Positions 1 to 64,000 of a stretch of 64,000 nt of DNA are shown here, piece after piece. The notes below the pieces were generated by a model that searched no databases, had not been told where the DNA came from, and saw only the letters and a list, made by a program, of their open reading frames with translations. The DNA lies in NCBI GenBank assembly GCA_964059195.1, contig CAXKWD010000007.1, forward strand, positions 26,485,023 through 26,549,022. The letters run 5' to 3'. Position numbers and translations under genes: made by a program. The stretch is from Ectobius pallidus. Lineage: Eukaryota > Arthropoda > Insecta > Blattodea > Ectobiidae. Every line of letters begins with the position of its first letter. Positions within the stretch are counted from its first letter, which is position 1.

Positions 1-151
1 AAATGGGAAAACGTTGAATGATTTGGACGAAACTCACTATGCGGAGGTTTTCTGGGCTAGGGAATTCGAATATAAGATCTTTTTTTCCCCAGGGCGGTGC
101 ACTTTAATCGTGAAATGCACCTCGAAGCATTTAGCTTTTTAATTAATCGTT
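1..151. repeat. Fragment of Helitron-type repeat
   Basis: This stretch resembles 15895-16070, the internal part of the Helitron-like element at 15489-16384. Shared words include atttggacgaaactcacta and a following cttt-taatcgtg block. It is the sequence into which the 15.2-kb element inserted. No coding potential is seen. The 15.9-kb copy carries an extra TAGGCCTA that this copy lacks. Confidence 0.6.
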
Positions 152-644
152 TAAGGCCCAGTTGCATAAAACATTAATCGAAGTTTAAGCACTGAAACTA
201 ATCTACAGTCAAGCTAAACTTAGAATTTTGGTTGTATAAAAGCTAATCCAAGATTAATTCACCTTGATCGAAGATCAGATTTAACCGGCAAACTTTCTAA
301 GGTTAATCTATATGAACTTAGATTAGCTAAGATACGAAATTGCTTTTATATATTTTTAAAGTAAATAAAACTGAAATGGTAAGTCGTTTTGTATTTAATT
401 ACTTGTATACAGAATTTGTATGGAAATTTCGCATTTCAACTATTCGCTAAACGCATTGTTTCGAGCTTATGAGCTACACATAGGATGCATTTTTAGGTTA
501 TGTTATTTTTAGATAACTAGGATGGTTCATCCGAAAATGAAGGTTTTTAGTTTCCTCGGGACCCTCGTGTATTTCAACACAGAACTCAGTGAACACCACT
601 TTAAAATGAGATTTCGATTATGTAAACATATAGTCGAGGAACTA

Positions 645-1130
645 CAGTGCTTTTACTGTACGACTTGGCCGGCAATCGCACGGGCCGCTCCACCGTCACA
701 GATAAACCGCATGCGGGGCCAGGAGCGTGTCATATCACGGTACTCCCGGCGAATCGTATATATTTCCGTAATGGTAATCACAATAAAATATGAAAATATG
801 AAATATAAAATTAAAATATAAATTTACCTTATCACAGGAGATGTTGGAAATGCCGTCCATACGAATCGTACATAAACATTCTTTGTTCTAATGTATAATT
901 ATGTCGTGGCATTTTTAAAACACTTAAAAACACTTCAAGCAAAATTAAAAACAACTTTAACCATAAAAAAACACAAACACTGCTGTAATAATTATTCACG
1001 TGTGAACGCAATCAGATCACATGCTAGACTTCAGCGACGAGACAACGAGGCATCACTTGGGCGCTTGATGCATGAGTCACAGATAGTCGGCCCACGCGAT
1101 TGCCGGCCAAGTCGTACAGTAAAAGCACTG
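645..1130. mobile_element. TA-flanked mariner-type MITE with transposase tail relic
   Basis: Terminal inverted repeats start CAGTGCTTTTACTGTACGAC and run about 45 bp on each side (645-690 and 1085-1130). They are flanked by TA at 643-644 and 1131-1132, the Tc1/mariner target duplication. On the minus strand around 832-880 the reading frame gives DSYGRHFQHLL and a stop. This is the C-terminal tail typical of insect mariner-like transposases and matches the tail found at 28242 and 17063. The element is therefore a deletion derivative that kept the last dozen codons. It is nested in the left flank of the 15.2-kb element. Confidence 0.75.
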
Positions 1131-1419
1131 TAGAACAAAGACTGCGTCCACAGCTAGAAACTCAAACTAAAAGAAATCATGCATCGAATTCAATGTTTAT
1201 AATTCTGCTCACCCTGCGATTATTTGCAATGGTAGCTTCCGGATGGTAATTGGGAATATTTTCCATATGAGTAGTAAGAGGTCGCGTTCATGGCGGTTTT
1301 AAAGTAGCTAGCTGCATTACCGACCGACCGATGACGTCATCCAATATGGCGGACCGGCATCGCTTCCCCCGACGCCTGCCGACGCTTTGCGTACGTACGC
1401 GTCTGCAGTTATGCCCTTA

Positions 1420-1845
1420 TGGCATGGATGCCTCGATATGCACTCTTACGCAATTGTTTTTTACCAATTTTGTTACACCCTTATGCCACGACGTCTGGAT
1501 ATGCACTCTTACGCAAAGGTTTTTTACCAATGTTGTTACGCCCTTGTGCCATGACATCGGGATACGCACTCTTACGCAATTGTTTTTTACCAATTTTGTT
1601 ACACCCTTATGCCACGACGTCTGGATATGCACTCTTACGCAAGGCTTTTTACCAGTTTTGTTACGCCTCTATGCCATGGACGTCTGGATATGCACTCTTA
1701 CGCAAGGCTTTTTACCAATTTTGTTACGCCCTTATGCCATGGACGTCTGGATTCCCACTCTTACGCAAGGGCTGTAATTGAAGTTGATACGCCCTTATGT
1801 CATAGACACCTGGGTACGTTCTGATTATGCACTCTTGCGCAAGGC
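1420..1845 (+). repeat. 63-bp minisatellite, about 6-7 units
   Basis: The marker cactcttacgcaa recurs at 1441, 1504, 1567, 1630, 1693 and 1756 (period 63), with a degenerate seventh near 1830. Each unit also carries a tttttaccaattttgtta block and a gtctggatatg block. The period is a multiple of three, so several overlapping frames stay open for up to 148 codons on both strands. These frames look like by-products of the repeat rather than genes. Confidence 0.9.
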
Positions 1846-2341
1846 CTTAAGGAGTCTTCCGCCATTTTGAATGACGTCATCACTTCCCGTACGTCATTTC
1901 TCCACCCCCCTGACGTCATCACTATATAACGTTCTTATGCATGTTGATTTTTATATTTTTATTTTAATAAAATCATCTCCCACAGGCAGACTCGAACCCT
2001 ACATGTTGTCAATACTGGGTACCTGTTTTAAACCGCATGGCTACGGGATCATATAATGTTTCACCTCTTAACATTGCTTTCTATATAATTCCGTTTTCTT
2101 AGCGACATTATGGTTTCGTAATCGTTTGCTAGATAGCGCTAGTTATCAGGCAATACTTTCACCGTTGTCTGCTAGGATGCGCTAGGTATCAGTCATCACT
2201 TACGGATTTCTCTACTAGAGGGCAGATGGCGAACAAGATGGATGCTCGCGGTTTTTCTGGAAGGTTGCGGGAAAATTTGAAACTAATTTCCTTAGTGACG
2301 TCATAGATATTCAATCTTGTACTTTCATAATTGTTTACTAG

Positions 2342-3420
2342 ATGGCAGTTGTGTACCATACTATAAGATGGAGGCTAGCGGTAAATTCAAAATTCAAAAC
2401 ATTGTCTCATATAATATTCAGTTTTTTCTGGAGGGTTGCGGGAAAATTTGAAACTAATTTCCTTAGTGACGCCATGGCTATTCAATCTTGAACTTTCATA
2501 ATTGTTTACTAGATGGCAGTTGTGTACCATACTATAAGATGGAGGCTAGCGGTAAATTCAAAATTCAAAACATTGTCTCATATAATATTCAGTTTTTTCT
2601 GGAGGGTTGCGGTAAAATTTGAAACTAATATCCTTAGTGACGCCATGGCTATTCAATCTTGAACTTTCATAATTGTTTACTAGATGGCAGTTGTGTACCA
2701 TACTATAAGATGGAGGCTAGCGGTAAATTCAAAATTCAAAACATTGTCTCATATAATATTCAGTTTTTTCTGGAGGGTTGCGGGAAAATTTGAAACTAAT
2801 ATCCTTAGTGACGCCATGGTTATTCAATCTTGTACTTTCATAATTGTTTACTAGATGGCAGTTGTGTACCATACTATAAGATGGAGGCTAGCGGTAAATT
2901 CAAAATTCAAAACATTGTCTCATATAATATTCAGTTTTTTCTGGAGGGTTGCGGGAAAATTTGAAACTAATATCCTTAGTGACGCCATGGCTATTCAATC
3001 TTGAACTTTCATAATTGTTTACTAGATGGCAGTTGTGTACCATACTATAAGATGGAGGCTAGCGGTAAATTCAAAATTCAAAACATTGTCTCATATAATA
3101 TTCAGTTTTTTCTGGAGGGTTGCGGGAAAATTTGAAACTAATATCCTTAGTGACGCCATGGTTATTCAATCTTGTACTTTCATAATTGTTTACTAGATGG
3201 CAGTTGTGTACCATACTATAAGATGGAGGCTAGCGGTAAATTCAAAATTCAAAACATTGTCTCATATAATATTCAGTTTTTTCTGGAGGGTTGCGGGAAA
3301 ATTTGAAACTAATTTCCTTAGTGACGCCATGGTTATTTAATCTTTTACTTTCATAATTGTTTACTAGATGGCAGTTGTGTACCATACTATAAGATGGAGG
3401 CTAGCGGTAAATTCAAAATT
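2342..3420 (+). repeat. 171-bp minisatellite, left arm (seven markers)
   Basis: The word atggcagttgtgtacc starts at 2342, 2513, 2684, 2855, 3026, 3197 and 3368, an exact 171-bp period. Units differ at a few diagnostic sites: gcggg or gcggt, aatttcc or aatatcc, and ggctatt with gaac or ggttatt with gtac. By these marks the fourth and fifth units repeat the pattern of the second and third, so the left array looks like it gained a two-unit duplication. A half unit precedes it from about 2240. Confidence 0.93.
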
Positions 3421-3515
3421 CAAAACAATGAAATCGAACTGTTTTGTATTTTATCGTTCTGAAAACAAACATACGTGTAAAACTACTTTCGAATCTAAAA
3501 ATAATTCCTTGCTTG

Positions 3516-3518
<3 letters not shown>

Positions 3519-3557
<39 letters not shown>

Positions 3558-3560
3558 ACA
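3519..3560. repeat. (CA)n microsatellite, left arm
   Basis: An uninterrupted CA run followed by tacacacatg. The matching TG run in the right arm (12922-12964) is longer by one dinucleotide, judged from the shift of the pairing sum from 16482 to 16480 across it. Confidence 0.95.
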
Positions 3561-4056
3561 TGTCCTGGAAAACAACTCTGCCCACCTACGCCTCCTTTGT
3601 CTCAAAAATGTTGTAAGACCTAAAATCTCTACCGGAGTCGAGGATATGAAATGTGTATTTTCTAAATTGACGGAAATTCTGGATCAAGATGATTGTAAAC
3701 TATTATTTTTTCAAACATTCAAATCACACCATATATGAGAGCTATCGAGAAAACTAGTTAATGATTTGTAGAGTATTGAAAGATTGAAATACAGCAGGAT
3801 ATACCCTTGTAATGAAACCATACTAACAGATCTATAGCTATGTTTTATCATGATTATTGATTAATGATGACGTCTATGAATAAATATAATAATAGAATTC
3901 TACATGCGATGAGATAATTGTATCAGAATACATAATAAACACTTATGTAATACACGGAAGCAGTACGAAGTTAGAATAAACACTTAGGAATGTGGTCAGA
4001 TTGTAGTAGCGAAACAATCAAAGAACGAAGATGTTTACTATATTGCTTGAGCTCAA

Positions 4057-4135
4057 TATAAATACCCATGTGATGCTTGCGATATTTAAAGCAATCAGTT
4101 TGTGTAATCATTGTGGTTAACGACTCAAGGTAAGT
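4057..4135 (+). promoter_or_regulatory. Possible promoter-like block with splice donor
   Basis: TATAAATA lies at 4057-4064, an arthropod initiator-like TCAGTT at 4095-4100, and a strong splice-donor-like CAAGGTAAGT at 4126-4135. The TATA to initiator distance is about 40 bases, longer than the usual 30, and no exon is recognised downstream. The mirror copy at 12345-12423 points to the axis from the other side. This could be chance in AT-rich DNA. Confidence 0.2.
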
Positions 4136-4569
4136 AATTATTTAAGGCATGACCTATACCTATTAAATGCGACTTAGATAAATAAATACGATATAAGCAT
4201 GTTGTGAAATATTACAGAAAGTTGACACCATACATTTAAATAAGAGACTACTATAGTTATCTAAAGACAGATCCATGGTAATATTATAATGAAAATAAAG
4301 ACATCAGTGAAGTGTAATCACATAACAATCTCGAACCTAGACACTGACAATAGTGGCCACCTAGGGTTATGACAACACTGAACTTTAACGAGATATGATT
4401 TCATCACTGCAATATTATGGTGCAAATAAATACATCAGAGTGATATGTATGTACATAACGGTAATAAATAATTTAGTTTTCATAGCGAATGAAGTAGAAA
4501 GAATACATTTCCAAAATAACTAGGTGCAAGTTAGTAATATTTGCAACATTTAAAACAATAATTTACACT

Positions 4570-7500
4570 TTCTTTTTTTTATACACAAGCCATGCCTTGT
4601 AATGTCTTCCTTGTACACTTTAGGAAACTAAATTATTTATACAAGTAATGGATGAAAACTGATACTGTATAAAACACAACTTGTGATTAATGTAGAAATG
4701 ATTACTAACATGAACCAAATTAATTTGAAAATATCTTACATGTGCACTTCAATCGCTATGAAAACTAATATTTTATACAGGTCAAGGTTGAAAACTGACA
4801 AAGCGTGTCTTTTCATACTGTAAAACACAACTTGTGATTGAAAACGTACAATTGTATTCAGATGTTGGAAATAATAATGTTATTACAACCCAACATGTGC
4901 CAAATTAATTTGAAAATGTCATACATATGCACTTCACTTGCTATGAAAGCTAAAATATTTATACAACTCACGGTTGAAAACTTACAACGCATGCCTTCTC
5001 ATACTGTATAAAACACAACTTGTGATTAAAACCGCTAATAAAACTATAATATTTATACAAGTCTAGTTTGAAAACTGACAAAACATGTCTCTTCATACTG
5101 TATAAAACACAACTTGTGATTGAAAACGTACAATAATGTTGGAAATAATAATGTTATTACAACCCAACATGTGCCAAATTAATTTGAAAATGTCATACAT
5201 ATGCACTTCACTTGCTATGAAAGCTAAAATATTTATACAACTCACGGTTGAAAACTTACAACGCATGCCTTCTCATACTGTATAAAACACAACTTGTGAT
5301 TAAAACCGCTAATAAAACTATAATATTTATACAAGTCTAGTTTGAAAACTGACAAAACATGTCTCTTCATACTGTATAAAACACAACTTGTGATTGAAAA
5401 CGTACAATTGTATTCAGATGTTGGAAATAAAACTGTTATTACAACACAACTTGTGATAAAAACGTATAACATTATTTAAATGTAGAAATGATTACTAACA
5501 TGTGCCAAATTAATTTGAAAATGTCATACATGTGCACTTCACTTGCTATGAAAGCTAAAATATTTATGCAACTCACGGTTGAAAACTTACAATGCGTCCC
5601 TTTTCATACTGTATAAAACACAACTTGTGATAAAAATCGCTAATAAAACTATAATATTTATACAAGTCTAGTTTGAAAACTGACAAAACATGTCTTTTTA
5701 TACTGTATAAAACACAACTTGTGATTGAAAACGTACAATTGTATTTCGTTTTGGATGATGTACTCCTCAAAGATCTCCTCCTCGCGTCGTTTGTGATCTT
5801 TAGAACACATCTTTACAATACAGACCAACACCGCTAGATCACTAAGTAATGCCGTTATCGCAAATCCTGGTTCTTATATTACTAGAGTCTCTGTACTCAT
5901 TGCTTTTTTTTTTGGCTAAGTCCATGGTTTATTCCTGATGTAAAAGTTCTCCATAGACTGTGTGAACTGTAAAATACTAGTGCCGTTCTATTTTACCTGA
6001 CTAGGGACAATGCCAACCACCTTCTGATCACAAATATAAATGAGAAAGTTTACTGTTGAGTATAAATAGGTAACATCTTTAGTTTTAACTTCATGCAACT
6101 ATTGTTAATTAATTTGAAAAAAATGTCTACCTTGTACACTTCACCCGCTATGAAACTAACTTATTTATACAAGTCTTGGATGAAAACAAACAAAGTGTAC
6201 CTTTTCATACTGTATAAAACACAACATGTGATTGAAAATATACAACTTTATTCAGATGTAGAAAATATTAGTGCTTTCACAACACAACTTGTGATTAAAA
6301 ACTCTATAATATTATTTAAATGTAGAAATTTTTACTAACATGTCTACCTTGTACACTTCAGTCGTTATGAAACTAACGTATTTATACAAGTCATGGCTGA
6401 AAACAGACAAAGCGTACCTTTTCATACTGTATAAAAGACAACTTGTGCTTGAAAAGGTACAACTTTATTCAGATGTAGAAAATATTAGTGCTTTCTCAAC
6501 ACAACGTGTGATTAAAAACTTTACAATATTATTAAATGTACCAAATTAATTTTGAAAATGTCTACCTTGTACACTTCCATCGTTATGAAACTAACTTATT
6601 TATACAAGTCATGGATGAAAACCGACAAAGCGTACCTTTTCATACTGTATAATACACAACTGGTGATTGAAAATGTACAACTTTATTCAGATGTAGAAAA
6701 TATTAGTGCTTTCACAACACAACTTGTAATTAAAAAAACTCAAGCGTGTCTTTTCGTAGTGTATAAAACAAAACTTCTGATTGAAAACGTAGAATTGTAT
6801 TCAGATGTCAGAAATAATAATGTTATAACAACACAACATGTCGTAGATTATTATTATTATTATTATTAACATGTACCAAATTAATTTGAAAATGTCGTTC
6901 CTGTACACATAAGTCGCTATGAAACTAATTTATTTATACAAGTCACGCATGAAAACGTACACTTGTATTCAAATGTTGGAAATAATAATGTTATAACAAC
7001 ACAACATGTCCCAGATTAATTGAAATTGTCATACATGTACGTTTCACTTGCTATGAAAACTAAAATATTTATACAACTCACGGTTGAAAACTTACAATGC
7101 GTGGCTTTTCATCTGTATAAAACATAACTTGCTATTAAAATCACCATAAAAACTATAATATTTTTCGTAGTGTAGTGTATGAAACACAACTTGGTAATGA
7201 AAACGTACAATTGTATTCAGATGTTGTAAATAATAATGTTATAACAACACAACATGTCCCAGATTAATTGAAATTGTCATACATGTACGTTTCACTTGCT
7301 ATGAAAACTAAAATATTTATACAACTCACGGTTGAAAACTTACAATGCGTGGCTTTTCATCTGTATAAAACATAACTTGCTATTAAAATCGCCATAAAAA
7401 CTATAATATTTATACAATAACTGACAAAGCGTGTCTTTTCATACTGTATAAAACACAACTTGTGATTCAAAACGTACAATTGTATTCAGATGTTGTAAAT

Positions 7501-7600
7501 AATAATGTTATTACAACCCTACATGTATCAAATTACTTTGAAAATGTAATACATGTACACTTCACTTGCTATGAAAACTAAAATATTTAGAATGTGTGCA
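4570..7600 (+). repeat. AT-rich degenerate tandem array, left arm
   Basis: Recurring words are ataaaacacaacttgtgatt, gaaaactgacaaagcgt, atttatacaagtc and aaattaatttgaaaatgtc. They repeat with mixed spacing: about 270 bp between equivalent words in 4740-5760 and about 214-219 bp in 6120-6860. Three successive units at 6126, 6340 and 6559 each hold a similar 60-70 codon frame. Neighbouring frames carry non-silent changes and stops, so I read the array as a non-coding satellite. It ends inward near a long run of t at about 7645. Confidence 0.85.
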
Positions 7601-7675
7601 GAAGTAGTAAGTTTCTCGTTATCGTATTAGCGTGAGTACAGAAGTAGTAAGTTTTTTTTTTCTAATTAACAGAGA

Positions 7676-7722
7676 ACAAGAACAAGAACATGAACATGAA
7701 CATGAACATGAGCATGAACAAG
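7676..7722 (+). repeat. GAACAT/GAACAA hexamer repeat
   Basis: A run of gaacaa and gaacat hexamers in the left arm, mirrored at 8758-8804. It separates the AT-rich array from the TTAGG-rich palindrome centre. Confidence 0.85.
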
Positions 7723-8760
7723 GTTAGGAAAAAGTTAGGTTAGTTTAGGTTTCGCCAAACCGATCCCTACGAGACTATTTTACAGTCTTACGCAATGGTT
7801 TAACCTAACTTATAATTTTTCTTGCACTTACGCGCATATGTTAGTTGGTTCGCATATAGTCTTATGGTTTAAGCTAACTTCTTTAAGTCCCCAGCTCCTC
7901 GCTTTCTTGCGAAATGTGTTATGTTAGGTTAGGTTATGTGCCGTAAGCTGTGCATACGGATCGAGGAAATTAAAAAATCGATACGGTGCCAGTGCGCATG
8001 TTTAGGTGTTGGTTTTAGAAATGTAAAAGCAATACTTGGAAATTAAATCGGTTTTACAAGGTAGGCATCTTTAAATGTTGGACGAAGTTTCAGTTAATAT
8101 CTCAAATAATATAACTATAGGAAATTTAGTTAGGTTATGTTAGGTTATTGCGAACTGAAATTTTAAAAATCATGTATAGTTAGGTTACGGTATGTTAGGT
8201 TAGGTTATCTCGGCTGAGGAAATTAAAAAACTCGTCGCGCGCGACGAGTTTTTTCTTCAATTTCCTCCGAGATAACCTAACCTAACATACCGTAACCTAA
8301 CTATACATGATTTTTAAAATTTCAGTTCGCAATAACCTAACATAACCTAACTAAATTTCCTATAGTTATATTATTTGAGATATTAACTGAAACTTCGTCC
8401 AACATTTAAAGATGCCTACCTTGTAAAACCGATTTAATTTCCAAGTATTGCTTTTACATTTCTAAAACCAACACCTAAACATGCGCACTGGCACCGTATC
8501 GATTTTTTAATTTCCTCGATCCGTATGCACAGCTTACGGCACATAACCTAACCTAACATAACACATTTCGCAAGAAAGCGAGGAGCTGGGGACTTAAAGA
8601 AGTTAGCTTAAACCATAAGACTATATGCGAACCAACTAACATATGCGCGTAAGTGCAAGAAAAATTATAAGTTAGGTTAAACCATTGCGTAAGACTGTAA
8701 AATAGTCTCGTAGGGATCGGTTTGGCGAAACCTAAACTAACCTAACTTTTTCCTAACCTT
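7720..8760. repeat. TTAGG-rich centre of the palindrome
   Basis: Short clusters of ttaggttagg and ttatgttagg lie on both sides of the axis (for example 7734-7750, 7920-7935, 8128-8150, 8181-8210). TTAGG is the usual insect telomere unit, but these clusters are only one to three units long and are mixed with unique sequence. This is therefore not a telomere array. No open frame of note. Confidence 0.7.
8231..8248. other. Axis of the giant palindrome
   Basis: The 18-base perfect palindrome CTCGTCGCGCGCGACGAG sits exactly at the axis (8239/8240), so there is no unpaired spacer. Just outside, the left side has an extra agc and the right side an extra cttc. The two arms are therefore not perfect mirror images at the centre. 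Confidence 0.95.
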
Positions 8761-8879
8761 GTTCATGCTCATGTTCATGTTCATGTTCATGTTCTTGTTC
8801 TTGTTCTCTGTTAATTAGAAAAAAAAAACTTACTACTTCTGTACTCACGCTAATACGATAACGAGAAACTTACTACTTC

Positions 8880-11800
8880 TGCACACATTCTAAATATTTT
8901 AGTTTTCATAGCAAGTGAAGTGTACATGTATTACATTTTCAAAGTAATTTGATACATGTAGGGTTGTAATAACATTATTATTTACAACATCTGAATACAA
9001 TTGTACGTTTTGAATCACAAGTTGTGTTTTATACAGTATGAAAAGACACGCTTTGTCAGTTATTGTATAAATATTATAGTTTTTATGGCGATTTTAATAG
9101 CAAGTTATGTTTTATACAGATGAAAAGCCACGCATTGTAAGTTTTCAACCGTGAGTTGTATAAATATTTTAGTTTTCATAGCAAGTGAAACGTACATGTA
9201 TGACAATTTCAATTAATCTGGGACATGTTGTGTTGTTATAACATTATTATTTACAACATCTGAATACAATTGTACGTTTTCATTACCAAGTTGTGTTTCA
9301 TACACTACACTACGAAAAATATTATAGTTTTTATGGTGATTTTAATAGCAAGTTATGTTTTATACAGATGAAAAGCCACGCATTGTAAGTTTTCAACCGT
9401 GAGTTGTATAAATATTTTAGTTTTCATAGCAAGTGAAACGTACATGTATGACAATTTCAATTAATCTGGGACATGTTGTGTTGTTATAACATTATTATTT
9501 CCAACATTTGAATACAAGTGTACGTTTTCATGCGTGACTTGTATAAATAAATTAGTTTCATAGCGACTTATGTGTACAGGAACGACATTTTCAAATTAAT
9601 TTGGTACATGTTAATAATAATAATAATAATAATCTACGACATGTTGTGTTGTTATAACATTATTATTTCTGACATCTGAATACAATTCTACGTTTTCAAT
9701 CAGAAGTTTTGTTTTATACACTACGAAAAGACACGCTTGAGTTTTTTTAATTACAAGTTGTGTTGTGAAAGCACTAATATTTTCTACATCTGAATAAAGT
9801 TGTACATTTTCAATCACCAGTTGTGTATTATACAGTATGAAAAGGTACGCTTTGTCGGTTTTCATCCATGACTTGTATAAATAAGTTAGTTTCATAACGA
9901 TGGAAGTGTACAAGGTAGACATTTTCAAAATTAATTTGGTACATTTAATAATATTGTAAAGTTTTTAATCACACGTTGTGTTGAGAAAGCACTAATATTT
10001 TCTACATCTGAATAAAGTTGTACCTTTTCAAGCACAAGTTGTCTTTTATACAGTATGAAAAGGTACGCTTTGTCTGTTTTCAGCCATGACTTGTATAAAT
10101 ACGTTAGTTTCATAACGACTGAAGTGTACAAGGTAGACATGTTAGTAAAAATTTCTACATTTAAATAATATTATAGAGTTTTTAATCACAAGTTGTGTTG
10201 TGAAAGCACTAATATTTTCTACATCTGAATAAAGTTGTATATTTTCAATCACATGTTGTGTTTTATACAGTATGAAAAGGTACACTTTGTTTGTTTTCAT
10301 CCAAGACTTGTATAAATAAGTTAGTTTCATAGCGGGTGAAGTGTACAAGGTAGACATTTTTTTCAAATTAATTAACAATAGTTGCATGAAGTTAAAACTA
10401 AAGATGTTACCTATTTATACTCAACAGTAAACTTTCTCATTTATATTTGTGATCAGAAGGTGGTTGGCATTGTCCCTAGTCAGGTAAAATAGAACGGCAC
10501 TAGTATTTTACAGTTCACACAGTCTATGGAGAACTTTTACATCAGGAATAAACCATGGACTTAGCCAAAAAAAAAAGCAATGAGTACAGAGACTCTAGTA
10601 ATATAAGAACCAGGATTTGCGATAACGGCATTACTTAGTGATCTAGCGGTGTTGGTCTGTATTGTAAAGATGTGTTCTAAAGATCACAAACGACGCGAGG
10701 AGGAGATCTTTGAGGAGTACATCATCCAAAACGAAATACAATTGTACGTTTTCAATCACAAGTTGTGTTTTATACAGTATAAAAAGACATGTTTTGTCAG
10801 TTTTCAAACTAGACTTGTATAAATATTATAGTTTTATTAGCGATTTTTATCACAAGTTGTGTTTTATACAGTATGAAAAGGGACGCATTGTAAGTTTTCA
10901 ACCGTGAGTTGCATAAATATTTTAGCTTTCATAGCAAGTGAAGTGCACATGTATGACATTTTCAAATTAATTTGGCACATGTTAGTAATCATTTCTACAT
11001 TTAAATAATGTTATACGTTTTTATCACAAGTTGTGTTGTAATAACAGTTTTATTTCCAACATCTGAATACAATTGTACGTTTTCAATCACAAGTTGTGTT
11101 TTATACAGTATGAAGAGACATGTTTTGTCAGTTTTCAAACTAGACTTGTATAAATATTATAGTTTTATTAGCGGTTTTAATCACAAGTTGTGTTTTATAC
11201 AGTATGAGAAGGCATGCGTTGTAAGTTTTCAACCGTGAGTTGTATAAATATTTTAGCTTTCATAGCAAGTGAAGTGCATATGTATGACATTTTCAAATTA
11301 ATTTGGCACATGTTGGGTTGTAATAACATTATTATTTCCAACATTATTGTACGTTTTCAATCACAAGTTGTGTTTTATACAGTATGAAGAGACATGTTTT
11401 GTCAGTTTTCAAACTAGACTTGTATAAATATTATAGTTTTATTAGCGGTTTTAATCACAAGTTGTGTTTTATACAGTATGAGAAGGCATGCGTTGTAAGT
11501 TTTCAACCGTGAGTTGTATAAATATTTTAGCTTTCATAGCAAGTGAAGTGCATATGTATGACATTTTCAAATTAATTTGGCACATGTTGGGTTGTAATAA
11601 CATTATTATTTCCAACATCTGAATACAATTGTACGTTTTCAATCACAAGTTGTGTTTTACAGTATGAAAAGACACGCTTTGTCAGTTTTCAACCTTGACC
11701 TGTATAAAATATTAGTTTTCATAGCGATTGAAGTGCACATGTAAGATATTTTCAAATTAATTTGGTTCATGTTAGTAATCATTTCTACATTAATCACAAG

Positions 11801-11910
11801 TTGTGTTTTATACAGTATCAGTTTTCATCCATTACTTGTATAAATAATTTAGTTTCCTAAAGTGTACAAGGAAGACATTACAAGGCATGGCTTGTGTATA
11901 AAAAAAAGAA
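8880..11910 (-). repeat. AT-rich degenerate tandem array, right arm
   Basis: Mirror of 4570-7600 with a pairing sum of 16480. Content and reading frames are the same on the opposite strand. Confidence 0.85.
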
Positions 11911-12344
11911 AGTGTAAATTATTGTTTTAAATGTTGCAAATATTACTAACTTGCACCTAGTTATTTTGGAAATGTATTCTTTCTACTTCATTCGCTATGA
12001 AAACTAAATTATTTATTACCGTTATGTACATACATATCACTCTGATGTATTTATTTGCACCATAATATTGCAGTGATGAAATCATATCTCGTTAAAGTTC
12101 AGTGTTGTCATAACCCTAGGTGGCCACTATTGTCAGTGTCTAGGTTCGAGATTGTTATGTGATTACACTTCACTGATGTCTTTATTTTCATTATAATATT
12201 ACCATGGATCTGTCTTTAGATAACTATAGTAGTCTCTTATTTAAATGTATGGTGTCAACTTTCTGTAATATTTCACAACATGCTTATATCGTATTTATTT
12301 ATCTAAGTCGCATTTAATAGGTATAGGTCATGCCTTAAATAATT

Positions 12345-12423
12345 ACTTACCTTGAGTCGTTAACCACAATGATTACACAAACTGATTGCTTTAAATATCG
12401 CAAGCATCACATGGGTATTTATA
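12345..12423 (-). promoter_or_regulatory. Mirror of promoter-like block
   Basis: Reverse complement of 4057-4135: TATA-like, initiator-like and splice-donor-like words pointing toward the axis. If either copy fired, transcription would converge on the palindrome centre. Weak evidence. Confidence 0.2.
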
Positions 12424-12921
12424 TTGAGCTCAAGCAATATAGTAAACATCTTCGTTCTTTGATTGTTTCGCTACTACAATCTGACCACATTCCTAAGTGT
12501 TTATTCTAACTTCGTACTGCTTCCGTGTATTACATAAGTGTTTATTATGTATTCTGATACAATTATCTCATCGCATGTAGAATTCTATTATTATATTTAT
12601 TCATAGACGTCATCATTAATCAATAATCATGATAAAACATAGCTATAGATCTGTTAGTATGGTTTCATTACAAGGGTATATCCTGCTGTATTTCAATCTT
12701 TCAATACTCTACAAATCATTAACTAGTTTTCTCGATAGCTCTCATATATGGTGTGATTTGAATGTTTGAAAAAATAATAGTTTACAATCATCTTGATCCA
12801 GAATTTCCGTCAATTTAGAAAATACACATTTCATATCCTCGACTCCGGTAGAGATTTTAGGTCTTACAACATTTTTGAGACAAAGGAGGCGTAGGTGGGC
12901 AGAGTTGTTTTCCAGGACATG

Positions 12922-12922
12922 T

Positions 12923-12964
<42 letters not shown>
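12922..12964. repeat. (TG)n microsatellite, right arm
   Basis: Mirror of the CA run at 3519-3560, one dinucleotide longer. Confidence 0.95.
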
Positions 12965-12966
<2 letters not shown>

Positions 12967-13059
12967 CAAGCAAGGAATTATTTTTAGATTCGAAAGTAGT
13001 TTTACACGTATGTTTGTTTTCAGAACGATAAAATACAAAACAGTTCGATTTCATTGTTT

Positions 13060-13860
13060 TGAATTTTGAATTTACCGCTAGCCTCCATCTTATAGTATGG
13101 TACACAACTGCCATCTAGTAAACAATTATGAAAGTAAAAGATTGAATAACCATGGCGTCACTAAGGAAATTAGTTTCAAATTTTCCCGCAACCCTCCAGA
13201 AAAAACTGAATATTATATGAGACAATGTTTTGAATTTTGAATTTACCGCTAGCCTCCATCTTATAGTATGGTACACAACTGCCATCTAGTAAACAATTAT
13301 GAAAGTACAAGATTGAATAACCATGGCGTCACTAAGGATATTAGTTTCAAATTTTCCCGCAACCCTCCAGAAAAAACTGAATATTATATGAGACAATGTT
13401 TTGAATTTTGAATTTACCGCTAGCCTCCATCTTATAGTATGGTACACAACTGCCATCTAGTAAACAATTATGAAAGTTCAAGATTGAATAGCCATGGCGT
13501 CACTAAGGATATTAGTTTCAAATTTTACCGCAACCCTCCAGAAAAAACTGAATATTATATGAGACAATGTTTTGAATTTTGAATTTACCGCTAGCCTCCA
13601 TCTTATAGTATGGTACACAACTGCCATCTAGTAAACAATTATGAAAGTTCAAGATTGAATAGCCATGGCGTCACTAAGGAAATTAGTTTCAAATTTTCCC
13701 GCAACCCTCCAGAAAAAACTGAATATTATATGAGACAATGTTTTGAATTTTGAATTTACCGCTAGCCTCCATCTTATAGTATGGTACACAACTGCCATCT
13801 AGTAAACAATTATGAAAGTACAAGATTGAATATCTATGACGTCACTAAGGAAATTAGTTT
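13060..13860 (-). repeat. 171-bp minisatellite, right arm (five markers)
   Basis: The marker ends at 13114, 13285, 13456, 13627 and 13798, an exact 171-bp period. By diagnostic sites it matches left units one, two, three and six. The pair corresponding to left units four and five is missing. Confidence 0.93.
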
Positions 13861-14294
13861 CAAATTTTCCCGCAACCTTCCAGAAAAACCGCGAGCATCC
13901 ATCTTGTTCGCCATCTGCCCTCTAGTAGAGAAATCCGTAAGTGATGACTGATACCTAGCGCATCCTAGCAGACAACGGTGAAAGTATTGCCTGATAACTA
14001 GCGCTATCTAGCAAACGATTACGAAACCATAATGTCGCTAAGAAAACGGAATTATATAGAAAGCAATGTTAAGAGGTGAAACATTATATGATCCCGTAGC
14101 CATGCGGTTTAAAACAGGTACCCAGTATTGACAACATGTAGGGTTCGAGTCTGCCTGTGGGAGATGATTTTATTAAAATAAAAATATAAAAATCAACATG
14201 CATAAGAACGTTATATAGTGATGACGTCAGGGGGGTGGAGAAATGACGTACGGGAAGTGATGACGTCATTCAAAATGGCGGAAGACTCCTTAAG

Positions 14295-14720
14295 GCCTTG
14301 CGCAAGAGTGCATAATCAGAACGTACCCAGGTGTCTATGACATAAGGGCGTATCAACTTCAATTACAGCCCTTGCGTAAGAGTGGGAATCCAGACGTCCA
14401 TGGCATAAGGGCGTAACAAAATTGGTAAAAAGCCTTGCGTAAGAGTGCATATCCAGACGTCCATGGCATAGAGGCGTAACAAAACTGGTAAAAAGCCTTG
14501 CGTAAGAGTGCATATCCAGACGTCGTGGCATAAGGGTGTAACAAAATTGGTAAAAAACAATTGCGTAAGAGTGCGTATCCCGATGTCATGGCACAAGGGC
14601 GTAACAACATTGGTAAAAAACCTTTGCGTAAGAGTGCATATCCAGACGTCGTGGCATAAGGGTGTAACAAAATTGGTAAAAAACAATTGCGTAAGAGTGC
14701 ATATCGAGGCATCCATGCCA
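14295..14720 (-). repeat. 63-bp minisatellite, right arm
   Basis: Mirror of 1420-1845 with a pairing sum of 16140. It has the same unit count and the same spurious open frames. Confidence 0.9.
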
Positions 14721-14876
14721 TAAGGGCATAACTGCAGACGCGTACGTACGCAAAGCGTCGGCAGGCGTCGGGGGAAGCGATGCCGGTCCGCCATATTGGA
14801 TGACGTCATCGGTCGGTCGGTAATGCAGCTAGCTACTTTAAAACCGCCATGAACGCGACCTCTTACTACTCATATG

Positions 14877-15333
14877 AATAAAGGAACTGCAAGTAGAACC
14901 ATACAATAAGTAGCAAGAGAGATTGCAAATTTTAACCCCAGTTCATCAAGATGCCTACTGACGAGAATGAAAAAGCCGTGTAATGCGATGCTTTTATGAC
15001 ATGTGTAATTTTCCTGGTGTTCTGTTATCTATTTTCCTTTTAATAATTAGCTATAACAACAACAGACAATTACGTAACATTAACTGAGACAAAAGAAAAT
15101 CGAACAGCGCAGACAACTGACATTCGATGCGATAATATTATGTATTTCCCTCGCATTTCCCTCGAACTTGGCGCTGTTGTCAAACGTCTTTCTGTGATCT
15201 TCGATTAGTACTAAACCAAATTCGTGTGATCTACGATTAGCGTTATACAACTCGAGCAGCGAATTAATCTAGGATCAATTCTGAACTTCGATTAAAACTG
15301 AACTACAGTTAGCGATTTTTATACAACTGGGCC
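14877..15333. other. Right flank of the palindrome within the 15.2-kb element
   Basis: 457 bp with no gene. The last 150 bp hold inverted subterminal words close to gatcttcgattag and gaacttcgattaa that match words in the left 155-330 region, then the right inverted end. The rest has no counterpart in the left flank. Confidence 0.6.
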
Positions 15334-15488
15334 TAAGTTGTTTATGCTTGATTTGGTTAAGATTCATTAATCTGTGGTTCGTTTTAATCGTTTCATTTCG
15401 AACCTGTATACCCATTTGGCAGGACAAGATTACTTTCATTTCTTTAATTACTTATATTTACTAACTAAAACAATATAATCTAGGCCTA

Positions 15489-16384
15489 TCTATATAAAAA
15501 CGATTACATGTATGTATGTCCTTTATGCATTACTACACCATTCATCCGATCGCAATGAAAGTTTGGGAAGTTGTTGAGTACACTCCCGCGAAGGTTTCTG
15601 GCATAGTAAGTTACATTTTTAACTTTAGCTTTCATTCGCGAGTTATGAGTGAAAACGGGAAGAAAACGTGCATTTTTTGCGCATTCGAAGCGTCAGTTTT
15701 AAGTAATACATTTTAATTGTCAAATCAATGAACAGGTGGCTTTCTCTACTTTTGTCATACCTTGGAAATAAAAGTTTCGCGATCGTCTGAATGTTGTAAG
15801 CCCACGCTGGTCGATTCATTTGTTTGTAATGTCAAGGCACGCAGACATCTGAAGTTTTCACCCTAGACGGAAGAAGGATAATGAATGCAGGCCTAAATGG
15901 GTAAACATTGTTCGATTTGGACGAAACTCACTATGGAGGGGTTTTCTGAGCCAGGGAACTCGAATCTGAGGTTATTTTTCCCATGCTGCGCTTTCTAATC
16001 GTGGAATTCACTTCAAAGCCGTATTTATAGCTATTTCATTAATTAGGCCTATCAATCGTTTAGTTTAAACCTATGAATGATTTCCGTGCAAAGTGTTAAT
16101 AAATACATTATTTTAATTATTTTGCTCTCAATTTTTAATCTTCCGATTAATTATCGTTGGCGAAGCCACGGGGATCTGCTGTAAAGTATAAAAAGCTATA
16201 GGCCTATCTAGCGTTTTCTGAGGGAATAGTTTGAGTGTGATAGCCTAAGTCGTTCTTCCTCATTTCAAATTCTAAATACCTAGCCTATATAAAGACCTAG
16301 AGCTTGAAAATCGAAAGTCCTTAATAAGTTATTTTCGAATTTACAAAATACAAAACCCGAGCGACGCCGGGCCTTTCAAGCTAG
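15489..16384 (+). mobile_element. Non-autonomous Helitron-type element
   Basis: It starts TCTATATAAAAACGATTACA, the TC plus A/T-rich start typical of insect Helitrons. It ends with a CCCGAGCGACGCCGGG hairpin, then a short spacer and CTAG at 16381-16384. The preceding base is A and the next base is T, as expected of A^T insertion without target duplication. Its last 200 bp closely match 62815-63011, the end of another Helitron. The 63-codon open frame at 15516-15716 has no recognisable domain. No Rep/helicase is present. Confidence 0.75.
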
Positions 16385-16533
16385 TTAAGTATAAAATATT
16401 GATTCTTGCAATTTTTGTTAAAGGATGTCAGTGTTAATAAATATGTTTTACTTATTCCTTTTAATAAATGATTTACACAAAACATCTAGCAGTTGAGTAC
16501 ATAATCGCGGGTAAAGCCGCGTGCGCATACTAG
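16385..16533 (+). mobile_element. Helitron 3' end fragment
   Basis: The sequence CGCGGGTAAAGCCGCG forms a hairpin at 16506-16521 and is followed by CTAG at 16530-16533. That is the arrangement of a Helitron 3' end. The body upstream is short and the 5' end is not seen. Confidence 0.5.
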
Positions 16534-16954
16534 TATTTCATAGGCCTATAGGCCTAGGTAGCCTAGACTATATATGAAATCGAATCCATGTGAAAAATAT
16601 TAATATTTTATTTTACTATTAATATTAGTTTTTATTATTTAAAACACTAATAAAATCGGAATTGGTGTGTCATTAGAATAATAATTATAGACCTAAGTAC
16701 ATATTTTAAAATCCAGTTTACCCAGAAAACAATGTCAAGCTACGCCATGATAAACGGTAATAAAAAATCCGGGCTATTGAGAGCATTGTGGAGAGAAATA
16801 AATGACCAAGCCTAAATAAAGCTTGAGGGAACTTGCTAAGTGTAATTAAAGTTTTAAATAAATGAAATCCAAACTCGAAACGTCACAGTAGCTCAGCCAG
16901 CCCAAGCTCTGAAAAGCGAAGCGTACGCAAGCAGTGTATTCTTCATCTGCGTTA
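16534..16954. other. AT-rich spacer, no gene seen
   Basis: It holds an overlapping double octamer (TAGGCCTATAGGCCTA at 16541-16556) and a decayed TAGACCTA near 16688. No open frame or RNA gene is recognisable. Confidence 0.6.
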
Positions 16955-17265
16955 TACAGAGTGTTTCAAAAATACTTTTACAAACTTCGGGCAAGGGTTC
17001 CTTACACCAAAAGAAGGAAAACAAAGTTCATATGAACATAGGTCCCATAATCCACACAAAACTCATAACAAATGCTCGAAATGTCCTCCTCTTGCTTCTA
17101 GACATGCATGCACATGGCGAGCAGACATCCCGGATGAAGAAACTTTTCATCGACGTGTCATGGGAGCCTGCGAAACCATTCGACACCATCCCGGAGTATT
17201 TGAAAGGGTGCGACAGTCCATGATTCGACGAGTGCAGTATATATACATTCTCTTCTGCCCTTACT
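16955..17265. pseudogene. Rearranged mariner-like transposase remnant
   Basis: Two pieces of the C-terminal part of a mariner-like transposase lie head to head. On the minus strand, 17063-17112 reads HACLEARGGHFEHLL and a stop. On the plus strand, 17133-17240 reads DEETFHRRVMGACETIR followed by HHPGVFERVRQSMIRRV. In intact insect copies the VRQSMIRR segment runs straight into the ARGGHFEHLL tail on the same strand, so one piece has been inverted. The left boundary has the word acagagtgtttcaaaaat, often seen at the ends of such elements. Recognised from motifs. Confidence 0.6.
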
Positions 17266-17604
17266 CCATTGCTACCGGAGGACGATAAGCTATCTGCGCG
17301 TGTTTGGCTCAGGTCTTACCGATCAAGTTATTAACAGGTTGCTCTAGGTTAGAAGCAGTTAATTTAGCAACAGTGATATTAGCTTAGTAGTCACATATCG
17401 CACCCGTTAGTTTATGCGGCATATTAATATTCGCATCCCTATGTTCGTCATTTTGTCTCTAACATGGCCAAGTTGTGACGTCATACACGTCAGCTGGAAA
17501 TCAGCCTCGAAAGCTTCGAGGGAGAATCAAATTAAAACCGCAATTAATTTTTCTCACTATTTTACTGCAGGAAGAATGTTTGCTTGTACATTATTTTTCT
17601 ACTT

Positions 17605-17890
17605 AGTCCCCTCCTAGTTCAACGCACTTAAGTCATCGGATAGGAAGTGCTTCGATACCGCGTGAGAAAAATTATTTTGGTTGACGCTGTAGCCACTCGT
17701 GCACCGCCGATTGGACGTCCTTATCAGACTTGAACTTCTGCCCTGCAAGGTGCTCCTTTAATGGACCAAAGATGTGGAAATCCGATAGTGCCAAAACGAA
17801 GGAGATTGCTGAGTGCAGGTGTTTTGCTTCAACATGATAACGCCCGTCCTCATGCTCCTCGCGCAACAATGAAAATCGTCGATGATATCC
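17605..17890. pseudogene. Scrambled mariner transposase fragment (DDE region)
   Basis: The plus strand around 17800-17885 reads GVLLQHDNARPHAPRAT, the second catalytic-aspartate block (HDNARPH) of mariner transposases. The minus strand from about 17798 down to 17605 reads ALSDFHIFGPLKEHLAGQKF, then AVHEWLQRQPK, a stop, and FFSRGIEALPIR. In a normal gene the second block follows the first on the same strand. Here they diverge from a junction near 17798, so the gene has been inverted internally and also carries stops. Not functional. Confidence 0.75.
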
Positions 17891-17894
17891 GCCA

Positions 17895-18440
17895 TAATCG
17901 CCACCGTCACCATTATTTAGGCGCCACTTCTTTAATACTTTTTTTTTCCAAGAACTGCCTCTACCTGCTGCCATCCTAATCCTCTTCGACCTGTCAGTCA
18001 GTGAATAGAAAGGTAATTAGGCGTATTTACATTTGTCTGCAGTCCAGTACAATGTTGGCAAATAGGCCTACGTACCACAGCACGGTTACTTCACTTGGGA
18101 AGTGGTGAATGACAGCGGCAACACTGGGGAAACCCACGCGACTACTAGAACATCTGTTCTTTGTCGGTGTTGGTGTCGGTGCAGATTAGAGAACAATGCT
18201 GTTATATTTTTGTATATAGGCCTAGATGATGGTTTGAGACGAAGTCTTCTTAAAATGGCACAAACAGAAGGCCTACTAACTGGACACTCCAAACTATTGC
18301 CATTTTGGCACAACCCAGCTCAAATACAAAACCTTAAAAGGAATTTTTTAAAACGGCGTAAAAGCGAAATCGCGCAAAGCGGGACCGCGTAACACATAAC
18401 TAAACGCTGACTGGTTGCTATATAGTTATTTAACGACGGG
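17895..18440. other. No gene seen
   Basis: Short open frames on both strands lack recognisable domains. Two TAGGCCTA copies (18063, 18217) are present. Confidence 0.5.
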
Positions 18441-18506
18441 GATGTACTGCAACTTAGGCCTGTGACCGTCGCCGATGTGCCGGAATTTTGTCCCGAAGGA
18501 GTTCTT
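18440..18506 (-). repeat. SINE, distal part, split by insertion
   Basis: The sequence ccggaattttgtcccgaagg matches the SINE copy at 37565-37745 (ccggaattttgtcccacagg). It breaks off at gttctttta, where the 2.4-kb TTA-flanked element begins. The rest of the same SINE resumes at 20915. Confidence 0.8.
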
Positions 18507-18821
18507 TTAAGCCCCGTATACATTTGCGCTCCTCTCGCGTTCCGCTCTGTCCGCGTGTTGACACGCGTATCGACACGCGAACAGTTCGTTGAAATTATCC
18601 ATAGGAAAGCGACGAGCATACTGCGAACCACCAGCAGTGATTTTCACCCACCACGCATGTACTAGCAATCATGTCTTCATATCATATCAAATCATATCAC
18701 AGCCAATCAACATGACAATAACACTAATATAGTAATAGGGCCCACAACATCTTTATATTAAAAAAACTCAATAATAATAACGAAATTAATAACAATAATA
18801 ATATTATTTTCTTAGAGTTGA

Positions 18822-18830
18822 TATTATTAC

Positions 18831-18890
<60 letters not shown>

Positions 18891-18892
18891 AT
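18822..18892. repeat. (ATT)n microsatellite
   Basis: Long ATT run. The poly-Asn and poly-Leu frames across it are artefacts. More ATT at 19160-19172 and 19894-19908 suggests one tract later split by the hAT MITE. Confidence 0.95.
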
Positions 18893-19161
18893 ATCTCAAA
18901 AGTATTGACTGGGAAACCCGAAGAGAAAAGACCACGCAGAAGACCTAGACGTAGGTGGGAGGACAATCTTAAAATGGATTTAGGGGAAGTAGGATTTGCT
19001 AGGGATGACTGGATGGAGTTAGCACAGAATAGGGTTGAATGGCGGAGTCAGGTAAGCGCGGCAATGAACCTTCGGGTTCCATAAGATAGATAATATTCCA
19101 TTAGCTTGCTGAGGAATTGTCTATTGTCATGAGTGAGTAAGTAAGTAAGTAAGTAAGTAAG
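18893..19161 (+). pseudogene. LINE 3' end: RT C-terminal tail, 3'UTR and GTAA tail
   Basis: The open frame contains RPRRRPRRRWEDNLKMDLGE, then LAQNRVEWRSQVSAAMNLRV and a stop at 19081. This is the characteristic C-terminus of an insect non-LTR retrotransposon polyprotein. A 50-bp 3'UTR and a (GTAA)n tail follow at 19136-19161. The same 3' end occurs inverted at 46075-46330 attached to RT sequence, so this is a severely 5'-truncated copy. Confidence 0.8.
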
Positions 19162-19172
19162 ATTATTATTAT

Positions 19173-19893
19173 CAGGGCCCGGATTCTAATGACATATTTT
19201 TATTGATGCTGCATAGGCATTGCCAACTTGTAGATAAATCCTAATCATGAACTCTAAATTATAGAAATACATTTTTATTAGATCATTTTTTGTTATTTTA
19301 TGGAATTTTATATTTTTATGGCATTAATTTTAATTTTCCTTCATTATTTTGTCATTTTTGTCATTAGCTTCCTTATTTAGTCATTTTCATACATTTACAT
19401 TGAGTGTATTAACTTTTGTCGTCGCTAGCGGTTCTCTCTTTGAAGTGTTGTTTGTTTAATGCAAGAAGGAAAAGTGTTGTCATGTCTCAGTCGGAAATGA
19501 GAATCAAAGAACGCCAAAATTTTGTATTATATTACTATTGTTTTGACTTGGTTCTGCTTGGATTTGGGAGTAAACACTACTGTTTCCCTCAATAAACAAC
19601 AATATTATCCGGCAGACCACAAAAGGATGTACCGAATTTTGACTCACCAGTGCCTCAGTGCCAGTATAAATTTCCGTGAGAAAAGAACATTCACACCATT
19701 ACAGTTATTTACAGTTTTTACAATTATGTAAACATTAGTCTAAAACTTTGTGTGCACAATAATAATTTTTTATAAATAAAATATCAGTTTTAGGTAATTT
19801 TTTTTATAATTATTAAATAATTTTCTTTAAAATTTAGGGCCATTATATTGGTCATTTTTCAAACAATATTAGGTCATCAGAATCCGGGCCCTG
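19173..19893. mobile_element. hAT-type MITE
   Basis: Inverted ends CAGGGCCCGGATTCTAATGA and CAGGGCCCGGATTCTGATGA. Each is flanked by attattat, which fits an 8-bp hAT target duplication, although the site lies in an ATT repeat and so is not independent proof. The interior is AT-rich. The 69-codon frame at 19522-19731 has no recognisable domain. Confidence 0.75.
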
Positions 19894-20689
19894 ATTATTA
19901 TTATTATTGAACTTTGTATAAACATTGTGTGCACAGCTGCCGGATGTTATTGTTGCAGGTGTTCCAAATCAAAACAACATGCGTATGGCACAACACGCGT
20001 TTCCATCAGTCATTGGAATAAACTGAATTTTGCAAAACTGTTCTGCTAGAAGAAGAGATATTTTAAATAAGCGATGTACAGTACAGTGTTTTGCAGATGA
20101 CAAACAGTTTGTCTTTCTCCATGCTTAGATACACGGTCCAATCAGAGACGGCGAGACGGAAGGAAGACTCTCACTGCTAGTGGCACTTCGTAAGCTCGTA
20201 CACGTGATTGGCGGTGAAGGAAAACGCTTCTCATTTGAAAAATACTGTAGGTTTAGATTTAGCCTACACTAACATTGTCAATATTTGAAAAAAAGAGTTT
20301 TGAAAAAAAAATAGTCCTCAATTACGAAAAATGTGTACGGCAAATATCGAAACAAAACCATTTTTAGGCAAGAATTGAAAAGTGTGTAACAATTTCATTA
20401 TTTATATTTTATAAGTTACCTTTTCCTGTACCTTTGCTGGCGTTTACTTTCATTTTTTCACGCCGGTTTGCTGAAAGCAGATTTACCATCTTCTTCTTGC
20501 ATTCCTCCGCAGTCTCGTTCATTTGAATACCTATTTCCCTCCAGGCATCCTCCTTCAAATTTTTCCTCATGTGGTCCTTTTGATTTAGATTCTATAGTAA
20601 AGGTTACGATTTATAAACGTCTATCATCTGGAGTGCCTTTTCCTCAGACCACACCATGATTAACAAATTTATGCTTGAGCGGAGCGCAG

Positions 20690-20900
20690 GAGGAAAATGA
20701 CACGCGTGTCGACACACGGACAGAGCGCAACACGTCCAAATATGAAATCGGAAATCCTTTGTGTTCGCCGAAAAAACCGACAGGAGACGGATCGCGGCGA
20801 ACTGTCTGCGTGTCGACACGCGTGTCGATACGCGAACACCTCAAATGCCGTCCCAATCTGCGCTCTGTACGCGTGTCGACACGCATACAGAGCGCAAATG
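20690..20900. repeat. Subterminal GTGTCGACACGCGTGTCGA palindrome cluster
   Basis: Self-complementary words built from gtgtcgacacgcg recur near 20698, 20810, 20825 and 20870, and near the other end at 18555-18580. Open frames on both strands here (up to 117 codons) come from the palindromes and GC content. Likely transposase-binding or structural repeats of the 2.4-kb element. Confidence 0.65.
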
Positions 20901-20914
20901 TATACGCACCCTTA

Positions 20915-21016
20915 CATGCCGGTAAATCTGCTGATATGAGCCTGTCACATTTATGCACCATAAATGCCATCGACCTGGGCCGGGGTCGAACCCGCAATCT
21001 TGGGCACAGAAACTAA
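20915..21016 (-). repeat. SINE, tRNA-like head, split by insertion
   Basis: Read on the minus strand it holds a pol III B-box-like GGTTCGACCCC, then ggcccaggtcgatgg and further body matching 37655-37745. It completes the SINE begun at 18440 on the far side of the 2.4-kb element. Confidence 0.8.
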
Positions 21017-22700
21017 ACATAGAAATTGTCTGTATTTCATTTCGTTTGTTATTAAATTGAATGGAGAGTCAATGGAGAGTGTTATCTGAAGAAATAAATA
21101 AGAATATAGTCGAGCAACAAAAAACTCATTGCAGCCAATAATGACTTCTATAGGCCTATCACGAAGCAAAGTGGCTAAAGTGAATAAATAGCTGACGTGC
21201 GAAAAGAGTGAGGCTTTAAATAAGAATCTGAAACGATTATTAATTGTTTTAATTAAAAGTTTCTGGTCATAATAACTTATCTAGCAAGCGAACAACATAC
21301 AGTAGTAATCTCAAAAGAAAGAAAAGGTTTTTCGTGTTGTTTAAGGCGCTTTTCTGTTTCGTGTTAAGGAAAATAAAAGCGATTTATTTAAGTTTTTTCC
21401 AGAAGATCGCTTTTTTACAGGTCTATTAACAGCCCGTGACGATTCCAAAAGATTAGTATAACAATTTTATCAATAAATTATCAACAGAAGTCGGGGACAT
21501 TCTGTCAATGATCAAACAACTCAGTAATGTTTGTAAATTAGTTTGCATTTGTAAACATCTCCTAGAACTCTGGGTTTGCTAACGAACAAGAGTCGGCCCA
21601 TTCTTTTTGCAGCCGACTGTACACTACATAATTGTTGTAGCTGAAGACTGCCATGCGCTGATGGCATGAGAAGACGGATGATAACGATGACAATAGTCGC
21701 TACAACTACAAAAAGGATGTTGAGAGGATATGACGAAAGAGTAAAATGAAAAGATATCATCGGAATATAGGACAACACATTAATTGATTGCAAGAGTGAA
21801 ATCTTCATTGCCACTCAACGGGCCTGGAGAATGATTCGTAAACTTACATTACAGCGATAACATGAATGCGACAGATTCGTAATGTTTATATTTCCTGTCT
21901 CCTGGGTTTCCTCACTAACCTATATGTCTCGGTTAGGGCTATAGAGCAGGAACATAATTATACACTTACAAAGTTCTGGTTTAAAATTTCTTGATGTATA
22001 ATCTAGGCCTACACAGATGAAATTAATCTTGAAGTTTTACATGAAATAGCTGATTGTTAAAAAAAAAAAATGCTATATAAGATATATAATTTGTTATCAA
22101 TATATGCGTGCCAGATTAATGTGCAAATAAATAAACCTGTAGATGACACAGTCAATTGATAAAATGTATGCCTATTTATGTAGAAATAACCGATGGACCA
22201 ACCGCGCAAACGCAGTAAATTGAACAATTAAAACAGTGATGATTACATTATTTGGAAAAGTTAAGCTTGTAGAATCTAACTCTACAATAGTTCAGTAAAA
22301 AATCATGTAAATTTAATTGCTATTAGCTTAAGTATTGGTTAGGTTGAAAATTGATTTCACAGTGAACGAGCGTCTTCGCTCTAGGGTAAATCCATTTCAA
22401 ATCAACCAATTTATTTTGAACTGTAACTCTAACAGTTCGATTAATTTTGAAAATAGTATGCAATTGTAGAAGTCATTAAAGAGTATGTCAGATTGAAAGG
22501 TTGTAAAGCAATTCATTGCAGAGGAAATAAATAATGAAATTCACCTGTTTCTCACCTAAGAATTTCACCCAAAGCTGTATGTCCCCCTTAAGAAATCCTC
22601 ATAAAAAGTTCACTAACTGTTCTACACAGCTTTTCACTGATGTTGAAATTACGACCTGTACCATTTGTGAATTCTGATGGCGTAAGTTTCCATAGTACCT
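21017..22700. other. AT-rich spacer, no gene seen
   Basis: A 97-codon minus-strand frame (21521-21814) has a hydrophobic stretch but no recognised domain or support. TAGGCCTA copies occur at 21151 and 22004. A 14-base hairpin word lies at 22368-22381. Confidence 0.5.
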
Positions 22701-23906
22701 CACTGATTGGAAATTGGAATTAAAGTGCTGGAAAATCGAAATAATGTGCAGGAAATTCGCAATAAAGTGGCGGAAATTCGAAATAAAGTACGGAAAATAC
22801 GTATTAAAGGGCGATTTATTCGAAATAAAGTGACGAGTATTCGAAGTTAAGTGCGGGAAACTCAATTTTTTGCGCACGGATATTCCGCAAACAAGATAAG
22901 TCGCCCACGGATAATCGAGAGTTTGCTGTATATATATATTTTGTCCATATTGTGAACTGTCAATAAGTTATCAAAAATTGTTTATCATTGCTTATGTGTT
23001 ATTTAGATTTTTAATACAAACAATGTAACTTGACATCTCCACTCAATAGTAATTTCGAAATTTTAGCTATATTTAAAAATTTCTAACTAAAAAACTAATA
23101 AGTCTCAGTGATGAAATTTTAACCACTTATTACAACAGAATAAAAGAATGTTTCCTGAAAATTTTGGATTTTTAAAGGTGTGCCTTCTGAAATATTTCAG
23201 ATAGAAAATACCTGATTTTAGAAAAATCGCATTATTTGAAGACCCATTAAATAAAGGACGTAATTCTCAGACCTGAAACTTTTTAGGGAGGTAGTAGGCC
23301 TATACTATAAACACTAGGCCTATATGCGGAAATATTTGAAGGTGAGTCATATTAATATTAAAAGGGAAGGTTTCTTATTATGAAGACGTTAAAATTTACC
23401 TATTTTTTGTGTATTTACAATTGAGTAGGCCTACATATACTGGACTGAAAATATTGTATGCCTACATTTGGTCTTTTACATGGTTTTTGTTTGAACCAAA
23501 TATTTTAACAAACAAAGAAGCTACAGCGTTTAACGCAAACCTCTGTAAAATGCAAAATAGGCTGACGCACCAATACAAAATGGCTGCTGAAAAAGAAGCT
23601 GAAGATCTAAAAAATTAATGATAACCTGTTTTCAACTCTCTGAATATAGTTAAACATAGGTAAAAAATAAATAAATTTTTTCAGCAACCATCATTGGTTG
23701 ATTTGATATGGATTGACCCTCCAGCAATTCATTTTCGCAAGGTTGTATTGAATTGACTAATATAATGTCCAAACTAATTAGCTTGAATTGTTATCATATG
23801 GAAGTTGAGTTCACAACGAATGAGCGCTCTCGCTCTAGAGATTGTTTGATAGGCCTACAAATTGCATTAAATTGATGCAAAGTCTGAATAATGAGCGTCT
23901 TCGCTT
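22368..23906. repeat. Three copies of a GAGCG-CGCTC hairpin word
   Basis: gagcgtcttcgctc at 22368-22381, gagcgctctcgctc at 23822-23835 and gagcgtcttcgctt at 23893-23906. The first two are preceded by ttcaca and a few bases then gaa, suggesting a dispersed short repeat rather than chance. Confidence 0.45.
22704..22865. repeat. 21-bp minisatellite, about 8 degenerate units
   Basis: Units follow the pattern gtgcggaaattcgaaataaa plus one base, with clear units beginning at 22725 and every 21 bases after. The 92-codon minus-strand frame across it (22599-22877) shows a seven-residue repeat only because the period is a multiple of three. No methionine context or domain supports a gene. Confidence 0.8.
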
Positions 23907-24760
23907 CAAGCGAATGATATTTACAAAATTATATAACATAGTACTGATTAATAAAATGTCTGAATTTTACACAATTCGTTGAGCATAGATGCCGGTTTCA
24001 AGATCCCACTTGAAACAAGATGGGTAATCTTGCGAAGCAACAGTCAAATACAGAGAAGGTTCACATAGCCTACCTTATATGACGTATGGCGTGGAGCAGA
24101 AGAGTAAGTTACTTACAAAACGTGAATGACGATGCGTCGTTAGCATCTTGAGTATAACTACGGTATATGGAAATCCACTTCCAATTGCACTGAATTAATA
24201 AAAACGTGTATGTGGGCCGAGTGGCCAGAAATGCGTGTGCCTTGTAAGAGTGAAATTGACGATACGAGGTTCTACAAAGTGGCTAAATGGAAAAACTTGG
24301 ACTGATGCAGACATCCCTCTGGCGTTATAATATATTACATAATTAAAACAAAGAATAAATTAATAAAGAAAATTCATAATAAAATATTAATTTGATATTA
24401 ATTCATAACAGAAACAAAGTTAAAATATTAATTTAAATCGATCGTATGTATATGAAATTATTTTAATTAGCGCAATGAGAAATAAATGAAGTCAAACATG
24501 AAGCCTTAATCTATAAGGACAGATCACAAATCTAATTGCTGAAGATTATATGCAAATAGATTATACAAAATATGTTGCACATAGTTTCTCGCATATACGT
24601 GTTAAAGGCTAGCACAGAAAAAGTAAATCATAGAGAAAATTAAATTTTATTTATTACATTTTCATAAAACTAACAAGTATCTAGAACGGAAACCATCAGG
24701 GTCGATCTGTATGTTCAATGCTTTTACCGTGAAATAAAAAATAATAATAACAGCAACAAC
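22880..24760. other. AT-rich spacer, no gene seen
   Basis: Contains TAGGCCTA at 23295, 23315, 23426 and 23850, and two of the GAGCG hairpin words. A weak tRNA-like word near 24211 (gggccgagtggcc) may be an old SINE. No coding region is supported. Confidence 0.5.
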
Positions 24761-24761
24761 A

Positions 24762-24763
24762 AC

Positions 24764-24821
<58 letters not shown>

Positions 24822-24833
24822 GCAATAATAACT
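24762..24833. repeat. (AAT)n microsatellite
   Basis: Long ATA/AAT run with a few interruptions. Poly-Ile frames here are artefacts. Confidence 0.95.
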
Positions 24834-24954
24834 TGGGATTTGCATCGTTTCCTCAATCTCAGAGGTAAAAATGCAGGATACATTGAGATAGAGCCAAACA
24901 ATAGTAGCAAATGCTGCACGAATGACCTTATTAAAAGAGCCTACTGGTAAATTT

Positions 24955-25035
24955 GGGTGGCCACGAGGTTGGATTTGAACCCAGGATCTCTTCCCTATTA
25001 CCCTATAGGCCTACCACCTCGCTCTAATTGGTTTT
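24955..25035 (-). repeat. tRNA-derived SINE head fragment
   Basis: The minus strand contains gggttcaaatcc, a B-box/T-arm word, and a gagcgaggtggtaggcc start region. One TAGGCCTA (25016) lies in the A-box side. Too decayed to be a tRNA gene. Confidence 0.45.
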
Positions 25036-25529
25036 TGTGCGTTCATGACGACTGTGACTACATTTCACAACAAAATCTAGATTATAGGGCAAGTATTCTT
25101 GTGGGCAACGAAAGAATATCATTCATATTTTAATCAAAATGTACATTTTGAAATTGGTATTTAAGTCATGTTATTTCGTTTTTATCTTAATACCTATTAA
25201 TTTTATAAAGAAATGTAGGTACCAGCCCCTATATCCTTAGCCATACGTTTTTAACTTTTACTAAACGGAACAACGTTAAAAATATATCCCTAGGTGCAAG
25301 GATTATAATTAGGAGCGAAATTCGTTCATATATAGGCCTAAGAATATATCCTGTAATTCTGTTACCTTAAAATACGTAATTCATGACAATAACATAGGCC
25401 TATAACTGACGGACATCTTATGTGGGTAAACAGGTTAACCAACACGACAAACCTCACTGGAAATATAGCCTAATATGGCACATTTCCGAAACGCGTGAAT
25501 TCGGTATGCCCTACAAAACTAATATCACT

Positions 25530-25585
25530 TTGGCGTGAATAGCCAAAGGTCCTGGGTTCAAGTCCCAGTGTCGGAGGAATTTTTT
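25530..25585 (+). repeat. tRNA-derived SINE head fragment
   Basis: ctgggttcaagtcccag forms a perfect 5-bp T-arm with a 7-base loop. Nothing resembling a full acceptor stem or anticodon arm is upstream. A short TAACC-type cluster follows at 25619-25648. Confidence 0.5.
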
Positions 25586-25650
25586 CTCCTATAATATTCT
25601 CACTAATATCACTGTTCATAACCTAACCAACCTAACCTAATCTAACTGTC

Positions 25651-25926
25651 AAGTGGGTCATTCTACAGAAATGTCTGCTTTTTAAATAGTGAGAACACAA
25701 AATTTAAATTTGGTTTAAAAAATCAGAAAAAAATCCTAGTTATTCTTCTATCCAAAGAAGAAACTTTCAGCATACAATGCACACACTTTACTCAAATTTG
25801 GGGTTACTGTCAACCAAAATTGATTTTAAGTTCCAGGAGAGTGATTTTACTTTCCAGGCCTGTGGAGATCAATATCATAATTATATTATATTTTCCTTAT
25901 TATGATTATATATATGTTGTATATAA

Positions 25927-25957
<31 letters not shown>

Positions 25958-26871
25958 TGTATTGATAGAATATGTTTAAATATGTTAGGCACTGTTATAC
26001 ATTTATTAGGGAAAATGAATTATTTAAGCCAAGAACAGTAAAAATAAAAAAATGCACAAGTATCTTATAGGACTAATGTTGAATCACTCTCCTGGAAAAA
26101 GTTAGCCAGGAGAGTGATTAATTTTCTTGGCCAGGAGCGTGAGGATTTTTATTCCTTTTGCCATGTGCAGGTAGTACAGACACAGCTTGATGTTAGGCTT
26201 TTAGGGAGACTTTTTGAATCACCAAAAGCATTCAATTGCTCTATTATCAATTTTTTTACTATTAAATTTAAAACTCTACTACAACCAGGAGAGTGATTGG
26301 CAATAAACATACTCACTTGAAAGTGAAGATGTATTTTGCTCAGTTGCACCAGGAATCACAACAAAAATGTTTTTTCTTCACTAGTATTCTTTGTTCACTG
26401 GTCTGGAAGAGTGTTGTCACATTCAGAAGCAAAAAGTTTTCTTCCTTCTTTTTTCTTGAAATTTTTCTTATAGCGCCAGGAGAGTGAGTTCAGAAGCTGG
26501 GGACTGGACTTTTGAATTCAGTAGAAACTTATTCAAACTTCAAAAATTTGAAACATACATATTAACTAGTCCCCAATACAATAAAGAACAATGCCACAAA
26601 AATGAATTTAAAAAATTATACCACATATTGTTTCTATAGTCAGTAGAGTATTGTGAACCTGGAGTGGGGACACCCCAGGAGAGTGATTTTTTACTTAAAA
26701 GGACTGAAATGCACTATGAAAAGTTTCCATAAATTTGACATTGATTACTTGGTTTATAACAATGGGTTCCATAGTTAAAAATGGATAAATAAAAATATGG
26801 AAGTAACAGTGTTATTTACGGAATATTAAGAGAGGACAACAAAAGCGTAATTCCTGTAGAATGACTCCACT
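25651..26871. mobile_element. TIR element with interspersed CCAGGAGAGTGATT motif
   Basis: The ends AAGTGGGTCATTCTACAGAA and, inverted, AGTGGAGTCATTCTACAGGA delimit 1.2 kb; no target duplication is obvious. Inside, CCAGGAGAGTGATT or a close variant occurs at 25833, 26106, 26131, 26285, 26476 and 26675 on the plus strand and at 26082-26095 on the minus strand. The intervening sequence is unrelated. No transposase is recognised. The 60-73 codon frames here begin or end at the motif and look fortuitous. Confidence 0.6.
25928..25961. repeat. (TA)n microsatellite
   Basis: Uninterrupted TA run within the TIR element. Confidence 0.95.
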
Positions 26872-27720
26872 AAAATAGAATCTACCTGCCACTACTTACC
26901 TTATTGCAAGAAGATCAGTTGGTCGTCCTGCTTCCCAGTTGCTCATCCTACTTCACTGAGATACATAACATGGCTGACGTGTTTTATGCGTAATAAAAAT
27001 GAACTGATTGCAAAGGGTAAAAATACAACATAAAGTTATGAAAACTACTAATTTCACCCCTGAATCAATTCCTTCAACAAAAGTACATTAAATTACGTTT
27101 TCAGTGTCAGGAAGGAAAACTGTATGGCTAAGGATATAGTGCTCTACCAAAAATGTATTTAACAAAAAATGTTCTTTTTAATTTTCTCTACAACTTTACT
27201 CTGGTAGGTTTTCATGTGTCGACTACTGTAGTGGAGATAATCTAAAAAAATTGAAAATGGATATGAATAAAGTACTCCCTAAGTCATTTTTGCAGAGAAA
27301 CGGATATAGGCATTTTATTAGTCACATGAGAGTTTCGAATTTCACATTTTTATTGATTATTAAAATCGACTCATTTTAGCAGTTGTCTGTCACCTCTATG
27401 TAGAGATGCATTTAGCTTTTGTCCAATTTCAAACGCTTGACTTGCCAGTAATAAATAATGCAGAGACTGGCGAAACGCGTGTCAGGGGAAAGGCATTCAG
27501 AGGTGGGAGTTGAATTCAGAGAGACAAGCCATCTTACTTCCCGCAAGTCATGACAGCCGTAGCTGACCTAGTTAGCGCGATGTGACTGTCCTGATGACTG
27601 GTGTTCAAAGGACAATATTTCCAATATAGACTAAATTAATCCATGCTACTGCGCATTATTCTGAGCAGGGCCAGGAAGAAAAAAATTACTGCAATTTCAA
27701 ATGATAAAATAAGCTTTGAT
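26872..27720. other. No gene seen
   Basis: Unique-looking AT-rich sequence without a supported open frame or RNA gene. Confidence 0.5.
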
Positions 27721-27899
27721 CTACAGTGAGTCCCACACAAGAGTTGGCCAATCATGCGGGTTTCTGCGTCGCGGCGGGCACAGCTCCAACTCACGAGCGA
27801 TCGGGTGAAATATCTACGCAAATAAAGCCGCGAACGGTGTAATGGTTTAGGTTCTCACATTTACAGTTGGAATTACAATGAAAATAACCATGTACCTCA

Positions 27900-28078
27900 T
27901 CACAAGAGATGTTGGAAATGTCCTCCTCTTACATTCACAAACACTGGCATCTTTTCAGAAAATTTTCTTTCACGCACATAAGTTCAGGTTCCGAGATAGA
28001 GTTAATTTCTCTTGTGATGTTGTCTTTAAGTTCTTCTAATGTATGGGGAATTGACCTATACACTTTACTTTTCAAGTT
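27900..28078 (-). pseudogene. Mariner-like transposase C-terminus, left arm copy
   Basis: On the minus strand the frame reads DYYLWGNLKSKVYRSIPHTL, EELKDNITREINSI and VKENFLKRCQC, the C-terminal region after the third catalytic residue. The GGHFQHL tail follows after a frameshift. This is the inverted counterpart of the next entry. Confidence 0.75.
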
Positions 28079-28242
28079 TCCCCATAAATAATAGTCACAT
28101 AATGTTAGAAGATCTTAAAGACAGTTTCACAAGAGAAATTAAATCTGTCTCGGAAGCTAATCTTATGCGCGTGAAAGAAAATTTCCTAAAAAAGTGCCAG
28201 TGTTGTGTGAATGCAAGAGGACATTTCCAACACCTCTTGTGA
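28068..28242 (+). pseudogene. Mariner-like transposase C-terminus, right arm copy
   Basis: The plus-strand frame reads LEDLKDSFTREIKSVSEANL, then MRVKENFLKKCQCCVNARGH and FQHLL with a stop at 28240. It is open to its natural end but lacks the catalytic domain. The ending is closely related to DSYGRHFQHLL at 832-880 and ARGGHFEHLL at 17063-17112. Confidence 0.8.
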
Positions 28243-28417
28243 TGAGGTACGTTGTTATTTGATTGTAATTCCAACTGTAAATGTGAGAACCTGAACCATT
28301 ACACCGTTTGCGGCTTTATTTGCGTAGATATTTCACCCGATCGCTCGGGAGTTGGAGCTGTGCTCGCCGCGACGCAGAGACCCGCATGATTGGCCAACTC
28401 TTGCGTGGGACTCACTG

Positions 28418-30783
28418 TGGATTGTGAGCAATGAACCCAATACATTGAGATCAACCAATGTAGCTCATTGAATAGTTAGTAAGCCTATTAATCCGCTTTG
28501 TAACTTATAAACAAAGATAAGAAAAACTATTACAAAGTGGCATTGTTCAGCCGTTTGTAAGACTAGGCTTACATATTAGGCCTATCTATGTTGATGTACT
28601 TATTTTGGTACTTCAGAAGTTAGTAGTGAAAACTGAGTTCTTAAGTTCACAAAACAATATCGTATATGGGCCTACTTCAGAAGCTCACGAAAGCATGTAA
28701 TTTGTAATAGCCTACAGGAACTGCTATACACATTGGACTTTCATAGGCCTAAGACAAAAAGTAAATTCATTTTTAGAAGGGGGCTGACGCGAATTTGCAA
28801 GCTCCCCTAGGCGTTAATCACGAGCTGTAGGCCTATTAACATTTACTTATAGGTCTAATGATTTTATTGTTGGTTTGGAGATTTTCTATGCGATATGCAT
28901 TCAAATAGGCCTATAATGTAGTCTTACAGCATCGTATGAGTCGGAAGAACTTCAAATAAATAAAAGCTTTGTTTTGTAATGAAATAAAATGAGATGCAGG
29001 CCCAATTGCTTTTCCTACATTCCTACTGTCTTATTGATTTGTTTTGATATTGAATGTGCTGTGTAAAAATCTTTTAATGTGGTAGAAAACAAGTCTTTTG
29101 ACATGAAATAACAAGTGCTGTAGTAGCAAAATCTGCCCAGGGGGGAAAAATAGTTTTATGCTGCACCCTAGGCTCCTCTCTAATGAGGCCCGCCTGGGAA
29201 GGTGGGGTTTAGGGTTTCGTCACAGAAGGAATTCAATATGAGACATAATAAACCTCGTGCTATTCAGTATATTGCTCCTAAACTAACATAAACGTTCCTA
29301 ACCTAACAACACGGCGGAGCTTGACTGGGGTGCAGCAAAAATCTATCTTTTGCCAAATATTTTAATTTATAGGCCTACTAAACATGCTAAATATTTGACA
29401 GAATTCAAAATTAAATAATACCAATATGGATTCAGTAACATCTATAGTTTAGAGTAAAATAGGAATAACTTATCAGGCTAGATTTCAAAAGATTAAACGC
29501 GATTTATCGATCACATTACTATAATAAGAATAAGTTCTATACACTACTTCGATTCGAAGATAAATCGGCATTGGTTCCGACTATGTAATAATAATAATAA
29601 AAATAACCTAAACAGAACTGCTTTGGTTCCGGTTACGTAATAAAAGAACACTACACAGAACTTATTTTAATGGGTCACCAAAACCTTTCTACACCGCCTA
29701 CTCTCGCATTGTTCTCTTGAATTGTCAATAAATTGTCAAATACGCAAACAAATAAGCAAATGCATAAATATATACCCTACATAAATAAAACACAGCCAAA
29801 GCAGAATAAAAAAGGACTAAGCATGAAAACATATGAATAGTCTACATAATATGATTATAGCTTAATAAGTTATGTTACTAAGACGTAAGCTACATGTGTT
29901 TTGCGCCATTTATTTTTTGTAGTTAATGAAATAAAACTACACTGTGCCTAAAGGCTATTATCTTTCATCAAGATTATTACGTGACAGTCCTAATGAACCA
30001 TTAAGATTTCGAAGCAGAAGTCATGCATAATCAAGTAACTTTTAAAACAGCTAGGTTACATTATTTAAATTAATCTGTTGAAAAGGTAGCTCATTTTTTC
30101 ACTCACCATTCCCAGTGAAGTCATGTTTCCCACTCAGTCGTAACATTTCTAGAGTCTTCACAATCTTCGGCAGGAACACAGTTTTTCATAGCCTCGGAAA
30201 AGAACGAATAGAACGTACATAAATACACAGAATTCTAAAACCTTATACATTTTAGCCAGGAGCAGCACATAGCATAATAAGTACTCCATGACGACTTATT
30301 TAAGTTCAATATGAAGGAGTTGTCAAAACCTGTAAAAGTATACAGATACTTTGGTAAACGTAAAGAATTTGTTACGGCCGTTTTAATTCGAATGCTTGAA
30401 TGATCCTGATCAATATACGAGTAGTTACCAATAAGCACTCCATATACAAGATCAGAACAATACTACATAACCTCAAACTTCACTCGCAAAAACAGAACTT
30501 CACGTCACGTGGGAATGAACTCGACTGGAGGGAGACTCGGTTCAAGTTTGCACACTCTACCGGCATAAACCTGATGTCGCTGCAGAAGTTTCTTCTCAGC
30601 CTACAATATGGACTCACTCACTCACCGAAGGGTGGGGGGACGTTAGGGTTACCGGTATATTGCTCATTCCTAGCTAATTCAAGTCTACTATCTTTATGTG
30701 TACATGCGTAAACACATTCATATGAGAGGTATCAAAATCCTAAAATTTTGATTTTACATTTGCTTAACAGACATTGTGATGAT
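28418..30783. other. Spacer, no gene seen
   Basis: Holds five TAGGCCTA copies (28577, 28744, 28828, 28916, 29370) and otherwise AT-rich sequence. The 67- and 103-codon frames at 30235-30711 show no domain. Confidence 0.5.
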
Positions 30784-31028
30784 TAGAGTTCGGATGTTTA
30801 TGACATGTCATATTTTTATCCTGACCCCCGTTCTCACCACAATCACTAATTAAACACGAATTGTATGCTTGTTATCCTAATCGGAACGTTTTTTTATTTT
30901 GCATATAAAGTCATATTTTGGGTTTTTTTTGTGGTTTTGGTCATATTTTGGCCATATTTGTAATTTAATGTCATATTTCAGTTATAAATTCGGTAAAAGA
31001 GTAGAATTATACAGTGTATGTACTACAG

Positions 31029-31121
31029 GGGTGCCCCCCCAAACTTTATATGACTCACCCCCCCCCCCCCAAACTTCATGACTCACCCCCCCCCCAACTT
31101 CATTGCTCACCCCCCCCCACC
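31029..31121. repeat. Poly-C minisatellite
   Basis: About four units of an acttcatgactca-like word followed by 9-13 Cs. Strongly C-rich on the plus strand, so prone to sequencing length error. Confidence 0.9.
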
Positions 31122-31255
31122 CAACCTGATTGGCTGTGGACAAGGGCGCCCATATGATATTTTCTAGTGGGGCAATTTGTATTAATTAATTAATTTTTCT
31201 TCTCTTTAACTTCTTGGGCCACTTTGTAACATTATATTAATAATATAATAAGTGC

Positions 31256-31460
31256 AACAATGACGTAACCAGAAAATAATTGCGGGGAGGGTCGAAAGAG
31301 CCGGGGGGTCGGGGGTCCATCCCCAGAAAATTTTTAAATATTGAACTAATGAAAATCACATTTTATGCTATTTTAGCACAGAAAAACTAGTTAGGAAATT
31401 TGTTTACCATACTCGAAGACATGCCAATGTAGGCTAAATAAGAAATCATTAATAATAATA
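31256..31460 (+). repeat. Fragment of CAGTGGCGTAGC-type repeat
   Basis: The start tgacgtaaccagaaaataat matches the end of the element at 40214 (tggcgtagccagaaaataat). The sequence then runs into gaactaatgaaaatcacatt and ttagcacagaaaaactagtt blocks. These blocks recur at 32350-32460, 32500-32570 and 40310-40390. Confidence 0.7.
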
Positions 31461-31479
31461 GTAATAATTGCGCACAATG

Positions 31480-32330
31480 TGCATTGTTCAGTTAGATTTA
31501 AGCAGCTCGCTGATTGCAATCTTTCTTGCCTCACATTCCACTATATGGTATCTACCGCACTCCTTCCCACACATAGCACACATGCACGATTCTCCTGGAT
31601 CGTGAAACAGTTTCGTGGTACACATTTTAAAGTGGAACCCGTGTACAGCCAGGCCAGTCACTATATACCTTTTCTCGTAGTTGGTACGGGCCCAATCTTG
31701 GTCATCATGGCGTCCGTCGTATAGAACTCTTGCCATACGTCTTTCCTCTTATCCTCCCTTTCCCTGATGACTTCGTACCAGCTGTCCGTAGATGGTAGTT
31801 GCAGCTTGATTCTTAAGTCATCCACAAAATATGTCTCTCTTGCTAGGACGTACACAAGTCTAGAGGGCGCGAACTTTGATAGACCCAGGACTCTCTTCAA
31901 ATACCTCGCCTTTACGCTTTCTATTTCCCTCATCTGATTCGTGGTGATGTGATCCCAGACATGTTCGATCACATATGCTATTGTGGGCACTATCTTCGCC
32001 TCAAACAGTTTCATTGCTGTAGTGAGTGACATCAGGTTTAGATCTCTGATACTCGACATCCCTTTGATCGCTGCAACCATTCTCTCCTTGATGTTTATGG
32101 CAAACGATTTCCCTGTTACTTGCAACACCATACCTAGATATTGAAAAGAGCCTTTCATTTTGAGTTCTTTTCCATTGCAGCTCATCTTTTCTCGTTCCAT
32201 CGTTCTTCCACCATTTCTGAAGATAACCAATTCTGTTTTCTTTTCATTAATTGTTATTTCATTTACTGATGCCCATGACGAAAGATGGTCGACTGTCTCT
32301 TGTAGCTGGAAATCATTAGGCCTGCCGAAG
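31480..32330 (-). pseudogene. LINE reverse-transcriptase C-terminal fragment
   Basis: The minus-strand frame 32230-31661 (189 codons) is open and is preceded in frame by INEKKTELVIFRNGG. It shows the post-catalytic part of a non-LTR RT: GSFQYLGMVLQVTG, VKARYLKRVLGLSKF and SRLVYVLARETYFVDDLRI. A one-base shift leads to a second frame (31736-31488) ending with CMCAMCGKECGRYHIVECE, the C-terminal zinc-knuckle-like block of such LINEs. The catalytic YxDD region is absent. It interrupts, or was captured by, the repeat fragments on either side. Confidence 0.8.
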
Positions 32331-32570
32331 TGGGGGTCACACCCCCGGAAAATTTTAAAATACTGAACTAATGAAAATCACATATTACGCTATTTTAGCA
32401 CTCAAAAACTAATTAGGAAATTTGTTTACCATACTCTAAGACATACCAATGTAAACAAGAAATTGTTACTTAAGTCGGGTGTCCACCTCCGGGAAATTTT
32501 TAAATATGGAACTAATGAAAATCACATTTTACGCTATTTAGCACTCAAAAACTAGTTAGCTTGGCAGTTT
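32331..32570 (+). repeat. Two tandem copies of the ACTAATGAAAATCACAT repeat
   Basis: Copies at 32350-32460 and 32480-32570 share gaactaatgaaaatcaca, the ttagcactcaaaaacta word and flanking C-rich runs. They continue the fragment at 31256-31460 on the other side of the LINE piece. Confidence 0.7.
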
Positions 32571-33008
32571 TTAATTTTAGCATATAAAACGCTAATTTAG
32601 CAACAATTTTCAACCCCCCCCCAGAAAATTCATAAAGCGCTAATATTTTGCCCCCCCCCCCCAGAAATTTCAATGGTCGAGTTAAATTTGAAATTTATTT
32701 AATTAATTTTTGTTTATGCCAAATTAATAGGTAACTTAAATTTTAAAATTTAATGCAATTGTTCATATCTTATAGTGACACGCAAGGTCTACAAAATATT
32801 ACGAGTATTTGGAGCTGGTGATGCGGCTAAACAGGAGCAAATTCTTTAAAAATAGAAGTTCATTACAAGTAAAACGGTAAAAAGAAAAAAAATTGTTAAA
32901 AAGTGATTATCTGATTGAATTCGTGTGGTGTGAGAATTTAGTGTCTTTGAACGTTTTAAGTTGGAAGATTTATTGTTTTTAAATATGTTATTTTATTAGG
33001 TCATATTT

Positions 33009-34580
33009 GGGTCAATCCATTAGAAATGAACCAAATTTAATAAAATTTGTTGCTCGACATTTTTGATTTTCCTAATTTTTTTACCAGTTATTTCCCAACT
33101 AAAGGTGAGTTCAAAACTATGGTAAAAACATTTTTGGGCTCATACGTTTTTTTTGGCGGCCATTTTAAGTTTGCCTTTTAACCATATTTCAGTCGAAAAC
33201 ATGTTTTGTACAACTGTATGTAACTCTGTTAATTTTATAGATAATAAGACAAAATAAACACCAAAATTATCAGAATGAAATGATCTACATTTTTGTTTTA
33301 ACACAGTATTATCTAAGTAGTGAGGAAAGTGAAGAAAAAAATACAAAACTACAAATTGAAAATTGACTTAAAACGGGAGTTTTAGTGCCGCAAAATTATT
33401 AGAAGGAAGAAAGACTCGCCCTTAATTTTTTTTTCTGGTGTAGATCTACTATAGGACTACTCGCTGTAGAAGTTTAAAGCTTGAGAACTTTGCGGTATTT
33501 TTTATACAATTTTTCAAAAATGCCCAAAAGCGTATTTTGGCAATATTTGAAGTAGAATATCTCAAAAGGGACTGAGTGAAAAATTATGGAATTTATACAG
33601 ATAACACCTATTTATGATATAAAGACGAGATATAAATTTGGTGACTGAGACTCAACTGGTTCCCGAGTTATAGTGCATCGAAGTTGGCCATAACTCCAAA
33701 CTATGCACCGAAATTTCAACACTCTTCCAAGTTTTGAGGAAACCAAAAATTTGTCATGCTAACTGATGAAATGTAGCCTACATATACAACTCTTTTGTGT
33801 AACAAACTTAGGCTCACAAAAATTTTATATTTAAAATTACAAAGTGAATATTTACTATTAAATTACCTTTAAATTTTGTGTGCCTATAACGCAATTTTTG
33901 GCCAAATTCAAAGCACTGTTACTCTGGAACAGGTTGAGTCTCAGTCACCAAATTTATATCACATCTTTATATCGTAAAGAGGTGTTATCTGTATAAATTT
34001 CATAATTTTTCACTCAGTCCCTTTTGAGATAATCTACTTCAAATATTGCCCAAATACGATTTCGGGCATCTTTGAAAAATTGTATAAAAAAAAGGGCAAA
34101 GTTCTCAACCTTGAAACATCTACAGTGAGTAGTCCTATAGTAGATCTACACCAGAAAAAAAAATTAAGGGCGAGTCTTTCTTCCTTCTAATAATTTTGCG
34201 GCACCAAAACTCCCGTTTTAAGTCAATTTTCAATTTGTAATTTTGAATTTTTTTCTTCACTTTCCTCACTACTTAGGTAATATTGTATTAAAACAAAAAT
34301 GTAGAGCATTTCATTCTGATAATTTTGGTGTTTATTTTGTCTTGTTATCTATAAAATTGACAGAGTTACATACATTTGTGCAAAACAAGTCTCCGGCCGA
34401 AAAAATGTTACAAAGAAAACTTAAAATGGCCGCCAAGAAAAAAGTATGAGCCTAAAAAATGTTTTACTCTAGTTTTGAACTCACCTAATATTGGGGAGTA
34501 ACTGGTAAAAAAATTAAGAAAATAAAAAATGTTGAGCAAAAATTTTTATTTAATTTGGTTCATTTCTAATGGATTGACCC
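33009..34580. mobile_element. Palindromic TIR element, complete unit
   Basis: It starts GGGTCAATCCATTAGAAATG and ends with the inverse. The two halves are inverted copies about an axis near 33840. tattt precedes and follows it (33004-33008 and 34581-34585), a possible target duplication. Each arm has a 68-codon frame (33140-33346 minus, 34243-34449 plus) reading LHFPHYL then LKQKCR and HSDNFGVYFVLLS. These frames show no domain and are probably fortuitous. Confidence 0.75.
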
Positions 34581-35618
34581 TATTTTGGCATTATTTGAAG
34601 TAGAATATCTAAGAAGGGCCTGAGTGAAAATTATGAAATTTATACACATAACACCTCCTTACAATATAAAGATGTGATAATAATTTGGTGACTGAGACTG
34701 AACTGGTTCCAGAGTTACAGTGCATCGAAGTTGGCCAAAAATTGCAAACTATGCACCGAAATTTCAACGCTCTTCAAAGCTTTGAGGAAATTATAAATTT
34801 GTCATGCTAACTGATGAAATGTAGCCTACATGTACAACTCTTTTGTGTAACATACTTAGGTTCCTAAAATTTAGCATTTAAAATTACAATGTGGATTTTT
34901 ACTATTAAATTACCGTTAAAATTCGTGTGCGTATAATGGAATTTTTGGCCTAATTCGATGCACTATAACTCTGGAACCAGTTGAGTCTCAGTCACCAAAT
35001 TTATATCACATCTTTATATCATAAAGAGGTGTTATCTGTATAAATTTCATAATTTTTCACTCAGTCCCTTTTGAGATATTCTACTTCAAATATTGCCAAA
35101 ATACGGTTTTGTGCATTTTTGAAAAATTGTATAAAAAAAACCGCAAAGTTCTCAAGCTTTAAACTTCTACAGCGAGTAGTCCTATAGTAGATCTACACCA
35201 GAAAAAAAAATTAAGGGCGAGTCTTTCATCCTTCTAATAATATTGCGGCACTAAAACTCCCGTTTTAAGTCAATTTTCAATTTGTAGTTTTGAATCTTTT
35301 TCTTCACTTTCCTCACTACTTAGGTAATATTGTGTTAAAACAAAAATGTAGAGCATTTCATTCTGATAATTTTGGTGTTTATTTTGTCTTTTTATCTATA
35401 AAATTAACAGAGTTACATACATTTGTGCAAAACATGTTTTCGACTGAAATATGGTTAAAAGGCAAACTTAAAATGGCCGCCAAAAAAAAAGTATGAGCCA
35501 AAAAATGTTTTTACCATAGTTTTGAACTCACCTTTAGTTGCGAAATAACTGGTAAAAAAATTAGGAAAATCAAAAATGTCGAGCAACTTGGCCTGGTTCA
35601 TTTCTAATGGATTGACCC
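34581..35618. mobile_element. Palindromic TIR element, truncated second unit
   Basis: It begins inside the left arm (equivalent to about 33533), passes a second axis near 34880 and runs through a full right arm to GGATTGACCC at 35609-35618. It holds a third copy of the 68-codon frame (35290-35496). Together with the preceding unit it gives three right/left arms of one family side by side. Confidence 0.75.
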
Positions 35619-35717
35619 ATTTAGGATTTTGGGGTCGTATTTCATCATTTTTAAGGACATATTTTCAGTCATATTTTCCACTTTTTCGGTCATAAACATC
35701 CGAACCCTAGTGATGAT

Positions 35718-37560
35718 ATTTATAATCTCCCAGTATTTTCCCCTCTAGCTTACTTCACGGAAAGGGATGCAAGAGTAGACAAACCGACTATTAGTCCAGT
35801 CAATAGGCCTACACGCTCAAAGGACATGGTTGGGAACAAAATTATTTATTTCAGGGCTGTGTTTGGGTACAGTGAACGCCGCTTAATGTAATCGCGGATA
35901 ATGTTATCAGTTTTATGAAGTTCCATAGGATCAATACTTATAGGTTAAAAAAAAGCTGTTTATTGTGATCAAAGATTCTGTTTATATTATCACATTTTCC
36001 TTCTTACGGCTTTATTTTCAAGTATCGTAGGCCTACGTCTTTCAAAATTTTGTTTTTAAGGGTTTCGTTGCTAATTCAACTACAACTAAACCACTAATTG
36101 TATAACTTTCATAAATGACCATCTCACTTTGTATAGGCCTAACATAAATATTAACTTACTAGAATGTCCAAAAAATCTGTGACCCCACTGTCATAACCCT
36201 TTAAATTTAAATTATCCACAGGATGATCTGTTCGAGGGGGCCGGTGGTGTTTCCTTTCTCTTTTAAGCAATAAAATATGTTTTTCCCCTCAATTTAACTG
36301 CTGCTTTTGATTTGTGCAAGACCACAATGTTGACATGCAATGATTGTTAGCATAAAATGAAAAGACAGGCGTTAGATGTTTTGCTACGCGGTGTTCACCA
36401 CAGGTCAGTAAACTTCCAAAAATACTATGAGTATGAAATATTGGTTAATGGACTCCAAAGGGAAAATAGAAACAATTAAAAACTTTTATAATGATTGAAA
36501 AAATAGTTACTTGTAACAATAACTTAAGCAGTGTGCATTGCAATTAGGAGGTTACTTAAAGTCCCCGGATACACCAGGCGAGCGGGACGCAAAGAGGACA
36601 TCTAGAAGGTCCCTTTCGTGGTTTTTCGCTTATATCTAAAAACGGTTGATCGTAGCTTACAGAAAAAGTTACTCTACATTAGAAATGCAAACTGATAAAA
36701 TTGTCTATAAGATTCTTACTATACATTAGTATTGATAAATTTCATTTCTTTTCCGTTTATGGTAATGTTTGTTATTATAAAAAGAATCGTCCACCTAACC
36801 ACAAACCAAACTGGACCAAAAGTTCAATGAATGCAACGTCCACTAGGCCCTCCTTTAGTCTACAATATCGCAATATTGATTGGATTCGCACACATATAGC
36901 ACTCCTGTATACGGCCCTCATAGGCCTACATGCCGTTATACATTCTTCAAAAAGTGTTCCATATCTTGATGGTGCTGATGTTTAATTATTGTCCTAAAAT
37001 ATATATGGAAATAAAATTATGCAGTCACATAATACACATTTATACTTTAAATAGCAATATGCTATATGTATCCAAATTAAAAACATAAACCATTAAAATT
37101 AAATTATCTTATATTTTGCGTAAAATTTTAAAATTTAAAACTTTATGTTGTCATACCATTGTATCCTAATGATTAAGTGCAGGCGAATTTTCCGAATATA
37201 TATCTCAGCGTATAGTCAATGTCATGAAGTTTTTTAGGTGCACTGGAGCTACGTACTGTGGATTAATTACAAAACAGTCTGTTGTCTATCTGTTGAACAT
37301 AAGTAAAATTTGCCGAAGACTTCTCAGCAAATATCATTAAGATAAAAGTATGATAGGCCTATCTCTACTCAGGCATTCCATACCTTGGAAATCATTAACA
37401 GGACTGAGGATGATCAAGCAGATCGAAATGCGCATATCCAAATGAAATAGATGCTACACGTTCAATTGATGCAACAGAATACAACCACAAGCGTTCACCA
37501 ATCCAGCTATTTTACTTCTACAATCAATATAATTACTAAACTTCAGTGTACTCAAGCATA
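35718..37560. other. Spacer, no gene seen
   Basis: TAGGCCTA copies at 35804, 36028, 36134, 36921 and 37354. A 94-codon frame at 36701-36985 has no recognised domain. Confidence 0.5.
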
Positions 37561-37564
37561 CGGG

Positions 37565-37745
37565 CAGACGGGCAGACATTTTGCTATATGTGGCCGTCGC
37601 CGGTGTGCCGGAATTTTGTCCCACAGGAGTTCTTTAACATGCCAGTAAATCTACTGACATAGGCCTGCCATATTTAATGCACACATAAATTCCATCGGCC
37701 TGGGCCGGGATCGAACCTTGGGCACAGAAAGCCAGCAGGCCGACC
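37565..37745 (-). repeat. tRNA-derived SINE
   Basis: On the minus strand, ggtcggcctgctggctttct leads into ggttcgatccc (B box). The body is ggcccaggccgatgg, with the distal part ending near ccggcacaccggcgacggcc. It is the uninterrupted relative that shows the empty insertion site of the 2.4-kb element at 18510-20911. Confidence 0.8.
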
Positions 37746-37749
37746 TAAT

Positions 37750-38332
37750 AGAGATGATTAAATGTTGTGTTTCATATCACGTAAAAGTAGTCTAATATTA
37801 TGATTATGGTTTTTTTAAGAATAAATCTATCACTAAAATTCCTTAAGATATGAAATACAGAACACAATACTGGACTCTAAATTGCGGGTGAAAGATGAAG
37901 TGTCAGCTGAGTGTTGGTTCAGTTCAAGAGGATATGAGGCACTTAATTTGGCCCTGACGTTATTTACGACTCTAAAATACTCATGGGATTTGACAACTGC
38001 ATTTCTAGCTTGTTCAGCTGTTTTAATAGCACAAACGAAAGCGTTATGAGCCCCAGCAGAAAAGGTTTAGGTCGTAACAGCAAATTGGTGTGACGAAACG
38101 AAAACACTGAATATAGGCCACTAAAAAAAAGCAGAAGGGCAATTGTTTTTATGCGTGACGTCAATCCTTGACGAATCAAGTCCATACATTATTATGTCTA
38201 GGCCTACTTCTTGTAGGGCCTATAACGATGAAAAGAAAGTATACTATTCTCATTTCAATTAAATCTTCTAGAAAGATTCCAATACTAATTAATAAACGAA
38301 ATTAAGAATAAATAAATCATATAGTATTTCTC
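37750..38332. other. No gene seen
   Basis: A 73-codon minus-strand frame (37964-38185) has no recognisable domain. Confidence 0.5.
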
Positions 38333-38334
38333 CA

Positions 38335-38670
38335 CTGAGCGAGGAGGCAGAGATGGTAACGTCTTGGACTCGCATTCGGGAGGTCTTAAGTTCAAATCCC
38401 GTGGCCGGACAATTTGACAAGGGTTTTTTCATGGTTTCACCAGTCGTAAAGGCAAATGCCGAATGGGATATTTACACACCATGAATTATTCTCACCATTT
38501 CATCTTGTATCATATCTCACCATTTCATCTTGTATCATATCCAAGATGAAATGGTGAGAATAATTCATGGTGTGTAAATATCCCATTCGGCATTTGCCTT
38601 TACGACTGGGGAAACCATTGAAAAACCCTTGTCAAATTGGCCGGCTACGGCATTTGAACTTTAACTTATT
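38335..38670. repeat. Tail-to-tail inverted SINE pair
   Basis: The left copy has a tRNA-like head (aggcagagatggtaacgtc, then gttcaaatccc). Its body (38398-38520) is repeated inverted at 38540-38665, separated by short direct repeats of catcttgtatcatatc. The right copy lacks most of its head. The pair forms a stem of about 120 bp. Confidence 0.8.
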
Positions 38671-38679
38671 ATCAGTTGA

Positions 38680-39100
38680 AATTTACTCCATAAAAATACA
38701 CCAATAATAGAAACAATTAACAATCAATAGTTCCATGGCCTACCCTACTGTAAAGACACAGATCCCGAACTCCTGATAAGGTCTCGCAAGTAAAAGGAGT
38801 ATAAACACAGCTGAATTTAAAAAAAGAATCTCCCTACGAAACCAGAAAATGAATGTATAAGTAATAACATAAATAATTTTATCTTCCCCTTAATATCCAA
38901 ACTATGGTTTAAAAGTCTCTTTTAATAACATAATGCTCATTTCTCTGTTCTTAAACGAATAAACAATTAATCCTGAAAACTATCGAGATAAAATTTGTGC
39001 TTGGGAATAGGCTCGTACAAATGAATATTCCCCTTTTCACAATCAGCAGTTTTATTTTCTTAGATTAACATCATTGCTATAGTAGTATCGTGCTATGAAA
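38680..39100. other. No gene seen
   Basis: AT-rich sequence without supported features. Confidence 0.5.
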
Positions 39101-39104
39101 ACTC

Positions 39105-39350
39105 CATGTCAGGACATCCTTGGATGGGGTGCATGTATTCAGCATGTCGACTCCAACGGCCATTAATGACTGTTTCTGGGACCGCAGCCACTACTTCTCA
39201 ATCAAGTAGCTCCTCAGTTTGTATAATGAGGTTGAGTGCATCCCGTTGCAGACCACCCTATCTCACAAAAATCCTAGAGGAGGTATCGGGGATCAAACCC
39301 GGGCCTGCGGATCCATAGCCAGCAACGCAAACTACGAGAATACGCAGGCT
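39105..39350 (-). repeat. tRNA-derived SINE
   Basis: The minus strand reads gtttgcgttgctggctatgg, then gggtttgatcccc (B box), atacctcct and a body related to the SINE at 50235-50572 (shared gatttttctgag-like and cactcag-like words). Confidence 0.65.
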
Positions 39351-39364
39351 GAAGATCACAATCT

Positions 39365-40155
39365 GATTAAGCGTATTTGAGTCGTGCGTACAGACACACG
39401 GACGGACGGACAGACGGACAGACATTTTCCCGTCCCCCACACAATCTCATAAATTACCGTACCATACTGGCACTTAATAATATTTAGTGTCTATTTTAAA
39501 GGCGCGATAACTCAAATACGCTTTATTGGATTTTCATGAAACTTGGTATACGCATTTATAACGTCCATGGGAAGAAGCCTATTGATATTGGACCAAATCG
39601 GTTGACCGGTATCAGAGTAATGCCCAATTTAGTGTCTATTTTATGGTAATATATTATAAAGAATTTAACAAATGCAAATCTTTTATCCTGACAACATATG
39701 CTTTACATTGTTCATATACGGCTTTGGAATTTGCAGTACTGTTAGCCATGACATATCCCTTTGCATTTGATTATCAATCTAGTCAGATGTTTATTTCGTT
39801 GATCAAATTGAATATTGTTATATATATATATAGAAGATATATTATTGTGAAATAATTAGGCCTACGTACATTAAGTGGAGTTCTTCGCCTGTGTATTTTG
39901 TGAAATGTTGACATATTTTAAGAATGTCTTATATCAGTGTATACGAGTTTGAATTAAGGTTAAGTATCAAATTTTACACCTTAGTTCTTCCGTAAGTCCT
40001 GCTTAATGAATCGATCTGCAGCTTTATTCGGAGATAGATTAAAAAAAAAAAACTTATTTTCTGCGTATCATAATTGCAATTAATTCATCACTGATTAAAC
40101 TAAAGCATTCTGGCACTTTGTTATATCAGTTTACCTGATTTTATTAAAATAGGCT
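39365..40155. mobile_element. GTGCCAGTATG-family element, rearranged copy
   Basis: 39365-39468 is the head of this family inverted: GTCC-type repeats, then cataaattaccgtaccatac and tggcacttaata. It abuts 39480-39650 in direct orientation (actcaaatacgctttattgg). The tail ends near 40113 with tctggcactttgttatatc. Other copies at 47098, 49080 and 63748 have the head in direct orientation, so this copy has an inverted head. A 70-codon frame at 39643-39855 has no domain. Confidence 0.65.
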
Positions 40156-40213
40156 GGGTAACTTATTTGTGTTAGGCTATGCCTGGTCTTAGTCCTGTGT
40201 TTATAACCAGGCC

Positions 40214-42595
40214 CTGTGGCGTAGCCAGAAAATAATTTCGGGGGGGTCAAAAATGCTAGTGGGGTTGGGGGTATGGAATACCCCCAAGAAAGGGGGGACA
40301 TTTTCAAATATTGAACCTTTGAAAATCACATTTTACGCAATTTTAGTACTGAAAAACTAATTAATGAATTGGTTTACCATACTCAAAGACAGGGTCTGCG
40401 ATCTGTATTCATTGAGTACCTAAAGCATTCTCCTCGCATTACCCCATCCACGACCCTTCGTGATTTATAGCGCACTTCTTGCTTTATACAGAGCGTGGAA
40501 GCAGTCAGTGGTGTATGTTACCTTGCTAAGGAGTATGGCGCAGCAAAAGAAAAACTATTCTTTCCGTCAGGACTGGGGATTAGTAGATACAACAAAACAA
40601 AAATGAAATTAAACAAAATGAAATCTTGTTTTGTTTGATATTTTGTGTACCAGTTCGCTTTATTGTAGGCTACATCTCAACATCAGACGAAACTTCAATA
40701 CGAACCACGCCAACTATATATAGGCCTAGTATGAAGTTATTGTTTACTTGTAAACTGTAATAAATTACGAAATTAATTTGTCATTAATGTTTACCTGCGA
40801 CAAATAATTGCTTACTAAAAAATGTAACGATCAGCTTAATGTGACTAATTTCTTATGACAAAATTGGATATTATCTATTGTAGAAGACGACAGGAAATAG
40901 TTGTTAGAAAGTCTAAAAAGGCAAAACAGACAAATTCAAACAAGATAGCAAGATTACGGCAAAACAATTGGTTCGTGTCAGCTACCGCATTTCTAAATAT
41001 ATTGCAGAAAAAATGAAACCATTCACAATGGGGGAGAACGAAGACCATTTAACTTAGTAAGTAGACTACTACCACTTATAGGCCCTACTAGAACCCGTGG
41101 CAGTGACATTCAATTTATAAGATCATTAAAAGTTTTTAGTTTTTGTTAATTCATTCACGAAGTTTTATTGCGTTTGATCGACATGGGCGTACGGTAAGGA
41201 GGGGTTGGGGGGGATGAAACCCCTCCCGAAATATCTGCAATATTTTGAAGATTATAAATCATGGAACGAAATTAAAAAGAAAGAAAAAAAAACTCTGATT
41301 CGGTTGTTATATATTTTACAATTTCGTACATATCAAAGCATTATTTAAGATTTATCGTAATTTATTTAAGATTCAAATTTCAAAACATCGTGGTGTTGAT
41401 AGTTTTTCAGCTTAATAACAGTAAACAAAAATCCCTTCGGAATCTGTAAAACGACAACTCGAATACTCCCGCCGAAATCCATCAACCTGTTTGTAAAGCC
41501 AACAGTAAACACGAGCTCATCACAAAATTAGCATGAAGTAATCGGCATTAATCGGGTTTTTCCACCGGTGGATTGACAGATGACTATAAAAACGTGCCCT
41601 ATAGGCTACACCATACAATATTATAATAATATTTCAAAAGAAAGTTTTTATTTATAGACTCTAGCTTAAACGAGAAATGGATAGAAATCTCAAGAAAAAC
41701 AATTTCAAAGACTGAGCTTCATATTAATTTATTACAGTGTATTAATTATCACAATACAACTGTTTAGTAATTTTAAAAAAGTAGTAATTCACAATATGCG
41801 CAAGGACATGGAGCTGAGACGACTTTACATTAAACTCCTCCCGAACAAAATTTCACCGCCTCGCTCATTGCGTTGACAGTTAACATCAAAGAAGTCGCCG
41901 CCCGACCTTTTCGCTTGGCGTAGTTGCCACACTGCTTAGTGTTAAAAAAGAGAGCGGAAAAACATAGACGCAGCAAAACACTTGTGGCAATGGCATTGAG
42001 CAATGAGAGAGTTGGCAACACGAATTCAGTCAGCGGTTTCTTTTGAAAAAACCTTTTACAATAACAACAAACATTGTAATATGAGAACAAAGCGAGCCGC
42101 CCGTCAACGCTATGAGCGAGGCGACTATAGCTTATAGTGTATAACTTTCCCAAGTGTGCACCTCATTCTCGCAGATGCCACTGCAACGCCACTGATGAGG
42201 AATGGAAACCTATTGCATGTGTCCAGTACTGCAGAGCATTGACATCACATTGTTTACATGAACTAGAAGTGGAAAGAGGCTGAAGTCTCGTTTCTCCTAC
42301 AAGTTCAGCTCGCGGCGTCTGCTCTAAGACATGCCAACTTAAACAAGAAAACGTTACCTAAGTTATAACACTTCCTGTATTAGTATTTATAAGAAAAGTC
42401 AAATGACACATGAAACAGTGGAAATAATAGGCCTACATTTACAAATTCAGTATTTTATTATTAAATAAAATAACTAAATATTTGACATGGAGTTTAAATA
42501 ACTACAGCACTAATATAATACAAAAATATAATTATAGGTTTTGATATCGGAAGGGGAGTCCGGACCCTCTGGACATCCCATTCTCTACGCCACTG
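40214..42595. mobile_element. Probable hAT-type element (CAGTGGCGTAG ends)
   Basis: The left end reads CTGTGGCGTAGCCAG and the right end, inverted, reads CAGTGGCGTAGAGAATGG. The first resembles the ends of the hAT element at 53173-54755. No matching 8-bp target duplication is seen. Block words ttgaaaatcacattttacg near 40320 and ctaagacatgccaactt near 42325 match the repeat at 31256-32570. The 107-codon minus-strand frame 41830-42153 has no recognised domain. Confidence 0.5.
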
Positions 42596-42599
42596 AGTC

Positions 42600-43220
42600 T
42601 AGGCCACTTCCCAATAACTGATTCCTCAAACAGTAGGCCTACCCTGTTCACTGCAAGCTGAGCACACGCATCAACAATAGTACTAGTAGACATAACCTAA
42701 TATTTCGTGCTTTAAACTACCGTAGTTGCAACTTAATAACGTTCTTAAGCCGTAGGCCTACATAACAGGTCATTTTCATATTGTGCATCCAGCTGGTCGC
42801 ATGAAATCAAACCCCCGAGGTTTCAGCTGCGGAATGACTCCGATTCTGTCACAAATAAATGGAAGTCGTATTATCGGGATGTGGCACCTGCAGGCTTGTT
42901 TTATAACTTTTCGACTTGAGTTGTCAATTCGGACTCGCCAAGAAACAGAACTTTCGACATTTTGCTATTTTTTAACTTAATATCGATTTCGAGCGAAGAA
43001 AAAATGTTTCCGATAGTAATGGCGGCTCATCGGAATCCTTGTCGAGAGGTCTCACGTATGCGATTAAGAATTTCGAAGTCAAATAACTAACAAACTTAGG
43101 CCATTTACAACATTGTTTTATTAAATCAGTATTATTAATTCATGAGCATAACTAATTGAATTATTTAAAACAAATACTTACTAACGGAAACATATTAAAA
43201 TAATATTTGTAGGCTATAGG
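42600..43220. other. No gene seen
   Basis: TAGGCCTA copies at 42634 and 42753. Small frames have no support. Confidence 0.5.
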
Positions 43221-43221
43221 G

Positions 43222-43420
43222 TTATGTTTAAACTGTGGTCTAGAGGTAGCGTTCCCGCCTCTAAATCCGAAGGTCGCGGGATCAAACCCGGCCGCAGTCG
43301 ATGGGTTTTTCAGGACGTAAAAATCCTGGGCACGGAGTCATCCGGGAGGGACTTTAAGCTGGGGGGTCCGTGTCATGGATTTACGGCATGTAAAAGAACT
43401 TCAAGCCTAAATTAGAGCAT
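43222..43420 (+). repeat. tRNA-derived SINE
   Basis: gtggtctagaggtagcgttc (A-box side), then ggtcgcgggatcaaacccgg (B-box side), then a tRNA-unrelated body ending near ggcatgtaaaagaacttcaa. The anticodon arm is not that of a functional tRNA and the sequence continues as a SINE body. Confidence 0.8.
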
Positions 43421-43750
43421 CTAGACAACATTTCTCGGCCCTTTCACGTCCAAGTAATAGGCCTACCTTAGTTTCCGGAGAGGGATTAAGGGGCGATGGG
43501 CTTACCACTTGTCCCTCTGCCCTCTCTAGGAAAATAAGCGTAACAAAATTCACATAGGCAAACAGAAACCTCCACTTGGAGGCCCTTCGTGGGGGCATAG
43601 GATTCGAGAGAAATAGGGTTATGTTTGCCTTACTTAGCGAATCATGCACAGAAATAGGCCTATTTGTTGTGCCATAAAGGTAGCATAGCCTATGTAGCAT
43701 AAATGAGGGGTCTATTCGCAAACCCGGCAATCTCCATGTTGATAAAAGAT
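43421..43750. other. No gene seen
   Basis: The 107-codon minus-strand frame (43407-43730) overlaps the SINE and two TAGGCCTA copies and has no domain. Confidence 0.5.
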
Positions 43751-43751
43751 A

Positions 43752-43920
43752 GAGGTGCTATCTTCTATCGAAAGTTAAATGCATTTCCTATTTCATATTT
43801 AGTGTAGGCCTATGTGTAACAAATCCTACTTCCCACATAAGGGAGAAACCCAGATTTGCAACATTTGCATTAAATATGTTATAGGAAATGCATTACACTT
43901 TCATTAGAAGTTAGCACCTC
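43752..43920. mobile_element. Short TA-flanked hairpin MITE
   Basis: The ends GAGGTGCTATCTTCTAT and, inverted, GAGGTGCTAACTTCTAAT pair over about 40 bp with minor mismatches, flanked by TA on both sides. The 169-bp interior carries a TAGGCCTA at 43805. Confidence 0.75.
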
Positions 43921-43926
43921 TATCTA

Positions 43927-44787
43927 TGTATTATTGCCATAATATGAAGATTAAAGAAAACAAACCAGTGTCATGTAAAAGTGTCGTAGAGAGAAACTTT
44001 TATTTATTAAAGAAAGTAGGCCTAATAAGTAAATTTTGTGACGGATTTATTAACAGTGCCATTCGTGCATGCACTTGTAAAATATGCATATCCTTCCGAG
44101 CATCTCAATTCACAGTCGAGACAGGATGTAAGATAAGCAGTATCAATTTACAATAGATATGAATTCATCAATTCTTTTTGTAATGTCATTTTTAAAGATT
44201 TTATAAATGCCAATTGTTTAAGCAATTTTATTCCTGGGATAGAAGGTCAATCTTCTCAATTTCTCTACCTACGTAGGAAATACCATGTTATCAATCACGT
44301 TCGACTTTGTATAAATAAGTTAGGTAATGTAACTTGAACGTCGGACACTCGACTACTGTAAAATCTTCATTGGAATAAACTATACAACTTCTGTTATTCG
44401 TCACCTCAATACCTAGTAATTATTTGATCTCCTCATCCAGACATTTTAATACAGCGCATCACTCACCGAGACTTCATCTACAAGAAGAAACTGACTCCCA
44501 CGAAGCTTAGCTTTTTCTAAGGAAAAAGACGAACTCACAGAAGAAATAAATATTTGAGGTATCGTACTATCGCTACCAGTACGATTACACTTCACCAGGA
44601 ATAAAACAAACCGCAGAAGATGTTGTACTCATTCTTAAAATGTAAGCTATATGTAAGCATACTTAACCTATGCCAACTACACTCTTAAATAAAGGAAAAA
44701 ATAATATAAGCCAGGAGTGCCCAAACGTTTTATATGAAAGGCCAATAACTATTTTATATATTGACTATGTGATATGTTTTATAAGTA
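43927..44787. other. No gene seen
   Basis: AT-rich spacer with TAGGCCTA at 44017. The 76-codon frame at 43926-44156 has no recognised domain. Confidence 0.5.
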
Positions 44788-44795
44788 GTCATAAG

Positions 44796-45794
44796 TAGGG
44801 ACCGGATTTTTAGGTTTTTAAAACACTGTTTTAGGTTTTCCATTAGGTGAAATAGTTTTTTTTTAGGTTTTTGTCCAAAATATCGTTTTCGGGTAGAATA
44901 ATTCGCTTAATGAATTTGAATGTGCTACATAGGATTCAATACATAATACTTGTAAAGTTTAACTTAACAAAATTGACTTAAATTTGTGTAAACTTGCTTT
45001 AGGACAATATTACACAATTGAAGAAAGAAAACATAAACAATCAAAAGATGCAGTGAAAATAAGATTGCCTCACATTTCCTGGTTACAGTATATCACTAAA
45101 TATCTTTCAAGATTCTCAACTGTGAGTTGTATTGAATGACGTCTGTCATATACAGCATATACAGAGCAGACGTAGAAACCCACGGAGTGCAAAGTCATAA
45201 AATAACCTCAGAAGATGGAAGAAGAAATTCAGGTCATCGCCAATCGACTGCCGTAATAAACTTGATTTCATTTGTTTTGGCATAATTAATACGCCTTCTT
45301 AAAACTCACAGTGTCACCACTCAGTATGAATAACAGGGAAGTACTAAAGGCAAACGAGCACTTTAAAACACATATATCTATATCCTTGTTCATTCACGGC
45401 AACAGTGGTTGTTCGTACGAATAATTATTTCAAAAGGAATACGCCGGTACTCTTACACTTCCTCTCTTGATACTGTCCATCCTAGAAGACAATGGGTTGA
45501 ACGAAACGCTGGTGGTATTAATTTCAACCCGACAAAAATTATTGTCTCTCCGCAAAATATCGATTTCTCAACTGACAAACAAAAAATAATAAAAAAAAGT
45601 AGCCTAAATGAGATATTTTAGGTTTTATATCCCGTTTAGGTATATTTAGGTTTTTATACCCTATTTAGGTATTTTTAGGTGCCACAGAATTAATGTGGGT
45701 GAATCCTGTGGACATGATTCGAAAAAGTGTATGAGCGCTTTTTGTTTTGGAAGTAAGGAAAAAAATAGGTAAAAACCTAAGAATCCGGTCCCTA
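44796..45794. mobile_element. hAT-type MITE, 999 bp
   Basis: The ends TAGGGACCGGATTTTTAGG and, inverted, TAGGGACCGGATTCTTAGG are flanked by identical 8-bp gtcataag (44788-44795 and 45795-45802). tttaggttttt words recur just inside both ends. The interior has no recognised transposase. The subterminal (ttttagg)n style is shared with the element at 60974-61616. Confidence 0.88.
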
Positions 45795-46074
45795 GTCATA
45801 AGTATTATAAGTATTTGCGCATCGCATACCATAAATTATTTAGAGCAGCAGTAAATGTAGGCCTACTTTAAAGAAAATAGACCTACTGGTACCTTAAATA
45901 ATATATATAATCATTATTGTTTGCTAAATTAAGCGCAGATCTATAAACAAATATTGCAATTATAGAAGTATGTAGTCCGGTAATGACTATTTTGGCAAAT
46001 ATTATGCAATAAAACTAATTTTGAAACGGCTTTTTTGGTTTTGGCTAGTTCTTTTTTATTGGAAGATACCTTAC

Positions 46075-47094
46075 TTTAAGATAGCCACTTACTGACTTAC
46101 TCAATGGCAATAGACAATTCCTAAGCTGGCTAAAGGAATATTATATATTTTATGGAACCAGAAAGGTTCATTGCCGCGCTTACCTGAGCCGCCATTCAAC
46201 CCTATTCTGTGCTAACTCCATCCAACCATCCCTCGTAAATCCTACTTCTCTTAAATCTATCTTAATATTGTCCTCTCACCTACGTCTAGGTCTGACAAGT
46301 GGTCACCGCTATATAATACAACCTGCAGGGTAATTGTCTTATAAATTTTTATTTTTAGATTTCTGGACAGAAGACGAGAAGATAAGAGTTTCTGAACTGC
46401 ATAAAAGCAGGCATTTCCTGATTTGAGTCTACACCTGACTTCTGCCTAATATTATTTGTGTCTCTAATTATTGCTCCAAGATATCTTAATTTCTCCACTT
46501 GTTCGAACGATTTACCGGCTATTCTAATATTTTGTAACTCATTATTTTGACGATTCATGAACATATAGCCTACTTAGTTTTTTCTGTATTAATTTCCAAT
46601 CCAACATTCCTGCAGGCATTTCTCTCGATTGTGTTTATGTCATCGCCCAATAAGCAAACGTCACCTGCATAAGCTAAAATCGGGTGGCTGCTATTTAATT
46701 CTAGGCCTACTTTGTTTTCCCTGAACTTTCCTAATGGCATATTCCAAAGCGAAATTAAAAAGTAAAGACGATAGTGTATCTCCTTGCTTCAAGCCGCTTT
46801 TAATTGCATACCTATCAGATATAAGTTTCCCTACCTTGACTCTGCTATGGGTTTCATTTAGACACACTTTGATCAGCCTAACGTTTTTGGTATCCCAGGA
46901 CTTAATGAGGATATTGTTCAATTTGTCTCGCCTAATTGAATCATATGCTTTTTTAAAATCTATGTATAGCTGGTGAAAAGACTTAGGCCTATAATATTCC
47001 CACTTTTCCTCCAAGATTTGGCGAATGCAATAGGCCTATATTTGATCAATGCTTGATCTATTTCGCCTAAATCCACATTGGTAGGCCTAATCTC
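46075..47094 (-). pseudogene. LINE reverse transcriptase relic, 3' half
   Basis: Read on the minus strand from 47094: QCGFRRNRSS, IRQILEEKWEYY, HQLYIDFKKAYDSIRRDKL (first catalytic block), KSGLKQGDTLSSLLFNFALE, and AYAGDVCLLGDD, where the usual catalytic YADD is YAGD. Then come INTEKTK, FEQVEKLRYLGAII and the same 3' end as at 18893-19161, finishing near the tactcactt-like tail at 46085. Frameshifts and stops are present. At least four coincide with TAGGCCTA or its decay products (47082, 47031, 46984 in frame, 46567). The 5' side is cut by a GTGCCAGTATG-family insertion at 47098. Confidence 0.85.
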
Positions 47095-47097
47095 CAA

Positions 47098-48995
47098 TTA
47101 TTAAGTGCCAGTATGGTACTTTATGAGATTGTGTGGGGGAGGAAAAATGTCTGTCCGTCTGTCCGTCCGTCCGTGTGTCTGTACGCGCTCTAACTCAAAT
47201 ACGCTTTGTCGAATTTTAATGAAACTTGGTATACACGTTTAAAATGTCCATGGGAAGAACCCTATTGATATTGGACCAAATCGGTTCACCGGTACCGGAG
47301 TAAAACCCAATTTAGTGTTTATTTTAAAGGCACCATAACTCACATACGCTTTATCAGATTTTCATGAAACTTGGAATACCTATTTATAATGTCCATGGGA
47401 AGACGTCTGTTGATGCTGGACCAAATCGGTTGGCCGGTACCGGAATAATACCCAATTTAGTGCCTTTTTATGGTATCATATAACAAAAGGCGCGGTAACT
47501 CAAATACGCTTTATCGGATTTTCATGAAACTTCGTATACTCATTTAAAGCGACCATGGCAATAAGCCTTTTGAGTTTGGACTTAATCGGTTGACCAGTAC
47601 CGAAATAAAGAGTAATTAACAGTCAAATTTATTATAATATTTTGGTTCAATTCGAAGCATTTTGATTGGCTCGCGGCCAACCAATCAGCGGGCGAGTCCC
47701 GTTACTAATGTAAATAATGTGGAATTCTGTAACAAGCCTTCAATTCCTCCTGAAACCTTCCTTAGTACAGGAGGGTTAAAAAGAAGGCACCTAATTCAAA
47801 TGCAAAATCAAATTCTCAGTTCTTTCTTATAGCGTCTTCAATAAATGACAGATTATAAAGCTTCCTTCAGTTGCCATGGACAGTTGCCATCTACATGAAA
47901 AACAAATGTTCCCATATGTACGATTATATATGAAATGCTGTTGTATAATGACTAATTATTTTGCTAAAATTGATTACAATTGAATTGAAGCATTGAATTT
48001 TACTTCAGCCTATGTCAGATTAATAATTCCTGACCTCTTAATAAATAAAAACATTAAGCTTTGAGAATGGTTAGGTTGGTACGCTGCTTCAACGAGGGCC
48101 TCATCCTAATTTATCACTCAGATATCGCGAATATTATAGTACTAATTAATGAAATAATTCAATATTGTAACATAATACATCTAGCAGGCACAATATATAG
48201 CCCAATTTCGAAATACGATGATTTTTCTTTTCTGTGAGCTACGACGAGATAGTATTCTCTGGTATTGGACACTGAACATTCGCAGTGTGGTTTGGTGTTG
48301 AGGTAAGATGCTTGTCTAATTAATTCATTGCTGAGGGGAAAAAATAATGAATTTTGCCCATCTCTCAAGAGATATCACGTTCGAGTCCACCCTAAAGCAA
48401 ATTTTTTTTTTTATTATTATCAATTGTGTTAAATTGAGCCTATTCCATTCTTATGTTGTATTTTGTCAATGTGCTTACATAAGTATTATATTTTTCTTTA
48501 AAAAAACTCGGAATTCATCGTCTTCCATTGACCTACAACATCAATCCTAAAGAATGATAACATTAGCCTATAAATGTTATTTCACGAACAGAAACTAGCT
48601 GTAAAGTTATTGCGTTGCGTTAAAATTGCATAAGCCTATACTCAGAACAAAACTTCATACCGCTACTTGGAACTATCCTCTTCTTATTGGTTTACTGTTC
48701 TATTTCATTGTCAATGCATTTTGTAAAATGTTTACATATTTTAAGAATTTATTATATCAGTGTGTACCAATATGAATTTAGGTTAAGAATCAAACTTTAG
48801 ACCTTTGTTCTTCCGTAAGCCCTACATGAATACTGTTATAATTATACCAAATAGAATACAAATATACAATACAAATCCTATATTGTATTTGTATAAACAG
48901 AAGGTACATTATTGTGAAATAACTGCAATTATAACTGATTTAAAAAGCATACTGGCACTTTGTTAGGCCTATATCAGTTTACCTGATTTTATTTC
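47098..48995 (+). mobile_element. GTGCCAGTATG-family element
   Basis: The head is aagtgccagtatggtacttt, then a (GTCC)n run. Three 145-175 bp tandem units follow, starting at aactcaaatacgctttgtcg and aactcacatacgctttatcag (first near 47192, 47336 and 47496). The tail is gcatactggcactttgtt near 48947-48964. The word GTGCCAGTATG is therefore present inverted near both ends. No transposase. It cuts the LINE at 46075-47094. Confidence 0.7.
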
Positions 48996-49079
48996 GTTCG
49001 CATATGGAGTTAATCTTCACAGAAGTAGCCTATACTGGTCAAAACTTGTATGATGTTCATAAGATAGTTGTCGATAGTT

Positions 49080-50195
49080 ATTAAGTGCCAGTATGGTACT
49101 TTATGAGATTGTGTGTGGGGACGGGAAAATGTCTGTCCGTTTGTCCGTCCGTCCATCTGTTCGTGTGTCTGTACGCGCGATAACTCAAATACGCTTTATC
49201 CAATTTTCATTAAAATTGGTATAGGCATTTGTAACGTCGATGGAAAGAAGCCTATTTATATTGGACCTATTCGGTTGACCGGTACCGGAATAATGCCCAA
49301 TTTAGTGCCTATTGTTATGGTAATATATTAGAAAAGCGCATTAACTCAAATACGCTTTATCGGATTTTCATGAAATTGGTATAGGCATTTATAACGTCGC
49401 TGGAAAGAAGCCTATTTATGTTGGACCTAATCGGTTGACCGGTATCGGAATAATGCCCAATTTAGTGCCTATTTTTATGGTAGGCCTAATATATTAGAAA
49501 AGCGCATTAACTCAAATACGCTTTATCGGATTTTCATGAAACTTGGCATCCGCATTTATGAAGTCCATATGTACAAGCCTATTGAATTTGGACCAAATCG
49601 GTTGAACGGTACCGAAATAACGACTATATCAATATTCATTTTGTGATGGATATAAAACGCTACAATATTATTTATTGCATGGCCCACAATATAATATTAA
49701 ATATAACGTAACAAATTGCTAATCGTTTATTGACATTGTTAATCAATGATTCATTTCTTCATAACGATGTCTATGTAAATAATAGTGTAAATAAAATATT
49801 TAAAACACAACTAGCCTTTGAATATTGATATTATATTGTGCATTCTATAGATATCGATAGCCTATCTACATTATTTTTTAACGTGAGTATTTTTTTTATT
49901 TGTTCCTGTGCAGCAATAGGCTATGCCTAATGTAATTACTGACAGATAGATTTTCAGATTGACTTTTTATTCATTCATAACCTATAAAGCTTCTTTAAAC
50001 TTGAAACAAAGGCCTATTGCATCATTAATATTATTGCCAGCGCATTTTGTTTTAGGAGTTTAACTAGGAATCTATTATAAAAATAACTTATTTTCTGCAT
50101 GAGCCTATCATAACTGCAATTATCGCTGATTAAAAAAAGCATTCTGGCACTTTGTTGTAGGCCTATCAGTTTACCTGATTTTATTACATTCGGCC
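49080..50195 (+). mobile_element. GTGCCAGTATG-family element
   Basis: Same architecture as the copy at 47098: head at 49080, GTCC run at 49130-49165, tandem units near 49183, 49334 and 49509, tail tctggcactttgttg near 50144-50158. Two of the tandem units differ by a TAGGCCTA insertion at 49481. Confidence 0.75.
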
Positions 50196-50234
50196 CTATC
50201 TCCCTTTTAATGGATCGGATAATAATAGATTGAT

Positions 50235-50572
50235 TGCCGGAGTGGTCTTGTGGTTAGCGTCGCTGACTACAGATCCGTCGGGCCCGGGTTCGATCCCTGG
50301 TACCTCCTCGGATTTTTCTGAGGCAGGGAGGTCTGGAACGGGGTGCACTCAGTCTCGTGATTCAAATTGAAGAGCTACTTGATAGAGAAGTAACGGCTCC
50401 GGTCATGGAAACCGCCAATAACGGCCGTGGGTGTCGGCATGCTAACCACATGCCCCCAGTCCTGCCATCTGCCTATGGTAGATGACGCAGCGGTCGGGTA
50501 CCTTTGTACCTTTAGGGCTTGTACCTTTAGGGGTGTAGCGCCACGGAGTTTAGTTTTTAGTTTATAATAATA
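50235..50572 (+). repeat. tRNA-derived SINE
   Basis: tgtggttagcgtcgctgact (A-box side), cccgggttcgatccctgg (B box), then a body with ctcggatttttctgaggcag, the cactcagtctcgtgattcaa word and a tail of repeated gtacctttaggg. About 340 bp. Not a functional tRNA. Confidence 0.85.
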
Positions 50573-51847
50573 GATTCTTTCCATTCCTTTGGCAATTCTT
50601 CCTTTCTCCAAATCATAGGCTAAGATTGAGTATATGGATCTCGTAGTTTAATCTATCCCCACCTGCCTTCATTAATTCTGCTGGAATTTGGTCAACGCCT
50701 GGAGATTTGTGTTTTTAGTGTACCTATAGTCTATAGGCCTATAGCTGTATCTACGTCTACGCCAATCATCAAGGAGGATTGCGGGGAACCAGAGACAACA
50801 TCACAGCTTAAAACAAGGATGAGCATATATTTTATAACTCAATATTAACAAGAACAGGGGAAAAATCCCAAATATAAATCATAAACAAACTATTGTAGTA
50901 TTGAGAACATTATCCGGGCTTGTAGGCCGTGGTCAACTGTCAACTGGACTATGGCCTACAAGCCTACAATATTGACTCCAGCCGTGAAAGCCTACAATGT
51001 TTTATAAATTATTATAGGTTACACGCAGAAACCATAAACTCTCAAAAATGCTCTATGTTGTGATATTCAAAATAAAATAAGATAATATCAGCATGAACAA
51101 ATTCCTAAAAACAACAGATTTCTGGTTTACGTAATGTATACCATTAACAATTCCTAATCAGAATTTGAAATTGATCATTGCTTAAGAGGCCAAACTAGAA
51201 ACATTAATGAAGTCTGAGAATGTAATAGCTTGTAATTTTAAAAAGTTCAGAATCAGTAATTCTCAAGAGAGTAGTAGAAGATCAGTAACCATCAGTAATA
51301 GCTTAAAATTCAATGAAAGGGTAGCACTAACAATTTTTAATCTGAAGTTCAAAGTTATTATTGATTTAGAAGAAGACTAGAAACAATAATAGACCTAATG
51401 ATCCGCCTCTATAGTAGCCTACAATATTAATTGTTTATGTCGACTTCAACTTGTTTATTACTTAGCCAAGGACCCTGAAAATATTAGGCCACTTTAATAA
51501 CTTTATAATTAATCCTTAATTCAAATTTCTGGCATGTATAACTTGTAATTTAATTAATCCTCAGCATTAATGATTATAACGCTACGTTCACACTGAGGAA
51601 TTTGTTGCAGGGAAGTGAGTCCGGGCACATGTATGACAACCTATTTGCCACAAGTCGCAAAGCTATTGAACATATTCCTAGTCCTGTACAAACAGTTGAA
51701 TAAAATGCACCAGAAACAAGGTTCCACCACAAGTTCTTGTTTTCGCTCTCGGAGCGAAAACTTGGAACAGATCCCAGCGAAACTGCTCTTTGCGCATGTG
51801 CTGTAGTGATGTTCCTTGTGACAGTGGACTGACGACTGTCACTGTTT
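50573..51847. other. No gene seen
   Basis: One TAGGCCTA (50734). An inverted pair of tagtagcctac-like words lies near 50930-50990. The 97-codon minus-strand frame 51574-51867 has no recognised domain. Confidence 0.5.
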
Positions 51848-52204
51848 GTGATTATAGGGCAAGGCATTTAATGACCATAAAATAGAGAAAAAATGCATTT
51901 ATAACCTAAAAATAGTGAAAAAATGCCCCAAGTTTAAAAAGAGTGATTAATAAATTTACCATTATTACTTATAATTAGTTTTTTTGTAATGAATTGCTAA
52001 AAAAAATTATGACAGCGCGTTATATATGAATTTACATTACAAAACACACTTTTGTTACTAAAGAAGTAAGTAAATTTGTAGGCCTACTACTTGGACGGTT
52101 GCGTGCACATCGGCACAGTCGCATTTTCGTGCACATCGGCATAGTATTTTTATCTTGCAATATCATCGTGCTCATCGCCACTCATCCTTCGTAGGGGTGG
52201 ACAT

Positions 52205-52304
52205 AGAGACAAAATTGGAATTACATTATCGTATTGAATGCAATGGAGTTCACAGTAACTGCTAGATAGACAGAAAGACAAACGCTTCCTTTTATCATTA
52301 TAGA
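52205..52304 (-). mobile_element. Probable Helitron 5' end fragment
   Basis: Read inverted from 52304 it starts atctataatgataaaaggaa, then gcgtttgtctttctgtc. This resembles insect Helitron 5' starts. No 3' end was found. Confidence 0.4.
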
Positions 52305-52390
52305 TACATAGTGTGTACATTAATATTATAATTGTATTGTTTAGAAATCATTCATAAAGTATCTGCCTGCGATAGAATGAGACTTTGAAT

Positions 52391-52440
52391 TAACCTAACC
52401 TAATCTAATCTAACCCAACCTAACCTAACCTGACTTAACC
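52391..52440. repeat. TAACC-type short tract
   Basis: Degenerate run of taacc and taatc units, about ten. It is the complement of the insect telomere word TTAGG, but short and degenerate. Confidence 0.8.
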
Positions 52441-53172
52441 CATCTACGATATCAACGGCCGGTTTCCTTAGCCGCGGTAGCTAAGGGATGCTGCCTTGGA
52501 GCCGTGGAGCCGTGGAGCCGTGGTGAAGGAGGCTGTAGGTTTGAGTCTCTATGTCCACCCCTAGCCACAAAGGGTTGTGTGGCGATGAGCACGATAATAT
52601 TACAAGATAAAAATACTACGAGTATGCCGATGTGCACGAAAATGCGACTGTGCCGATGTGCACGACACCTACATGCCCTTAGCGAAAAAGAAATTCTTTC
52701 TGAACTGGCATGCCCATCAAATTTCCCCTAGCAAATATCTGCCATTTAAAAAGAAAGAGAAACATATTCATTGCTACAAGCAAACTGCTGTGGTGTTTAC
52801 AATAAACCTGCATTTAAATGAACTATGAACACTTGGCAGAGATTCTCAAATAAAAACTATTGCCTGTTGTCTGAAAGTAACAATTTGTACATGGAAAAAC
52901 TCCTCTCTTCCTCCACTGAAACATGGCCTAAAATGCCGAAAATAACCCAAAAATGCCAAAAAATGACCTAACTCATAAAAATGACAAAAATGCAAAATAA
53001 TGCAAAAACAAATTGCCCTTATTTAATTTAATCAATTATTTCATGATAAATATTTATAGGCTATATATATTCGAGCTATCTTTTACCCTCATATAAAAAA
53101 GATACAAAATCATCAAATGCCTTGCCCTAGTGATTATGATCAATCCCATAAGGTAAAAGCTTTAGCTAAAAT

Positions 53173-54755
53173 CAGTGGCGTAGCGTACTATAAATAATTA
53201 GGGAAGCTGATTGCATACATATGGAAAATCAAAGACTAGATTAAAATCCTTTCCTTAATTTTTGAAGGTCAGCTCTATTCTACTGTTTCTCCCGATAAAT
53301 AATTCTATGACGTCATCTTCGAATGTGTGTCTGCTCCTCAATCCATTCAGCAGAGCCTTCTCTATGTTGAACAATGCGAGTGCCGCTAATCTTTTCTGAG
53401 TTTGAGAATTTCTCAGGTAATTTTTAATCTTTTTTTAACGCAGAGAAAGACCTTCCACTTGTTGTACTTGTAGCTGGAATTGTTAAGATTAGACTGCACA
53501 GTTTGTATGTTTGAGGAAAAACTGCTCTTAAGTCGAGGGTCCGGATATATTCATGAAGATCATAAACAGTTTCCTTCGCCATATCAGATTCACAATAAAC
53601 AACAGAAAGTTCACTCCTCAATACAGCAATGTCGAAATGCATTCCATAATTTTCTTGTAAGCATTCTAGTGTATATTCTGGAAACTGAGCTTGAAAATTC
53701 TGAAACTGCTTACTGTCAAGGAGACTTAAAAAATTCAGCTGGGGACCTCTGAAAACCTGGTTGAAATATTCAGAGATACCACATCAATTACTTCGTAAAA
53801 AAAGTATTTTGTATGAAGATTTCTTATCTTCACCAGGAATTGAATCTATGTGAATTCTTTTAGATTTTTGGGAGCAATCCTGTTCAGACGAAAATACTTC
53901 CATTTTTTCCCAGACAGAATCAAAATTCTCACGAAGTTTCTGCAAATGACGTTTAAAGTGTTCAATCTTTCGCATACAGAAAGAAATATCATTTAGTTTT
54001 GTCTGAGGTACTTTGAATAGTGAATCAGAAAATGGAAATATTAAGGAAAATATTTCTAAAAAGAAATTGAAATCGAATCCCTTTATAGTCGTCAGCAGAC
54101 CTTGGGCAGAAACAATGGATTCTGAATCCTATTCACTCTTATTTTCAACAATGCCGTCAAACAGCTGTTCAATATGGGATCTGTTTTAATGAATCATTTC
54201 CACTAAACGACTATGTGTAGGAGCAAACGCAGGAAACATTTTGTATAGACGTTCATTTAGGGCAATAGACTTCGATCGAATGCAGACTAAATTTCTTTGT
54301 TAATATGTCTTCAATTACACAATAACAAGAATCACTGCTGTCACCCATGATGATGAAGAGAACCGCCCACACCGCACCTTGCCACAACACCACATGCGGA
54401 CCTACCCTAACGCATGCAGCGCTAATGCGGTGGAATACAACACTGCAACCGCTTCCAAATCTACCAATTTTAGTGGCGGGAAAACTACAAAGCTTGCATT
54501 TCCGTACAGCTCAGAAGACTGCTGTTCAAAAGCAGCTTCCTAACTTGGGCTGCCGCATCAAACTGTGCAATAAGACTGCTGCATCTCATGTTGTCTCATT
54601 TACGGAACACATGATCAGATGAAAAGAATGTACTTCGTCTACGAATTCAATGTCTTGCATTTACAGACTATTACACGATAATGTTTTAATTTAATGTTTG
54701 CCTACAATCTTGGCGAAGCACTGCTTCCCTAGCTTCTTAAGTAGCTACGCCCCTG
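53173..54755. mobile_element. hAT element with decayed transposase
   Basis: The ends CAGTGGCGTAGCGTACT and, inverted, CAGGGGCGTAGCTACTTAAG are flanked by perfect 8-bp gctaaaat (53165-53172 and 54756-54763). At 1.6 kb it is an internal-deletion derivative that keeps the 3' half of the transposase gene on the minus strand. Confidence 0.92.
53265..54340 (-). pseudogene. hAT transposase C-terminal half (ZMYM1-like)
   Basis: Reading on the minus strand: GLLTTIKGFDFNFFLEIFSL, then SLFKVPQTKLNDISFCMRKI and HFKRHLQKLRENFDSVWEK (53784-53975). Further on (53424-53642) comes SLILTIPATSTTSGRSFSAL, the hAT dimerisation block, and after a frameshift in a run of t near 53430, YLRNSQTQKRLAALALFNIE. The order and wording match the ZMYM1-like hAT transposases common in insects. 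Several frameshifts and stops make it non-functional. The N-terminal half and the first catalytic residues are absent. Confidence 0.85.
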
Positions 54756-54769
54756 GCTAAAATATTGCT

Positions 54770-55340
54770 ATGTTCACGCTGTTTTGTTTGACAAAATCGC
54801 GGATATTTTGCTATGGAGTGCTCTAAACAAAACATAAGACGACCTAGAAGTGTTGTCCCACACATTCGTAATACCTTTGTAGATAATTTGAATTTAGGCC
54901 TATAGGCACACTTTCTTCTTCTTCTTCCTTGAGTAGGTTCTGTCTAATACCAACTATTCGAGACTTATGCTTACGAGAAAATTGATGAAATAGGAGAGAT
55001 ATTAGAACATGTCATTACATCCATTGTTTAGTAATAGATCGTGCCGCGTCACAAAATCGAGCTGCTAGGATATTTTTTCAGTAACTTACCATTTCGAGAT
55101 TTTCTCTAGGTCTCCAAAATGAATTGCTGCTCTAGAAGTAATTCTTTGTAAGAGGATTCCCAGTGGCTCACCAACTCGGTAGAATTTTAAATCTACAACA
55201 GTGAACGTGATTTATGAACACAGAGATGCACTTGAATGCTTCTCAGAATTAGAGCAAAATAATAATAAAAAATAATAATAATCATAATCATAATAATAAT
55301 GAAAAATAATAATTTAATATTGTAAACATAATGAATGATG
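54770..55340. other. No gene seen
   Basis: AT-rich spacer with TAGGCCTA at 54895 and short AAT-rich runs near 55260-55310. Confidence 0.5.
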
Positions 55341-55344
55341 TGTA

Positions 55345-57083
55345 GGGTAAGGTGGTACAATTTCGAACGCTAAACGTATTTTCTTATTTTATGAACAAAA
55401 TAATCATAAGAAAAAACTATTTGTATTGTAATGACAAAGTTGGTAACCTAGTTGACCCTTCACAAAAATATGAAAGACACACAGCTGTTAATTTGGCCAT
55501 AGTAATCAATGTTTCATTTTCAAAAAATCGTTCGAAAATGTACCGCATAGGTACAATTCTGAACACCAGTAGGTACAATTTCGAACAGTGGCATTTTCCA
55601 CAAACAAACTGCTTTTTTCCTTCGGTTCCTACGCACAATTCATGATACCACGTTTTACATGACTGGCATCGTATCCAGTCGCCTTTCTTCATGTTGTAGT
55701 TCACTGTTGTAGTTGTACAACCACTGTTGTAGTTCAACAAACAAAAACCACACTCGTCTTCTTTTGTTGGAGCTGGGCTTTCCATTTTCTTTCGCGACAT
55801 CTAAATATTAAACAGAAAATAAAAAATAACTCCACTAATAGTTTAACCCGGCATCATTCGGATATATGACTATCATACCATGACTCGTACGTTAGATTTT
55901 ACTAACGTACTTTTTTCTCTTTTATCTATTAATTACAACTCAAACGTAGCCTATTGTTTAAACTAACAATTAGTTTATATGAAATCACATTTACACTTTG
56001 AAAAACACATTATTATTTTTTTATTATTTTTATTATTATTATAAATTACCTTTCAAAAATAAGATTTTTTAAATCACATAATTCAAATAATGTTTATAAA
56101 ACCCAATAAAAAAATTAAGACAATAGTGTAAGCATAATAATGATTATTTTGTTCTTATTATTACTGATATTATTTTGTTTACTATTATATTGTTATTGCT
56201 ATTATGTTGTTATTATTTTATCGTTATTATAGTATTTTAAAACAGAAAAAATAATGAAATCAAAATTTTGTTGAAAGGCCTTAGCACATTCTTACCGTTC
56301 ATAAACAGGGTCCAATGGAAGATGAACTTATAACATGTGCACCAATAAAACAAATACTCAGCACAATTTTATACTTACGTCAACATCTTATCTAAACTAT
56401 TATTGAAGGCTAATGGGTATTGCATATTGTTGACGTGTAATCATAACAACAGTGCAGAGGATGCACGAGTTGCTGCGTTAAAATAATACTGGTGTTGACG
56501 GATATAAGATATCCTTTTACACTTGAATTGCAGAAATAACAAACCCTGTATGTTTTTAAATGCATTGCCAGCTACCAGCTGTCTTATGCAATGCTTAAGC
56601 ATCTATTTCCAACAGAGCAAGTGATGTTCGAAATTGTACTGCTTACGTTCAGAATTGTACCTAAAAAGTGTTCGAATTTGTACCTCACGCAACCTTTTAT
56701 AAAATATTACACAGTTACACATTCCACTCACAAATGACACATGTTGTGCCAATGACATGCGTATCAAAGACCACGCAATTCGTTGGTATTAGTTAACAAT
56801 CGCTCCTCAACAACGTATTGCAGTAACACAACGTGGAATTAAAAGCAATTTTATAACGTGCCGTTTTTCAAGCATACTGTACATACCTTCGAATGGAAAA
56901 TAATATTTTTACTTCAGAATCAGACAGCTTAAAAGACCACTCTCGCGGAAACAGATACACAAAACAATCAGTATCAACGCCATGTAATTGAAAACAGGTT
57001 AACCAACATTTGAAACCCGAAAAAGGACCAAAATCTTACTCCGTTCAGAATTGTACCATGTTCGAAAATGTACCACCTTACCC
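55345..57083. mobile_element. pogo-like TA-targeting element, internally deleted
   Basis: The ends GGGTAAGGTGGTACAATTTC and, inverted, GGGTAAGGTGGTACATTTTC are flanked by TA (55343-55344 and 57084-57085). Copies of the subterminal word ggtacaatttcgaac recur at 55550-55590 and inverted at 56625-56690 and 57040, likely transposase-binding sites. The only coding remnant is the zinc-finger frame at 55417-55800. Because the ends are GG...CC next to TA, imprecise excision leaving two terminal bases per end would give TAGGCCTA. Confidence 0.75.
55417..55800 (-). CDS. PHD-like zinc-finger C-terminus of a pogo-like transposase (partial)
   Basis: 127 codons on the minus strand. Residues 17-57 show a cysteine/histidine series: CGFCLLNY, then WIRCQSCKTWYHELCVG and KKQFVCGKC. 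That is a PHD-type Cys4-His-Cys3 pattern, which is known at the C-terminus of some insect pogo/Tigger-like transposases. The DDE catalytic domain is missing. Just upstream of the first codon the minus strand reads tctgtttaatatttag, a good splice acceptor, so this is probably a last exon rather than a free gene. After the finger the frame runs into the inverted repeat, so the original stop may be lost. It could also be a captured host PHD finger. Confidence 0.6.
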   Translation of the reverse strand: MSRKKMESPAPTKEDECGFCLLNYNSGCTTTTVNYNMKKGDWIRCQSCKTWYHELCVGTEGKKQFVCGKCHCSKLYLLVFRIVPMRYIFERFFENETLITMAKLTAVCLSYFCEGSTRLPTLSLQYK

Positions 57084-57085
57084 TA

Positions 57086-57162
57086 TGTAGAGTCAGTAAC
57101 ATTTAAAATTACATATAGGCCTACATATTTGCAGATGCATCTAAAAATTCATTTATAGCCTA
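57086..57162. other. Spacer between pogo-like element and LINE
   Basis: Short AT-rich stretch with TAGGCCTA at 57116. The 5' limit of the LINE is not clear. Confidence 0.5.
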
Positions 57163-57216
57163 TAGCCTATTAGCAACAACAAAGATATAAATATCATCAA
57201 TTCCAAATCGGAATGT

Positions 57217-57648
57217 GTGCCTCATGTAGTGAATTACGAAAATGGGTCAAATGAAGGGAAAGAGCAGCAAAATCAGCCTTCTTCTGAACTGTGGTCGGAT
57301 GTTGTGCGTAAACGAAATAAAAGGAAAACTTCCACAGTTATTGGCAGCAATTCTACTGTAGAAACAGACAATCAACTTAAAGGTGTACCTAAACATGTAT
57401 CTCTACACGTCTACAGACTCACACCAGATACCAAGCCTGAAAATGTAAGTGATTTTTTGAAACCAAGTTTTCCAGAAGTGCGTTTGCATACACTTTCATC
57501 CCGGAATCCAGAAATATACTCATCATTTAAAATTGACATATATGAGGAACATCTAGACGCTGCCCTAAATCCTAATGTATGGCCCAGTAATGCCTGTGTA
57601 AGGCGTTTTTTCCATCCTCCTCGGCAAATGAACCTAGGCGGAAGTTAG
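57217..57648 (+). pseudogene. LINE ORF1 C-terminal part
   Basis: The frame is open from 57163 without an ATG in good position; the listed start is a GTG. It contains ELWSDVVRKRNKRKTST and, later, LHVYRLTPDTKPENVSDFLK and PNVWPSNACVRRFFHPPR. The last resembles the C-terminal block of insect CR1/Jockey-like ORF1 proteins, which bind RNA. It ends at TAG 57646-57648 and overlaps the start of the ORF2 frame. N-terminus lost by 5' truncation. Confidence 0.65.
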
Positions 57649-57674
57649 ATGCTACTAGTTCTGTTACATGTCCT

Positions 57675-58880
57675 CAACATTTTTTTTTTATTAACATACA
57701 ATGTATTAGAAACAAAATTAATGAACTTGAAATTTTCTGTGGTGAAAAGGATTATAAGTTTCTTTGTATAGCCGAACACTGGTTAGTTCCACAAGAGAGT
57801 AATTTATATCATATCGAAGGATATACAATGGCGGCTATATTCTGTCGGAAAACCTTTAGAAATGGAGGTGTATGTATTTTTGTGGCTAAAGAAATTGAAT
57901 TTTCCGAAATAGATATGACCAACTATTGTATCGAGAAACATATTGAAACAGTGGCAATTGTCGTTAAAGATTTGAACTTAATAATAGTTAGTCTCTATCG
58001 TTCGCCCAACGGCGACCTTGAAATATTTCTCGATAAGCTTGAGGAAATGATCATCAAACTTAATAGAATGAAATTTAAAATAGTGATATGTGGTGATTAT
58101 AACATTGACATAACTGGTGATTGTCCATTAAGTAATAAGTTTCAAAATATACTAAGGTCTGTATGATTTTATTGTACAAATTTTAAACCCACTAGAATGA
58201 AGGCCTGTTTAGATAACATTGTAACTAATTTGGACGCGTCACAATATAATAGTGAGGTTATTGATCCTATGTTATCCGACCATTCTGCTGTGGTATTTTC
58301 GTTTTTCAAATCTGTGAGCAAAATTATCAATAAAACACGTTTAATTAGAATATGTAGCGAAGAAAAAATAATGTATTTTACAGATTGGCTATCTCGAACG
58401 GACTGGATGACGCTACTGTTCTCCAGTAACACAAATGCTGAGCAAACATTTGATGTATTTTTAACTAGGTTTTTATCATTGTTTAATCTATGTTTTCCTA
58501 AACGATCTGTCAAAATTAATAATACTGGACTGCGTGGCAAAGCCAAAGTCAAATCATGGTATACTTCTGACCTTATTCAAATGAAGAAACGTTTACTAAT
58601 ATGTTATAATGTATATAAACGTACATTAACTTCAAATGCCAAAAATATATACAAGCAAGTCAGGAATGAATATAGGTTATTAATATTACAAGAAAAAAGA
58701 AATGCTAATGCTAAAACTATTCAGACATCAAACAACAAAGTTAAAGCTGCGTGGAATATCATAAATAAATCTGCTAGAAGTGAGAAGTCTGCTCTTGCTG
58801 ATTTTTCCCCCAACAAAGTAAATAATTTTTTAATTGAATCTGTGGATAAGATAATGAATAACATTGCGAAGACAAACTAG
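57675..58880 (+). pseudogene. LINE ORF2, endonuclease and linker
   Basis: APE-type endonuclease nicks target DNA to prime reverse transcription. Visible blocks in frame: FINIQCIRNKINELE (metal-binding Asn region), FLCIAEHWL (catalytic Glu), GGVCIFVAKEIEF, VSLYRSPNGD, KIVICGDYNIDI (Asp and Asn), then after an in-frame TGA at 58164-58166, DNIVTN and MLSDHSAVVFSF (SDH block with the catalytic His). A linker rich in Lys/Asn follows to TAG at 58878-58880. The frame continues as EYLLNREKPSALFELKEG before a shift near 58940 into the RT frame. Confidence 0.85.
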
Positions 58881-58905
58881 TTGGCGACAGAATATTTATT
58901 AAATC

Positions 58906-60453
58906 GTGAGAAGCCTTCTGCTTTATTTGAACTTAAAGAAGGGAACATGTGAAGATATACTGAATGCTGTTGCAAAAATGAATAATTCTGATTCCAGAGA
59001 TATTTATGAGCTTTCGAACAATATGTTAAAGAAAATTATCAATAATATTGTCTCTCCATTAACTTATTGTATTAATAAATGTTTTATTGAAGGTATATTT
59101 CCAAGTAAACTTAAATTAGCTAAAGTAATACCCGTTTATAAAACGGGCAACAAATTACAGCTTGAAAGTTACAGACCAATATCTCTTGTGCCAGTTTTTT
59201 CCAAATTATTTGAAATACTTATTCACAAACAACTATATTACTATTTTGAACAAGCTAATGTGCTTGCTACCGAACAGTTTGGGTTTAGAACTGGTAAATC
59301 TACCATTGACGCAGTTCGTCTACTTACTGATAACATATTGAATACCTTTGAAACTAAAAGCTTTGCTTGGGTCACATGTTGTGATCTAAGCAAGGCTTTT
59401 GACTGTGTAGATCATCGCATTCTGTTAAATAAGTTGTCATACTATGGTATTAATGGAACTGCTCATAAATTGTTTTCATCGTATTTATCCAATCGTAATC
59501 AAGTTGTTCAGATTGATGAGGAGGTCTCTGATATGGCAATAGTAAAGTCAGGGGTCCCACAGGGCTCTGTTCTGGGCCCGTTGCTTTTTCTTGTTATGGT
59601 TAATGATCTACCCTGTAATGCTGAATTGAAATCAATTTTATTTGCTGACGATACCACTTTTATTAGTAGGCCTAATCATGACAACTTTGAATGTCTTCAA
59701 TCTGATGTACAGAATAACTCAGTACAGATATCGCAATGGTTTAGAGCAAATAGCCTTCTTCTAAATGATACAAAAACACAAAATATAATCTTTCCTCTGA
59801 ATGATCTTGTTTTGCCACAGCCTTGTACTGATATAAAGCTCCTAGGAATTCACATTGACAGATTTTTAACTTGGGAAACTCATATTAAATTCTTATGTAG
59901 AAAACTGTCCAGGGTTGTATATTTATTTAGAAATCTAGTTAACTGTGTTCCCTCTGAATATGTAAGGATTTCTTATTTTGCTTATTTCCAGAGTGTAATT
60001 AATTATGGAATTTTAATATGGGGAAATAGTTCTCATACACAAGATTTATTAATATTGCAGAAGAAAATTATTAGAATCATAGCTCAAATACCTGATAGAA
60101 CACATTGCAAACCTTATTTTATAAAATATAAAATACTGACAATAGTAAATTTGTATATATACACTGTATTGTTATTTATGAAGCAAAATCGACATATGTA
60201 TAATGTAAGGTCAGAAATTCACAATCATAACACCAGAAACTGCCAGTTAATTGAAATTCCGCAGCACCGGCTAAATAAAACCATGCAGAGTTACTGTTAT
60301 GTAGGCATTAAACTATTTAATAAGTTGCCACAAGTTTTAACTAATTTACCATATAAATTATTTTGCAAGAGATTACACTCTTGGCTGATCGCCAATCCAT
60401 TTTATACTATGTGTGAATTTACTGATTTTAATTTTTCTGTTACTGTTATGTAA
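58906..60453 (+). CDS. LINE ORF2, reverse transcriptase domain
   Basis: 515 codons are open. Blocks by residue: KVIPVYKTG at 73-81, YRPISLVPVFSKLFE at 89-103, EQFGFRTGKSTIDA at 123-136, CDLSKAFDCVDHRI at 159-172 (Asp 160, first catalytic aspartate), SGVPQGSVLGPLL at 215-227 and FADDT at 246-250 (catalytic pair). Downstream are the thumb region with LLGIHIDRFLTWETHIKFLC and the C-terminal NYGILIWGN block. TAA stop at 60451-60453. The listed start is a GTG inside ORF2, so this is the RT part of a broken polyprotein. TAGGCCTA at 59667 encodes an Arg-Pro pair just after FADDTTFIS that looks like a 6-base in-frame insertion. The domain itself could still be active if supplied in frame. Confidence 0.88.
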   Translation: MRSLLLYLNLKKGTCEDILNAVAKMNNSDSRDIYELSNNMLKKIINNIVSPLTYCINKCFIEGIFPSKLKLAKVIPVYKTGNKLQLESYRPISLVPVFSKLFEILIHKQLYYYFEQANVLATEQFGFRTGKSTIDAVRLLTDNILNTFETKSFAWVTCCDLSKAFDCVDHRILLNKLSYYGINGTAHKLFSSYLSNRNQVVQIDEEVSDMAIVKSGVPQGSVLGPLLFLVMVNDLPCNAELKSILFADDTTFISRPNHDNFECLQSDVQNNSVQISQWFRANSLLLNDTKTQNIIFPLNDLVLPQPCTDIKLLGIHIDRFLTWETHIKFLCRKLSRVVYLFRNLVNCVPSEYVRISYFAYFQSVINYGILIWGNSSHTQDLLILQKKIIRIIAQIPDRTHCKPYFIKYKILTIVNLYIYTVLLFMKQNRHMYNVRSEIHNHNTRNCQLIEIPQHRLNKTMQSYCYVGIKLFNKLPQVLTNLPYKLFCKRLHSWLIANPFYTMCEFTDFNFSVTVM

Positions 60454-60535
60454 CCAAATCAGTGTACTTTTACTTGTTGACTTTGTCTATTGCAGTTGTA
60501 CAACTGTTTAACGACAATAAAATTAATTGAATTGA

Positions 60536-60763
60536 ATTGAATAAAAAGGATTGGAAAAAACTTCTTTTAAATCTTGAATTAGGGAGACCAAATACATATG
60601 GGGGTAATCAATTGAATCACATATTTACAACCATTGCAGGAAAATTACATTTTGTTACAGTCAGTCTGGCGGCAAGTTCATCAAGACAATGGTTATGTCT
60701 TGTAAGGTTGTTATGGTAATCCGATCTCAAATTCTATGTTAGACTTAATGTTAAGTAGGCATT

Positions 60764-60817
<54 letters not shown>

Positions 60818-60973
60818 ACAACTGTCAGAATTCTTTCTGAGATAAACAGAGGCTTAAAATGAGCATCGTTTGTTGAACCTGTCATGATGCGGATGCCTGC
60901 TTTTGATACTTGAGAACTCTGTCCACACTGGAAGAGTTACCCCATTTAGGCTAAGGATACCATAGATTATTAC
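60536..60973. other. Spacer with (TA)n tract
   Basis: Unremarkable sequence with a TA microsatellite at about 60766-60812. No gene. Confidence 0.7.
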
Positions 60974-61616
60974 CAGACTAGACCTGCGATTTTAGGCTCT
61001 AAAATAGTTTTAGGCACCTAAAATAGGCTTTTAAAACAAGTAAGTAGGCTTTTAAAAGAGAAAATAGGCACTTAAAATATGCTTTAAAAATGTGTAAATC
61101 GATAGAAAATAGACTTTAAAATATTACAATATACACTTAAACTGTAAAATGGTCTATTTTTACTGCAAGAAACGTGGTATACCTATTCTTAACAGAATTA
61201 ACTGCAAAATTAGGTATCACGAAATATGTTCACTTAAACAAATGTTCTTTCACTGGTGACTTGACACCCTTTAATCCTCCCCCTCCCCCGTCAGTCAGCA
61301 TTCCTTTAGCGACAATTGCTTGGAATAATCAAGTTTCTGTGAAAAACCCAGCTCTGCTGTTCTGCTTTACATTGAGAGATGTCCATTATAAGATTGTAAA
61401 AATTACAAAAGTTGAATTTTATTTTAAATGCACAAAATAGGCATTTTTAGGCACTAAAATAGTAAAATAGGCTCTAAAGGTCCAAACAGGCATTTTAGGG
61501 CACTATAAAACTCTATAAATGTAAGTGATTTATCACGAAACATCCACATATTTAAACAAATTTCATGTTATTTCATAAGGAACAAAATAGGCATTTGCCT
61601 TAAAATTCCAGGTCTA
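60974..61616. mobile_element. hAT-type MITE rich in AAAATAGG words
   Basis: The ends TAGACCTGCGATTTTAGGC (from 60979) and, inverted, TAGACCTGGAATTTTAAGG enclose repeated aaaataggc words near both ends. attattac occurs at 60966-60973 and 61617-61624, an 8-bp duplication, with five extra bases (cagac) before the left end. The 88-codon frame at 61174-61440 has no recognised domain. End style resembles the element at 44796. Confidence 0.72.
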
Positions 61617-61953
61617 ATTATTACACTATTAAAGAAAACGTAGCACACGTTTCTAAGGAATTCCTTAGGTACTAGATGTTTCAATGTCTTAACAAGTATA
61701 GTACCCTGGCCAAACGTATGCAAATAGAGACAATATGGGCATTTCACTTTAGTTTCGATCAATCACAATACCTAATGGTTTGACATTAGGCTCACAAATC
61801 AGCTGTTGTAATGTAAACAAAATGTGTTGGGTTTTCCCAGCGTTCAAGCTAAAGCCATTGGCTTCAAACCAACGTATAACCTCACTAAATGAGTTCTTCA
61901 TTACGAGTTGTAGAACATTTACATCCCGCTTAGTATTATATAAAGTAGTTTCA
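61617..61953 (-). pseudogene. LINE RT fragment related to the 57-kb LINE
   Basis: The minus strand reads ETTLYNTKRDVNVLQ (just after the FADD motif), IRWFEANGFSLNAGKTQHIL and EPNVKPLGIVIDRN, then in another frame LARVLYLLRHLN. These are colinear with residues 249-340 of the RT at 58906-60453 but diverged and frameshifted. It is cut by the MITE on one side and the Helitron on the other. Confidence 0.75.
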
Positions 61954-63011
61954 TCTATATTAATAAAAATGAATTTCCAAAATGTATGACGGAGCATCAC
62001 TTGAGAACGGCTCGACCGATTTGGCTGATTTTTCTTTTGTTGTGTTCCTAATTGTCAGGACAAGGTTTGTATGAAAGAAAATTTTTGGAAAATCCATGGG
62101 AAAAGTTGGAAATGTGAAATGAGGCACAGTTAGAGAGTTCTGCTGTCAATTGTTTACATAACGAAAGTATTGTTTACGGTGTTCACATAGGGCTTTGGAA
62201 ACTATATTACAATACTATTAACAAATTCTGATACTATCGATGTAATTAATACATTTGTGAAAATAATTCTTGATGAATAAAATCCACGAAAATAAAGCAG
62301 TCAGATGACTTTCTCTACCCTCGACATGGAAAATATCATTTTCTCACTTCACATTTGGATGTAGAATAAGCGGTCGTATTGCAGGGACAACTTAAGTGTG
62401 TGCCAGTGAGTATGCTATATCGGAAGTCGGTAACAAATCCGATCCACTGATAGGCCTACATCACTCATAGCTGTAGGCTTTGTATTAGTTGAGAAAAATA
62501 GGCCTAGGGATGTTTATCAGAGGCCCTAAGCATCTAAAAGAAGACAAAATGGGATGGAACATTTTCAGTCCTATGCGCGCAGTATATTAGCCTATGTCCC
62601 AGGTTTTTGGGAAGAAAAGTATGAAAGTGATACTGAATTTCTTTTTTTACTTCAGCCCCGAAACGGTTGTATTGTAATATGAGAGTGAGAAATACAATTT
62701 TCTGTCAAGACAATACAATTTTATGTAACCGGAATTTACTATTCTTCTTATTTGCACTCCTCCCAGGCATGGTGTGTAGAAGCAATGGAATGCAACATTC
62801 GACATCCTCTATGAGCCATAAAAAGCTATATCTAGCGTTTTCTGAGGGAATAGTCTGAGTGTCATATGTCGTTCTTCCTCATTTCTAATTCTACATACAT
62901 ATTAGGCCTATAGGCTATAAGGACCTAGAGTTTCAACATCGAAAGTCCTCCATAAGTTAATTTCATATTACAAAATACAAAACCCGGGCGTCGCCGGGCC
63001 TTTTAAGCTAG
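61954..63011 (+). mobile_element. Non-autonomous Helitron-type element
   Basis: It starts TCTATATTAATAAAAATGAA and ends with hairpin CCCGGGCGTCGCCGGG, then ccttttaagctag, with CTAG at 63008-63011. The base before is A and the base after is T, the expected A^T insertion. The 3' 200 bp match 16185-16384. No Rep/helicase frame. TAGGCCTA copies at 62451, 62499 and 62903. Confidence 0.82.
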
Positions 63012-63099
63012 TCAGTAAATAAAACTGACTGATGAAATGTTATAAGAAAGATCGTTAATTATCATTTAAAAAAAAAAAAGCATTCATGGTACTCGGTGG

Positions 63100-63730
63100 C
63101 TTAGGCTTAATTTAGAAGATCCTGAATTCCTATGCATGCTCTCATTCGTTCATAAAGTTACGGTCAATTACAAGCAAAGCAATGTGGCTACCTTTATTCA
63201 TGCAAATAAAAAATACCTGGGACTATCTAGAACTGCAAATACCTGCCAGACGCCAGTGACTGTTGCAAAAGAAAGATGCGATCGAGTCGCAGAAGAAGCT
63301 CGCAGTTGTTTTCACTTAAACTGCGAAAACTTCTCCATTATGAATTCTCAATGAAATTTCCAATCACCTTGATGAAGTGTTGCAAACTTATCCCTTAGGC
63401 CTATTTGACAAGAAACGACTCAAAACTGAGCTAAGTATTTTATATTTCTGATCAGACTTCTCACAAAATTTTGCACAAGAGGCATACCGTGATTTCGTCT
63501 AGCTTTTAAAAGTCTTAGTGACGATACCTATGACAACTTCTGAGCCAGGGCGATGCATTTCAACCCTCAAAACAATTAAGACATTTTTAGGAATTCCCTG
63601 AGCCAGGTCCGCATGACAGCCCTTGCAATACTGTCTATAGAGAATCGACTACTTGGCCCTACTACAGATGGAAGGGTTCAATACAAAGGTGACTGAGAAG
63701 AAAAGGAGGATGGACTTCACTTTTCGCCAA
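63100..63730 (+). pseudogene. hAT transposase C-terminal relic
   Basis: Around 63500-63720 the frames read LVTIPMTTSEPGRCISTLKT (hAT dimerisation block) and, after a shift, NSLSQVRMTALAILSIENRL. These are the two consecutive blocks at the C-terminus of ZMYM-like hAT transposases. The open frame at 63136-63354 upstream is in the right place but shows no clear domain. Stops and frameshifts throughout. No element ends identified. Confidence 0.7.
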
Positions 63731-63744
63731 GATGAGTGCTGTTA

Positions 63745-64000
63745 TTATTAAGTGCCAGAACGGTACTTTATAAGATTGTGTAGGGGACGGGAAAATGTCT
63801 GTCCATCCGTCGTGTGTCTATATGCGCGATAACTCAAATAAGTTTTATTGGATTTTCATGAAACTTGGTATACGCATTTATAACGTCCATGGGAAGAAGC
63901 CTGTTGATATTGGACAGAATCGGTTGACCGGTACCGGAGTAAAGCCCAATTTTATGGCAATATATTAGAAAGAAGTTATCAAATGCAAATCAGTTATCAT
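63745..64000 (+). mobile_element. GTGCCAGTATG-family element, 5' part, cut by window end
   Basis: Head aagtgccagaacggtacttt at 63749, a short GTCC run, then the tandem unit beginning aactcaaataagttttattg. It inserted just downstream of the hAT relic and continues beyond the window. Confidence 0.75.

Follow-up and report, generated by a model that had tools for sequence, protein, structure and literature searches.

A palindromic octamer of the Ectobius pallidus genome that arises by insertion at TA, probably as a transposon excision scar

Introduction

The footprint that Minos of Drosophila hydei leaves behind consists of six extra bases, namely four terminal bases and TA, and that of Sleeping Beauty is TAC(A/T)GTA. 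Parts of PMC8151067 and PMC2874221 describe Tc1/mariner transposons as being cut a few bases inside their ends, with 3' overhangs and with footprints of non-homologous end joining between the TA duplication, Sleeping Beauty leaving CAG; a passage of PMC2874221 prints the footprint of the latter as TAG(T/A)CTA. For Passer and the pogo superfamily, TA duplication and footprints of 0-4 bp are given in part of PMC9976928, where a table lists Passer for Blattella germanica. In cyanobacteria, one palindromic octamer, HIP1, occurs in excess across the genome (PMC4390886).

We analysed a stretch of 64,000 nucleotides of the E. pallidus genome, hereafter the window, in which the octamer TAGGCCTA and the 7-mers TAGGCTA/TAGCCTA recur as putative excision scars. 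In contrast to these, Minos has a four-base tip, and a large share of 3-base scars would not be expected from it. The TA insertion and duplication, the three tip bases, of which the middle one takes either form, the end-joining repair and the AT-palindromic target preference are like those of Sleeping Beauty/Tc1-mariner, as far as parts of PMC8151067, PMC2874221 and PMC7913693 describe them. Unlike in those elements, GGCC/GGC and not CAG is dominant here, there is an additional 4-base product, explained by self-complementary overhangs, and about 520,000 exact octamers are present in one genome. TA duplication is also shared with Passer and other pogo-superfamily elements (PMC9976928, in part). 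As for HIP1, one palindromic octamer is in genome-wide excess, but here it arises by insertion and decays. No published description of TAGGCCTA was found among the matches listed for the octamer or related phrases.

Results

The octamer TAGGCCTA, an exact palindrome, outnumbers every other 8-mer of the window, with 53 exact copies, all within 15481-63403, compared with a mean of 0.58 and a maximum of 3 in 100 dinucleotide shuffles, which agrees with the preliminary description (about 53 in 48 kb for about 0.5 expected). Genome-wide, 520,230 copies were counted in 2.12 Gb and 14,707 of the reversed pattern, a control that contains CpG and is therefore an imperfect match. The density is 0.83/kb in the window and 0.245/kb on average in the genome (about 3.4-fold), and about 0.27% of all TAs in the genome bear the octamer. 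The sites in the window are listed below; octamers are unstranded, and all are putative scars.

15481-15488, TAGGCCTA, exact match
16044-16051, TAGGCCTA, exact match; TA homologs in collapsed-query alignment
16199-16206, TAGGCCTA, exact match; TA in copy 62818-63041
16241-16247, plus strand, TAGCCTA; TA in copy 62818-63041
16541-16548, TAGGCCTA, first of doubled pair, exact match
16549-16556, TAGGCCTA, second of doubled pair, exact match
18063-18070, TAGGCCTA, exact match; TA homolog in collapsed-query alignment
18217-18224, TAGGCCTA, exact match; TA homolog in collapsed-query alignment
21151-21158, TAGGCCTA, exact match
22004-22011, TAGGCCTA, exact match
23295-23302, TAGGCCTA, exact match
23315-23322, TAGGCCTA, exact match
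23426-23433, TAGGCCTA, exact match
23850-23857, TAGGCCTA, exact match
25006-25013, TAGGCCTA, exact match
25333-25340, TAGGCCTA, exact match; TA homolog in collapsed-query alignment
25395-25402, TAGGCCTA, exact match
28577-28584, TAGGCCTA, exact match
28744-28751, TAGGCCTA, exact match
28828-28835, TAGGCCTA, exact match
28906-28913, TAGGCCTA, exact match
29370-29377, TAGGCCTA, exact match
31430-31436, plus strand, TAGGCTA; TA in copy 32332-32463
35804-35811, TAGGCCTA, exact match
36028-36035, TAGGCCTA, exact match; TA homolog in collapsed-query alignment
36134-36141, TAGGCCTA, exact match
36921-36928, TAGGCCTA, exact match
37354-37361, TAGGCCTA, exact match
38199-38206, TAGGCCTA, exact match
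39857-39864, TAGGCCTA, exact match
40721-40728, TAGGCCTA, exact match
42428-42435, TAGGCCTA, exact match
42634-42641, TAGGCCTA, exact match
42753-42760, TAGGCCTA, exact match
43458-43465, TAGGCCTA, exact match; TA homolog in collapsed-query alignment
43655-43662, TAGGCCTA, exact match
43805-43812, TAGGCCTA, exact match
44017-44024, TAGGCCTA, exact match
45858-45865, TAGGCCTA, exact match
46702-46709, TAGGCCTA, exact match
46984-46991, TAGGCCTA, exact match
47031-47038, TAGGCCTA, exact match
47082-47089, TAGGCCTA, exact match
48964-48971, TAGGCCTA, in the repeat family that has 13,452 empty copies; TA in copy 39892-40145
49481-49488, TAGGCCTA; TA in 47191-47614 and 39492-39660, CA in 63824-63971, deletion in fourth copy
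50158-50165, TAGGCCTA, at the TA adjoining that of the 48964 site, same family; copy 40045-40154 empty
50734-50741, TAGGCCTA, exact match
52079-52086, TAGGCCTA, within the TAGGGCAAGGC element at 51855-53129, exact match
54895-54902, TAGGCCTA, exact match
57116-57123, TAGGCCTA, exact match
59667-59674, TAGGCCTA, in a LINE reverse-transcriptase ORF, frame kept; two added residues, missing in 28 of 28 aligned relatives
62451-62458, TAGGCCTA, exact match; TA homolog in collapsed-query alignment
62499-62506, TAGGCCTA, exact match
62903-62910, TAGGCCTA of doubled site, exact match; both scars missing in homolog L138
62911-62917, plus strand, TAGGCTA, second of doubled site; missing in homolog L138
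63396-63403, TAGGCCTA, exact match

The doubled forms previously noticed at 16541-16556 and 62903 (to 62917) are both present; at the latter, the window copy 16188-16415 aligns unclearly and carries TAGCCTA. Likewise, the four elements described as octamer-free have none, with 20.3 (155-15333), 2.8 (18510-20911), 1.3 (53173-54755) and 2.2 (55345-57083) predicted from the per-TA density of the remaining window, and a 4.9-kb hAT-like insertion at 30784-35709 also has none. The octamer decays by transitions, one-base transition variants numbering 49 for 25 expected and transversions 52 for 50, with a mean decay of about 3%.

Comparison of related copies showed that TAGGCCTA arises when GGCC and a duplicate of the TA are inserted at a plain TA site. 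Ten of the 23 octamer sites having anchored homologs (279 kb) had a plain-TA copy, compared with 2 of 142 control sites (TACAGTA/TACTGTA, 0/41; TACATGTA, 0/9; other words, 2/92). The first of these controls is in excess, with R..Y flanks, yet has no empty partner, although elements with CAG tips are the TA-duplicating kind most often seen in the sampled DNA; this counts against the excision model. In one repeat family, 13,452 copies are empty at a single TA, which sets the polarity from empty to filled. Where pairs of copies could be read, the difference was exactly six bases and not a substitution. Neither of the outcomes that the preliminary description had set against an insertion, an origin mainly by point substitution or pairs rarely six bases apart, was found among them; its statement that related copies have a plain TA is true at the readable sites. 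As in Tc1/mariner-type scars, the extra bases lie between duplicated TAs at a former TA.

The sister 7-mers TAGGCTA/TAGCCTA occur at 28 sites in the older parts of the window (6 expected) and at 59 in 200 kb of sampled genome (16.8 expected), and 11 of the 19 sites having tightly anchored homologs had an exact TA copy. Unlike the octamer, they are also found in young elements: 18510-20911 (one), 55345-57083 (one) and 30784-35709 (three).

At the TA for which 13,452 empty copies exist, the 23 TA-NNNN-TA inserts comprised GGCC (15), CCGG (5), CTGG (2) and AGCC (1), the last two kinds being one-base variants of GGCC/CCGG (3/23). The 27 TA-NNN-TA inserts comprised GGC (7), GCC (3), CCG (3), CGG (1), ACT (5), AGT (1) and, once each, CTG, TTA, ATT, GGT, CCT, CCC and TAT. 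The first and third bases were complementary in 23 of these 27, for 25% expected (p 8e-11), in 13 of 17 when GGC/GCC were left out (p 1e-5), and in 11 of 15 when three ACT copies within 47 kb were also counted once (p 1e-4). GGG was absent and CCC present once among the 27, and no ACGT insert accompanied the six ACT/AGT. For this one TA in one family, the inserts are those to be expected if an overhang of constant sequence were joined either with a central mismatch or without it. On the family tree, in which few branches are well supported, the octamer label required 14 changes (shuffled mean 14.1) and the 7-mer label 10 (11.3); 8-mer and 7-mer copies are thus intermixed, and recurrent hits at that TA seem to have occurred. 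Against this, all label groups together required 16 changes, slightly fewer than the shuffles (18.1, as low in 26/200). Shorter joints showed no clear enrichment (TAGGTA, 146 for 129; TAGCTA, 52 for 51). The GGCC/CCGG and 3-base words would equally result from a 2-base overhang (GG, CC) through loss of one base, an alternative opposed solely by the missing ACGT next to six ACT/AGT and by the missing 2-base joints.

The flanks of the scars, R-TA-Y, match those of 21 insertions of one resident TA-duplicating family, a target preference like that of TA-inserting elements. Base -1 was A in.40 and G in.34 of octamers,.46 and.30 of 7-mers,.45 and.31 of the resident insertions, and.33 and.17 of all TAs (p 0.94 for octamers and 1.0 for 7-mers, each against the resident insertions).

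Discussion

We consider TAGGCCTA to be probably (about 0.72) the end-joined excision scar of a TA-duplicating Tc1/mariner-type transposon with 3-base 3' overhangs and tips TA|GGC...GCC|TA. Upon cutting itself out, such a transposon would leave 3-base 3' overhangs; two GGC overhangs pairing over their self-complementary GC would give TAGGCCTA, and pairing over all three bases, with the central G:G mismatch settled either way, would give TAGGCTA or TAGCCTA. In general, joining of N1N2N3 overhangs would yield a scar of three bases whose middle base can be either one, and a scar of four bases only if N2 and N3 are complementary to each other (GGC to GGCC, CCG to CCGG). By the same rule a CCG-tipped family would leave TACCGGTA and TAC(C/G)GTA, and an ACT-tipped family 3-base scars only; other end types (CCG, ACT) seem to leave scars as well. 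Each hop would add a scar without raising copy number, so that scars could come to outnumber living elements by far. The product spectrum and the target preference favour an excision scar over a new micro-insertion process and largely bear out the scar proposed in the preliminary description, the source transposon and a descent-linked trio being the parts that were not found; the "GG...CC ends" given there are probably better written as GGC...GCC, the overhangs being of three bases. Terminal-inverted-repeat and boundary scans of 264-279 kb (0.013% of the genome) gave no convincing element with TA|GGC...GCC|TA tips, and nowhere in the DNA examined did a site show empty, occupied and scarred copies linked by descent; both results weigh against this model. 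One TA holds a resident element in copies L230/L231 and TAGCCTA in L171, which look like independent hits.

The resident GG...CC-tipped elements offer another source, of which the following is the example in the window.

55343-57085, unstranded, comparison element, probably not the source: GGGTAAGG ends, TA target duplication, scar-like TA flank preference

It is unlikely that the scars come from such elements, cut two bases inside each end, with both overhangs filled and joined (TA-GG-CC-TA) and one base sometimes lost. The GGGTAAGG family has TA duplications and GG...CC tips in 20 of 20 fetched copies and in the window copy, shares the flank preference of the scars, and shows signs of recent activity in its low divergence (0.2-0.7% in the main subfamily, 1.0-1.5% in that of the window copy, 3.0-3.6% between them), beside the mean octamer decay of about 3%; TAGGGCCTA was also found 5 times for 1.3 expected. 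Trimming should, on the other hand, yield TAGGTA/TACCTA too, with no clear enrichment seen (146 for 129), the ACT/AGT scars have no 4-base partner, a second copy was not present in the roughly 303 kb of DNA retrieved, and a descent-linked scar was not seen. A 3-base overhang from the GGGTAAGG tip would give GGG, and GGG/CCC, which violate the complementarity of N1 and N3, were found in 0 and 1 of 27; TAGGGCCCTA was not found in 279 kb. The ORF pieces scanned contained no transposase domain, and a weak PHD-like match was below Pfam's cut-off, so that assignment of the element to a superfamily, such as that of pogo and Passer, can only be tentative.

A transposon-free micro-insertion at TA, for example by an endonuclease or by a repair polymerase adding GGCC, is very unlikely; it would suit the very uniform sequence and length of the octamer insert and the absence of a source element from the sample, but leaves unexplained the insert classes paired as reverse complements with N1:N3 complementarity and why the scars favour the same targets as a TA-duplicating element. 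The insect telomere unit is TTAGG, and telomerase priming on it predicts T at -1, where T is depleted (.18 vs.34). We regard as highly improbable a near-complete organised removal of a huge GGC-tipped set, in germ line or soma, for example by a domesticated TA-specific transposase, which would leave scars alone in the assembly; if somatic, as for the internal eliminated sequences of ciliates, the elements would persist in the germ-line genome. A HIP1-like palindrome under selection or linked to methylation is hardly credible, since, although a single exact palindrome is the commonest 8-mer, readable pairs differ by exactly six bases without substitution, and the octamer decays by transitions and is absent from young elements. 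Origin by substitution at orthologous positions was not found in the paired copies.

If these are excision scars, the genome would record, in legible form, the cut-and-paste moves of elements now rare or gone. Transposition could then be mapped in the absence of the elements, counted by family (GGC, CCG and ACT tips) and dated from scar decay. The insertions measure 5 or 6 bp, of which the 6-bp form preserves the reading frame, and they would offer natural data on how the choice among end-joining products depends on the overhang sequence.

Abundance of the octamer

The window contains 53 copies of the octamer TAGGCCTA (TA-GGCC-TA), most likely a transposon excision scar, whereas shuffled sequences average 0.58; the copies lie at the positions given in the preliminary description. 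The whole genome (2,124,618,226 bases, 410 contigs) contained 520,230 copies, compared with 14,707 of the reversed pattern. Provided that the TA density of a 264-kb sample (23,858 TAs) applies throughout, about 0.27% of genomic TAs bear the octamer; its density in the window is 3.4 times the genome average. Within the window's older DNA, octamer placement was close to random (variance/mean 1.18 per kb), with a single long octamer-free gap of 6,434 bases (p 0.011), most of which consists of a hAT-like insertion at 30784-35709.

Outside this genome, a scan of IMG/VR gave at least 120 octamer loci, of which the five densest were inspected; in the viral-collection contig L089 (4561-4793), seven octamers lie in 233 bases, mostly in AT-rich contexts. 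The octamer is also present in a primer for the R2-like (BLAG) retrotransposon of Blattella germanica, as given in a portion of PMC7650587. One ORF had five protein matches, the sole named one being from Periplaneta americana (44%). Both observations hint tentatively at a cockroach-like host. Eight matches to TAGGCCTACTTGGTTA, spaced about 3.4-7.9 kb apart at C1:932085-963076 of the genome, look like a tandem array.

The octamer arises as an insertion at TA

Related copies carrying a plain TA had been described, and self-alignment of the window indeed paired TA with TAGGCCTA at 16199, 48964, 50158 and 49481, the second and third being neighbouring TAs of one repeat family. Two more homologs of 49481 showed CA in one and a deletion in the other at the octamer position, and the 62903 pair aligned unclearly. 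At 59667, the octamer lengthens a reverse-transcriptase ORF by two residues, which were absent from all 28 aligned relatives (the best 28 of 7,914 hits).

With tight anchors over 279 kb, an exactly empty copy was found at 10/23 octamer sites and at 11/19 sites of the 7-mers TAGGCTA/TAGCCTA, the sister three-base scars; control words in the same test gave 0/41, 0/9 and 2/92. A looser count, for which raw and collapsed queries were both used, yielded 59 alignments at 30 octamer sites: 23 were filled, 13 were exactly empty and one held a 7-mer, and the remaining 22 had some other length, eight of these last holding an octamer with one base changed (four at full length, four with a 2-base flank indel). 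Twelve control words gave exactly empty copies at 0/23 sites in this count. TAGGCCTA therefore arises as an insertion at TA.

Inserts at a single TA of a high-copy family

The site 48964 belongs to a retrotransposon-like family with the 3' end ...GCACTTTGT[TA]YATCAGTTTACC, beyond which the copies diverge. We found 13,452 exactly empty copies in the genome, counted with a left flank three bases longer than for the insert catalogues. With exact flanks, this TA carried 23 TA-NNNN-TA inserts (15 GGCC, 5 CCGG, 2 CTGG, 1 AGCC) and 27 TA-NNN-TA inserts: 7 GGC, 3 GCC, 3 CCG, 1 CGG, 5 ACT (three within 47 kb of one another), 1 AGT, and one each of GGT, CTG, TTA, ATT, CCT, CCC and TAT. Beyond the original finding, TACCGGTA, present in five copies at this same TA (GCACTTTGT[TA]YATCAG), constitutes a second scar class, and the two CTGG forms could be its CpG decay products.

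When the search was relaxed to accept TAGG in any form at this TA, 87 copies were returned, chance matches included (reversed control 22), among which 23 were read as having TAGGCCTA and 13 as having TAGGCTA. A tree was built from 40 of them, made up of 20 octamer copies (out of 22 lying beyond the window), all 13 7-mer copies and seven others, to which two window copies were added. On this tree, where well-supported branches are few, labels changed about as in shuffles: 14 versus 14.1 for the octamer, 10 versus 11.3 for the 7-mer, and 16 versus 18.1 for all label groups, a value as low being reached in 26/200 shuffles. Seven rows with TAGG plus a deletion were rejected as a scar class, being indistinguishable from point changes. 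The empty TA is accordingly the ancestral state, and the inserts appear to be numerous infrequent events.

Proposed joining of three-base overhangs

In Tc1/mariner transposition, according to passages of PMC8151067 and PMC2874221, TA is duplicated, the second strand is cut a few bases inside, and the 3' overhangs are end-joined into a footprint, CAG for Sleeping Beauty. If an overhang N1N2N3 remained at both sides, three-base pairing would require N1 to be complementary to N3 and would leave a central mismatch, so that N1N2N1' (N1' being the complement of N1) and its reverse complement would both appear. Two-base pairing would require a self-complementary N2N3 and give the four-base word N1N2N3N1'.

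The insert catalogue at the family TA fits this rule. N1 and N3 were complementary in 23/27 three-base inserts (p 8e-11), in 13/17 without GGC/GCC (p 1e-5) and, once this latter set was deduplicated, in 11/15 (p 1e-4); the GGC rule was fixed before both catalogues, whereas this statistic and the extension to CCG and ACT are post hoc. The four-base words were GGCC and CCGG, plus three inserts one base away from either, limited to the GGC and CCG classes, whose last two bases are self-complementary, with none for ACT or CAG. Over 279 kb, the R-TA...TA-Y flank bias was 298:153 for complementary three-base classes versus 457:434 for the rest, and empty partners numbered 19/205 versus 7/345, supplied mostly by GGC/GCC (10/19) and ACT/AGT (4/32).

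Identical GG and CC words would be expected from a two-base overhang that loses a base; ACGT and 2-base joints are both lacking, which argues against this alternative, although the numbers are small. The excess of TACAGTA/TACTGTA (85 vs 43.8) was rejected as Sleeping Beauty scars, CAG/CTG having an empty partner in 0/41, and may mark the starts of CAG-tipped elements. Telomerase priming was rejected on account of the base at -1. TAACCTA/TAGGTTA were also in excess in the 279-kb sample (84 vs 38.8), with a reversed flank bias (Y..R 37, R..Y 9), and possibly represent telomere-like TTAGG repeats.

Search for the source element

When 264-279 kb were scanned for TIRs and element boundaries, TA-duplicating families with CAG tips were recovered but no convincing GGC-tipped one, and no site yielded an empty, an occupied and a scarred copy connected by descent. 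The following features were recorded:

155-15333, 15.2-kb element whose 4,696-bp arms are 100% complementary, with GGCCCAGTTG at the tips and flanked by TAA at both ends
52192-52563 and L144:726-1651, GGGG tips adjoining TA
L142:7575-8595, sequence beyond the window, TAGGG-tipped hAT-like element with the 8-bp duplication ATGATGAG

Among 14 loose TA-GGC...GCC-TA pairs, a single perfect one was seen, within the 15.2-kb palindrome, in which every word pairs with its mirror, and most others are two octamers; no pair was accepted as an element. Two full-length TA-GGG...CCC-TA candidates, 44796-45794 and 30784-35709, were discarded as hAT-like, with perfect 8-bp duplications outside TA (GTCATAAG and GTGATGAT, respectively). 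TAGGG is the own tip of these elements, one end being TAGAG. The candidate 51855-53129, with 5 bp common to both sides outside TA, was likewise discarded. At GCACTTTGT[TA], three further sequences (L169-L171) with foreign DNA after TAGG were considered as intact elements: in L169 and L171 the foreign DNA seems to stem from unrelated insertions that duplicated a longer piece of family sequence, and L170 lacks the family tail within 5 kb.

Target preference and age

Octamers and 7-mers have the same flanking bases, which are unlike those of background TAs and equal those where the resident element GGGTAAGG...CCTTACCC (window copy 55343-57085) has inserted (21 insertions compared), with most of the signal at the -1 base (p 0.0085, element versus background). 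TA was duplicated in the window copy and in 20/20 fetched copies, drawn from 49 matches listed (best 40 of 2,257 candidates scored). Judging from the divergence of nine copies (0.2-0.7% in the main subfamily, 3.0-3.6% between subfamilies), this element looks recently active; an equal age with the scars was rejected, most copies being far younger. None of the nine contained the octamer, and seven had one common TAGCCTA. Since its GGG tip breaks the three-base rule, we regard it as behaving similarly to the scar source without being that source.

At one TA, an intact GGGTAAGG element occupies one repeat copy, others have TA and L171 has TAGCCTA. L171 is only 88.6% similar to the occupied copy, compared with 95.9% for an empty copy, which suggests independent hits.

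The 15.2-kb element carries no octamer, as had been described. One-mismatch octamer forms, which give a mean decay of about 3%, comprised 49 transitions against 25 expected and 52 transversions against 50. This transition excess indicates that the scars decay, and they seem younger than many of the repeats bearing them.
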